DNA from: Nymphaea colorata
Taxonomy: Eukaryota > Streptophyta > Magnoliopsida > Nymphaeales > Nymphaeaceae
Length of the DNA stretch: 64,000 bases
Direction of reading: 5' to 3'
Assembly (NCBI RefSeq): GCF_008831285.2
Contig: NC_045138.2
Coordinates: 40,229,115-40,293,114 of the forward strand
Below the pieces are notes generated by a model. That model was not told the DNA's origin and did no database searches. It was given only the letters and a program-made list of their open reading frames with translations. This document shows, in pieces, positions 1 to 64,000 of the stretch. The position numbers and the translations under genes are program-made. Each line of letters starts with the position of its first letter. The first letter of the stretch is position 1.

Positions 1-76
1 GGCACCTATTAAAATTTTGAAAGTTTTAATTTGGCCCCGCTCATAAAAAAATTCATGGCTCTACTCTTACTTGCAG
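1..76 (+). other. Intron 3 (3' end) of GDSL copy 1
   Basis: Only the last 76 bases of this intron are inside the window, ending at a TTGCAG acceptor. The stretch ending in GGCTCTAC resembles the right end of the short element described at 3077-3250, so the intron probably also carries a MITE remnant. Confidence 0.55.
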
Positions 77-1064
77 GGGCTCTATGCACTTGGAGCACGA
101 AGATTTGCATTTGCAGGGTTGCCTCCAATGGGGTGCTTGCCGCTAGTGATGACTACCGACCTTGGAGATGCATTCATCAGACGGTGCATTGACAATCTAA
201 ACATGGTGGCAGTCAGCTACAACTCCAAGTTACAAAACATGTTGAATGAGATGAAAGAAAAAGAACTGAAGGACGCAAAGATCGCCTATGCGGACATTTA
301 CACTGCCACGCTTGACATCATAAAGCATCCAAACAAATACGGTGAGTTAATACAATTTCAAATGGTTTAGTCTGTACTTGCTTCAATTATCAAACAGTTA
401 AATCGTCTTCTAGCTGCTTGCATGAATCACAGGAATATTATATTTGCGAACATAGTTGCGATTCATAATAACAGGAATGTTGTTCTTGAATCTCATGATA
501 TTTTATCTATACTTGAATAAACTTGTTAATATTTTTATTGCTTTCACATAAGTGTTAAGGGGAACCTAACTCAGATCCTACAACTCAAATTCTCGAGGAG
601 TTTGGTCTTCAGAGGCATAGTATAGTTGGTCAGATTGAATGTCCAGTTAAAACCTAATCATGAGTTTCTATAATAAATTTCTATTCTTATGGATGCTACT
701 CTCTTAGATAAAAAACAGATGACCTAGGCAGGGAGAAGGGTGAATAAGCTTGTTGCCTCTTTGAGAGATCTCTGATTCACAAGTAGTTTAGAATAATTAT
801 GAAACCAAACGATTAGCTGAATCAAATTTGAATGAACTTGCGATTCTTCTGCGTGTGCCAATTGTTTCTGCAGGCTTTGAGGTGACGAACAGAGGCTGCT
901 GCGGAACAGGCTTTCTGGAATTGAGTTTCTTCTGCAATCACGCTTCACCACTCTGCCATGACGTATCATCATACGTGTTCTGGGATTCGATTCACCCCAC
1001 GCAGAGGACCTACTCCTTCATTTTCAACACATCCCTTGAGCTAGCTCTTCCTCCTCTTCTGTAA
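77..1064 (+). CDS. GDSL esterase/lipase, copy 1 (3' part only; exons 4-5)
   Basis: This is the 3' end of a plant GDSL (SGNH-hydrolase) esterase/lipase gene whose first three exons lie upstream of the window. Exon 4 is 77-341 (265 nt, after TTGCAG at 71-76, donor GGTGAG) and exon 5 is 874-1064 (191 nt, after TCTGCAG, stop TAA). The intron between them is 532 nt and splits a Gly codon in phase 1. Visible family blocks are the LPPMGCLP turn in exon 4, GCCGTG in exon 5, and WDSIHPTQRT, which carries the conserved Asp and catalytic His of block V. Both exon lengths equal those of the next copy, so it belongs to the same tandem array. No frameshift or stop is seen. Family members are usually secreted and hydrolyse ester bonds of lipids or cell-wall or cuticle components; the substrate here is unknown. 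Family assignment is secure; activity is inferred. Confidence 0.9.
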
Positions 1065-2092
1065 CATAAACCCGGCCGTGCTAGCTGCTCTTCTTCACTC
1101 TCAGAAATGTTCTCCCTCTTCACCATCGATGAATGTAGATGTGGAAAAAACAGGTGAAGCTAAGAGCTGCATGGAGTTATGTCGCCAATCTTTGGGACAA
1201 CTTTTTGTGAAGCTTTCGTATGAAAAGACCTTTCATGAAATTTTATGATCCATGGAAACAAGGTTTTGCTTTCGGTCTTGTCAAACCAACAGTTTATTTG
1301 ACTAATCAGATTCTGATTCAGAGCCAAACTCGGACCATATTTTTTGAAATGAATCTATGAGATCCGACTAGCATAGGATTAGACATTTATATGAAATCAA
1401 ATTGGATGAAATTGACCAGATTCCATATGAATAATGAATTTGGGAATAGATCTGACCATGAAATTGCATATGTAATGAATCTGAATCGCAACCTGACCAT
1501 CTTTGTCCTCAAAAAATGATTTGGTTATAATCAGATACATCCGATTTATTTACATCCCAAACCATGATCAATCGATAACTAGTTGTCATCAATGTCACCA
1601 TATAAGTATCGGCTCATATTTGTCAATGTGCGTTTATATCCACTCCCTCACTGAAATGTGACACACCGAATTGAATTTTGCTAATTTCTATTTTTAGTTA
1701 AATAAAATCAATTGTAATAAATTAATTAACAGGAAAAATATGGCGATCATTCACCCTCATTTAATTTGCAATTTAATATTTCGTTTCATCGCTGTCGTGC
1801 TCAACAAAAGGAAGAAAAAAAAAACTATTTACTGTTGAAAATATGGTTTGACCCTTCAAAAAAAAAAAAAAAAACTTAAGGTACATTATTAAGTCTTTAT
1901 TTTTTACTGGCGAAGGTGAAACGCTGGGACATAAAAATGTCGGTAAATATGTAGTTTGTATAACATCCTTCAGGGACGTCGTTAGCGGGTGTGTAAATGT
2001 CATGCACATGGACGTGAGAGGCCTCTGGTTCTCTACGATTAAACTTCCTAGTCCCTCTTCCTCTCCTCCAACTCTTGCCAATCCAGTAAAAA
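1065..2092. other. Intergenic: GDSL copy 1 to copy 2
   Basis: About 1 kb of AT-rich DNA that should hold the 3' UTR of copy 1 and the promoter of copy 2. A TATAAC at 1959-1964 lies 134 bases before the copy 2 ATG and could be a weak TATA box. There is a poly-A run near 1858-1875. I see no coding sequence; the reading frame on the minus strand at 1773-2081 has no recognisable domain. Confidence 0.5.
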
Positions 2093-5000
2093 ATGGAGAG
2101 AAGTTGCTCTCCTTTCTCCCTCGCTAACGTCCCTCTTCTCTTCCTCTTGACTCTATGCCAACATCACAAGCTCGTCTCAAGCTTCGCCGTGGGCAACCAT
2201 CGCCCCGTGCCCGCGATCTTTGTCTTCGGCGACTCGACCGTCGATCCGGGCAACAACAACTACTTGCCCACTCCGGTCAAGGGCAACTTCCCGCCCTACG
2301 GGTTCAGCTTCCCCGATCATATCGCCACCGGAAGATTGTCCGACGGAAAACTTGCCACCGATTTTATAGGTATCGTCTGCCTGGTTCTCCATGTCTTTAA
2401 TAGATCATTCAATTGTTTGGCACTGATCTTTCTTGACAATTGTGAATGGAAACATTGTTGAGCAGCGTCGTATTTGGGGATCAAAGAACTGGTACCTCCC
2501 TACCTGGATCCTACGCTGGACGAGCGTGAGTTGCTGACCGGTGTTAGCTTCGCCTTCGCCGGCTCCGGCTACGACCCACTGACCGCTGACAACATAGTAA
2601 TCTCTCTCGCCCTCTCTCTTTCCATGCATTCTCGCAAATGCATCGTACAACCAGTGGCGTAGCTAATACATTAGCCCACAAAATTTACTTTATTTATATA
2701 TATAATTTTTATTAATTTTTAGTTTTTTTTTCATATAAATGCTCATTAAAGTTTCAAATTTAAACTTAAATTGTCATTTACTAAAAAATTTCTAGCTCCA
2801 CCATAGTTCCCTTCAGGGCAAATAAGCTATCAGAGGGTTTAAAACATGATAAGTTTTGATTTATAAAGTTGAGCATTGTTAATTGTGTCCATCTGTATGG
2901 ATTGAATTTATAAGAAACCATACTCATAGCATGAGACATATTTTAAACACAAGAAACAGTAAGAACGCGTGGCAATATGGTAGACTTGACTCCACTAGAC
3001 GTTGAATTACGGGCCCGACTGGTCATGTAGACTGATACTTGACATCTTGAGTTTTTACTTGCCACCATGTTAAGTTAAGGGGCGGAGTTGGGTAGGGCTC
3101 ACAAGAGTTATAGCCCACTTGAAAAAAAAAAAAAAAATTACGTATAACATTTAAAAATGTTCACTTGTACTATATAAAAATTTTTAAAAATGATTTTTTT
3201 TACCTATGTCAATTTGAAAACTTTAATTCGAATCCTCGGCTCTGCCCCTTATCGCGTCTACCATGGATACTAGCAATAATTTATGAAGGTAGTAGTTTCA
3301 AATTTAAAGCCCTTCAAATTTGTTGGTGCCTGTCTTTTTCCACATTGGTGGTGGAACAGATTTTTTCATAATCGATAGGAATGTTTGTGGCGGTGCAAAT
3401 TTAAAGTGCTTGAATTCTATCGGTGCCTGTCTTTTTCTCATAGTTAACCGGAAAATTTGATGGTGGTGGAACAGACTTGTTTATGAGATGGGGCCTGGGG
3501 GTGCCAACATTTACCAATATTTTGGCTGATCTGTAGGATTGTTCCGCAGTTCAAAGAGAGGAACACGTTTTAGAAAGAGAGCCGAGCAACCCTTGAAGTT
3601 CATCGAGAGTTCCAGGCAGACGAGAAAGCTTATGTTTGATTTAACCTAATCTATTGAAAAAAATTGTAAAATGGTACCGAACGTTTGTAAATTTAAGAGA
3701 ACGAAGCATATTGTGTTTCAGATATTGCATAAAATGCACGTATGAACTCTGATATATGTATGGACAATATTTATGTTTGCATTAGGGTGTGGTTTCAGTA
3801 CTTGAGCAGCTGGACTACATGAAAGAGTGCTTGGCCAGAATGGAGAAGCTAGTTGGAAAGGCAGGAGCTGCCAAGATCATGGAAGACTCCATATTCACAG
3901 TAAGTGCAGGAACAAATGACTTCGTTATCACTTACCACCTCCTTCCCTTCAGGAAGAAAACCTTCACCTTAGAGGAGTATCAACAGTTCATTCTTCATCA
4001 ACTTCAATTCTTCCTCAAGGTACGTTAGAGCGATTCGCTGATTGGTTTCACTGCAAATGCAATTTGGCTTACAAGAATCATTTTCGGATTAAAGGAGAAA
4101 TAAGATCTCGTATTTGTTTCATCAAATTAATAACTGTATCTCAGCTTCTAGATGTTAATTTCTTGAGTAATAACATAACAACAGTGCACCTTTCCAGGAG
4201 CTATACCAACTTGGAGCACGAAGAATTGCATTTGCAGGGCTGCCTCCTTTGGGGTGCTTGCCAGTCGTGATGACCACCGACTTTGGAGATGCATTCATCC
4301 GACGATGCATTGACAGTATGAACATGGCGGCAGCCAGCTACAACTCCAAGCTACGAGACATGTTGAATGAGATGAAGGAAGAAGAACTAAAAGATGCAAA
4401 GATCGCGTATTTGGACATTTATACTCCCACGCTCGACATCGTAGAGAATCCGAACAAATACGGTGAGTCAATAAACTAGTTTGAAATGGTTTATTATGTG
4501 TGCCTGCTTAAATTAATTCTCAAAATAGGTAAATTATCTTGTAAAATGTTTCCTTAAAGATCGAGTTTCCTGTCAAAGGGAAAAAGAAGGGGGTTTAGGA
4601 TATTTTGAAATTTTTTATAAAGTAATGTACATTTTGAACTTTTTTTTTATACTTTTTTTGTCCTTTTAAAAAGCTTTTTTACTTAAATAAATACATTTTT
4701 GTCATTGTACATCGTGTGCACAATTTTTAGTGCACATAACCAGTCTTTTTATTAGTGATCGATACACTTTGTCTCAACTTTCAAAGCTGCAGGATCTAGA
4801 CGAACATGACTACTTCACTCTCCTGATGCTGCCTACTGCTTTCAAATCTAAGTTTATTGAATAAAACTTTGATTTTTTTTTTATGAAATCAAAGTAACAT
4901 TGATTTAAAAAATTCAAAAATGTAAACAAATAAAATCATTATGTATATATATATATATATATATATATACCCAGTTCTTTTTAAAACTTACCACACACTC

Positions 5001-5268
5001 GGCACCTATGTGACATAATTTGAAATCCAACAACTACAGTTTCGAAAAATAGGAAATGGCAATGGTTGTCTGCGCAGGGTTTGAGGTGACCAACAGAGGG
5101 TGCTGCGGAACAGGGTTGCTGGAAATGGGAATCTTGTGCAATCACAAAACACCCATCTGCCCAGATGTGTTCTCCTACGTGTTTTGGGACTCCGTTCACC
5201 CCACGCAGAGAACCTACTCCTTAGTTGCCAACTCAATCATCCAGGGAGCTTCTCCTCTTCTCCTTTAA
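2093..5268 (+). CDS. GDSL esterase/lipase, copy 2 (complete, five exons, 365 aa)
   Basis: Exons are 2093-2369, 2466-2596, 3786-4019, 4198-4462 and 5078-5268; all introns are GT-AG and phases agree, giving 1098 nt. The protein starts with a hydrophobic segment (about residues 1-31, signal peptide). Block [13 protein letters not shown], carries the nucleophile Ser48. The other SGNH blocks follow: [10 protein letters not shown] (oxyanion Gly), SAGTNDF (Asn) and [10 protein letters not shown] (Asp and His). From memory it looks closest to Arabidopsis At5g45960 (shared SYLGIKE-VPPYLDP and GSGYDPLT). The length fits the family (about 350-380 aa). The 1189-nt intron 2 holds two MITE-like elements. 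It is probably a secreted ester hydrolase; substrate unknown. The ATG chosen is the first one giving a signal peptide in frame with block I. No defect is visible. Confidence 0.93.
2652..2804. repeat. MITE-like element in intron 2 of GDSL copy 2 (GGCGGAG family, copy B)
   Basis: An AT-rich stretch of about 150 bp with imperfect inverted ends, AGTGGCGTAGCTA on the left and TAGCTCCACCATA on the right. It resembles 3077-3250 and 30829-31016 in ends and internal layout. No clear target duplication was found. Confidence 0.5.
3077..3250. repeat. MITE-like element in intron 2 of GDSL copy 2 (GGCGGAG family, copy A)
   Basis: About 174 bp starting AAGGGGCGGAG and ending CTCTGCCCCTT, so the two ends are inverted repeats with a single mismatch over 11 bases. 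The middle is AT-rich with a poly-A run near 3121-3137. It is short and non-coding, as expected of a non-autonomous DNA transposon. No convincing target duplication is visible. Confidence 0.6.
4600..4765. repeat. Dispersed repeat in intron 4 of GDSL copy 2
   Basis: A T-rich stretch ending in a pair of TGCAC-type motifs (GTGTGCACAATTTTTAGTGCAC near 4716). Its reverse complement resembles 40799-40990, including the TGCACCAAAATTTGGTGCAC motif and the following A-rich tract. This points to one dispersed family present in both orientations. Confidence 0.4.
4943..4970. repeat. (AT)n microsatellite
   Basis: An uninterrupted AT dinucleotide tract in intron 4 of GDSL copy 2, about 110 bases before the last acceptor. 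Confidence 0.95.
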
Positions 5269-8200
5269 CATAAATCCGCTGTTCTTCAATCTCAGATGTA
5301 TTCACTCTCTCAGAATTAATGGAGCCTCATTTTCCGAAATGCAAGAAAACGAATCCGCCTTTTCGAATTGTGGAGAACCGGCAGAAGGAGCCCACTGCCC
5401 ACGCGAATATCGGACTTGGATTTTGGCTTAGGTTATATATACGAATGATGTTCATAATGGATCTGAATCTTATCGGTAGTGTGATTTAAATGGATTGGCA
5501 TTAATTTACTCCTGAGCTAAGTGATCGGATGTATTATTATTTGCTCTTTATAACAGGCAGATAAAAATTTTGATGAAAGGGTCACACAAGCTAAAAATTG
5601 AAGATAATAGTTAAGAAACAAAACAGCAGCTATATATAAAAGCATTAATAACAGTTTATGGGCAAAATTTTCTTTTAACTTGCGCAATTTGAATAGCCTT
5701 GATTCAAGACTTTCCAATTTTAAAAGGTAAATGGCTCGACAGCGTACAATTATTCTGATTGAGCTTCCTCAAGGTTCTGTTCTACTTAGCTATTGAATTA
5801 TTGTAATCCTGCTTGGCCTTTCTATATCTATCCACGTACTCATTCCTTGTTGGCGATTTTCGTTGAAAATGTTGATCTTCTTAGCCATATGTCGTTAACA
5901 TAGTGAGCAGCAAGGTGATTCACTTCAAAGGGGTCAATCAATTGAATCTTACGTGAAGTTCACGCTTTAGTCACACTCAAATTGAAGAGTATACTATAAG
6001 CTTATAGATATGATCTTAAGAATGATTTGATTTGACGAGAAACATATACTAAGTTAATCATTATTCTTTTTTAATAATCGAAAAGTGAACCGCTAGCTCT
6101 TATAACATCAAAATTTTGATTGTAAAAAAGATCAAATTTGGGAATTGTGCGCAAATAAAAAAAGAAATGAAGCGTCGGTAGGAGTGAGTTCCGCGTCCCC
6201 TTCCTGTCATTAATATTGAAGACATATGCACGATGAGCCCATCAGCTCCACCGAATCGGATAATATGATATGCTCATGATTCTACCAATTCGGCCAATAA
6301 TTATTCTAGACTGATCTTGTACTGATCGGCCTACCGCTGCCGCCTGCCCACCGAACCAAAAAAACGCTAAAGAAATGAAATTTGTAGTCAGATCGTGTCC
6401 AAGACCTTCTAAATGTTTCCTGCCAGCCTCCATTAAATTTTTGATGAAGCTATAAAGTTTCGCCATTGTGTATATCATTTATGTAAGGAGTTTCTTTGCG
6501 TTCTTTATCATCTATAATATATTTGAACAGTCCTCCATTAAACTTCTAGCTCATCATTCCCTTTGCAACTTGGGTCAATCCTCATAAACTCTCTCTCTCT
6601 CTCTAGCTCATATAGTTTGTCAGTATATATAACTGTATTTCCTAAATGCTGCAGACCTCTGTCACTGATATACGAAAGTTCTAAAACTGCCCATCTGAAA
6701 AAAATGCTGTAGAACTTATAACTTGGTCACAATTCACAGGTAATTTATCAATCAAACTTTTGCGGCAGATCATCGTCTAATTACCGTCAGACCGGTGACG
6801 AAATTCCGAACGACCTCGAAAGTCTCTGAATCTTTTCTCCACAGAGTCTACCTGCAGGTAGTTCACCTGTGCAAGGAAACTAAGATCCTTTACTTTCCCT
6901 TTTCTTTCGCTTGAGCAAAAGCAACATTTACTTGACTAAGAAGCGACCTTCAAATTGAAAGGCTTTGAAATTAAATTCAACATTCATGACGTGCCTCTCA
7001 ACATAAATGGCTGGGAGAACTCGGTCGATGGTGATTTTAAACCCATCTTTAATGAACAATTGTCGAATCTTTCTTCCCATGCAGGTCGCGAATCGCGATC
7101 AACCTTGTTCGTCGACGATCACTCTCCTCGTGAAAGAAAGAAAGAAAGAAAATAACAGTGCAAACTAATGGCAGCTTGCAATTGGGTGATGAATTGAATG
7201 ATCCTGTTTGGTCTTCCTTGATTGGACCACATATTCAATTCCTTATTGTGGGCGACAAGGTTGAGTAGAGATGAAGAAGCTTCTGCAAACATCTCACAAA
7301 AGCACCTTTCATGAATATATATCTATATAGAATTCCGTTTATTGAGGCCCACAGTGGTAGCTGGTAATCCAACAATTAATGAAACGGCGAGCCACTGATT
7401 GAAGCTTAAGCCCGAACAGTGTAGGCAGTAATAAGCTGAAAGGACGTAGCACTCCCTCTCTACATTTATCAAGCATATATTCACATGATTAATGGCGACC
7501 ATATGATTCCTGTTTATCGCTCGCTGCTTGGTTCCCCTTATCATGATCACCTACAACATTATTCTCTTACCGGATGTGAGTTTCTATAATTTAATATTTA
7601 TTTGATCTATATTTAATATGAATAAACTCCTGAATCATTTAATTGTACATGAATTTATAAGCTTTTAAAAGTCATAAAGAGTTGTGAGCAAATGGTTTTT
7701 GCGAATTGGGTAGCTATATACATGGTCAACTTATTTAATAATGTATCTCTACACAGCGAATCCTGCAGATCATCGCGCCCGTGTATTCAAATTCCTGAAA
7801 GAAGGTCAAAAAAAAGAAAGAAAAAAAAATTCAAGAAACCGAATCGTCCACACGGCTTCCCACTTTTAATAGGAAACAACCGGTGAGTGTGTTGGAAATT
7901 CACAGAAGAATAAATTACATTTGATCATTTTATTATTGCAAAGAATCAAATAGCAGATGATATGACAGACAATTCTCTCTCTATCATGCAGGGATGTGTT
8001 GAGAAACCCCGCTCCGCAAGAGAATTTTGTGCAGCATATTGTATATTCAATTTTACATTGTAACCCCTAATCTGCCAATATGGACAATTATGAATGAGGA
8101 GTAGTTGTAAGCTACATAAATATACATATATAAATATATTAAAATATGTGATTTTTTTTTTTTATAAAGGTTATCATTACAGACACATTTATAATATATA

Positions 8201-8788
8201 AAATCAGTTTACCGGGAATTGTATATGCTTGAATTAACTATATTTGTGTTTTGAAGAGAAATACAATTCTTTGACGCGGTAATGTTTATCCAATTGGTTT
8301 TTACAACATTGCTTTTTTAAGTCTTCATGAAAATTTGTGTATGAGTTTATGGAATCGACATGGAGCGTATCCTTACCTGAAATTCCTTTGAATAAAGGAC
8401 AGTTATAACTGCACCTATAATTAATCGACGCTTGGTTACGAAGCAGCGGAAAGTTTGATTACGTAAGAGAAATGATCTTTCTTTCTTTTGCTTGTTGAGG
8501 AAGACAGTGAGAAATATCACTCTTATATTTAGGGTATGTCATTATATGATTGCATAACTGCTTCAACCATCATGCATAATCGGTACTTCTCCATAAAGTT
8601 ACATGGATTCATTTTTCATTGTGGTAGTATGGCCCGTATTGCGAATGCTTTTGATGAGTACATATATATTTATATATATAAGAGAATCTTATCTGGCGAA
8701 ACCACTTTCTAGGAAAATGTTGGAACTTGGAAGGGAAAACAAAATTCTCTACTCCCATGAGAATGAGAGAAAAGAAAGCTCATTCAAT

Positions 8789-8789
<1 letters not shown>

Positions 8790-8842
<53 letters not shown>
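8790..8842. repeat. (GA)n microsatellite
   Basis: A 53-bp uninterrupted AG/GA tract in intergenic DNA. The Arg-Glu repeat in the overlapping reading frame at 8603-8854 is a by-product of this tract. Confidence 0.95.
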
Positions 8843-8846
<4 letters not shown>

Positions 8847-9253
8847 CACGCTGAAAGCAAGTTCATGTTTTGGTTATTGTTTGGAAAAATTAATTAATGC
8901 GTGTAGCCATGTATAACATAAGGAGACAAATTAACACTTGTTTAACCAAATGAATAAATGACTTGCACCAACAAAATTCTCTTGGGTTAATAGGAAAAGT
9001 TTAAGCTAAACAAATAGTTTTCAATTGACTAAACGTAAACTTCATTTCTATTTTTTTTCCTAGCAAACGGAGATTCCCAAGTCTCCTTAAGAACAACAAG
9101 AAAACTTTGTTGCATCAATTATTCTAACATTGTAGGTCTCTCCTTTTTACGTAGCTAGGTTTGGTGGATTCTTTCACCTCAGTGGCTCTTGGGTTGGAAA
9201 AACCTAAAGCGCAAGGAAGTTGGAGCTATGGGGATACCTGTTCATCTCTCTAG

Positions 9254-9301
9254 AATGGGTAGGACTATATATATATATATATATATAGTCCTACCCATTT
9301 A
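9254..9301. repeat. Perfect palindrome with AT core
   Basis: AATGGGTAGGACT on the left is matched by AGTCCTACCCATT on the right, separated by an alternating AT tract. The whole 48 bp can fold into one long hairpin or cruciform. It could be a tiny fold-back element or an AT microsatellite inside an older palindrome. Confidence 0.8.
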
Positions 9302-10221
9302 ATTGGACCCAAGTTGGCTTAAATCCAATTATAAATTAAAGATGCACGGCCCCACAGTGACCCCACTGCCCTTAGCAAGACATTGATCGGATTCACTTTC
9401 TCAGCAAAATTTTTAATGACCCATTTAAGCTGATTGTAAGCAACTAGGGTTCTAACAAAAATCCACAAAAATATTCTCCCAATCCGTTGAGTAGTTTGCA
9501 AATATGGGTCAAACTTGGAACTTTGACCCATATTTCACCTTAGAAACCCCACTTTGCCGTCGTCGCGTAACGTGTTTGATATCTCGAAAGTAATGAAATG
9601 AACTTAATTGTCTGTACATGTTGTAAAAGACAATATTCCCCTACTTGGTATTTCCCAAAAAAGTCATCGTTTGTAGGAAAGCCCGGAGGTCCTGCCGCCA
9701 TCCCAGGCATTCCAAAACCTGCAGCAGAGGAACGTTCACATCCTTCTCCTCGCACTTCTCTGACGGCCGGAAACGGACGCTACTAAATTCTTCATGCATA
9801 GAAATTTAGTTTGGCGCTTTCTTGACGGCCGGAACCGCCAGAGACAAAGCAGAAGTCTTCCATCTGCCGCCCGATGAACAGAGGCCACGCTAATTACCAC
9901 ATATCATTTTTATTTTAGCAGCAAACAAGTGGTGGGCCGTGTGCCCTTAGCCCCAATAAATCTATCTAACCTATTCTCATGGTTATGGACCACGGATATA
10001 AATATATATATATACAAAAGGAAGATCTTCAAATGCAGTGTCCACGGCCGATCGAAATGCCAAACTAAACTGGGCACGAGAATTGTACCTTTTGATCTAT
10101 AAATTAAACCTTAAGGAGATATACAAATTGAAACTTTGAACTTCCTTTCACTCTCGAATCTTATTTAATTGCTTCTACATTTAGTACGTCGGGATCTATT
10201 TGTGCTATATGGTTCCTTCAT

Positions 10222-10377
10222 GGGTTGTTTGGCTGGATTAACATTTCATTTCTATCTCGTCTCAAAAAGTAGAGCAGATTCATAAAACACTATAATAAGT
10301 ATTTTACGAATCTGTTCTACTTTTTTTAAGTAGAATCATGAGACAATAACAATAAGTTACTGTTGCCAAACGATCTC
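10222..10377. repeat. MITE-like element (GTTTGGC ends) with internal hairpin
   Basis: The left end reads GGGTTGTTTGGC and the right end GCCAAACGATC, giving a short terminal inverted repeat around GTTTGGC. Inside, AAAAAGTAGAGCAGATTC (from 10264) pairs imperfectly with GAATCTGTTCTACTTTTT (to 10326), a second fold-back. The right part resembles the right part of 49669-49800 (AGTTACTGTTGCCAAA versus ATCATTATTGCCAAA). No coding capacity. Confidence 0.6.
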
Positions 10378-10923
10378 TCATGGTATAGAAGTCAAAAATA
10401 AATAAGTGTAGGTCAATATATGTATATCATAAGTATTGTTATAGGTTGGTATGGATTTTAATGGATCCAATCTGATTGGAACCAATTACCGGTAAAACAA
10501 TTCATATTTCGTAATTGAATTCACAATTATGAAGTCTAAGATCCAAGCACAGGTCACATGTAATGATATAATTCTTTTGCTTGTGCAAATCGAATAGGAA
10601 TTCACTTTTATAATTAGTTTCCAGTCTAATCTGACTTATATTGCAAGGAAGTAGAGATTAAGTGTGAAGTGTGTGAAGAGGGGATCTGACACGAAAAGAA
10701 ACGGCGCTCCATGGCTCCTTACATGTTGGTGTGAAATATAAGATTTTGGTTGGGTTTGGTGTGCCAACAAAAAGACCGTGTTTGTTTGTCGGAAGCACTC
10801 GCTTTTCCTGTTTACCTCGCAAATTTAATTGGGTCGTCGCAGTAGAAACGAGGAGTCTCGATCGAGTCTTCCAACTCCTTCCATGGCAGAGACGGAACGG
10901 GGAAGAAGGTGGTCGCGTTTTCT

Positions 10924-10931
10924 TATATAAA
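10924..10931 (+). promoter_or_regulatory. Probable TATA box of GDSL copy 3
   Basis: TATATAAA lies 103 bases before the ATG at 11034, in a GC-richer local context, leaving room for a 5' UTR of about 70 bases. Spacing and sequence fit a plant TATA box; the transcription start was not seen. Confidence 0.6.
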
Positions 10932-11033
10932 GGCGACAAGCCAACAGCCCCCTTCACCACCTTTCTCCGTCATCCACAGCTGCCAGTTTCTCTTCCTCCT
11001 CCTCTCGTCAGTTATCTTCCATTGCGTCAAGAA

Positions 11034-14000
11034 ATGGAGAGACGTTCCTTTTCTTTTCCCCACGCCCTCTTCCTCCTCCTCCTCCTGTTGATTGTGTGTG
11101 AGCTGCCGGCGCTGGTCTTGAGTTCCGGCGCGGGCAAACAGTTCAACCATTCCGTCCCCGCGCTCTTCGTCTTCGGCGACTCGACCGTCGATCCGGGCAA
11201 CAACAACAACTGGCCCACGCCCTTCAAGGGCAACTTCCCGCCCTATGGCGCCAGCTTCCTCAACCAGGCCGCCACCGGCAGGTTCTCCGACGGAAAACTC
11301 ACCACCGACTTTATTGGTATATGGTCTCTGTCTCTCTAAAAGAGTTCTAAGCAAGTCTCGAATTCGTTGTCTTCAAGTCATCTTTTTGAACGTTAGTTTT
11401 GTTTAACATTGATGTTTCCTGACGATTATGAATGAAAAATTGATTGAACAGCGTCGTACTTGGGGATCAAAGAGCTGGTTCCTCCCTACATGAATCCTTC
11501 GCTTGAACAGCACGAGATGATGACCGGCGTCAGCTTCGCATTCGCCGGCTCCGGCTACGACCCAATGACCGCTCATACCAGCGTAATCTCTCTCTGTTAC
11601 CTATATATAGACTAAGTGAACCATTAATCTGGTTATTAAAGTCACCCAACCATCGATCTAAAAAGCAAACCAATGGTTGAGAGAAAAATAAAAATAAATT
11701 ATATATAAATTTTTGTTTTTTTTCTTAACCGTCCATTCTATTATATTTGGATAGTGCAGATTAGATGACAAGATGATGATTCTACAGTGATTCAATTATA
11801 TATATATATATATAGTTTTCCTCCATCATGTTGACATTAAATGGTTGGATATATAAATATATATATATATATAAACCGACAATTCCTTCTTTACATCAAT
11901 TTGATGTTCTCTGGCTAGAAGGGCGGAGCTAGATGTTGCCCTTGAATCATGTTCCTTTCATTAACGTAGAGGTTGCAGTTTGAAAGAATCAAAAGATTTG
12001 CATCCTTGGGGCTTGCAAACGGCAACCAATACGTTCAAACTATGCTAAGATAATCTTGCAGCAATTGTTATATTTAATTTAGATTAATTTTACAAAAAAA
12101 ATATTTTTTTTGACGACCAACAAAGATTATGAATACTAAAGTACCCCAAAAAAGGGTAATAGCAATGTACTTTGAAGGGTCGTGCGTGCGAGTGAGCCCC
12201 AGGTTGACCGAGGGTGATGCACATTTAATGACAAGTGCTCTCACTCTTCAAGACCTGACCGACCGACTTGACTCACTTGGACTTAGTGAGCCCCGGTCTT
12301 AGTGTTACTATCAAGCAACTTAAACGATACATTTAGGAGTTTTGGCTAAGGAGCGGTCCTGATCGCCTCACTTAATAAGGTGGAACGAGTGGCTCGAGAC
12401 TTAACAGGCGCATCTTGACTTTGCCCCAACCACCACATCCATGTATACTTGTTATAGTTAGAAAACAAAGTTTGGCTATCCACCAATCACGTTTACTATT
12501 ATATAATTTCTAACATGATAAGTTCGAAAGCAATTAGGTAAGGCAAGATCTGTATATAATAAAATAGATTTAAAATATCCAGTATGTGCGCTTTGGTGGG
12601 TTATGTTAAAAGCAGTTTCCTTCAAGTGAACGTCAAAAAAAAAAAATCTCTCCTTCCATTTTTTGTCATCAAAGGGGGTGGGGGTATTTTCGTCATTTAC
12701 ATCCCAAACATATAACCTCACCGCTGCTGCTCCCTGCCTCCCTAATTTGGTGTTTATTAATTTATGTATACATATAGACTCATATATATATTTGACATCT
12801 ATGTTTGCAACAGGGTGTGGTTTCTGTACCCCAGCAGCTGGACTACATGAAGGAGTGCGTGACGAAGATGGAGAATGCAGTTGGAAAGGCAGCAGCTGCC
12901 AAGATCATGGAAGACTCCATCTTCATAGTAAGCGCAGGAACGAACGACTTCGTTATTAGCTACCACCTCCTTCCCTTCAGGAAGCAAACCTTCACCCCAC
13001 AGGAGTACCAACAATTTATTCTTGATCAACTTCGAGTCTTCCTCAAGGTACGTTACAGCGATTCATTGCTTGGTTTCATAACTAGGACTTCAAAGAAGAA
13101 GGTCAATAGTCCAATACCAGGAGTATGATTCAGTAGTTGGCATAATGATATGAGTTCTTCCAACTCCTGCTAATTCAAACTTTTTATCAGAATCTCAATG
13201 TAATCAACTGTTTCCATGTACTCGTAACTCTGATATTTATATTATCAATGCATTGCTGACTGCTTTTCTATTTATTTGACATTTTGATGTTGGTTTCTAG
13301 AGGTTAATTTCTAAAGATGTCCACCTTCCAGGGGCTGTATGAACTTGGAGCACGAAGAATTGTATTTGCAGGGCTGCCTCCACTCGGTTGCCTGCCGGTT
13401 GTGATGACCACCAGCATTGTGGACGCATTGATCAGACAGTGCATCGACAGTCTAAACATGGAGGCACTCATCTACAACTCAAAGCTGCAGAATATGTTGA
13501 ATGAGATAAAAGCCAATGAGCTAAAGGATGCAAGGCTTGCTTATGCAGACATTTATTTTACCCTTCTGGACGCCATAAAGAACCCAAGCAAATATAGTGA
13601 GTTACTGCAGCTTAAAAATGCTTCTATTTTAAGCTTAAATTATAAAAAAGTCTTTAAGATTATTAGTTGGTTTTGAATTGCGTGAACCGCTTTTCAACTG
13701 AAGCAGAAAGGGAGCATTTTTGACCTGGGATCGTCTGAAGATTCGATCTCCTTAGTTTACTGTCCTCTGTTTTCAATCCTGGCAACTACACAGTCGTGTA
13801 AAAGCAGGAAATTAAACAATTAGTCTTGTTACAAAAATTGAGCCAAACTAGGATGATTTTGTGATCCTTCTGCTTGTGTCAATTGTTTCTACAGGTTTCG
13901 AGGAGACGAAAAGAGGCTGCTGTGGAACAGGCTTGCTGGAAATGAGCTTCTTGTGCAATCCCGGCACACTAACCTGCCCAGATGTATCATCATACGTGTT

Positions 14001-14088
14001 CTGGGATGCGATACATCCCACGCAGAAGATTTACTCTTTAGTCGCCAACACAGTCATCCAACGGGTTCTTCATCTGCTTTTACAATAA
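11034..14088 (+). CDS. GDSL esterase/lipase, copy 3 (complete, five exons, 368 aa)
   Basis: Exons are 11034-11316, 11452-11582, 12814-13047, 13332-13596 and 13895-14088 (1107 nt), all GT-AG with matching phases. The N-terminus (to about residue 30) has a seven-leucine signal-peptide core. Block [13 protein letters not shown], holds Ser50. It is followed by [26 protein letters not shown] and WDAIHPTQK, so all four SGNH catalytic positions are present. The protein looks At5g45960-like and probably secreted; substrate unknown. Exon 4 ends in A instead of G before the donor, so the junction codon is AGT (Ser) where the other four GDSL genes have Gly; the donor is still GTGAG. Exon 5 is three bases longer than in copies 1, 2 and 4 (one extra C-terminal residue). 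AATAAA overlaps the stop codon. Confidence 0.93.
11800..11875. repeat. (AT)n tracts in intron 2 of GDSL copy 3
   Basis: Two alternating AT tracts, near 11800-11814 and 11858-11873, lie within the 1231-nt second intron. Around 11922-11945 a GGCGGAGCTAGATGTTGCCC motif resembles the left end of the GGCGGAG MITE family, but no right end was found. Confidence 0.6.
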
Positions 14089-15933
14089 AAATCTACCCTT
14101 TGTTTCTCTTCTTCGATCTCATATATATTCTTTCCTTCACAATTGGGGAATGCAGATGGAGAAAAAAAAAAAAAGCTGTAGGTAGGGGCTAGTGTTTCAG
14201 TCATCATTACCATTTTCTGCATTGCAGCTAAATGATTATTAAGGCGTCGCCAATTACCACAAAAGCATCTACTTCATGGAGCATCAATTGCAGTGTGTAG
14301 CTATGGCATCTGTTGAATTAGTACATAGTTGCCAGAAACTGGAGTTGGTAAAGATTTCAAGTACTGTGGTACCTGGAACCACATTGAAATGGTTGTAAAG
14401 ATTCTCAGAGCAAAGTTTCTAATAAATGGTGATATGTTTCAAGTTAACTGCAACGAACTTAAAAAATTGGTGATGCATATCCTTTCATGAAAACACTTTT
14501 TAACATTGTGCACATATTCATAATTCAAGAAACAGCTGTGTAGTCTTTATTAACCAAAAAATGAGGTACGTAGAGAAAGAGAAAACAGGGGACGTCCCAG
14601 CAGGAGGACCAATTATATGTCGCCGAGCAGAAGGGATCTCAGTCTCTATCCAACCTCTGCCATTCTATCAAAGAAGAGGAAATATGAGTCACAGAAAGTA
14701 GATGACGTACCTCTAAGCTCATAAAAAGTTGGCCGAAATTGGTGACAAGCCTCTAAAGGAATTCATATGCTTGATCATCGTTGGAAAGAAAACCACTGCA
14801 AGTTTTTTCTTAAATTGCTTCCTTTTGAAGAAGATACAGTGAAATTGCTACCTTTTAGTTGAAAGATTTCGTTTGATCAACATAGAAGTGGTTTCTCAAT
14901 CGGCAATATAGAAGTGGTTTAACAAAAAAGAAAATCGCTGGTGCTTGATCTCTTGGCATAATCTGGCTGGCACCTGCAGAACCTTAGATTGCCTACACAA
15001 AAAGAAAATCGCTGGTATCTTACCGTTCTTTGAACAGTAGACATGAATTGGGATAGGTTCACGGAAAATTGCAACCTAATGAGTTTGAGATCTATTTGAG
15101 CTTCGACCTGGCACATCATCTTTGACAAACACTGCGCCAAGCCAAACCTGAACTTGGTACATTCTTGCAACTTAATGGGCCGGTTAATATTGTGGCAAGC
15201 TAGATATGAACCTAGTTTAAGTCATGAGAACAATTTATTGAACCAGGCCCAAATTCGTTCCTTACCTCTACGTCATAAGTAGTTTGAATGTTATCCCTTA
15301 TTGTTAGTTTCATATCATCCTCTGCAATACCCCTTCTGCAAGACGACCAAAGGCATAACTGCCAAAGCAAAACTAGATCTGTTTAGCTAGATTAAGTAAA
15401 AAAAGAAAGGGATTGCTTGCTAATCGTTCTCGGATTTACCAAGTTTAAGTACATGATCTGACATCCAATAAGGATTCAACTATAAAAATATGATCATATC
15501 TGTCGGGAACTACATTCATTTCAAAAAAATAATTCAAGTTTGAAAAGGCGTCCAACTCCTAATCCAAGCAAGGAAGATCTGTCTACGTCGAATATCCAAT
15601 TCCATCGTGAACCAGTTACATCCCTACTTAATTGTCAGATCTTGTTCAGAACACCAACTAAATCAAATTAGTATCGGTTGTTAGTGTTTCAGATTCAGAT
15701 TCGGCTATAACAAATCCAGTCATGGCCTCATATGATTGCAGTCGCGCCATTGAAGTTCAGTAGGCAGAAGCAACTATTCAAGCAGCTCTGAACCTCTGAT
15801 GTAATTATTTATAATTGCAACAGGGTCCCACTCTAAAAGAAAAAATGTTCCTTAAAATTATAAATTGGCAGAGAATAAAAAAAGAGAAACATTGGCCGAG
15901 CTTTATATTATGGCATTTCACTACTCTTATCCT

Positions 15934-15970
<37 letters not shown>

Positions 15971-15997
15971 CCGTGGTTGAGCAAAAGGAAAGTACTG
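14089..15997. other. Intergenic: GDSL copy 3 to copy 4
   Basis: About 1.9 kb without a supportable gene. It should contain the copy 3 terminator and the copy 4 promoter. A 17-base motif (AAAAGAAAATCGCTGGT) occurs at about 14926 and again at about 15000. A GA tract at 15939-15967 lies just before the copy 4 start. No repeat with clear termini was seen. Confidence 0.5.
15939..15967 (+). repeat. (GA)n tract in the likely 5' leader of GDSL copy 4
   Basis: A 29-bp GA tract ends 30 bases before the ATG at 15998, so it probably lies in the 5' UTR or core promoter. GA repeats in plant leaders are known binding sites for BPC/GAGA-binding proteins; any such role here is inference. Confidence 0.85.
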
Positions 15998-18900
15998 ATG
16001 GCGACCAGTTCGCTCTCTGTTCTTCCTCATGGCTATCGCCGTCACTCCCATGGCGTCTTCCTTCTCTTGTTGTTTCTCTGGCAGCAGCAGCTTCTCTGGA
16101 GCTCCGCCGGGGCGACACAATTGAATCACAGCCTTATAGATCAGCTGAACATTTCCATCCCTGCGCTCTTCGTCTTCGGTGACTCGACAGTGGATCCAGG
16201 CAACAACAACTACCTGCCGACGGCATTCAAGGGCAACTTCCCACCTTACGGGTTGAGTTTCAGCAATCACATCCCAAGTGGGAGGTTTACTGATGGAAAA
16301 CTTGCCACCGATTTTCTTGGTATTCACTTTCTCTGTCTCTCTCACTCTTTCTGTCTCTCTGGTTTTAATTTTTTGCCTGTGTTTGGAAAAAATGGAACAG
16401 TTTCCTACTTGGGGATCAAAGAACTTGTGCCCCCTTACTTGGATTTCACACTTGGTGTGCATGATTTGCTGACTGGAGTTAGCTTCGCATCTGCTGGTTC
16501 TGGCTACGACCCATTGACAGCCCAAAGCACTGTAAGTCCGTCCCTCTCCCTCTGTCTCTCTTTAGATTGAGTGAATGTCACGAGTTCGTCTTCATTTTAC
16601 GTAAAAGACACGCGCCAGAACACAACAAAAGGAGACCGATGAAGCAATGTAGTTCTTTACGCTTTATTTTCCTTTTTATCATTTCTATATGTCTCCAAGA
16701 GTAAATCTTCGGCTGCGCTAAAGGATAGGCACGAATTAGGTGCTCTGTCCATTCCATGCAAGTTACGCTACACGCCATATGGGTTCGTCACTTTCAAAAT
16801 GAGTACTATTCCATGATTTCAGACAAATCAAGCGCCGTTATCACGGATATTATACTTATCTTACTGTGACCCATCATTATTTTGTTAGGATGGTACAAAA
16901 ATGAACCTGACGTCATGGCGATCTCTAACTTATGATTCTTTCTCTTTTTTTCTTTGAAGTTTTGACAAATGGGTTCTTAATAAGGTTACGGAAAACAATG
17001 ATTTTTAGACTAAAAAATGAGAAAGGAGAAGGGTTGATGGTGCATTAGAGGGGCTTACTTTGAAGTTTGAGGGATTGTGCTAGGAGAAATGAAAAAGGAA
17101 GAGTCGACTTGAATTTTTTGGTAATAAGTATAAAAGAATCCTGTTAGGCAGCAGTTTCTGGTTGATTTTCCAGATCGATCGGTCGCCATCTTGCTGTGTT
17201 GATCTCCGGCCGGCCGGCCGGTGGCAGTGGTGCAGCAGAGAGGTCTGCAGTTGCTTTTTCCCTACTGTAGATTGGAATCCTGGAAACTTTCTCTCTTCGT
17301 TGCCCACGTGAACTACATTGGAATTTTGCGGTCTGTCATTTTTCCCACTCCCAGAGCTTCTGAGGAAGATTCCTAGCAAACGGCCCTTGTTATGGCGAGA
17401 GAGCGGCTTTTATATTATCTTGGGATGCGGTTTCCCTCGATGGAAGTCATGCCTTTTCTCCGTAGCGTGTCGCACGAGTTGCGGTTCGATCAAAATTTTC
17501 ATTGAACCACGACCAGGATGTCAAATACTTTGATTTTGAACAGCTCCTCCTGTTCCAGCAGTCCCTTGTAAATGTGATCATAACGATGCGATCTATGACA
17601 CAAAAACCAGGTTTTTGATGGTTCAAAACTGACGATCCGAACTTTTCTCATGGGTCCTACATCATTATACAAGCATTAATCTTTGGGATGAGTAGAAGCT
17701 GCCCTAAAAAAGGTCAAAGCCCTGCCTTTATGGGATCCTGATTTGTTTAGAGACTTTGGTTCTCATAATACACTCGTTAACTAGAGTATTACATTGCCAC
17801 CATTTACAGTAAAAAAAAAAAAGCGCTTGCAGAAATCAAAATAACAATCAATATGGTACGGTACTCGACTGAGGAACTATACCAAACGGATGAACAACAA
17901 TTTTGTACTAATCAAACTATTCACATCAGAAGGATGTACTTAATCAATTTTCATAATTAGTTTGGATTTTAGGTTGGATGTTGATCAGGTGGGTACCAAC
18001 TTCATAGTTCATTGCTATTTGATAAGAATGGAGGCTGTTTGGGTTGGATCAGTTAAATGTGTCTAAAATTTGATTCGGCTGTTCTCATACAGCCCAAAAA
18101 AAAAAAAGCTAAAATCACTTTTACATAATTAAGTCGCTCACTATAATTTGTGAGCTTGAAGGGGTATAGAGGAGCTGGTACTGATAGGTGTGAGAGCTAA
18201 TCCATGGATGCTATAACCTTGAGTATCATGGTGTAAATTGTGATACCGAGTTGAAGCTATATTATAGCTCACTACGCCCCAATGTAATTCTATAGAAGCC
18301 AGAGAAAGGAGAGAGGAGGGTCTCAGGCCTTTAGGCACATCTAGCGATGTCAGAGGTGATAAATCAAGCGCGTCCACATGGTGTGGATGTTGGAGATAAA
18401 AATACGTGAAAGAAATTTTCACTTTGAATACTGTATCGTGATCACCAACATAAAATTGAAGTGAAATAGGCGGACCATGTATCAGGAAAATTACAACACA
18501 CCAGAAATTGGAAAACATATGGTCTATTTTTATAATTATGGTCAAATTTCTTGGCCCACAGACACTGAATTTCCCCAGAAGAAAAAAAATTGAGCAAACG
18601 CCATGAGACCTGGCATCTGTGACGTAAATGGGGTCCTCGATGCGGCGCCTTTGTACCTTTCCCAGACAAGCCAGCTGCACTCTGTTCTTGATGGGTCCTA
18701 GAAGAAGAGAACCCGTGATACCACTAGACCTTCCTTTTTAGCTCTTTTATGTGTGTATGTGGATATGTGTGTGCATATACAAAGAGAGAGAGAGATAGTG
18801 GAAGATGAAGTAGAAGAAGAAATCAACACCCACTCGGAACTATTGTTTTCTCTTCGTACAGGACATCAATTTCTAGTCTCACGTTCTAGAAGCATTGCCT

Positions 18901-20974
18901 CTGTGATTTAATGAACCTAGTGCGAACCAGGACCCTTGTGTCTCTGACAAGGCCTTAGGAGCGTAAAGCAAATGGCCAACTGCATGTGTTTCTGCTGTCA
19001 AATTATTCATCACAACCTGCAACCCCGTGAAGTCTCGTCAGTATTTCCATGTGTAGTAGACGTTATTATTCAGTACTGTTCACGGAGACGTACATAGCAA
19101 GAACTTTACCTACATGAGATTTGATCTGGTGACCTGCCCTTTTTCCTACTAATATGAATATAAAATATGTTACCATGTCATGGTTTGATCTGCAATATGT
19201 CTAAACTCTGATATTTTGGAGATTTCTGTATGAATTAGAGTGTGCTTCCAGTAAATCAGCAGCTGAACTATATGAAAGACTGCTTGGCTAGAATGGAGAG
19301 TGCGGTTGGGAAGGCAAGAGCTGCCAAGATCATGGAAGAATCCATTTTCTTAGTAAGTGCAGGAACAAATGATTTCGTCATCAGCTACTTCCTTTTTCCC
19401 TTAAGGAGGCGTACGTTCAACCTAGAACAATACCAACTGTTCATAATAGATCAACTCCAAGTCTTCATTAAGGTGCGTGCAATGATTTCCTGATTGGTTT
19501 CACTGTTAGAAAAATAAGTTAAAGATCATTTTGCCATCCTACTTCACACATTCGTAACCCAAGGATCAGGGGATTTTAACTTTGGTAACACCGTAACTGA
19601 GATAATTTGTAGAACAATTAAAATATCATCGTTATGTGTTTCTACTTTCTTGTCAGTGTGTTGTAGAGTGCCTGATTCAAGTCAAGGACCAATAAGCCAA
19701 GTAGTTTGCGTTCATTTGTTTTAAGATGCTACTATTTCATTTTCTTCGCTCTGTTGTTAGGACAAAACAGAGGAGCGACCTACCATCCTTTAGTTTGGTC
19801 TAGGAACCTAGTGCTTTTCACTATTAAGTTTGTTAGTCAAATATATACTCCCTATGTACTTTTAAGAATAAACAAACTACCAAGTCTCTTCGACATCCCT
19901 CACTTTTCCAATTCAACAATAACAGAAAGATATGTGCTTTCCAGGGGCTATATGATCTGGGAGCGAGAAGAATTTTATTTGCAGGGCTTCCTCCACTCGG
20001 CTGTTTGCCCATAGAGATGACCATCAATTTTGCAAATGCAGTACTCAGACAATGCATTGACAGTCTAAATTTGGTGGCTGTCAGTTACAACTCGAAGCTC
20101 CAGCATATGCTAAACAAGGTGAAGGAAAGCGAGTTAAAGGATGCAAATATTGTCTATGCAGACATCTATGAGCCTTTGCTAGATGCCATAAAGAACCCAA
20201 ATAAATACGGTAAGCTAATACAGATGCAAGCAGCTTCGTGCTTAGATTATCAGCCACCCTATCACAGATCAATTTGTAACTTTGTGATAGTTATCAGCAA
20301 CGCATCGATGAGTATAAACCTCAAACTAAACAGTGGGGCTGATTCCATAGAAAGAAAAAGCCAATTACCCCTTACTGGATCTAGATATCTTTTACTTTAC
20401 TTTCCTGTTTCTCCCACCTGAGAGTCATTGGCTGTAGATATTGTTTCTTAGTTTTGCTCTTTACATCTTAAGAGCTTTCTTCGTGCATGCACTAAATTGT
20501 CCGTTTTCACATGATTGGAGCTATTACTGCCTAAAAATGATGGCGTACACTAGTTCACAGTCTAATCACTCCCTGCTTCTTCAGTTAATAAAGATGCAAA
20601 GTGATTATTTCATGATTCTGGTTCTTACATATTCTCATGCCTTCAAGCCTTCAATTGTCATCCCGTAACTGTGTTTCGAACAGTTCAAAATAAACTTTGT
20701 TGATGAAATCAAATAAGCCTATCATTTAATTTCATCTGTGTATATCTTACCACTATTCTCTGCATTTGCTAATCTTTCTGCAGGTTTTAAGCAGACCAAC
20801 GTAGGTTGCTGCGGAACAGGCCTGTTGGAATTTGGCCTTTTATGTAACCCCAATACACTTGTCTGTGCTGATCCATCAACATATGTATTCTGGGATGCAA
20901 TTCACCCCACACAGAGGACCTACTCTTTGATTGCTGATGCACTCATCCAGCGAGTCCTTCATCTGATCTTATGA
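15998..20974 (+). CDS. GDSL esterase/lipase, copy 4 (complete, five exons, 380 aa)
   Basis: Exons are 15998-16319, 16401-16531, 19239-19472, 19945-20209 and 20784-20974 (1143 nt), all GT-AG and in phase. The N-terminus has a long hydrophobic signal segment (about residues 20-38) and three NHS/NIS sequons before block [13 protein letters not shown] holds Ser63. [26 protein letters not shown] and WDAIHPTQRT supply the rest of the SGNH site. I chose the ATG at 15998 because it follows the GA-rich leader and opens directly into a signal peptide; an in-frame upstream ATG would add about 60 residues of GA-encoded low-complexity sequence. Intron 1 is only 81 nt and is open in frame. Intron 2 is 2707 nt, the longest in the array. 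A copia element starts 558 bases downstream. Confidence 0.92.
16532..19238 (+). other. Long intron 2 of GDSL copy 4
   Basis: A 2.7-kb intron, against about 1.2 kb for the same intron in copies 2 and 3. It includes a CCGG-rich patch near 17205-17222, A-runs near 17812 and 18098, and a GA tract near 18784. Several short frames (for example minus strand 18141-18680) have no recognisable domain and no splice support. No complete transposon was identified to explain the extra length. Confidence 0.6.
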
Positions 20975-21527
20975 TATAGATCTGCATTTCATCTTAATTG
21001 TCTAAAGTTCACTGTCGCTAGCAGCAGAATAGGAATATTTCATGAAAAAGACAAGAAAAATCATTGGGGTAGGAGACTGCTTTTCAGGAGTCATCACTAC
21101 AATTTTCATGTTGCAGCCGAAGAAAGAGATGATCAACAGCCAGCCACTTAGCATATTGATACTGACACAGGAAATTTGTACTAGCTGCAATGAATTAAGA
21201 TGTTATTTCATCAGCACAATTGCAAACTTGACATTTCAAAATAACGTGAAGGCTCAATTACGCTTTCCTTATGAATTTCAAAGTACTTAATCACAAAGTT
21301 GTTGGCATCACCAAATGTACTTTTTTAACAAGGTAAACTTCAATAGTCAGAAGATTGAAGCAGTATGGAGGATCACTCAATTCAGCATGTTGGTTTGAAG
21401 CTTGAATCTGACATTGGAGAATTCACATACACAAAATAGTTGAGTTGAACAATATACAAGAATCTTTATGAAAACAGAGAGGTAAAGTGGCCTTACAAAT
21501 TCTTAATACATGCAGGTCATAAATGTT
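20975..21527. other. Spacer between GDSL copy 4 and the copia element
   Basis: About 550 bases that should include the 3' UTR of copy 4. No coding sequence or repeat with clear ends is visible. Confidence 0.5.
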
Positions 21528-21532
21528 GAATG
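21528..21532. repeat. Target-site duplication, left (GAATG)
   Basis: GAATG directly abuts the left LTR and is repeated at 26325-26329 right after the other LTR. Five bases is the standard duplication for Ty1/copia integrases. Confidence 0.9.
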
Positions 21533-21822
21533 TGAAAAACCTCAAGAATATCATGAAAGAGAGAAAGAGAGGACACGAGTTTATACTGAAATCTCTTCTC
21601 TATTGTATATGATTGAGAATACAACAAATATATGGAGTACAATTGATGAGAGGCTACAACAAAATAAGGCAAGATATAAAAACGTATCAGATCCACAATT
21701 ATAGGGGATTGACGTTTTTTATCTCTCGCTAATCAGATCCACAATTACAGGCTCCTAAATCTCTTGCCAATTAGATCCACAATTGTAGGCTCGTCAATCT
21801 TCATCCAAAACCTTCCTTAACA
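21533..21822 (-). repeat. 3' LTR of the copia element (left in the window)
   Basis: 290 bp beginning TGAAAAACCTC and ending TTAACA on the plus strand. It aligns along its whole length with 26035-26324. A motif around AGATCCACAATTATAGG recurs three times within the LTR. Confidence 0.92.
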
Positions 21823-21840
21823 GTCTCCCGCAATCTGAAC
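21823..21840 (-). promoter_or_regulatory. Polypurine tract of the copia element
   Basis: On the minus strand GCGGGAGAC sits immediately before the 3' LTR, where the plus-strand primer for reverse transcription is expected. It is short and one base is a pyrimidine. Confidence 0.55.
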
Positions 21841-21849
21841 GGCGGTTCT

Positions 21850-22450
21850 ATGTTGAGATTGTTTCTGAAAGTCGTGAACTTCATTCCTCCAAGAGCCTTT
21901 GTCATCCCATCTGCTAGTTGCTCTTTGGTTTGAATAAAGTTTACTTGTATCTCTCCCTTGTTGACATGATCTCTAATGAAGTGAAAATCAATTTCATCAT
22001 GTTTGGTACGAGCAGAAAGACTGGATTTGCTGTTGGGTATAAAGCACCTATATTATCGCACCATAGGACCAGTGTATCTTGTGAGGAGATCTTCAATTCT
22101 TTGAGAAGCGATTTTAACCATAGTATTTTAGCAACAACACAGGCTAGGTATTTGTACTTAGCTTCAGTGCTGGATCGAGTTACTGTCCTTTATTTTCTGG
22201 AGGCCCATGAGATAACATTATTTCCTAAAAGAGCAACAAAACCATTAGTCGACTTTCGGTCTTCCAGACTTCCAGCCTAGTCTGCATCGGCATAGATGCT
22301 TAATTGCAATGAAGGTGATTGAGTCAAGCGAAGAACATAATGATTTGTGCCTTTTAAATACCAAAGTATTCTTTTAACCATTGTCCAATGAGCCACTTTG
22401 GGAGAGTGCATGAACTGACAGACACGATTTACTGCAAATGTAATATCAGG
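21850..22450 (-). pseudogene. Copia RNase H remnant
   Basis: On the minus strand the frame shows the Ty1/copia RNase H signature (ADAD followed by AGSLEDRKST, then SSTEAKY, and further on a WCDN-like motif). The Trp expected between ADAD and AGS is replaced by a TAG stop at 22277-22279. The fold is recognisable but the frame is broken, so this is a dead copy. Confidence 0.8.
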
Positions 22451-22689
22451 GCATGGTCAGTGTAACATACTGTAACGCACCTATCACACTCCGATATAGC
22501 GTGGGATCCGAAAAGGAGGATTCTTCAATGGCTGTGACATTTTTGATAGTCACCATGGGAGACATCGTGGTCCGTTTTAGCTTTGTGAAGAATGCTATTA
22601 ATGTAATTTTGTTGGCATAGGTATATCTCCTCGGGATGTCGCTTGACTTCAATGCCTATAAAATAGGTGAGAGGGCCAAGATCTTTAAC

Positions 22690-23430
22690 CGAAAAAATGG
22701 AACCAAGCTATGAAATGATATGAGAAATGGGAGCTGGTGCAGACCCGGTGATGATCAAATCATCAACGTAAACCAGAAGATAAAGTTGATGCCCATCACG
22801 AGAGTAAATAAACAAGGATGCATCAGATTGAGACACCACAAAACCAAGATCAATAAGAAAGCAGCTCAGGCGATGATACCATGCATGTGGAGCCTGCTTG
22901 AGTCCATAGAGTGTTTTATCTAATTCGCAAACATAATGAGGAAATGTGGTATCTTGAAATCCCTCGGGTTGAGCCATATAGACATCTTTGGAAAGATACC
23001 CATTAAGAAATGCATTGTCAAAATCAAGTTGCCGTAAAGACCAACCAAAGTGGGCAGTTAGAGAGAGTAACACTCTGATAGTGGTGGGTTTTATAGTGGG
23101 ACTAAAAGTTTCTTAATAGTCATTGCCAGCCGTTTGAAGAAAACCCCGACCGACAAGTCGAGCTTTATGCCATGTAATGGAACCATCAAGGTGACGTTTG
23201 ATTTTATAAACCCATTTGGAACTGATGACATGGAGATTTGGGTGTGGGGATACAAGATGTTCTGTTTTTCTGCAATGCTGAGAACTCATTTTGCATAGTA
23301 TTAAGCCAACACGCTGATTGAATGACTTCTTTAAAATTCTCTGCTTCCTCTTGTGTTGTGATAGATGAAAAAACTTTTGGTTTTGATGAACCAGTCATGG
23401 AACGGGTCAACATTGGATGAAATCAAGTGG
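22690..23430 (-). pseudogene. Copia reverse transcriptase remnant
   Basis: The minus-strand frame from 23073 to 22708 contains [11 protein letters not shown], the LYGLKQAP motif and the YVDD catalytic box, which are diagnostic of Ty1/copia reverse transcriptase. A TAA stop at 23113-23115 falls where a residue just before the conserved ETFSP motif is expected, and the upstream part continues in a different frame. It is inactivated. Confidence 0.88.
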
Positions 23431-23526
23431 GATGATCAAGACTAGTGGTGACAACATCAATAGCCAAATTGGACGTAGTTGGTGCATCCAGAACTGATGG
23501 GTGTCACTGATGTAGGATTTGTAGCC

Positions 23527-24480
23527 TTATTGAGCGATAGACCGAGGTGAAATCGTGGCAGAGGTTTTAGCCATTGGAAGGGGTAACACAGTATATGTGG
23601 AGGCTGGCGTGGACTGTGTTGGATCACACATTGAATCAACTAGACTAGAAGGAGAGCCGTAGGTCGTATTTGGCAGCCAATGAGAGAGTAGTTCATCTGA
23701 GAAATCCTCAGGACAATCGGACCCATCGGTATGAGTTTCATCAAAGACAACATGCCGAGATATAAGAATGCGATGATGTCTCTTGTCATAGCATAAATAT
23801 CCTTTATGATGACTAGTATAACCCAAGAAAATACATGGAATAGTCTTGGGCTGAAATTTGGAATCATAAGCATCAATAGTGGATAGCATGTGGTTCCAAA
23901 AACCCTCAAGTGTGCACATTCTGGATCCTTGTGATTTAACATATAAAAGGGTGATTTGAGCTGTAATTTCAACGATGGTAAATGATTGATAACATAAATG
24001 GCAGTGTGAAAAACATCAACCCAGAAATTATAGGATAATCCAGCATCATAAAGCATACTTAATCCTCTCTCGACCATATGACGATTTTTCTGTTCAACAA
24101 TTCCATTTTGTTCCGGAGTGTAAGGGCAAGAAAATTGATGCAGAATCCCATGTTCATCACAGAATAAAGCTAAGTCAGAGTTCACAAATTCTTTGCCGAG
24201 CATATATGTGCATTTAACTGCTTTTCAATCAAGGTCTTAAAATTCTTGAAACATATAACAACTTCAGACTTAGCTTTGAGAGAAAACAACCATAAAAATA
24301 TAGAATAATCGTCAACGATGAGTAGAAAGAACCTGAATCTCTCTCGAGAGGTGGTCGGGGCATGTCCCCATACATCCATGTGAAACATTTCAAGAGGTTG
24401 TAGGCTTGAAAATCAGAAGTTGGAAAGGGTTGCTTATGTGACTTTCCTAAAAGACAAGACTGACGTACTCCTTTTGGAAT
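23527..24480 (-). pseudogene. Copia integrase and GAG-pre-integrase remnant
   Basis: Minus-strand fragments show a pre-integrase motif (WRLGHAN, then SCLLGKSHK), the integrase core start (FHMDVWG), and the CPYTPEQNGIVEQKNRH block with its catalytic Glu. Downstream is the GYTSHHKGYLCYD region typical of copia. The domains are split among at least three frames, so small indels have broken the open reading frame. Confidence 0.85.
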
Positions 24481-25170
24481 AGGATAATTTATTGATATGA
24501 ACCTACTAGAATATAAAAAACCGATGATCTTCTTGTTGGCATGACCAAGACGCCATTGCCATAGTTCAAATGAAGCTTAAGCAACTCAGAGAACATAATA
24601 AAGGCATTTGAAGAATTGGCACTAATGAGAGTCACACAAATTTCGTATTCAATAAGCAAACAATTCATTCTGATTTGTACAAGATCATCATCCATTATGT
24701 CTAATCCTACCGCGGTTAGCGTATCTACAAGAAGTTTGATTCGGTCCAAGTAGGTTTGCATATCCACATTGCCCTTTTGAATGAAATGTAACTCCTTTCA
24801 TAGCAGCATTATTCTCAAAGGTGTTTGAGAACTAAAAGACCTTTTCAGCGTATTCCATCACTCAAACACTGATTTACTAGTCACGATTTGTCTGAGAATT
24901 GGTTTAGAGATGGTGCCGTTGATCCAACTTAGTGCTAGTTGATCAGACCTCTTCCAAACAGCGAACTCCGAATTTACTTCAATCTTGCCATCCTTCACAA
25001 TGGTTCCTAAAGGAGCGAGGAACGTCTAATCTATGAACTGTATAAGTTCTTGGGACTCCATGATTGATTCCAGCTGAGAGCTCCATAGTAGATAGTTGTC
25101 TTGGTTAAGTTTAACAGAAACAAGTGCAGTGATAACATTTCATTGAGTTGACGATGAGGTTGCCATAATA
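24481..25170 (-). pseudogene. Copia gag (UBN2-type) remnant
   Basis: A minus-strand frame starting near 25165 with MATSSSTQ resembles copia gag: it has NYLLWSSQLES and later TYLDRIKLLVDTL. At least four in-frame stops interrupt it. After about 24600 it runs almost directly into the pre-integrase region, so the zinc knuckle and aspartic protease seen in complete copia polyproteins appear to be missing. The loss is inferred from the absence of their motifs. Confidence 0.75.
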
Positions 25171-26019
25171 CTCCTAGAGGAAGAAGATGATGGTTACAAC
25201 AAAACAGAGGACGTTACACTGTCAGTAGCTCCAGGGACCTCTGTCTCTTGAAAAATCAGCAACTTCTCGCTAGATTGTCCATAAATTTTGAGATTCGGAC
25301 AAAAAATAATAGACTCCCAATGGAATCTAACACCACCAAGTTCGTTTTTAGATCCGATCCACAGCAAAATCGAGCCTAGGTTGAAGTGATGCCTCAGTCT
25401 GGATCACTTGTTGAGTTTCAGCTTCAATACAGTCGCAAGGAGCTCTTTAGACCAGCCTGTACTAAAAAATTCATAGCGCCCTGGTGTCAACTCCAAAAAA
25501 TCTGAAATTTGGTGAGATAGCCAAGAGGAAGATGATTCCAATAGGTCCTAGCTCGACCCAAACGGTGGCCGGAGCTAACAACACTGACAATCTGATTTTC
25601 AGCAAGATTTCTGGTCACAGCAGGCGGCTGGAGCTGACAACGATTGGAAGCGCAACTTCTGGACGGTGGTTCCTATTCAGTCTCACGGCGAATGATGGTC
25701 AGTATAGATAACGACGAATTTTTGAAGTTGGAAGGCAGTGTTCAGTGAGGAAGAAGACACTGCTAGGAAGGCAGCCGAAAATCTGGAGATTCCAGTCGGC
25801 TCAAGCATCAGATCCAGTTGAGCTTGGGCTGGTTGGAACTAGAACGAATGGGGGGTGTTGATTGAGTACTATGGAGGCCAACAGTTGTCGACTCCGGTGG
25901 TGATGTTGAGATGAACATGGATGTAGGAATGCTGCTGAACAGAGCAACAAGGATCTCTACAGTGTTTTGCTGCAAAGAAAACTTTGTAGTCGACCAGGAT
26001 GTTAGGAAGATCAAGATGG
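25171..26019 (-). other. Long 5' untranslated region of the copia element
   Basis: About 850 bases between the primer-binding site and the gag start, long for a copia element with 290-bp LTRs. Its reading frames are short and match no domain I know. It may be a leader region or sequence picked up by the element. Confidence 0.45.
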
Positions 26020-26032
26020 AGCGCTCTGATAT
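26020..26032 (-). promoter_or_regulatory. Primer-binding site (initiator Met tRNA) of the copia element
   Basis: On the minus strand ATATCAGAGC begins three bases inside the 5' LTR border. The usual plant copia site is TGGTATCAGAGC, so the core TATCAGAGC matches while the first TGG is degraded. Confidence 0.75.
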
Positions 26033-26034
26033 GA

Positions 26035-26324
26035 TGAAAAGCCTCAAGAATATCGTGAAAGAGAGAAAGAGAGGACATGAGTTATACTGAAATCTCTTCT
26101 CTATTGTATATGATTGAGAATATAGCAAATATATAGAGTACAATTGATGAGAGGTTACAACAAAATAAGGCAAGATATAAAAACTTATCAGATCCACAAT
26201 TATAGGGGATTAATGTTTTTTTATCTCTCGCTAATCAGATCCACAATTACAGGCTCGTCAATCTCTTGCCGATTCGATCCACAATTATAGGTTCGTCAAT
26301 CTTCATCTAAAACCTTCCTTAACA
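26035..26324 (-). repeat. 5' LTR of the copia element (right in the window)
   Basis: 290 bp beginning TGAAAAGCCTC and ending TTAACA on the plus strand, followed by the GAATG duplication at 26325-26329. Differences from the other LTR are mostly transitions, consistent with methylation-linked decay after insertion. Confidence 0.92.
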
Positions 26325-26329
26325 GAATG
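26325..26329. repeat. Target-site duplication, right (GAATG)
   Basis: Same five bases as at 21528-21532, marking the insertion point of the copia element. Confidence 0.9.
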
Positions 26330-26463
26330 TTTACTGTGACCATACCGATGATGTTTATAAACATCAATTTGATTGAAATGATGAACAACCATGTGGATTG
26401 AAGAGGAGACCAGCAGACTGCAAAAGGATCAAAAGAAAGCAAAAATAAACAAGGAAAAAAAAT

Positions 26464-26694
26464 GGTATAACAACCCAACCTATTCGTGGACTCAAGTCAT
26501 ACCACTATAGTAACCCGACCAATTCTTGGGCTCGGGCCCATAGTTTGGCGGATTCCAACCCACCCCTTAGCAGTTTTGGCTCCAACCCAAAAAAGGTTCA
26601 CAACCAGGACAATCATCTAATTAATGACCTCCCTTTATAAGCCCTTGAAGACCCCTCACAATCTTCAATACAAGACTAAATTTTTAGAGTGTTA
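26464..26694. repeat. Dispersed repeat, possible solo-LTR fragment
   Basis: It shares CTCCCTTTATAAG, GACAATCATC-like and GAGTGTTACA motifs in the same order with 50843-50992. The TTTATAAG motif could be an LTR TATA box, and the end TGTTACA is the reverse complement of the TGTAACA start seen in the other copy. Family unknown. Confidence 0.55.
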
Positions 26695-26789
26695 CAGATA
26701 AAAAGATACAACACATGAGGGGTTCAACCCTAAATTTTTAGAGTGTTACAGATGAAGAGATACAACACATAAGTGGTTCAGCCCTGATG
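26681..26789. repeat. 54-bp tandem duplication
   Basis: A unit beginning TTTTTAGAGTGTTACAGAT is repeated directly after itself, each copy ending with a GGTTCAACCCT or GGTTCAGCCCT motif. A few substitutions separate the copies. It starts at the right end of the dispersed repeat above. Confidence 0.8.
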
Positions 26790-27845
26790 GTGACCAGCTT
26801 GCATCCTAAGGTGTCACGGTACCAAAAGCAACACCTGCTTCACAGGGAGCAAATGGGCATTAATTTCCCAAGCGAACACAAAAAGAGCAGTCTTGCCGAC
26901 TGCAACTGTTGTTGGTTTCCCTTGATACAAAAAATGACAGTCATTTTCCCACAAGATTTTGGATGTCAAATGAATATCAATGGACTACAACATACTTGAC
27001 CTGGTTGGATCAAGCTCTGAATAAAATATTAGTGGTGCGACCCATTTTCTTTTTTCTTTTTTCATTTGGCTGAGGCTAACCAGGCCACCGCCCGATTAAG
27101 CCAGCAAAGTTGCATGGCTTGGCCTTTTTCAACTGAAAGTCTTCATTAACAATGTTGTTAAAGGTGATGACGTGAAGCAAAGCAACAAGCGTATCATGAT
27201 GCGGGGCATAAGCCTAAAGGCATTGAAGCATAAGCTTCAGGATCAAAATAATGAAATCTAAATCAAAAATTAAAGAAAAACAGCTCAAGTGAGAAACATA
27301 TCAGTAAACAGTAATATATCATAAACATGGAATAAGAAAAACATAAAACAAATGCCTCTGTACATAAACAAAACATGAAATAATTTCATAATCATGATCA
27401 AGGACCCATAATCATCAGCAGCATAAACAACAAAAATTTCTAGTACATGTTTTTACCAAGTAGTTGATACCTGCCTGCCAACAACACAAATAAAACTCCC
27501 GAAGTCCATGAGCAACAATAAGACAGGTCCAACTTAGACGAGTTGTTAGTGATTCTCTAAGTAACAAGTTTGGTAGGCTTACGAACAGTTATATTTCAAT
27601 CATAAATATGCACAGAGAGAAGAACTGAATTAAAGAGTGGTAGAATGTCTATTAAAACACGAAATAAATGGACAAAAACTTATTGTCTAATTATCGATGT
27701 AAAACAAAAGTAGTGTAAGATATAACATTTTGATCTCAAATAAACAACTTCAGAAAAAAATTAGTGACTGACATTTTATAAATCCCAACTGTTGCCATGG
27801 AGCCCTTCATTTTGTGGAGAGGAATGCCACCTTCAACAGCTACAG

Positions 27846-28380
27846 GATTAAAATTTAAGACAAACACCACCCTGTTGACCAGGAGGGAGAATTTCGAGGG
27901 CTCCACCTAAAAGTTTCAGACACTACTTCAGATTGCAGCAAACAGGAAATACCTAGAACTCCTTGGAAGGTATCTTCTGATGAAAAGAATATTAATTTCC
28001 AGATTTTTGGGGAATAATAAGAAGTGCTTCCCACCACCTGTATCTCGGGGACCATCTTTTCCTATACACTGTTTTCTCGTTGCAATTTGGAGCCACCACA
28101 CCCTTATTACATCAAATGGCTTGTCTCCCCCCGTTAAATGTGAACAGAAGCTTGAGACAATAAAGCAAAACCAAGACTACTTATTTCCATGATTTTTTTT
28201 TTAAGTACATGAAAGGTTGTCATATGAATGGTGATTGATGAACTAGAATTACAAATGTATGCTAACCTTGGACAATGCATAATGGTCATATATCAAAGAC
28301 TTTGAGTTTGCAGACCCTGCTTTAGAAACTTTTTCAGCTGCTGGAACAGCTGATCCAACATTGTTCCTTGCAATCGCCAT
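27846..28380 (-). other. Candidate small spliced gene or gene remnant, unrecognised
   Basis: On the minus strand an ATG at 28380 opens a 38-codon exon (to 28267) starting MAIARNNVGSAVPAAEKV and ending with a good donor, CCAAG followed by GTTAGC. Codon content looks like a real exon. About 350 bases further on, after a CTTTTAG, a frame reading GGALEILPPGQQGGV ends in a stop near 27860. I could not join these with confidence or assign a family. It could be a degraded gene, or exons of a gene whose middle exon I missed. Confidence 0.22.
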
Positions 28381-28710
28381 GTTTGGCTTTGCTTTGCATT
28401 TCAAGTTAGTCAAGGAGCTTAAGCAGATAAGCAAACAGTTGGAATGCGTAAAACATCTGACTGGTACCCATTATTTCGCCAGTCAAACTAAGCTAGAACC
28501 AACCCAAAAGCACGAATACTAATATACTTACTCAAAAACCAAGCACATGAAACGAAGAATGCCACCAAGAAAGTTTTTGCGAACTCAGTAGCATACAAAA
28601 CCTCTCAGTTCTTGATTATGATTACTGAACAACGCACGAGCTCCTTTGCAAGAGAGAGAAAGATTGATCTTTGTGGCCTCCTGATGCCAACCAACTTTCT
28701 GAGAATACGA

Positions 28711-28732
28711 GAGAGAGAGAGAGAGAGAGAGA
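28711..28732. repeat. (GA)n microsatellite
   Basis: A 22-bp GA tract about 330 bases upstream, on the minus strand, of the candidate exon at 28380. Confidence 0.9.
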
Positions 28733-29026
28733 GGAGCGTTTCAGGTTTAAGGATTTTAATTGTAAAAAAAAAAAACAGAAAAAGAAAAAGAAAAGTAAAA
28801 CACAAACATGTCTTTAGTCAGAGAATGAAAAACATATGTAGGAGCTCGCAATTTCTATGGGTCATGTGAAGTAACCAAAATTATTTCTCAAATGTCTCCA
28901 TTGCGTTTTCTGTCAATGAAGTTTATGCCCCTCATTTTGCATAGCCAGGAGGTAATTGGCTCATTTTGCAGCATCTCACTGGTCGAACCAATGGGCCGGC
29001 CATGATCTCTCTCTCCGATTATCGTC

Positions 29027-29118
29027 TAGTAGTAAATAATTTTTCTTGTTTTCTCTCTTCTATTGTCGGCTAGTAGTAAATAACTTTTCTTGTTTTCTCT
29101 TAAATAATTTTTCTTGAT
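29027..29118. repeat. Short tandem duplication (about 45 bp)
   Basis: TAGTAGTAAATAA followed by TTTTTCTTGTTTTCTCT occurs twice in a row, and a third partial copy (TAAATAATTTTTCTTG) follows. Confidence 0.75.
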
Positions 29119-29125
29119 CGGGCCA

Positions 29126-29385
29126 TTAAGGCTGGGCATCTCGTCCGATAAATGGGTACCGGATATTGGGCTCGACTCGGGCCCAAGGCTCAGACCAAGG
29201 CATCCGACTGTCTCGATAACTTATTGGGTAACATTTTTTTAATACATATCCTATTGATTTATATATATATATTATAGTATTTTATCAGCCGGGTGTTGGT
29301 CTAGGCCCGGGACTTGAATTTCGGGTATCAAACCAGCTCAAACCCGATTCCTTATGGGCCTTGCAGCCGAAGCATTGCAAATGTT
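29126..29385. repeat. GC-rich-ended dispersed repeat (GGGCATC family), copy 1
   Basis: Begins TAAGGCTGGGCATCTCG and continues with GGGCTCGACTCGGGCCC-like sequence, an AT core and CCCGGGACTTG. Two related copies occur at 34696-34950 and 61386-61740. It looks like a non-autonomous DNA element with CTGGGCATC ends; the right terminus of this copy is not clear. Confidence 0.55.
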
Positions 29386-29779
29386 GGGATGATAGGCATT
29401 CTTGTGGGGATGTGAGTTGTTGGCAGCCAATGAAGCCGATCGTTATCGTTGCTTAAATGATTGACCTGAAAATGTGCATAGTAATAATGCCTATGTGGGC
29501 TAAGAATTAGTCTTCACGCCTTTTCTCTCTCTCTCCCTAGGCCATTATTTCACAAGTATATTAGTATTTCTTACCATTATTGCCAATAATGCTGGCAGGT
29601 TTCGACATATCATAATAATATCAAAGGCAAACTCTGACTGTTCTCCTCCTGACAGGCATTGAGGACACTATTGCAGATGAAATGCACAAAAGGACCAAAA
29701 ATTTTTTTTCTTTAAGACTTGTCACTTGATAAAATTGCATCGTCATCTCTTAAGCATAGACCACACCAGGCTGCTGCTA

Positions 29780-30240
29780 TACAAAAGGAAAAATGGAAAA
29801 TAATCCAAGCCCAATATTGACGATCCTTCATAGCCAGGCGACTATGTTAATGGGAAAGGAAATCCAAGGCCAGTACTGATGATCCTTCATACCAGGAATA
29901 GCAAGCTAATAACCACATCATTATGTCATTGTAATTACTCGGTCCAAATATATCTTAGACTACGAATGTTGTTTTAAACGGATTCAACCAACTATGTGGC
30001 ATGGTCCAAATATATCTTAGGAAAATCAAAACCCATTACATTAATAATAATAATAATAATAATAAAAAAACCGAGCCAATACCGATGATCCTTCATATGA
30101 GGCATGAAATGCTAATTCCCACCTTCTTGTGTCATGGTAATTACTCGGTTCTGTGGAAAGGTTCATTTTTCTCTCTACTACTCAGTTCTGTGGAACCCAA
30201 AGAAAGGTTCATTTTTCTCTCTACTTACGGCTCTCCTCAA
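29780..30240. repeat. Nested short direct repeats
   Basis: GATCCTTCATA occurs three times (about 29822, 29881 and 30086), each followed by similar text leading to AATTACTCGG. GGTCCAAATATATCTTAG occurs twice (about 29941 and 30003). AAGGTTCATTTTTCTCTCTACT occurs twice (about 30158 and 30203). An (AAT)n tract lies at 30041-30063. Confidence 0.7.
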
Positions 30241-30429
30241 GACTCATAAAATAAGCAATAAAACGTGGACGACAAGAAATAGACAATCATAAGGAAGAGA
30301 TCGAATTTACCGTTTAGTGATTACTTATCCAAGTTTCAAAGGCATGTCTAGCCTCAAGGGACTTAGAGCAGCGGGGCATAAGGTGACTCACAGTCAAGGG
30401 GTTTAAGGTTTGAATAATGTGGTCGCTGG

Positions 30430-30585
30430 CCATGGCCCCATCCAACCAAATGAATATATATATATATATACATAGTGTAAAAATTGATTTTTTTTTGCCT
30501 TCATGTATTTTTTTAATATGAATTCAGTTTGGCCCTACCCAAATCCAACCCACAAAACTCACCCTCCATTTGTCCCCCCTGAAAA
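30430..30585. repeat. Dispersed repeat, inverted partner of 33590-33745
   Basis: The reverse complement of this stretch matches 33590-33745 for about 150 bp, including GGGCCAAACTGAA, AAATACATGAAG and GCCATGGCC. The two copies lie 3.1 kb apart in opposite orientation. Confidence 0.7.
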
Positions 30586-30819
30586 AAATCTTGGCTTCGC
30601 CCTTGGTCGTTGTTACGCTTTGGTGCACTATTTTTTTGAGTTACAAACGATGACCAAACAGTTTGGTTGAAGAATGTACCGTAGGTTTACCCAAGCTTTG
30701 AAGCAAGTTAGAACTTTAGATGTACAAGAATACGTCATTAAGGGTTTTATGCAGAAGGTGGCTTTTGTCAAGTAAATATTAAAGAAAAAAAGTTCCATAG
30801 GCATGTCGGGACAAGTTAC

Positions 30820-31025
30820 AGTTGTACACAAGGGTGGAACCAAAGGGGGGGGGGGGGGGGGCGTGCAGGGGGCTTTATCCCCCTCAATTTAAAAAAAAAA
30901 ATTACATGTTTACTTGTCCTATATATAAAAATTTTAAAAAATGATATTTTGGCCCTTGTCAAAATTTAGAAGCTCCAACTCAGCTCTCCTCATGAAAATT
31001 TTTTGGCTCTGCCCTTAGTTGTACA
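30820..31025. repeat. Short non-autonomous element with 9-bp target duplication (GGCGGAG family, copy C)
   Basis: The direct repeat AGTTGTACA at 30820-30828 and 31017-31025 flanks a 188-bp element. Its ends, AAGGGTGGAACC and GGCTCTGCCCTT, are imperfect inverted repeats. It contains a 17-base poly-G run (30845-30861). The ends resemble 3077-3250. A 9-bp duplication is typical of Mutator-like elements and an 8-bp one of hAT; which family this is was not settled. Confidence 0.75.
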
Positions 31026-33589
31026 GTATGCCAGTTTGATGCCATTGACATACAAAATGTGAAAGAGAAGTCAGAATCCTTCAGCTTTCGCCACACTCGT
31101 GTTCGACAATGGGACTTGAGAGGCCATATTCTCATGAGTATTGAATCATCTAACCTCAATTGTAGTTATGCTTTCCCAATGAGAGAGAAGTTCATGGAAA
31201 AGTGCTGAATGGTGAAAGAAATATGCATGTATGTTCTTCCCAACTGCAATTGAATAAAAGTCCTCAGTTACAGCTGAATGGTGATGGTGATATTATTGCC
31301 ATTCAAAAGCTTCAAGGAATTCTTCAAATTAGACCTTGGGATCTTGAGCAAGCATGGTTGTGACGCCAAACAAACTACCAGTTCCCTCTAGGTATTCTCG
31401 AGTCTCCAGTGTCAAGTCAACAGTTAGCTTGTTGATTTCAAGGTCACCCATTCCGTGATTAATAACATCTTATGCTTTCACAACTTAGGCGAACACAAAA
31501 AATGTGTCACTTTCCAAATGGGTCTTCCATCGCTACGAAATGTAATAGTAAAATTCAGTTTTTCAAAGAATGCATGCAAGTAACAATGAAGTTTGCCCAC
31601 ACAATATATTAGAATAGAGGGTTGTTGGAATCTTTTGGTCATCCAGCCATCCGGATGTCTCACACACACAGCGCACCCAATGCATTAGGCTACATATTTG
31701 AAACATCTGGATGGCTGGAGCATTCCTAGTTGTGTGTGTGTGCATGCACACTCATATGTCCATTTGAAGATCGATATATGAGAGGAGGGCACTAGCCCCC
31801 TCTAATAAAAAGTAAAGAAACTCCATGTATGGAAAAATATAATAAGCATCCCTTCTCAACTAAAAATTTACATATTAAACCTAACTTGTCATTCACTTTC
31901 ATAGTTTTCCTTTTTCTTTTTAATGAAATCTAGCTATTCGCTAGATATTAGTCAGGGAACTTGAGATCAGGTGCAAAGCCTCCGTTCTTGCCTAAGTGCT
32001 TGCAAGGGGACTTACATATCAAATTCTATACTGTGAAAAGTGTGATACGATCTCTTACTTGATAATGATTTTATTTTTTTTTCCTTTTCAACAAATTAAG
32101 AATCTATGGTCCTCAAGTGGGTTGGCGTTACTGTCCGAGTTGCTATAAAAGGAAGCCATTCGCATGCAAGTTGAAGTGGTAAGGGGGGCGCAACCTCGAG
32201 ACATTAAAGCAAGTCATATACCATAGGGGGATAAGGAGTTGGATGAGAACTTGGTCTCTTAATTAAGATGAATATTCATCTAGCTCACCCAGAAATAAAA
32301 TTTTACTACAAAGGTAATGTAAGAACATTGTCTTTTTCTGAAGATATTTTAGTTGGATCCGCCTCCACCTAAACAAGATGATGGAACAGAAAGGGGTAAT
32401 TTGTATAAAAATAATTCATGTAACTACTTAAATCATGTCTAGATCAGCACAACGACTAAACGTAGGGCCCCAATTGACTAATATTTTCTTTACACATGAC
32501 ATGTTCAAGGAGATATCAGAGAATTTCCCCAGGTTCGCAAGTTGATGTGGTTGCTCAAAGTCGCGTTATACATTTTGTAACGCAGCAACTGACGAAAGCA
32601 GTCCCTTGACAGCTTAGTCCGCTGCATGGGCAGCTGGATTCCAAAACAGGCCAGATATGGTTGTCTAAGATACAGAGGATAGTTCTAAACTGTATACAGA
32701 TGGCACATGTCTTTACATCGACATTCATTATGAAATTTTGAAAATTGATTAGAATCCACGAATTTAAATTTGAATGAACAAGATTTTTTTTTAACCTAAA
32801 TTTTGAATATACGTGTAGCTCAAAATTAACATGTTAATTTTGTATAACCATAAAATGAGAAGCATTCAAGAAGCTTTTGGCAAGGTAGATCAAATATTTT
32901 AAAAGGTTTTTGAGTACTATGACATGGGCATTCGTTTACCTTAGTTCTCGGATTACTGGAGATCTCAGATGTGAGGATTTGAAGTCAGACCCCTTCATAT
33001 ATCGGACCTCAAATATGAGGTTTTGGGCATATATTGCGGATCTCAAATTCTCTCTCGCTCTCTTTTTAACGCAATGATGAAATTTGTGTTCGTTTACTAT
33101 GTGGATCTGACATAAAAGGAATTTCAAATCAGTTGTACATACCCTAACTGGCATAAAAATCTCAAAATTAGTACATTCACAAAGGAATGTTAATGGATTT
33201 GTTTGAATCGAGGATGTAGCCTTTACCATATCCAATTTATGAGATGTTCAAATATTTGGATTGAATTTGGACTTGTTTTTTTTAAAAAAAAATCTATGTC
33301 ATATCTAAATCCTACTTTTAAAGTCAAAATCCAAATTTCCGACCGACTTTAAAATACATGCATATGAGATGGAGACACCATCGAAGCAGCCCCTGCCTGC
33401 CTTCCTCCATCTTTTTTCTGTCCCTTGGGTCTACAATTTACAGTTAAGTTGAATAACACCCATAAAAATTGATATGGTGACCAGGTTTTGATTAGCCGGG
33501 CAACTAGATTAACTAAGCAATGCCCCTCATAGTTGAGGGCATAAGGTGTAGCCTATCAAGAGCTAGAATTTTTTTCAGGAACGAGTCAA

Positions 33590-33745
33590 ATGGGAGCCGA
33601 GTTTTGTAGGTTGAATTTGAATTGGGCCAAACTGAACTCACATTCAAAAAATACATGAAGACAAAAAAAAAATTTCAAATTTTACATTATATATTTTTTT
33701 CATTCGATTGAAGTGAAGCCATGGCCTAAGGGGCGCCCCCCTCCA
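33590..33745. repeat. Dispersed repeat, inverted partner of 30430-30585
   Basis: See the partner copy. Here the sequence runs from CCGAGTTTTGTAGGTTG through an A-rich and T-rich core to GCCATGGCCTAAGGGGCG. No flanking duplication was identified. Confidence 0.65.
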
Positions 33746-34695
33746 TCCGTCCCTCTATAGATATCTACAGGCAAGGCAACAGGACTTCTTAATTAATGAG
33801 GTTTACACCTTTCGATCGAAAGGTGATGGAACTCACTCACCTACAATCCTACATCTATCACCTACATCTACATCGGAGAGAGCGGGCAACAGAGAGAAAA
33901 TAGCTCGGCCTTCACTCATTATTTTTCAATTATTATCGTGCTACGCCTCTAATCAATGCATTCCTGCTCATCACTCTGTTGCAATAATATTATACATTCT
34001 CACGCAAGCACTAACGCACCACCTTTAGACCAGTGAAACGCCGGTTGTCACTCAATGATCGATCGGTCGGTAGGCTTTGCACCTTTAAATATGTTTCCCC
34101 CTCACATGATCTGTCCTCTTCTGATGAAATGAAATGGCCATTTTGGAGGGAACAGTAAGAAACAAGTTGCCCATCAAACTGTTCAATCCCTTGTGCAACT
34201 ACGCCACTTGAGGCAAGCGAGTGGGTTCCATAAACTAATCCGGTCGTCGAAACAATATCATAATCCGATCTTTCATAAACCCAACTGTCTGCATTCAGTG
34301 AATTATATACATTTTTACATTTCCTTGTGATAAATTTGCTGGCTTTGAGGGAAAAACTAAAAAAAAGGCGGTTGACCGAAGTTAGACAGAGAAATCTAAA
34401 TTTTGCACCGGTTGTAATAAATGTGATGAAAGTTCTTCCACGTTCACCAGCTGTCCAATTCCTTTCATGTGAAAGTGATGACTTTGATCTTCTGATCTCT
34501 CTAGTTATAGATATATTTCAACTGTCAAGCTCGGAAGTGGGGGGCGCATGTGGGCCTGTGTGGGCAATTACTTACACTGTTCAATAACATTCATTTATTT
34601 ACTTATTGGTTGACCTTAAACTTTTACATGTTTATATATAAAATGTGTCAGTGCCCTTCAACCAAAACTAAATATGTCTAATTAGGCAATGAAGG

Positions 34696-34950
34696 TTAGA
34701 CGTGGCCATCTTGGGTACCCAGTACTTGGTTCGATCGGGTCTAGGCTCGGCCCCAAAAAACTGACTCAAGCTCTTGGCAATATAAAAAACCCGAACTTGA
34801 GCTTGGCCAGACTTGGCCCAATAAATATAAAACAAAAATAATATAAAAATTAAATTGAGCCCCATCGGGCTTGCTGGGGCGAAAGCCTGGGCTCGATCAG
34901 GCCAAGTACCGAGTACCCGTCCACTACCTGGGCTTGATGCCCAGTCTTAA
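34696..34950. repeat. GC-rich-ended dispersed repeat (GGGCATC family), copy 2
   Basis: The left end TTAGACGTGGCCATC and the right end GATGCCCAGTCTTAA are inverted repeats with two or three mismatches over 15 bases. The interior alternates GC-rich blocks (GGGTCTAGGCTCGG, GGGCTCGATCAGG) with an A-rich core. About 255 bp and non-coding, it looks like a MITE with both ends preserved. Confidence 0.65.
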
Positions 34951-36732
34951 TTTGATATATTTAACTGAGCCCTTACAAGGGAAAGGATTATCTATTTAAC
35001 TAATATAGGCATTTTGATTATTTTCAACCTACAACACATGGTCTCTGATTAACCTACGCCATAACATGCCCCCGAAACCCATCCAACAAGGAAAATGAGA
35101 AAAATGAGATCTGTATATATTTGCAACTATAACCAACTGGTTGTCTGCCTATTGAAAATTAATTTTCATAAAAAGGACAATAACAATAATTGTATGAACG
35201 ACGACTGGGTCTTTATTTGCTTGCTCATTGTCAAAAGTAATGTACATGCTAAAAAAGTAGAATGGTTTGCAATAGAAAGTATACAATCATGGCCTTATAA
35301 TTAAGAAACTGTATAGCATTTAATGGTGCTTCTATTAAAAATTGGTACTTTTTTTTCTTATGTATCTTCTCCTGAACCGATCTCAGACAAACTCATTATT
35401 TAAAGGGTAAAAACCTTGATTAAGAATTAAAAAAAAAATAGAATACTGCTACTGCCGACTACTCAACCCCACGGTCTCTTTTTTATTCAAAAGCTCTAGC
35501 CAGTCTGGCTGAATACCGCTATACCAACGTCGATCACTGTCAAAATATTTCTGAACCCACTCTTAAATAAGATAAGTTTAATGCTTAGAAATTAAAATAA
35601 TTTTAGACACAGTCAAACTTTCCAATCTTTTAGAATCCTAATTATACATTGAAATAAACCCATCCAGGAATAGAAGCACAAAATCTCAATTCTCAAACTA
35701 TGCAGATTGCTTCTGCGCCATTTGGAACTTTGAATAGAAAAAAAACCCCACTTAGTGATGGATCTTGATGGTGAAATTGCATCACATCAGATCTGTGATC
35801 CTTCTGCATTAATGAGTGAACGGTTCCTTCCAACACCAACCAACTCCCAACCATAATGAGAAATATTTTAGTGCAGATTGGTGGGAAAATTGATAGAATA
35901 AGAACTCAATTTCGTCACAGCTACCTGTTTTTTAATCTATGGAAGAAATTCGAAAGATTTGGATTCGATTTTAGTTTATTTTCTGAATCATAATGCACAA
36001 TAATGAGTGGCTATTATATATACCCCCTTTAATTATGGGCAGCTACGTTTCTATATCAGGATCTGGTTGGTGCTGAAAAGGGATCGGAACAGATAAGATT
36101 CGAAGCACAGTAGCTACATTGATTGAAGGGTCTGATTCAACATTGAATCCATGGTTCTACCATACTATGGATTTGATATCAATTCATCGGTAGGATTTCA
36201 AATCCTCGTTAGAAATCATGATGAATCTAAGATCCTTGGATTTAAGATCTGAAATGTGAAGTAATGAAACGCGCCCAAAGTTGGGTCAGAACTGGATTTG
36301 CATTCCTCCATGCTAGAATGTGATTTGAGCAGAATCCGAAGCGCCAATGAAGGAAAGAAAAATCACAAGGGGCTGACCCGACAACTATTAAATCCGGACT
36401 CTTCTTACAGATTTGAATTATTGGCTAGTACGTGGCAGCGCATACTTTTTATCATCTCTCTTAGTTTCATTCGCTCAATGTACACATGTGTTTAATGTAA
36501 TCTAAGTAGCACATAAAATAAGTATCCCAATGAAAAATTAATGCTACTCTAAAGTCACCATCAGTAAAAATTTTTTTTCTTTTGATATTTAAAATAAGGT
36601 AATCAACTGATCTCAGATCCCATTTCCCATTGTTCCCACTTCCCTCACGTTTGAATGGAAGAATAGTCATTGGAACAACCACCCAATTCTCTTTCTCAGA
36701 TTCTTCTTCTTCTTCTTTTTTTAACCCATGCA

Positions 36733-36733
36733 C

Positions 36734-36762
<29 letters not shown>
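36733..36762. repeat. (CT)n microsatellite
   Basis: About 30 bp of uninterrupted CT in the gene-poor region. Confidence 0.9.
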
Positions 36763-36764
<2 letters not shown>

Positions 36765-37357
36765 CTTAAACATATATAACATGGCAACTTGTTGCGACTT
36801 GCAAAGGATATAGTAACATCTTTCTAGAGAACTTGTCTACTGTAAGGCTGTCAAACCTCTTAGAAATGAAGGTCAAATTACATATCTGTAAACTAAATTT
36901 AACAGAATACAAACCTCAGTGATGGACTGATTGCTTGAGGAAAAATGGAAAGATGAAAATGGAAAAGCTTGAAAGAGGGACGAGAATGTAAGTAAACGCT
37001 AATGCAGTGAAACTACTTTGGAGCAAACATAGTAATTAAATGCAGTTATGCAGGTGGCTTGGAACTTTATGTTCTCATATATGCCAACAACCCTAATTAT
37101 ATGCATCCCATCTTATTATTTCAAGGCTGAGATCGACCAACCAACCATACATTTTGCCTTTCTTGATTTGTGTATATTGCGCGACGTTAGTCCTTCTTTT
37201 GTGAAAATATTGAAACATATATAACTATGTTTACTCCAAACTCTTCTGAAAAAAATATCATTTCCTTAAGGTGCTGTTTGACAGTTTTGATGAAAATGTG
37301 GTTCAAAAACTACAAAATAATATGGTTTCTTTCTTGGATTATAGGTAGCTGGGCCTG

Positions 37358-37360
<3 letters not shown>

Positions 37361-37435
<75 letters not shown>
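37361..37435. repeat. Long (TA)n microsatellite
   Basis: A 75-bp perfect TA tract, the longest AT repeat in the window. The IYIYIY reading frames on both strands come only from it. Confidence 0.97.
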
Positions 37436-37438
<3 letters not shown>

Positions 37439-38798
37439 TAGACATTGGGGAGCAAAGTTTTATGAGGTATGTGTAGATTTGTGTAATTATCAAATAATTA
37501 GATGGGATTGATAAATAAACTCAATGCCTAAGGTCGCCATCGGTAATTTATTGGCCAATAGATGTCCTTCGACATGTGGAAAGTGATTTTGAACAATAAG
37601 AAACTTGCAGTCAACAAGAGAAAAAAAAAATTACATTTGCGGGCGCGTCATGCTCCACTAAAAAAATTACGTCCAGCATGTCACCACTATCAAGGCTGTT
37701 CTTTACAAATCCGAATGTAAAATTAGATTTTGTATGTTCCAAAACACATATAAGAATCAAAAGATGGATACGCGATTTTAATTGTATACATAAAATTTCT
37801 AATGTTTTTTGAAGTGTGCACTGTACATATCAAAATTCATGATTTGATTGTTGCATTTTTTTGACGTGAAAAAAAGCAGTTACCAAGTCAGATTTATCAA
37901 AAATATGAAAACCTCCTAAAGATCACTACAGTGAGTTGTTCAGCTCAATAAGATTGAAACATGTAATTACTTGCAGTTTGTTACGTGTATATTAACTTTT
38001 TCAAAAAGGTAACTGATGCAAACGAATCACGATAATATTTGTTCATCATTCCAACATCATTTTTGTTCAATTCTTAGTAGCACGCGGTTTAAATAAATTC
38101 TAGTGGTCCTTTCTCATTAATTAATATTTATAAAATATTACTTGTGCATATGAAGAAGTTGACCTAATATTAGATCTCTAAATCTTTATGCCAACGAGAT
38201 CACACATCCATGTGGCTAACTAAAAAATTCAAACGCAACAGAAAGTTGGATCTTGGAGTTGAAATTGCACTGCATGGCATCAAGTAATTTCTCGATTTTA
38301 CTTTGACTTTGTATCCTAAGTTAATTTTTTTCATGCATATTCAAATTTTCCTTATTTTGTATTACATGAATTTAAGAAGTAATGAGAGCACATAAAAAAC
38401 CACCTTACGTGGGATCCAGTAGTTTCAAGTACTTATGAGTAAGTTAACTGTTACCAATGCCCACAATATCAGACTAAACAAACTCCTAATATTTTATATA
38501 TAATTTATGTTGTACAAGTTAAAAAGCAAGGTAATTTGATTTTTTATATTCTTATAAGATCCCATCTAACTTTTCTCTTAACTCATTCCTCTTAAGTGTC
38601 AGCTTCTACTTTTCACTGTATAAGATAGTCATACCCATAAGAATTAAATAAGTCTTTTATACGTCTACCTAACTGTCCAGCTACATCGAGGCATTTTCCT
38701 CTCAGTGTTTAACATCTAAGAGAACAAAAAAAATTATTGTATGTTTCACGCTTGCCTGTACATTATTGTCACACACTCTCTCCCTCGCTGTCTCTGTC

Positions 38799-38806
38799 TA
38801 TAAGTA
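38799..38806 (+). promoter_or_regulatory. Probable TATA box of GDSL gene 5
   Basis: TATAAGTA lies 99 bases before the ATG at 38898, preceded by a CT-rich patch. The spacing matches that seen for GDSL copy 3 (103 bases). Confidence 0.5.
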
Positions 38807-38897
38807 CACCTATCCTCTAGTTACAGTTTGCAGCAAACGAGCACTGTGGACCTCCACTGTTGGGGAGACCACGAGAGAAAAGAATCACAGAGAGAAA

Positions 38898-41800
38898 ATG
38901 GGGAGACAGTCTGCCATGGTGGTGGTGGTGCTTCTGCTGGTGACGATCGAGTGTGTGGTGGGGGTGCAAGACGCTGAGATACTGCATGACCCCAAGCTCA
39001 GGGAGAGGGCAAGGCGAAACAATATCAGCTGCCTCCTCGTCTTTGGGGACTCCAGCGTAGACCCAGGAAACAACAATGTCCTCAACACCACCTTCAAGGG
39101 CAACTTCTTGCCCTACGGCATCGACTTCCTCCACCACCAGCCCACCGGAAGGTTCTGCAATGGCAGACTCACCACCGACTTCATAGGTACGTACTGTCTC
39201 TTCTCCGGCAAAATGGTCCCTTTGTTCTTTCCATTACTTACTCCCCACTTGGCTCATCTTCTTGCTCTCTTTATTGTCACTTTCTTTTCTGAGAAAATGA
39301 TTCGTTTACGAGAACATATAACTGGATCTTTGATATGTTTTAGCTTCTTAAACTCGTGGAAGTCTTTGAATCGTGCTTCTTTCGGGCTGCTTTTCAGTTT
39401 CCTTTTCTTTCTTCCTTTGGGTGAATTTGTTGACATCATACGAATCCTGGGCCTGAAGAGCCTTAAGGATGAAGATGGTAGGTATTTCTGCAGGTTTATG
39501 ATGCATGCTCATCTTGATTGCGTGGCGTCCGCCATCGCCATCACCACCATCGTTATCACCATCACTTTTATCCAGGACTGAGTAATTGGTCCTGTCCAGC
39601 CCCTTGTGTTTCTAAGTACTGAACTTGGTATCTGTAATTTAAGTTGTTCCAGTACTTTCTTCAGTCTCAGCAGATCCTTAAGTATGTCTTGATTTGGTTA
39701 CTACATCTCTTTAAATTTAGATGTTAGCAACTCAAGGTTAGTTTAAGTTTGTTTTCCTGCTTCAATCTTTGCATTAGAACTCTGTCAAAGTTATTTAATT
39801 TCTTTCACAACAAAAGCGGTTGGAAGCACGTTTCATGTGATACCATGCCCAGTGGTCCAAAGTCGTCACTGCATACTCACAATCTCGTACCAAGGGAAAA
39901 TTTTTCAAAGTTGAGTTTTTCTCAGAAAAGAAAAGGAAAAGAACTCATAAGATAATTAAAAAATACAAAAAAAAAAACATAAAGGGAGGGACTGTTTGGA
40001 TGACATGTAAAAATTTGGTTTTCACGTGAAAGGCCAGTTTTGTAAACTTGATTTGGATGTTTGGATGACAAGGGAAAAGCTTGGTTTTGAAGCAAAAATT
40101 AGTTTCATACGTGAGGTAAAGTAGGTTTTTCAGATCTTTTACGAAAACTGTGTTTTGCCAAAACTAAGTCTTAACAAAACCCAATTTTAAATGTCAATTA
40201 AACATTTTTGAAATTGTGTTTTAAGGTAAAACCAGGTTTTGTCTTAGTTTTAAGTTGTCTTCCAAACACCCCATAAACAATATAAGAAAACCTAAAAAAC
40301 TGATTCTACTTCCACACAATTGTTTTTTCTAAAATATCGTGCTTGCATCGGGTATTTAAATATCACGCGACAAAATGACCCCGTTTTGGCCAAACAGTCG
40401 ACATAGACCGTGATGTTCCACACTGTTCCCGAGGAGGAGGAACAACTAAGATCACGTCTTGAAGCACATTTAATTAGCTCTTAATGAAAGTTCTTCAAAT
40501 TTCAACCCTCCATGAAGCCAGATAAATTGCAAAAAAGAAAGAAGGGAAGACTCAGATAATTAATGACCCGTCACCGTCAGGGGCAACTTTCACTTTCAAC
40601 GCGACAATCACAAGCCCTATGTGAGTCCGAGAAAGGCCCTCTTTATTGCAGGTGATGAACACACGAATATAAAAGCCTTGGAGTTACCATTCAATAGGTC
40701 ATGAGGTTGGTCAGAGACCAGAGCTGTGCACCCAACTCAACTAGTTGGGTTGCAAGTGATTGATGTTGTTTGTTTGAAGGATTCCTCTATCGAAATTGAT
40801 TACTGTGCACCAAAATTTGGTGCACATGTGTGTAGTAATGTCTAAAATACTTTTATTAAACTAGTAAAAAACATCTTAAAAGGATAAAAATTGTAAAAAA
40901 GTAAAAAAAAAATCTAAAATGCCCAGTTTTATTATACAAAATGTTAAAAACGCTCCCATCTCCCTTTTAGTGCATATTTGTTGTGAATCAAGGGCCTTCG
41001 ATCAGGTCGATACTTAATCCCGCCCCTCAGCAGGAGATATATGTCATGCCAGTAGGAGACGAAGACTCAACACTTGTTTGCCCGAATAGATTGGTCTTTG
41101 CCCTTAATTTCTACGACTGTAAACCCCTGTGGGTTCTGGCGAGACATATTACTCATCATATTTATGAAGTCTGGTGGATTTGAAAGATGCCGTGTTTAGT
41201 TTAAAAAGGATGATCCCATTTACTGCAGCTGCTGTAAGTAAGCGAAAGGCAGATTTGGGATGTTGTGCCGGAATTATGTAGGCCCGCGTGGCTCTGACAT
41301 GGCCTGCCATCCAAGTGTTCGTCTCCCTTTTAAGCAAATGCACTGCCTGTGTCTCTCTGTGTGTGTGAACTAATCCTTCTGTTTCAGATTGTAGATTGTA
41401 GTGCTTATTCTGTTGTTTGTGTGGCTGTTACGGTTAGTCAGCTTCAAGTGGGGAGCAGACTCTGACAGAGTTGTGACTTATCGTTTCTCATGACAGGCAG
41501 ATAACTTTTGAGGGATCGCATCAAATTTATGATTTACATTAGTTAAAATCAGTGTTACATTCCCACGATAACTTTGATGTTTTTACACACCAGGCGAGCG
41601 ATAAAGTCTTCTGGCTTGAATGGCACACTAACCACTCGTTTGGGCCCTGGCCGTTAACTGGTCAAAGGTTTTTCTTTTTAGCACGCATCTCGCATTAATG
41701 GCCGCCACAACGAACGGCGAAGATGCATTCCTTTTTACTTGTCATGTTAGTAGTAGTGTTTGTGTGCATCTATTAAAAAAATGGTGAAGTGCTCATAAAT

Positions 41801-42601
41801 GGTACAAGCCCCGTGTCAAATGGAAGGAGCGTAGTGATCAGCTCCACAAATGGCACCTTGCTTGCGCAGTACGAGTCACGATAAGAACATGACAGTTTTC
41901 ACGTGGCTCACTACTGCGGATGTTCGCCCTTGTCAGCCATGGCGACCCTACGGCCAGGATGCAGGGGCTGTCTCCCTGAGTATTATTTCTCCATCACTGT
42001 TCAGTGGATCTAGTGAATTCGAAATGCATAATTGGAACGACATGGCTGTCCGCGTGTTCCTTGTTTGCTGTTTTTCTTTGTTTTTGAGTTCCCAGTCCCT
42101 GTACCGGGAGTTAACTGCAAATTCAAAATGCCAGCATAAGGAGCTTCTTCATCGTGGCAAAGAAGTTGCATCTATGTCAAAGTGTTGTGAAGTTTTTATG
42201 AAGTTAAACAGACCTGCGTGCTAGGCATGTTTGCGATATCAGTGTGTGGATAGAACATGCTCTCCATAATTAACTCTTGAGCTTCATACCAAGTAACCGA
42301 GTTTGTTTCATTTGCAGCTGAGGCCCTCGGCATCAAGTATGCAATACCACCTTTTCTAAAACCTGGACTTCGCAGGGAAGAACTTATACATGGCGTCAGT
42401 TTTGCATCTGCTGCGTCTGGATACGACGACCTCACCGCGAACCTTACCGTATGCACCTCTCTCTCTCTCTCTTATATATATATATATATATATAAACTGA
42501 GTGTACGAAAACTGTTTATATATATATATATATATATATAAAAACTGAGTGTATGAAAACTGTTTTTCCATCAAGGTAACCGATGGTGCACAAGGTGCTA
42601 C

Positions 42602-42643
<42 letters not shown>

Positions 42644-43921
42644 GTATGAAAACTGTTTTTCCATCAAGGTAACCGATGGTGCACAAGGTGCTTGTGCACC
42701 ATCGCTCTTTCAAAATTAATAACAAGTTACTGTTCATCTTTTCGGGGAAAGTAAGTTTACATATATTATATTGTGAACTATCAATCAAAGTTAATAGAAT
42801 GGCTTATGATTAGTTTACTTAATCCTCATGTTTACTTAATTCACAAACACAGACCTAAACTTAAGCATGACATGCATTTAGTGGTTTAGTAACATGTTCA
42901 TGGTGGTATGCAGAATGTCCTGCCGATAAGGAAGCAGATTCAATACCTAATGCATTACATGGTTCAACTGAGACAATTTGTAGGAGAGCAAAAGGAGAGG
43001 GAGACGATAAAGAATGCCATAATCGTGATAAGTGCAGGGACTAACGATTTCATTCAAAACTACTTCATTACTCCAGGACGCTCCAAAGAATTCACAATCG
43101 ACCAGTACATCGACTTCTTGATCAAGTGCTTGGCGAGGGATATCCAGGTAGTTTCCATTCCCTCACCTCTTCCCCTTTGCCTTAGAAAGATTCATCGGCC
43201 AAATCTCCATTACACCTGCCAACAATAGTGCTCATAGAAGATATCTGTTTGGCTGCATGCTTGAGTAATTCTTACATATGAATTCGTCCATACATCATGT
43301 AACAGGAGATGCATGCCTTGGGAGCAACAAGGTTTGTGGTCGTCGGGGTGCCGCCGCTGGGTTGCATGCCCCTGGTTCAGGCGTTGCATGGAAAGAATGA
43401 ATGCGTTGCGGAAATCAATCAGGTGGTTGTGAAATTCAACAACAAGATCAGGCAAAAATTGGACACGGCGAATCTATGGTTGGGTGCGCAGGCCACAACT
43501 ACATATGTTGACGCCTATTCCGTCCTTCTAAACGCTATTGCACAGCCTGCCAAATATGGTGAGCGAATTTCACACTTTCAACTATTAATGGCGCAAAATC
43601 CAGTGATCATTCTTTACAGTCTCCATCGATATCCATGACGTTAGATTGAAATCGTTTTTATTTTTCAAAGCATACTTGGCTATTCTTTATGAGCGATTAG
43701 CAGATTTACTAAATGAGGCGTTGCCTCTTGCAGGTTTCTCAGTGTCAACAAAGGGTTGCTGTGGATCAGGTGTGATAGAGTTTGGTGACACATGCAAGGG
43801 ACAGAGTACATGCAGTGATCCTTCGAAGTACGTTTTCTGGGATGCCGTGCATCCAAGTGAGAGAATGTATCAAATTATAGCAATAGAGGCCATAAAACAG
43901 GTCAACAAACAAATGATCTAG
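38898..43921 (+). CDS. GDSL esterase/lipase, diverged gene 5 (complete, five exons, 364 aa)
   Basis: Exons are 38898-39186, 42318-42448, 42914-43147, 43306-43558 and 43734-43921 (1095 nt), all GT-AG with consistent phases. A signal segment (about residues 6-22) is followed by a charged spacer and LLVFGDSSVDPGNNN with Ser52. [27 protein letters not shown] and WDAVHPSERM complete the SGNH blocks; the second Gly of the usual GSG in block II is kept while the first is Ala. From memory it is closest to Arabidopsis At5g45950 (RNN-SCLLVFGDSSVDPGNNN, GYDDLTAN, YVDAYS, WDAVHP), clearly distinct from the tandem copies. Exons 4 and 5 are 12 and 3 nt shorter than in copies 1, 2 and 4. Intron 1 is 3.1 kb and holds a MITE. 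Probably secreted; substrate unknown. Confidence 0.93.
39984..40272. repeat. MITE-like element in intron 1 of GDSL gene 5
   Basis: About 290 bp with ends GGGAGGGACTGTTTGGATGA and GTCTTCCAAACACCCC, imperfect inverted repeats around GTTTGGA-GAC. CATAAA occurs just outside the left end (39978-39983) and at the right end (40272-40277), a possible 6-bp target duplication. The motif GTTTGGATGACA is repeated inside (about 40060). Confidence 0.65.
40799..40990. repeat. Dispersed repeat in intron 1 of GDSL gene 5
   Basis: Starts with the fold-back TGTGCACCAAAATTTGGTGCACA and continues into an A-rich tract. Its reverse complement resembles 4600-4765 in intron 4 of GDSL copy 2. Confidence 0.45.
42456..42704. 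repeat. Compound AT, tandem and fold-back repeat in intron 2 of GDSL gene 5
   Basis: Eight bases after the exon 2 donor, a CT tract leads into three AT tracts separated by copies of AAACTGAGTGTATGAAAACT. A 58-bp unit ending CGATGGTGCACAAGGTGCT occurs at 42542-42599 and 42635-42692. The last copy runs into a perfect hairpin, with a 14-base stem at 42674-42687 and 42691-42704 and a 3-base loop. An inverted copy of ACTCAGTTTATAT lies at 42602. Confidence 0.85.
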
Positions 43922-46900
43922 AAATTTTTACCTGCATATATGTTATTGTTCTGGTTTGATTCACAAGTTTCCACTGAAATATGCAATAATATTGGCAAAT
44001 GGCAATGCGGTTTTGCCAATTTGTAACATTGCTTGTCTGGAGGTCAAGTCAAGATCGGTAACAAGAATCACATGAATACTAAGGAAATGGTGGGATTTTC
44101 TTTTCCATGGAGGTATTATCTTTCTATTTGTGATTTTCAACGGAAACGTTGGATGATTCAAGTCAGATTATTGAGTTGATGTATGTTTAAGGGGAAAAAT
44201 AACTGAAGCAGACTATAACCATGAGAGCGGGACAGGCACGATTGAAAGTTAGTGCACATGAATCGATCTTGTGCTGTTCAAACTGCAAAATAGCCTCCAA
44301 ACATTGAATCAGAAAATCATCCTAATGGAAAATTATGCACATGTTAGATGAAAGTTCATCAGTAAAACTGCGATTACAAGAAAAAGATTACCATCATTAA
44401 TGAACAAGGCAGATGGAAATGAACTTCGCATCATCATCCAAGGAGTTACTGAAGCAACTATGGCTGCGTTTAAGCAGTACTGACCTCCTGATATGGACCT
44501 TGGAGCAGCATGTGGCACATTTTGGTGAAATGTAAATGGAGAAGGTATAATTATCAGAGAAAGACAGAAGAAGCAAAAAGAAGGGATTTGGAAAAGTGAA
44601 GTCCCATGCCAACCCATGCTTTCCCATATTAAGACTACTAAATCTCACCCTCTTTTGTCCACTCTCGGAAATAGAACTGAACCCTTCAAAAAGAAATGCT
44701 AATTCATATAAGTGAAGAAACATATGTGAACATTGCACATATTGTTGCTTCTAGTTGGAAGCCATGGTAAGAAAAGCTCTTAGGAAGCCTATGAAGATAG
44801 TTATCAGGCAGAAAATTTTCCAAAAATAAACTGAAAATCAGAATGCCATTAACAAAAGTGTATGATCAAGTAGGTACAATCATAAAAACTGAGGTATAAC
44901 ATTTCAAATCTGAAACTCAAAGAGACAGCAGCATTTAGCCTATCCCATATTGTCTTAGGGATCTGTCAGTTTCTCTTCATACAAATGGTTTCCTTTACTA
45001 AATGAGAAAACATGTCTTCAGACATCAAAGTAGATTACAAGCGTTAAATTGACCTGAGCAATTGTATCATTGCTGTGTAAAACTTCACAATCTTATAAAC
45101 ATTCCGGAGAGAAACAGAGTTATAAATATTGGTCCCTCTCATTTCAGTTCATCAAACGAAATGATAACATCCAAGAAGCCTTCAGTTTCTCCATCAAGCC
45201 CCATGCTATTTGAAAGTAGTAAAAAAAACTTTCTTGTGATTGCACATGAGCAGGTAGACTTTCAACACTTTCTGGCCATCACCATTACAAATTAATCATG
45301 GATGAGACATGTGCACCTTGTGAATACCCCAAAGATGTGAAGAGCCTTTCCTGTTTGCTATAGTAGTGCTGGGTTACATTCTCTAGCAATGACCATGCAA
45401 CAGAAAAAATGGATAGGGATTACATAATTAACTAGCCCAAGTTCCTATACGGTAGGAATTAGATATTTTCTTCATTCATAATCTTTATATTTATGTCCGT
45501 AACTATATTGTACTTGTGAAAACAGGGAGATAAATATTTGATAATGATGACTACACATTAATAGGTTATCTGAGTAATAAAAACTGAAAAGCTATGCTTT
45601 CTCTGTTTCATTATTCCAAATGTAGCTCTTGAAGGATGAGCCAGAACATGTTATGGCATCATCAAAACAAGAAAATACTGCTTAAGAACCAACAACATTC
45701 CACAACTTGACTTGCACCGAGTAACATACATTTGCCCGTGGTAGTATATCATCATAACCTTTTTTTTTTTAATCTTCGTCACATATCATTTACAGATAAA
45801 AACACATAGTTCAAGACTTAGCAAGTTCTCAGCCAATAAAAGAGAAATATAAGGCAAAAGAATTCAAAGTTCCATAATCCCATTAAATCATCTCTGATTA
45901 TGCCTATGCTGGAATAGGAGCAATAATGTCTGGCTGCAGACAAACAGAAGTTAGATGATTAACCTCATGAATAGTAACACAATTCCATTGAACTAGAGAT
46001 CAACTATATAGAACACAGACATCCAGACTGCTAGTTCTGAGGATTTTCAAAATAATGGGCTTGCACACGGTAAAAAATAACACCCGAACTGATGTTCCAC
46101 AGTAGAAAACAAAAAATTTGGAGGCATCTCCATCAACTTCCTGCCACACAAACCATACTTTCCAGGAAACAGGTAGCATTTCCATGGCAACCTCTTTCAC
46201 CTTAATTAGGCTTCTCAAACATATGAAGGTAGATATTTCAGTTGGAACCGCTTTGCCACAGTCAAGTCCTCAATGCACCACCCTTTCAGTGGATTAACTT
46301 ACTTCACTCTCTTTCTCACCACCAGAGTGTCGCAAACAACCATAACCATAAACTTTTTCCTAGGTAGTTCACAAACATGAGGTCATCCCTATCAACTACT
46401 GATCCCAAAATATTGCTAGCTCTTCTAAGAACATATAAAGTGAATGACCTGCAGCATTAGTATTAAAGGTCAATGGACTGTATAAAAATGAAATTGTAAA
46501 CTCATCCCTGCATCATGCATCTAAAAAGACAGATGACTCCCACACAGTAACAATGTGAAAGGTGGAAAGAGCCCAATTTTTGATGTCCAAAAACCCAGTT
46601 GCATGAAAAAAGGAAAGAAATAGATTGCATAATTGAGTTCAGTGACTAATTTTAAATGACAAAAAATTCTCAAAAAAGAAAAATGAGGAAAAAACTAGAA
46701 TCAGTTAGTGTCTGCCATTTATCTAAAAGGAGCATTTTGGTAATCAAAGATCAACTAGCCAACTTGCTACAATAACTGCCCTAGGAATCACTGCAACTCA
46801 AAATAATTCAGAATACAGCAGGAAAGGTAGGTCCAGTCATCAGCTTTATTTGGAGAAACTAAATGGTTCTTGCTGAAAGGGATCCCAAATGTCCGATATG

Positions 46901-47179
46901 CACTACAAACCAAAGTTACCCACAAAATGGACGGTTTCATAAAGGAGGCCAATTGATCTGGTTTATGTCACCAACAGCTGTTGATAGATGCTAATGCTTA
47001 TCAAACAAAGGATACATCCTTTATATCAAGAAAATTGCAGAAGTTGAAAAAGGACCTGACCAAAAGTATCTATATACCAGTATAAACATTTCAATCTAAT
47101 AAAGCTGAGCACCAATGGAATTGGCCAAGACACCAAAATGAAAAATCATGACAATGTAAGCTCGGAAATACATCCTTGT
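43922..47179. other. Intergenic: GDSL gene 5 to the glucosidase II beta-like gene (tail to tail)
   Basis: About 3.3 kb between two converging genes. I found no exon with coding character; short frames at 44333-44738 and 46000-46218 on the minus strand show no domain. Both 3' UTRs must lie here. It is A-rich and carries few recognisable repeats. Confidence 0.5.
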
Positions 47180-49102
47180 TTATTGGTGACTTCTTCTATA
47201 TCTGATTTGTCGATAGCAAATTCGGAAAAATATGATACACCCTAGAAGCATCACTTCCAGTAAAACCATCACTTTCAGCCCTGTAACAATGAAAATGATT
47301 TGAGCATTGTAAACAATTCACCATGTCAAATAAGGAAGAGTATTATCAAAGAGCAGCACCTTCAAATTTGTGAACAATGTCATCTTTGTTCACTTGCTGT
47401 CTGTCATCTAAAATATCCAAATTCACCAACTCCGTTTGTTGTACTTTGTCTTGTGATATTTCAATCTGAATGGCCCCATTGTTTATGCATGTGTATGGAC
47501 AAATAACTTTTCCATCATTCTCGTCAGTTCCATCACAGCAATCTGTTCATTCCTCACTTCTTTTAATAACAACTGAAATTTTACCTATCATAAAAATTTT
47601 ACAGAATCTAGAACTCACAGATCATGTTGATGGACAAGCTAATATTAACATAAGTAATCTTTCCAAGCAAAAGATTTTGTTGACCAACCGCAGATATGAT
47701 CATTCACTCGGGAAGAGAACAGCAGAATAGGTGTGCTTCCCACGTTTCTACAATAAAATTTGCTCTCTGGGCAGGATGATGTTCCTGCAAAGAAATGCAC
47801 CAAGGTCATAAAGCAATCGTCTGAATCTCCAATAGGGAGATTTGAGGTGTTTTCCAGATGATCGGATGGTGAACACATGTATATATATCATTTGTTATCA
47901 GGCGCTGTAAGGCTTAGCATCAAAGCCATTTGAACTGAAGATCACTCATTAGTGCTATTTTTCAAGTCCCAGCTAGATGCATTCATCTACCATGGAAATA
48001 TTACCGAACAAAACTTGCTCAAACACGATACACCGCTTAAGTTTATAATTTATAGCCCCAGATACAAGAAGGATGCTACGCTTCAAGAGACATAGCTATG
48101 GTGACAAATACTGACTTTACTTTTTCCTTCGGAATATTTGTCTGTTAGCATCCAAATAGCAGAAGCAATCCAGTTACTTTGTTCCATTAATTTGTCTGTC
48201 CTGTACCCAGGGGGCTGTATGCTATGCCCTTCTTGGATAGATAAGACATATCGAGATAGTTGGGAAGAACGAGGAACTTGTAATTCGAAGTGCAGTAGGC
48301 GAATTATTGTATAACAAGTAAAAGTCTCGAAACCTGTTGCTGTTGATTCTTTGTTCTTCTCCTATAACCTTGTTATGTCTCAAAGCAGGATCAATCGACT
48401 TCCTTGCTACTCGTCAGGGATTAAACCATATATCAAAAGTTTAGCGGCATCTTTTACCGGGTGAGACTTGATCCGGGTTGTTCATGTATAAAGATATGAA
48501 ATCAGGTTTCTTGGTCCGGCCTAGCATGGTATTGACGTAAGCAATCTACTTATGATGAAAGGCCAGACTACATAGATGAATAGTATTATTAAGGAAAAAA
48601 ATGATTGCAGGAACACATGATCCCGCAGAAGGCAAACGGGCAGAGTTTTTTCTAGTACTGACTAGTGACTACAGGGAGTGCCATAAATTAGAAAATTTTG
48701 AAGAACCATTCTCCAGATTTTATCAACTAAGCTCGTTAGTCACTTGCCAGCCAACAAAATGATGAAAAGAAAGACTAAAGCAAGATATTGTGGACTAAGA
48801 AATAGAACCAGGTTCATCTGTGCCATCTGAACAGTCGCAGAAGCCATCATTCAGTCTCTCCCTTGGGAAGAACTTTGACCCATCTCTGCAACGGATCTCC
48901 GGAGATGAAAAATACACTTCATCTGAAAGACACGCAAAGACGTCAAAAAGACTCATGTGTCAGAGAGAGAGGGAGAGAGAGAGATCGGAACACCTTCGGG
49001 AGAGATTCCAAGAAATGGGGAGGTAGATCTCCGAGAGAATGCGGATTTGAGAAGGAATAGAAGACAAACTAAGCTCAGTGAGTTCTGGATCGAGGACTTC
49101 AT
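47180..49102 (-). CDS. Membrane-anchored glucosidase II beta-like (PRKCSH-like) protein, five exons, 200 aa
   Basis: Minus-strand exons are 49102-48994, 48922-48809, 47784-47689, 47542-47360 and 47280-47180 (603 nt); every junction is GT-AG and phase 1. Residues 1-23 form a signal peptide. Two Cys-rich LDL-receptor-A-like repeats follow, with calcium-binding signatures [15 protein letters not shown] (61-75) and [16 protein letters not shown] (101-116), and FYCRN and SSRVND as in the glucosidase II beta N-terminus. After an acidic linker comes a transmembrane helix (about 171-188) and a basic tail ending RRSHQ. Full glucosidase II beta is over 500 aa with an MRH domain and an ER-retention signal; this protein has neither. 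It resembles the short plant paralogue I recall as Arabidopsis At2g42390. An ER membrane role in glycoprotein processing is inferred. An in-frame ATG 54 bases upstream is possible. Confidence 0.88.
48962..48984. repeat. GA-rich tract in intron 1 of the glucosidase II beta-like gene
   Basis: A short GA tract fills part of the 71-nt first intron, serving as a CT-rich stretch on the minus (coding) strand. Confidence 0.8.
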
Positions 49103-49668
49103 TCCGGGATTCAGGGGAGGCGGCCCTCCCTTTCTGTAACGGTGAAAGCCTAACAAACAGCAGATAAGGGATCAAGTTTTCCTGAGAAAATTGGAGGACT
49201 TGAGCGATGACAAGTCAAATTGACCGAGAGAGCTTCTCGGTTGCTGGTAGCCTGGTTCCGTCACTTCTGTAGCATGACTCAAGTGCCCAACCCGGAATCC
49301 CTTGGACGATTTCAGGATTCTTGTCATCAAGAGTTCCCCAACCGTGATAACAACTCACAGTTCCAAATTGAGATCAGACTGACGGGAAAAGTTAAACCCT
49401 GAAACCGACGCACCTTATACACATCGAGTTATGTACCTATAACCTGCAAAGAGGGAGGAGCGAGACACCATGATTATTCGAAGGACAATCTTCAGCAGCT
49501 CTACAATGCCGACTCTCAACCGCTTTATTAATGATATTTAACGGAAACTTCGCAAAATACATGTCTAATTTTTCATGGTATCGTAGAAAGCCTTAAAGTT
49601 TCATTTCAACCAACAGAATCATTGGCTACGGTTTGTCAATGTCACCTTTTTGCTTAGTAAATCATCAA

Positions 49669-49800
49669 GAGTCTGTTTGGTAATAAGAACAGTTTAAAAA
49701 AAATCATAAATACTACCTAATATGAAATAAATTTAGTCTGATATTTAAAACAAATTTATGAAGCAGTAACAAATTATCATTATTGCCAAATAGTATCTGG
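49669..49800. repeat. MITE-like element (GTTTGG ends)
   Basis: About 130 bp beginning GAGTCTGTTTGGTAATAA and ending TTATTGCCAAATAGTATCTGG, so the ends are inverted repeats around TATTTGGCAATAA and TGTTTGGTAATAA. The interior is AT-rich. Ends and right part resemble 10222-10377. Confidence 0.65.
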
Positions 49801-50095
49801 GAGCTACTTTAACCATACAAAGTGTGGTAGAAAACGTTTCAGCAAGATATATGGTTGAAAACATAGAGCGTGATCATTTTGAACATGCTTTTTTTTATGT
49901 ATTAGCTGTTTTTATCTTACCCTCTTCAAAAAATATGACTTTGAAAATGGCAAGACATGACGTTTGCCGAACCCGGGCCAAAAAGATGAGACTTTTTATA
50001 AGACTTTTATTTAATTCTTATAAGTAAATATATGATACAAATTCATATTGTTTGTTATATGCTATAACCATTTGTCATCGTGGCATTCCACCATC

Positions 50096-50126
50096 AAAAT
50101 ACGAATATATATATATATATTCGTAT
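50096..50126. repeat. AT-core palindrome
   Basis: AATACGAATATAT on the left is the mirror complement of ATATATTCGTATT on the right, with an alternating AT centre. Confidence 0.75.
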
Positions 50127-50756
50127 TAACATCGTTTTGCATATAGAAAACCTAATGTTTGGCGTAATAATGAGGTAGAAAGGCATAAACGAATTATCTG
50201 AGATAGAAAGGAACAGATGGGTGATTCACGTGCGGTTTGAGTTAAGGAGAAACAGACATGTACTTCAACCAACTTTCAGTAAAAAGCATGGTTATATTGC
50301 ATTTTTATGTAAATTATATGAAGCAAGGAGAGCAGCGTTGATAATTATCGAGCCTTACTCCTCGCCAATACGATGCATAGCCGATGCGAGTATAATATTT
50401 TCTTTTTTCTTTTTCATTTTTGTAAATCAATTAAAATACATACAATTTTAAGTTTTGTTGTCGAACTTTACCACACCTCATTTTTTGATACATTCAATAA
50501 TTCCAATCCTTCAACAGCTTCGTACATAAGATAGACATCAAAAAGACGGTGTCAACCAAACGAAGCAGCCCGAATCTATAACGAGCCAAAATTACAACCC
50601 AACCCAAACAGAGACCATACATAAATTCCAATTTGCGTAAGATTGATTGTAAAAAAATTTGGCACTACACCTCAGGTTACCGCAATTGTAAATGACTTAT
50701 AGGGTCCTAAACTTCAAGCAAAGTTCAACTTGTATTTTTTTTTTTATTTGAAGTTC

Positions 50757-50992
50757 TTTGGTTAATAGCCTCCCTTTATAAGTCATTGATGATCCCTCAC
50801 AATCTTTCCGAGTATTGAACCGGCTCTAACTCTGAATACTACTGTAACAACTCATCCTGCACCCTACCAGTTTTCATTCCAACCCCAAAAGGATAAGAAC
50901 CAAGATAATCATCACATTAATGACCTCCCTTTATAAGTCTTTGAAGATCCCTTAAAATATTAGATACAGAACTAAACTTCTGGGGTGTTACA
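50757..50992. repeat. Dispersed repeat, possible solo-LTR fragments
   Basis: The unit 50843-50992 starts TGTAACAACTC and ends GGGGTGTTACA, giving a perfect 7-bp inverted terminal repeat of the TG...CA type. It has CTCCCTTTATAAG inside. A second partial copy (CCTCCCTTTATAAGTCATTGA onward) lies just before it at about 50768. It is related to 26464-26694. No matching flanking duplication was found. Confidence 0.55.
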
Positions 50993-50993
50993 T

Positions 50994-51016
50994 ACTCTCT
51001 CTCTCTCTCTCTCTCT
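50994..51016. repeat. (CT)n microsatellite
   Basis: A short CT tract directly after the solo-LTR-like repeat. Confidence 0.85.
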
Positions 51017-52368
51017 TTTCCACCTTATATCATAATGACACTTGATTGTCTTTGATCTACTTTGTTCTAATTAGCTATTCAGAATTTGAGATCCGTGAAG
51101 TTAGTATGCACCAGACACCGCCCCTCTAATCTTTCATCAGTTATTTTGCCAATGCAACAAAGTGAAATGAGGAACTCAGGTGTGGATTTAAGTCTGACCT
51201 AAGACCTACAATTTATTCAAACATAAATTTAATATGAATCTTTGGCGCCATTGACAAAAGCATACTGAATCAGATTCATGGATCTCAAACCTGAGGTGAT
51301 CAAACAACTCCTTAGGAAATTAGGGAGCATGCATAAAAAGAACTACCACACTGCAACACAACTCAGTTTTAGGGTATAAGATCTCTTTGAAATGTGATCA
51401 AACTTATAATTACATATGTTCCTATTTTTGGAGGATAGTGGAGATCAAGCGACATAATAGAATAACCATAAACTGAATCCCCAGCTAGTTTGGAACCTTT
51501 GACATTCTCATCTTCATAAATCATACTGCAGCCACCCCAGACCATTTGATTGTGACGCAGTTGCTAGTATTTTGCTTGATTGACTTGTGTTATATAGAAA
51601 ATAAGCAGTTCCAACGCATTTGATTTGGGACACCCATCCACAACTTAAAACTGGGGGAAGCTCCACGCCAGTTGAGTCATAGAATCGGATTTCATGAGGT
51701 GTATATATATATATAAATATATCCATGCCAGTTTAAGACTCAATTTTCTTCCAAGAATGAATTTAGTTTCAAGGTAAAATCCTTGCCTGAAACCCTATCT
51801 TAGGGATATGGTTCATGTTCTTGAAAGCTGTGTTTCATAAATATTTACACACGGATGAAGATATGGATACAGCTACCCATCTGCCATTTATATATAACTG
51901 TAAACGTACGCTGCATGGGCACTCTTAGCAGATCAGTAAAAGATGAGCCCGTTTAACAATCGTTTTTAGCTTTGCAATATGAATAAATGTAATTAGTCGT
52001 TGAGAATATAATTTATAGTTTGAATAAATTAATTTTTAAATGTATACATTTCATGGTAAAATGTATGGAACACTTGTTTGTAGGTGGGATAAACTATTTG
52101 CCAGGAAAATTAAACCTCCTGATATTCTTTTAAAGGAGTCAAGATTTTACTTATATAACAATATAAACAATGCACAACGGTCATCAGGTAAATAGAACTA
52201 ACGTAACAGAGGAGTTCCGCCAAAAAAAAAAAAGTACTGGGAGAACAAAAGCGAAGATAAATTTGGTATTACGGAACTACGCAATAATTTGAAAATTATA
52301 AGTACTCGTTACCAGTTATTCTGAGCAATGTTATTATGATAAAATTTGCGTAATTTGGTAATACATGT

Positions 52369-52460
52369 CTTGGAGCAAAAACATTAGATATTCTTGTTGC
52401 AAATTTGCAACAAATCAGTCTAAGCTTGGAGCAAAAACATTTGATATTCTTATGGCAACA
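52369..52460. repeat. 57-bp tandem duplication
   Basis: CTTGGAGCAAAAACATTAGA is followed 57 bases later by CTTGGAGCAAAAACATTTGA, and both continue into TATTCTT and a TTGCAA or TGGCAA motif. Confidence 0.75.
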
Positions 52461-52744
52461 AAGACAGATTACATTCTTGATCAATTTTTAAGGTCTGAAG
52501 TCCATCTCCATGCCCAGGTCAATGGAAGTTTATACCACTGTAGCACAACGGGAGACAATTCATAAGTTCAAATTTCAGGACAAGACGAGTGCAGCTAGCT
52601 ATTTGAATACCTGCATGTCAAGTCTCTGTGTGCATAAAAAAATTCTCTCTCTCAGCCGCGTCTACTGTCTAAGGAGAAACCAAATATTTCAACCAAGTTC
52701 ATGGCCTCTTCTATTTCACAGGAGTCCGAACAACGAGATCTCTT

Positions 52745-52748
<4 letters not shown>

Positions 52749-52793
<45 letters not shown>
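52749..52793. repeat. (CT)n microsatellite
   Basis: A 45-bp CT tract about 530 bases beyond the WOX stop codon. Confidence 0.95.
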
Positions 52794-52797
<4 letters not shown>

Positions 52798-53320
52798 ACT
52801 CAACCAAACAACTGCATCCAATTTGAGAGTTTTTCGAACGCTTAATTTCAGGGATACGTAACTAGCTAACTAACGAAATTTGCAATTTCCTGCATGGTGT
52901 TTACCAGAAATTGCATATTTGAGGAATCATCATATGATCAAGAAAGAGAACCATTAAGATAAAAACTAGTATTCATGCAATCCAACGATGTAATTCAAGT
53001 GCCAGGACTGCCCAACACACGAAAGGGGATCTAAAATTTCACCTTACAAAAGTGACACCAAATGAGGAAATAGAAGCAAAATGAGAAACAGAAAGGAGAT
53101 CAAAGCGCTGCACTACCACTAACTGATGAGCTCCACAGTTCACGTTAAGTCAGCATCTATATATACTTATACCTGCATTAATGAGGGGAAGTCAATAACT
53201 AGGAAAGGAACGGCGAAAGAAATCATAATGATTGAAACTTCTTCTTTTTTTTCTGAAGAGAAAAAAATGGATCTAAACACGAGTTATCTTCTTCAAGAAC
53301 CAGAACTGTCTGTCTCTCTA

Positions 53321-54952
53321 TCACTCTCTCTCTGTGCCCTCTGTAAGATTAAGAGAAATACATACCAGGTAGTAGAAAGCGCCATTTTGCAACGGCTGCA
53401 ATGTGACACCAAATTCATCAGTCATCACCGGCTGTCCGGAGGAATGAAGCAGCACAGCTTCCTCCCCAAAAGCTTCCCTTACATTTACAGGCATCGGCGC
53501 CACTTCGAATGCAAGATCATTAATAAACACCGTCAGTCTTGCAGAGCTGGAGGCAGAACCGCCCAAATCTGGAATACCCACAAACATCAAAGGCATGCAT
53601 CAATCCTGAAAACCATGAAATCAAGTTGCTTATTTTTCTCAGCTCTGTCTCTCTTTTACCTTGCAGTAATGGAGCAATGGCGTAATTCTGGTGAGGGCTT
53701 CCTACAACAACATTCAGCCTTTCGTCCTGTTTCAGCTGCTCATGGAGTTGCACCATGCTTGATAATTCAGAAAGAGAAGAGGGCGCAGAGAGGGAGGGAA
53801 ATGGAGCACTGTTCTGAAAAAAGAAGGATCGTGGGTCGTGAAGAGGGAATTGGTGCAGTGCTGGTTGGTAAAATCCGGCTTGATTAACGGAAGCAGTAGG
53901 AGTGGATGGAGAATTAACAGACTCCATGGCGTTAAGGTATGCACTTGATGACGTCCTTTCAGAGGAAGAGGATGAATTGGTGGTGGTGGTGGTGGTGGTG
54001 GTGACGGTGGCGGTGTTGGTAGTGGTGGCCGCTGTAGCGGCTGCAGTAGCAGTTGCAGTGATGGTGTTCATTTGAGGTGGTGGTGTTGCAGCCATAGAAG
54101 TGCTGGTGGGGGTTGAGAGATGAGTTTTTCCTGAAAGATGGCGCTGTTTGTGTTTGCTTCTGGACTTGCGATTTTGGAACCAGTAGAAAACATTGGCGTC
54201 ACCTACTTGACCATACTCTTGCAGCTGAGCTCTGATCTTCCTTATCTCATCCCTTGGTGGATTTACCATTCCAGAGTTGAAGATGGCCTCCAGTATCCTT
54301 ATCTGCTCTGGCTTCGGGTTCCATCTGGGTTTTGGCTCTGGGCTTCTTTCTTCACCTCCCACTGAGTGAAATATTTCAAGACATGTAAGATTACTTGTTC
54401 TTTTGTCATGTCAATGTTCCATAACACTAGGATGGAAATGGTACTGATGAAATGTCCACTGTGACAGAAGTATGGGTTTCATGCAATATTTTTACGATTA
54501 CACTTTCATTTTACGGGAACGAATCTAGGCATTTCGCCACCGTCTTCATCTTGCCAGAGAGCGAGAGGAAGAGAGAGCAGAGAGAGAGCGAGGGCATGAA
54601 TTTCTCAAAAATTTGTAACCATATGCACCAAGATTAGACAACCTTTATATTCATTCTCAAAGGTCATTTCAAGAACCCCCCCATCTGTCTCTCTCTATAT
54701 CACTCTCTCTCTCTCTCTCTCTACATCAATCAGTGGGTCTGAGGATTCATGAATGATTGTGGACATATCTGATGACCCAAAAGGTAAGAAAGGAGAGAAT
54801 AGCAGGAGAGACAGAAGAAAGAAATGATGAGTACCTGATGAATAGGGTTGCTTCTGGCAAGCCGAAATTATGTCATGCTGCCACTGGTGATGATGCGAGT
54901 TGCAGGGCTTAGACTTGAACATGCTGGGCCAGTGCCTGTTCGAAGAAGCCAT
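53321..54952 (-). CDS. WOX9: WUSCHEL-related homeobox transcription factor, WOX8/WOX9 (STIMPY) type, three exons, 355 aa
   Basis: Minus-strand exons are 54952-54835, 54361-53660 and 53568-53321 (1068 nt), with introns of 473 and 91 nt, all GT-AG and phase 1. The protein opens [16 protein letters not shown], the WOX8/9 signature. The homeodomain (about residues 50-115) begins [18 protein letters not shown] and its recognition helix reads [16 protein letters not shown], as in the intermediate WOX clade rather than the WUS clade. A Thr/Ala/Ser-rich stretch follows (about 125-175). The last exon encodes the conserved WOX8/9 C-terminal segment (TVFIND..., [21 protein letters not shown]). In Arabidopsis STIMPY/WOX9 sustains meristem and embryo growth and WOX8 acts in the basal embryo lineage; a similar nuclear role is inferred. 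A perfect donor (CTG then GTATGTA) near the end could remove the last residues by splicing into an unseen exon. Confidence 0.93.
53975..54065 (-). repeat. Trinucleotide-type repeat inside WOX exon 2
   Basis: GGT and related GTGGTGGTG runs on the plus strand encode the Thr-rich and Ala-rich tract of the WOX protein. Such coding microsatellites vary in length between alleles. Confidence 0.85.
54700..54722. repeat. (CT)n tract in WOX intron 1
   Basis: A CT tract in the 473-nt first intron, just downstream (coding sense) of exon 1. Confidence 0.85.
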
Positions 54953-55070
54953 GATGATGACCAACTGTGAGAGGAAGCTGAAAGAGAGGCTGAATCCTCC
55001 CAGAAATCACAGTTTTCTTTTAGCTTCTGCTTCTTGTGCACTCCAGCGGCAACCACCATAAAACCTCCTC

Positions 55071-55075
55071 TTATA
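55071..55075 (-). promoter_or_regulatory. Probable TATA box of the WOX gene
   Basis: On the minus strand AGCTATAAGAGG puts TATAA about 120 bases before the ATG at 54952, the same spacing as the TATA candidates of GDSL copy 3 and gene 5. Confidence 0.5.
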
Positions 55076-58000
55076 GCTCTCACCTACCCTGTGAACAGAG
55101 AACCAATTCCATTCTAATAAATAAGTCATGCCCTTTCTCATCTTTCAAAGAACATCCATTAATTTAAATGTGACAAAGGCGAATGCTCAGTAATAAAAAT
55201 CAAACAGAATTAGAAAAAAAGGATATGAGAACAGACTATCCCCTTTGAGGCCTCCCATCCTTTCTTCCCTCCTTACTCTACTGTGCATTAAATCCCAAAC
55301 TTTACTTCTCTCAACTCAAAGTACAATAATTTTCCCTTGTGCTATCAGCAGAGTTTCTGGTGAAAACCCGACATGATTGTGCTTATATAGAACAGGTTTT
55401 GAATTTTCTTTTTGATGAACAGGGGGAAGATGAGGACTTCTCTCTTTTATATTGTACTCTGAACATGGCAGAAAGTAAAGAATCTCTCTCTCTCTCTCTC
55501 TCGTTTTGCTTTTTATGGACTGAAGTTGGAGGGGTGTCATTAATGAATAGTGAAAGAGGAGCTATAACTGCTAGGATTATTCTAATGGATGAAGTTGTTG
55601 CAGGAGTAAATATAGGGTGTTTGAAAGTCAAGAAAGGTGAACGGAGGTGGCATTTGATTGGAGAGGCAGTAATTGCGATCTTGGACTATCTTGGGCAATC
55701 GAAGGGACCGACTTGAGCGTCAAAAGAAAAAGGTAATCGTGTCCCTCAGTTCTTCCCAATTTCGTTACAACATCATAAACCCGGTGAAAATTCTATCCCA
55801 ATTGCAAATAACCCACGTCTAAGACGCATTCTAACAGATATACAAATAAATCAAAGACTCTGATCCACAAACTAACTTATGACTGCTAGATCATGGTTTA
55901 TGATGATATATAGAGGCTCAGCATCGTTTGATTTGGGAGACAAACAATATTTTGATTGTAGCAGCGACCAGTTGCTACGGCCATCAGTAACACAACACAG
56001 CTACCATTGCTGCCCTGCTAAAATCTGTTGTGCAATATGCATGCTTATGCATTAAGGTTTTCATGACCGTTGTCTTTAGAATGAGATTTACAGGGAATTC
56101 GCCCGATCAGAGGAAATTCAATCTCATATGAAAAGAAGATTTTTTACTGAAAATAAGCAAATTAAATATTATCGTTCAGTTTTTTAACATCTAAACGATA
56201 TTACCTTGGAAAGTGTACGTTTCATATTAGATTTTTTTCCGTCATTTTGGTACTGTGATAATCTTTTTCTCTCTGACCCGATTTCTCCTACTAACTTTCC
56301 AGGTCAAGAAGATTGGCAAACCAGTCCTGGTGCCAGACCCCAGATTGCGGAGGAAGGAAGAAAAAATGCGTAGGTTAGATTTGCAGCCATCACTTTAGGA
56401 ATCCAGAGAGACAAAGGTTGCTCCACTTGTACGAGCATGAACGGGTGGTGATGGCTGAGGTAACTATACGGCATCCGTCGGGCCAGGTTGCTAGGTTTTA
56501 TACACATATACATGTTTGCTGTCTATATCTGGATCTTAACGTATGCACACGCACACATGCACATGTTCATGGTAGTTCGTTCATCTATCTTTTGTTTTGA
56601 ATCGGTAGAGGGGAAAAACATAGATTATTAAGTCTTCCAATTTCAGGAAACTAATTCCCCACCAGCTACCAGTTATGAATTCATTGGTTTCACTTAGATT
56701 TGCTCTTTGGACGTCTAAAACCAACGAGGGTATGGCCCTGCTTTTCTCATTCGAGAGAGAGAGAGAGAGAGAGCACGTAGTTTGGTGTTGATGCTGGTTA
56801 GCCTTTGCAACATTGCAAGCAAGTGCCTGCAGCTCGTTCAGAGAGATCGAAGATAAAGAAAGAGGTGCAATTCCCCATGCCAAGTTTTTTAAAAAAAAGG
56901 AAGAGCTTGATGGATGGTGGTTGGGGCGTCTAAGTTGTGTCGGTGCGATCCCGACACGCCATGCATGCATGCATCCTCTCGTACCATTCCAATCTCTCTC
57001 TGTCCTCAATTACTGCGCATGTATTCGACTTCTTATTGGATAGACATGGCCTGGTTCACCTGTGACTTCTGGGAGACACTAGATCTCTCTCCATGGCCGG
57101 TTCAAGAACTGCAATATGAAGTGCGCTACAGCTTCCTCTTTTCCTGTTAATTCCATCAATTAGATCTTCAAATTTCGATTTCCCCTGGGCTTCAGGGCAG
57201 GGATGAACATTTGATTTGTCATAAATTTTGTTGCTTCTACTTTTCTACAAATGATAAGCGATGAAATTGGTAGATACCCTCGACGATGATCAATACAGTG
57301 ATCAGACAAAGAACAAAAGAGGAGCCATTTGATTCATGTGACTACCTTCCGGGGCACCAATTAGAGAATAATATCTTGTGAGCATCTATAATCGGCAAGG
57401 AGTAACTGGAAGATTGACTGCATCCTGTGATCCATCCCATGCAAGCACTTCAATTAAAGAACAGTCTCTCACAATGGTGAAAGACTAATTTATAAGCGCA
57501 ATGGCCGATCACCATATGTATACTACTGTGCGTCACTTGGATTGATCAGTTCAACCACTTGGGTCGAGTAAACCGATAGTAATGCCAAATGATGCTCAGG
57601 ATCATGTTGATGTACCATAATGTGTTGTAGTTCTCAGCAGTAACCCTAAGTGAGCCCTTGGTGATCTGGAGAAATTATCCTGGATGCCCTAAGTTTATAA
57701 ATAACTTCTCAATCACTACAGATCTGGTGAAACTCGTCTCATTGCAAATGAATTCTGCAGCATTGAACTCTTGACGCCATGCAACTTGTACGCTTTCAAA
57801 GGCAAAACCATGCAAGCATATACAACGGGCCTGTGTGGGCTAAGTAAACGCTAGCAATTAAGAGTGGAGACATAAAAACTTGTGAAAGCAAGCATTCTTC
57901 TGAAAGACGCAGCAAAGAAGCTACCTCAAAAGCAGGGTGCAAAGAAAGTAAAGGAATCCTTAATTGGAGACATAAGTTACTAATGGCATTCCTTCCCCTT

Positions 58001-58649
58001 GACTCCCATGACAGAAATGCTCCCCTTCTCTCTCTCTCCCTCTCTCTCAGTGATCTCTCTCCTGCCACATGGGTCCTCGTGCTTTCTCTTCATGAATGCT
58101 CCCAGTGTACCATCCAAGAACTCATTTAAATTTCCAAAGCTGAAAACTTTAGGTTACAGCACCAATGTAATTAAAGGCAGGAGTATATATATTTAAAAAA
58201 AGTGGAAGGCCGAAATGGCCCAGTAGATCTTGGCGAGCATCTACAATTAAATAAGCTCACATGACACTGTGAAACTAAAAGGGAGTTACGTCGCATGGTA
58301 ATCATGCGGAGCTTAGTAAAGAATGCCTTACATGAACACATTTTTTTATCCTTTGACTCTGACAAGCATTGGTTATGTTGCTTGATCCACGAACGCGACT
58401 ACTTACCTGCCTTCCACTTCTTCCTTTCCAATCCCTCTCCCTCTCTTGCTCTTTTATATATATATACATATATTTATATACAAAAGAGGGAGAGAGAAGA
58501 AGAGGGAGAGGATAAGGATACTGGCTTATCTCTCTCTCCCCCTCTCTCTTAATGAGCGACGATCTAGCGGCCTAGTAACCGGCAAATGTGCCGCTAAATT
58601 ACTGGGGGCATGTCAGTTAGTTTGTGGCTACATCGATTTCCATGTAAAT

Positions 58650-58683
<34 letters not shown>
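58650..58683. repeat. (CT)n microsatellite
   Basis: A 34-bp CT tract in the WOX-LBD spacer. Confidence 0.93.
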
Positions 58684-58690
<7 letters not shown>

Positions 58691-58951
58691 AGGATAGTCC
58701 TTTTTCACATGCATAGATATGCTTTAGTATCAAGAAGCAATGAAATAGTGGGTTGAAAGTGCAGAAGAGTGTTATGAGGATAATATTGCTTATTCCGGCA
58801 TGGCCACCTCTGCCGGTGGCTTACTTTCATTTCAGAATCGGTTACTGCCGAACCACAAGTTCCACCATTCCCTACCCAATTGCCGTAGCTGCGAAATATT
58901 GTAACTTGGTACATAGAAACTCATAGAATTGGTTTTACTTTCACTTTCAAA

Positions 58952-58977
58952 TCTCTCTCTCTCTCTCTCTCTCTCTC
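58952..58977. repeat. (CT)n microsatellite
   Basis: A 26-bp CT tract, 270 bases from the previous one. Confidence 0.93.
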
Positions 58978-61385
58978 CCTACTGCAGAACCTAAAAAATG
59001 AAATGCGTATACCCATGAGAAACGTTGTCTCTTTCGATGTAGGTAACTGTAATTTATCACATCATATTGAACACGATTCACAACCGTTGTAAATATGAGC
59101 TGTTTTGGAAATTCTCTCCGAGACCCCATCATTAATGTCACTACAAATTTATCAATACGTGTTTTTTTGCTTCAGTCATTCTGATAAAATTGCTTATTGT
59201 GTTCGATTTAATGACTACACGGTCATCGGATTGATTCCCCTTCTGCTTACTGAAGAAAAGAATACAGAGAAGAATGAAAAAATTTCACAGCACAGCAGCA
59301 TACACGTTCATTAGATTAATTGTCATATTCTGTGCGTGTTTCTGATTCACAACTCAGAGTACGTACTTGGTGCTACAAAACTATATATTTGATTATTTTT
59401 TAAAAATAATTAATACTTAAAACACATCTATCGCTTTAAATTGGATAAGAAAATCATTAATTAGATGTATTGTTTCTGAAACGGAGTTCTAAATCGTGAG
59501 ATATGCTCATTTATATGATGTGAATGCTGATACATGCAAACGCTTTTGGCATTTTCTGCTATTAATTCCTTTATATACATGTAGCATAAATAGCTAACCA
59601 TATCATACATATATATCGATTCAGCAAGTTTATGGCTTATAAAGCTGACTTTAGCAGATTTAAGATTTGAACTCAAAAAAAAAAAAAAAAAAAATCACCT
59701 GCATTCAATTATATCTACTACTCGTACTGGGTTGCAAATGGATCCGATTTGACACGATGGTGTTGTCACTACTGCATCCAAATTCCAAGGCGACCTTCTT
59801 TCTATTTAGAGATCCCAGACTAAGGAAGCCATTTTTTAATGAAAATTTTCCCTTAATATATAGTTCCCATGTTATTAAGTATTTTTTTAAGTTTGTCCTT
59901 TCCGTTTTCAGCTTTTCAAATGCATGCACTTGTTTTTGAATAGTTGTTCGTGATTGATTTCCTCAGCTCGCTAGGGGAGCAAGAAAGAAACTAATTTACC
60001 TTTGGGCACACTCTAATGCGTAAAAGGTAACTTTTTAGTATTTAAAGGCATTTTCGAAATAGAAGCGATTTTCATACTAAAAAATCCAAGAAATGACATT
60101 GAAATCTTTTTTCTTCATGTGCAGTTAAGATTTATGAAATGAAAAACTTGTGGAACCGTTCATCACGATCAAAATTTATATGTGCACTGAGGAAACAAAA
60201 TTGATCGTTAAGTTTTCCAACATAGAGTCACAATTATGAAGTTGGGCTTTACAAAAGAAAAAACACACATAAGTAACTCTTTTTATAGTTTAATTTCTAA
60301 AACCATCTCTGCTTTAATTTTATTTGCATCTAAAATCATCCCAGGTCCTGGATAAACTAATTGTCATTTTTTGTGAGGCACCGAAAGTAGGTGGGAGGAA
60401 AAGGCATGGAGACTTTAACTTTTTCTTAGGTGGTTGAATAAAAATAAAATAGTACTCCTCAAAATATAGTGTGTAAGTTTGGGACCTTGATTGAAAGATT
60501 TCTTTTTTTTTTTCAGTCTAAATGGCGCTTCAAAATTCCGTCCTTATGTTGGGAGCAATGCAATTTACACCAACAAGCTTTACTTCAACATAAAAATCGT
60601 TTGCTTCAACCCCAAGACCAAGAAGCATGAAGAATATTCCACACACATGACAAGCGTTTGAAATTCGATCTTATACAAATTGGAACTATTTAATGCAGAG
60701 AATGGCCATTCCTGTACTTGGCGGCTGTTTTGCCGGTTGCAAACTGAGTCGCAAAAGTGCGGAATTCATGGCACGAGAAGAGGAGGAGATGTGCAGTGCA
60801 GGCGGTGGCAGCAGATGAGTTAAAAAGGAGCTTCCAGCTTTTTTTGCCTTTCTGGTGCAATATGTATCCATGCTTCCCCGTTTTTCTATTTTATACGGCC
60901 CTCTGTTTCCTTTCCTCCGTCCCTCCCTTCCCTGTCCGCCATGGATGTACATGATGCAGGGGCACGCTCGTCTTCCTCAATGCAGAGAGCGCCGGTTTGC
61001 GTGTTAAGGAGTTTCTTCTTCGCTTTCACCAGAGAAGCCGATCGATCGGACCCCTTGAACATTAATGGTCTCCAGTCCTCTATGGTACTGCAGTGAATCG
61101 TGAGGATACGAAGATAACCAGTTGGTCTCGTTGTAAATATCGGTTTTCATCTCGTATCGAGAACAAGGGACGATGCGTTGTGTCGGTCGATACGTATTGG
61201 CACGTACGTATTTACAACATTGACAACGCCGATACGCGTTGAATTTCTCGATACGTGTTATGGACCGATTTCTGCCATTGATAGGGAATGGGGAGGTAGA
61301 TAAGGATGAGTACGTAACGTGCGTATATGTCTTCAGTTTTAGTTACCTGTCCCTAATCGGGGACGGCAAAAAAAAAAAAAAAAAA

Positions 61386-61740
61386 AATTGACCAACCTAA
61401 CCTGGCTGCTGCCCGGTACTCGGTACTCTCCTGACTCGAGCTCAACCCTGAACCCTAAAAAAAACGGACCCCAGCCAGCCCGATAATTTATTGGGTCAGC
61501 CCGGCTCAACTCTGGTTCAATAATTAGTATTTTAGATTTTTTATTAGTTTATATATATATATTATTATAATTAATTATATTTATATATTATTTTATATTT
61601 AAAAATATATTTTTAAATTTAATCGAACTAGGCTCGACCCCGGGTTTTTCGAGTAAGGCCAAGCCTAGGCCCAGTTTTTGGATAACGGGCCAACAGAGAC
61701 CAATTCGTTACCAGACCAAGTCAGCCCGATGCCCAGACTT
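61386..61740. repeat. GC-rich-ended dispersed repeat (GGGCATC family), copy 3
   Basis: Runs from AACCTAACCTGGCTGC through GCCCGGTACTCGGTACTC and an AT core to CAGCCCGATGCCCAGACTT. The right end matches the GATGCCCAGTCTT end of copy 2. It is preceded by a poly-A run at 61371-61387. Confidence 0.55.
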
Positions 61741-62545
61741 ACTCAAAAGGTCTTCCTTGTGTTTGAGTGAGAGATCAAAGCCTTTTTTTTTTTTTTTACT
61801 TTTTTGAAGACCAAAATTGTATGGAAATCTGAGTAAACTTACCCAGGCTCTCATTGGTCTGTAGTTCAACCAACTATCGATTTTGGTAGAATAAAAACTG
61901 ACAAAATCTTTCATGTTTTATTTTAAGTTTGGATCATTTGCACCATAATGTACAAATTACATATGAGTGGCTAATATTGACTTAATTGCATATCACCATG
62001 CAACTTTTCAATCTTCACAAATAGCCACTCAATTCTTTTTATAAAAAATTCTGGAAGAACAAATGAAAAACTTAATGCGAAACGATAGCGTACCAAATTA
62101 CACCTCAAAATTGAATTTTTCTGAAAGAATTTAAAAACAATTAGGTGGTACTCTTTGAAAATTAAAATTAAAAATTTTGAGGAAAAAAAAAAAAACATTG
62201 CAGTCAGTGGCATCGACCTCCTCACTGCATCAAGCAAGGATCAACGTTGATATGTAAAATTTGACTTGGATGATATGCAAATGTCGAGAACTTGTTTTTA
62301 AAAATGTGTTAGGTGGCTATCTGTCAACATTGGAAAGCCGAGGGATGACAAGCAATTTGATTACTTTTTAAGCAGTGATATGCATTTTGTAAAAATAGTG
62401 GGCGGCTGCCCTCTAACCGTCTGCTTTCCATCCGGCCGGCCGCCATTTTCTCTCACCGTTATTCTTTTTCTTCTTTCTTCTTCCTTGCTTTGTCATCGTT
62501 TTCTATGCTGTCCACCTTTGGTCGTCAGTTGACCCCAGGCCTTCT

Positions 62546-62549
<4 letters not shown>

Positions 62550-62627
<78 letters not shown>
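62550..62627. repeat. Compound (CT)n-(TA)n microsatellite
   Basis: A CT tract at 62550-62588 passes directly into a TA tract at 62589-62627, 78 bp in all, about 1 kb upstream of the LBD start codon. Confidence 0.95.
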
Positions 62628-62629
<2 letters not shown>

Positions 62630-63292
62630 TGTTTCCTTGTTATCATCTATACTTTTAATTTGTTTCTAATATTTCTCGCAGTTCATGTTTTATCGCAAAT
62701 TAAACCCTACATATTGGAAACGAAAGCTTCTTTTTTTCGTGAGCATATTCTTATGCTACTAAAGTTGGAAAATTTTTTAAGTGAAGAGTAAATCAAAGAT
62801 TTATAAAGCATTACATTATTTAAGTACGTCTTAACGAATACAGATGATAGATACGAGAGAGTATTTTAGATAAACATCTCGTGTATTTGTACGTATTTAT
62901 CTTTTCTTTGTGCATGGTAGAGCGAGGCGAACGTATGAGGAAGAGATTGGAAGGAATTCTAAAATTACAAGCTCATTGGTCCATCTAAACTCAACTGTAA
63001 CGCGGCTTGAGACAGACGCATTAGATAACCTTGCTCGCATTTGCTTGATCTGATTGCATAAACTAATTAAAGATGTTAAAGCTTTTAGGACGCGATGAGG
63101 CAAAGTAGTTGACTGGTTATATTTTTGTTTCAAGAAATAATATTTATTTAAGAAAATCGCCAACCACAACTGGATCGTGAATATTCCGTTTGGCCGAATC
63201 TGCAACGTCGCCAATAGGATTCGATAAACGATTTTTACAACACTGCTTACCGTATAAGGTAAATCAAGTGACCATATTCCCAACTCCCCAAA

Positions 63293-63304
63293 TTATATAT
63301 AAAT
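63293..63304 (+). promoter_or_regulatory. Possible TATA box of the LBD gene
   Basis: TTATATATAAAT lies about 300 bases before the ATG at 63603. A (CTT)n tract at 63368-63389, common in plant leaders, lies between them. A closer candidate, CTTTATAG near 63568, is only about 30 bases from the ATG and less likely. Confidence 0.35.
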
Positions 63305-63602
63305 GTATATGTATGGATTATCTTAACTAACCGTTTTGATGAAGCAAGATCTTTGGTTTCTTCATCCGTCCTTCTTCTTCTTCTTCTTCCTGTGAACTAC
63401 CTGCTTCTCATTTAACCACTTACAGATTCCATTGTTTAATATTGGCCATCTTTTCGTGGCTCAAGCACAAGCCCCGTTTGCTACTATTCTTTTCCTCCTA
63501 TCCCTCATCGTCGCTCCTTATTTATGATTCGAGTTCCGAACTTCTCTTTTTCTCCCGTCCTTCCTTCTTTATAGTTGGAAGGGGGAGCTTTGGAAGCCAG
63601 AG

Positions 63603-64000
63603 ATGCTAGGGATCAATGGCGAAGGCTCCCCACATCAGGCTTGCGCAGCGTGCAAGCACCAGAGAAGGAAGTGCACGCCCGAGTGCCCTTTAGCCCCTTT
63701 CTTCCCCGCAGAGAAGACCACCATCTTCCTCGCAGTGCAGAAGGTGTTCGGGGTGAGCAACGTCGTGAAGATGCTCCGGGAATTGGACAGCCATGAAAAG
63801 CGCCAACTTGCGATCAACTCCCTGTGCTGGGAGGCGCAGTGGCGCTTGATAGAGCCGACCGAGGGCTGCTTCGGCGAATTCAAGCGGATGACGGAGGAGC
63901 TCTGCTCGTACAAGAGGATGTTTGAGACGCATAACTGCAGCATCAAGGGCCATGGCGGCACTGGGAAGCCTGAGAATTTGAACCCCTCGGTTTACAGTAA
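63603..64000 (+). CDS. LOB-domain (LBD/AS2 family) transcription factor, 5' part (cut by the window end)
   Basis: The frame opens at ATG 63603 and stays open to the window end (132 codons plus two bases). The first 22 residues lead into the LOB zinc-finger motif CAACKHQRRKCTPEC, with the exact C-x2-C-x6-C-x3-C spacing. The GAS block follows (FFPAEKTTIFLAVQKVFGVSN), with the conserved Pro-x2-Gly-Cys (PTEGC) after it. In place of the class I leucine-zipper-like coil I see RMTEELCSYKRMFETHN. The GVSN form and the Lys-rich finger recall the Arabidopsis LBD22-LBD27 group (which includes SIDECAR POLLEN), but I cannot place it precisely. LBD proteins are nuclear DNA-binding regulators of organ boundaries, roots and pollen. 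The last bases (ACA then GTAA) could be a splice donor, so the exon may end at the window edge. Confidence 0.9.
   Translation, partial: MLGINGEGSPHQACAACKHQRRKCTPECPLAPFFPAEKTTIFLAVQKVFGVSNVVKMLRELDSHEKRQLAINSLCWEAQWRLIEPTEGCFGEFKRMTEELCSYKRMFETHNCSIKGHGGTGKPENLNPSVYS

Follow-up and report, generated by a model that had tools for sequence, protein, structure and literature searches.

A probably ancient neighbourhood of GDSL lipase genes and a WOX8/9-type homeobox gene in the water lily Nymphaea colorata

In a stretch of 64,000 nucleotides from the genome of Nymphaea colorata (from here on the window) a run of GDSL lipase genes lies beside a homeobox gene of the WOX8/9 type, which raises the question whether water lilies and eudicots have kept this neighbourhood from a common ancestor and, if so, what has held the genes together. 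A preliminary description of the window had placed Arabidopsis WOX8 at At5g45980, near the GDSL genes At5g45950 and At5g45960, and the published locus numbers agree with this; they also put SAG12 at At5g45890, a further GDSL gene at At5g45920 and Rop7 at At5g45970. In tomato the SAG12-subfamily proteases Rcr3 (Solyc02g076980), Pip1 (Solyc02g077040) and Pfp1 (Solyc02g077050) are numbered below a GDSL gene (Solyc02g077330), which is six locus numbers from WOX9, and below ERF.C.5 (Solyc02g077370); WOX9 itself is Solyc02g077390 (PMC10800405). According to the accessible parts of Lippman et al. (2008; PMC2586368), the surroundings of WOX9/S (COMPOUND INFLORESCENCE) are syntenic in tomato, poplar, Medicago and grape, the segment of 105–140 kb having at least seven genes in common, including two AP2-like genes and a WOX gene, and the wider tomato S region was matched to chromosome 1 of Arabidopsis rather than to chromosome 5. 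For eudicots the idea of WOX9 synteny is therefore not new, having been in print since 2008; an earlier statement of a linkage between GDSL and WOX8/9 genes was not found in a literature search of one open-access collection.

Four GDSL genes of one type, G0 to G3, lie in tandem on the plus strand and are followed on the same strand by a gene of a second type, G4. G0 spans −3044 to 1064, with exons 1–3 (−3044 to −918) in the left flank and exons 4 and 5 inside the window (77-341, 874-1064); its model is intact, with GT-AG introns, and encodes 371 amino acids. G1 (2093..5268; exons 2093-2369, 2466-2596, 3786-4019, 4198-4462, 5078-5268; 365 amino acids), G2 (11034..14088; exons 11034-11316, 11452-11582, 12814-13047, 13332-13596, 13895-14088), G3 (15998..20974; exons 15998-16319, 16401-16531, 19239-19472, 19945-20209, 20784-20974) and G4 (38898..43921; exons 38898-39186, 42318-42448, 42914-43147, 43306-43558, 43734-43921) have five exons each, GT-AG introns and a reading frame that is open throughout. 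Synonymous divergence (dS) is 0.40–0.58 between G0, G1 and G2 as against 1.12–1.19 between these and G3, which by this measure has diverged furthest within the tandem group of four. One GDSL type has thus been multiplied locally, as the preliminary description had it, and the genes named there are all present, positions 2093 and 54952 being the exact start codons of G1 (+) and the WOX gene (−); it had, however, overlooked the tandem copy G0 and an LBD gene at 63603.

All five genes are plant GDSL lipases (PF00657) and each carries the catalytic blocks GDS, GVSFA, GTND (within SAGTNDF) and WxxxHP. When five open reading frame fragments of the window's GDSL genes were compared with Pfam, one (19837-20418, exon 4 of G3; 35.6 bits) exceeded the Lipase_GDSL cut-off of 23.6 bits, another (43303-43635, G4) fell slightly below it with 22 bits, and the other three (15815-16567 from exons 1-2 of G3, and 42893-43225 and 38673-39578 from G4) had no Pfam match. 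For the GDSL type the solved structures gave nothing but weak bacterial matches (best E 1.2e-4). In a search with Lipase_GDSL across the genome (407.8 Mb, 14 large contigs), exon 4 of G0, G1, G2 and G3 scored above the cut-off in every case, and no exon of G4 was among the matches. The 70 matches form at least 33 clusters, that of the window included, and the share of the genome that is no more than 60 kb from a GDSL match outside the window amounts to at least about 1.1%.

G4 is only 39–41% identical to G0–G3. Its nearest relative within the genome, by summed score and identity, is on contig C9 and has exons 53–78% alike; the G4 type is therefore not recent in N. colorata. Further GDSL matches accompany the relative on C9, all on one strand, which suggests that a G4-type gene adjoined other GDSL genes already before the C9 duplication. 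Because own-genome searches found no WOX8/9, LBD or ERF match beside the C9 group, the duplication gives no confirmation of the linkage to WOX.

The homeobox gene (53167..54952) is read on the minus strand from exons 54952-54835, 54361-53660 and 53568-53366 and a predicted last exon of two codons (53172-53167). Its homeodomain (Pfam Homeodomain, E 1.7e-12) is of the WOX type, both matches among solved structures, STENOFOLIA and WUSCHEL, being its best relatives there; its N- and C-terminal motifs we take to match those of WOX9. The closest relative in the own genome is 51% identical and has a homeodomain presumably of the WOX11/12 type, and the own-genome search found no second gene of the WOX8/9 type. 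G4 and the WOX gene stand tail-to-tail with 9.2 kb between them, the 5′ side of the latter facing away from the GDSL genes and toward the LBD (LOB-domain) gene (63603..64000, plus strand, continuing past the right edge; Pfam LOB, E 4.7e-32), to which it is head-to-head across a gap of 8.65 kb.

Between G3 and G4 lie the remains of a Ty1/copia-type retroelement (21581..26221, minus strand; RVT_2, SH3_retrovirus), bounded by 140-nt direct repeats (21581-21720 and 26082-26221) that are 95% alike; these remains are not part of the old gene block. A motif scan of the six frames detected neither ROP nor AP2 genes in the window, and a scan for RNA genes there gave no tRNA and no Rfam match at the gathering threshold. 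In the left flank (−15.6 to −14.1 kb) there is a papain-type protease gene, whose best solved match is Triticain alpha and which, judging from its motifs, is perhaps of the SAG12 subfamily. In the right flank an ERF gene (AP2 domain; 71.9 kb), the one AP2-like gene found at this locus, follows beyond the WOX gene at a distance of 17 kb, and then a Rab gene (75.3 kb), the last exon of which, taken alone, has RABA1a as its best solved match (E 1.2e-51, with Rab-11B following at 8.1e-51); NCBIfam, run on five proteins, recognized nothing beyond a general GTPase domain in the Rab protein. Pfam identified a peroxidase gene in the flanks. Among twenty chosen flank reading frames seven matched Pfam, one of them with an X8 domain, and 13, including a frame of 686 amino acids (L015:447-2504), had no match at E 0.001. 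Near 117 kb an exon that resembled the 28-kDa phosphoprotein At5g46020 was dropped, as it had no Pfam match, and RABA1h as At2g33870, a putative neighbour of Arabidopsis WOX9, was set aside, that number being absent from the paper checked.

What keeps the genes together? It had been suggested that they share regulatory DNA, for example enhancers in the introns of neighbours. Comparing 16 segments of the window with one another (seven of the 20 GDSL introns, upstream stretches, the G3-G4 gap and the WOX flanks; blastn, word 11, low-complexity filter on, E 1e-4) yielded short repeats only, one of which pairs 26565-26696 in the G3-G4 gap with 50862-50992 in the G4-WOX gap (79%); nothing links the seven introns to the WOX flanks. 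Shared control DNA among these genes is thus unsupported, and the likeliest place for the control DNA of the WOX gene is the 8.65-kb gap toward the LBD gene. By analogy with some animal developmental genes, control DNA of WOX8/9 in or beyond the GDSL genes might nonetheless fix these in place, a reading that is compatible with common descent and offers only another reason for retention. The company that GDSL genes keep with a developmental regulator in distant plants would fit it, as would the first intron of G4 with its 3.1 kb, whereas those of G0–G3 measure 81–135 bases. We consider it unlikely all the same, for besides the result of the self-comparison and the orientation of the WOX gene, the C9 group has GDSL genes and no WOX8/9 match, and the array has withstood both tandem copying and a retroelement. 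It is likewise unlikely that a genomic regulatory block exists here in which WOX8/9 control elements, dispersed over the GDSL-LBD-ERF stretch, have tied these genes to one another from the first flowering plants onward. Passive retention is favoured by the tail-to-tail arrangement of G4 and WOX across 9.2 kb, together with the probable place of the WOX control DNA.

A single linkage is weak evidence of age, and it is the recurrence in other lineages that bears the weight. GDSL genes are abundant and clustered, in N. colorata as described above and in Arabidopsis with more than 100 genes (PMC8490726), and they could have reached WOX8/9 independently in separate plants, the more so as the gene order differs between these. 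Yet such a coincidence would have to place the window's WOX gene within the small part of the genome close to GDSL genes, and it would be needed in three lineages, with papain-type proteases as well and in two of them with ERF genes, while a WOX9 segment common to four eudicots has already been published (PMC2586368); we regard it as unlikely. It is also rather improbable that the linkage is old and that turnover in a GDSL-rich region has left subfamilies here that differ from those of Arabidopsis and tomato. The low identity between G0–G3 and G4 means that subfamily matters, but two unlike GDSL types stand by WOX8/9 here, Arabidopsis has two GDSL numbers there, and the relative on C9 shows the G4 type to be of some age in this genome.

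We therefore consider it likely that the GDSL-WOX8/9 neighbourhood is old and was kept by descent from the ancestor of water lilies and eudicots: GDSL genes stand next to WOX9 much as they do in Arabidopsis and tomato, so that the neighbourhood probably dates from an early flowering plant. Since GDSL, protease, ERF and Rab genes all belong to big families whose members cluster, matches at the family level may mislead, and the orthology of the genes is, like the common descent of their linkage, something that we infer; the likeness that the preliminary description saw between the tandem genes and At5g45960, and between G4 and At5g45950, may thus be taken as a putative correspondence. The ancestor would have had a papain-type protease gene, perhaps one of the SAG12 group, two unlike GDSL genes and WOX8/9 adjacent to one another, probably with an ERF gene. 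In the Nymphaea lineage one GDSL gene would have given rise to the four tandem copies, a copia element would have inserted between the two GDSL types, and relative to tomato at least one rearrangement would have changed the order around WOX; the genes most likely remain together because nothing separated them and not as a functional unit. The WOX9 neighbourhood known in eudicots would then extend, with GDSL and papain-type protease genes, to the base of the flowering plants, its protease possibly being related to the immune proteases Rcr3 and Pip1 of tomato, and it would offer a defined stretch for asking whether selection or mere inertia preserves plant gene order beside a developmental regulator.

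How far does the likeness to known loci go? The linkage block across flowering plants proposed in the preliminary description holds at the level of gene families, which recur by WOX8/9 in Arabidopsis and tomato according to the published locus numbers; the collinear order expected with it does not, as Rop7 and ERF.C.5 are placed differently from Nymphaea. LBD and peroxidase genes were not seen near WOX8/9 in either plant among the published locus numbers encountered.

In Arabidopsis (At5g45890-At5g45980) the papain-type protease, the GDSL genes and WOX8, families that are all found here, fall inside nine locus numbers. By number Rop7 separates the GDSL genes from WOX8, whereas the Nymphaea window has no ROP motif, and the locus numbers encountered in the Arabidopsis segment include no LBD gene, ERF gene or tandem quadruplet of GDSL genes.

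The eudicot WOX9/S segment has AP2-like genes near WOX9, as has Nymphaea with its ERF gene, although the segment was described from eudicots alone and has two such genes, and one was found in Nymphaea; the words GDSL and lipase are absent from the accessible text of that paper (PMC2586368). Tomato (Solyc02g076980-Solyc02g077390) has the proteases, the GDSL gene, ERF.C.5 and WOX9 in one stretch, again the families present here, with the proteases 34–41 locus numbers away from WOX9 and with ERF.C.5 between the GDSL gene and WOX9, whereas the ERF gene of Nymphaea lies beyond WOX.

The + strand of the window carries four complete GDSL lipase genes, namely G1, G2 and G3 of the tandem type and G4 of a second, divergent type, and the 3' end of a further tandem copy, G0, which is whole once the left flank is joined on. 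GT-AG introns divide each of them into five exons, the reading frame is open, and the catalytic blocks are present in all five. Exon 4 of G0-G3 passed the Pfam cut-off, one exon of G4 scored 22 against a cut-off of 23.6 bits, and Pfam found nothing in three of five GDSL fragments. A tblastn search (E 0.001) of 100 kb on each side found no more GDSL matches; the nearest other one among those listed is found on the left at a distance of roughly 170 kb (C1:40059172, same contig). The WOX gene (53167..54952, - strand) encodes a WOX homeodomain protein whose N- and C-terminal motifs we take to be those of WOX9. It stands tail-to-tail with G4 (9.2 kb between) and head-to-head with an LBD gene starting at 63603 (8.65 kb between). 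The preliminary description placed a possible ancient linkage block at 2093..54952, limits that agree with the start codons of the G1 and WOX gene models.

Remains of a Ty1/copia-type element on the - strand (21581-26221) separate G3 from G4; they comprise pieces of reverse transcriptase and SH3-like type, and their 140-nt direct repeats are 95% alike. Upstream of G2 lie a perfect self reverse complement of 46 bases (9254-9299) and a weaker one of 36 bases (9500-9535, 89%), and the second intron of G4 contains AT-rich tandem repeats of 48 and 93 bases (42473-42692). Two pairs of dispersed short repeats, possibly small transposons, were also seen, one inverted (30468-30589 and 33568-33694, 81%) and one direct (26565-26696 and 50862-50992, 79%), the latter linking the G3-G4 gap with the G4-WOX gap.

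ORFs reaching 110 aa or more in the flanks (100 kb per side) were inspected, and 20 chosen ones were run against Pfam; other genes there were likely overlooked. To the left, Pfam identified a two-exon papain-type protease (-15.6 to -14.1 kb), a plant peroxidase (-12.6 to -10.9 kb) and an X8-domain ORF (L011:1327-2103, -78.7 kb, E 2.7e-21), and to the right an AP2/ERF gene (71.9 kb) as well as the final exon of a Rab gene (75.3 kb), for which RABA1a is the best solved relative, barely ahead of Rab11. Two left-flank ORFs without a Pfam match at E 0.001, L012:3886-4386 (-66 kb) and L013:5745-6284 (-54 kb), presumably resemble SPOROCYTELESS-type and bZIP34/61-type proteins, respectively.

Among G0, G1 and G2 dS is 0.40-0.58, and between these and G3 it is 1.12-1.19; G4 shares 39-41% protein identity with the other copies, at a dS that is saturated or unreliable. 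Since a duplication peak of Nymphaea colorata is reported at dS ~0.9, G3 would have split off before that duplication and G0-G2 multiplied after it, a rough comparison as the dS methods differ.

The WOX protein had 20 matches in the genome, three of them exons of the gene itself. Because the runner-up, a gene at C9:6.446 Mb, carries a homeodomain that we assume to be of the WOX11/12 type, the window's is the one WOX8/9-type gene found. For G4, 78 matches were listed (112 of 269 candidates scored). The closest relative that they include outside the window, judged by summed score as well as identity, is a candidate gene at C9:17975165-17979993; its pieces are 68, 62, 55, 53 and 78% alike, and the one at 53% spans two stop codons. 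The top-scoring single piece belongs to a gene at C8:17.894 Mb (126.5 vs 125.5 bits, 39%). GDSL matches follow on the same strand of C9 (17984426-17991141 and 17997993-18000169), which suggests that a G4-type gene already adjoined other GDSL genes before duplication. Genome searches found no WOX8/9-type, LBD or ERF match adjoining this C9 group: the nearest WOX homeodomain on C9 (17.509 Mb, 35% alike) is 466 kb off, the nearest ERF 2.8 Mb, and no LBD match was listed on C9. The C9 duplicate is therefore no test of the GDSL-WOX link. Two more large groups of GDSL matches lie at C6:7.07-7.53 Mb and C1:28.04-28.13 Mb.

Shared regulatory DNA in neighbours' introns, which had been offered as a possible reason for the linkage, found no support: when seven of the 20 GDSL introns, the WOX flanks and upstream stretches were compared with one another, only short repeats came out, and no repeat joins a GDSL intron to a WOX flank (enhancers without sequence likeness would escape). 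Most likely the linkage was inherited without shared function. As to chance, the 70 GDSL matches listed genome-wide form 33 clusters (at 100 kb) and, the window's matches excluded, the stretches within 60 kb of a GDSL match make up at least 1.1% of the genome and those within 40 kb at least 0.75% (lower bounds, 150 of 195 candidates scored). GDSL-WOX linkage in a single genome is unremarkable; that it recurs in three lineages along with a papain-type protease is more notable, although the neighbours were picked post hoc.

Locus numbers run in chromosome order. Those published for Arabidopsis include SAG12 (At5g45890), the GDSL genes At5g45920 and At5g45950, At5g45960 (annotated as GDSL esterase/lipase), Rop7 (At5g45970) and WOX8, whose published number, At5g45980, is the one given in the preliminary description; WOX9 is At2g33880. 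In tomato, the SAG12-subfamily proteases Rcr3 (Solyc02g076980), Pip1 (Solyc02g077040) and Pfp1 (Solyc02g077050), a GDSL gene (Solyc02g077330), ERF.C.5 (Solyc02g077370) and WOX9 (Solyc02g077390; PMC10800405) are found. A simple match to Arabidopsis chromosome 5 is disfavoured because markers of the wider tomato region are syntenic with chromosome 1, according to Lippman et al. (2008; PMC2586368). In that paper the WOX9 segments of tomato, poplar, Medicago and grape, 105-140 kb long, have at least seven genes in common, two AP2-like genes and a WOX gene among these. A search of one open-access library, mostly at title level, found no paper that describes GDSL-WOX8/9 linkage. Synteny around WOX9 was already known in eudicots; added here are a C9 GDSL duplicate without WOX8/9, GDSL and papain-type protease genes as members of the neighbourhood, and its likely reach to a basal flowering plant.
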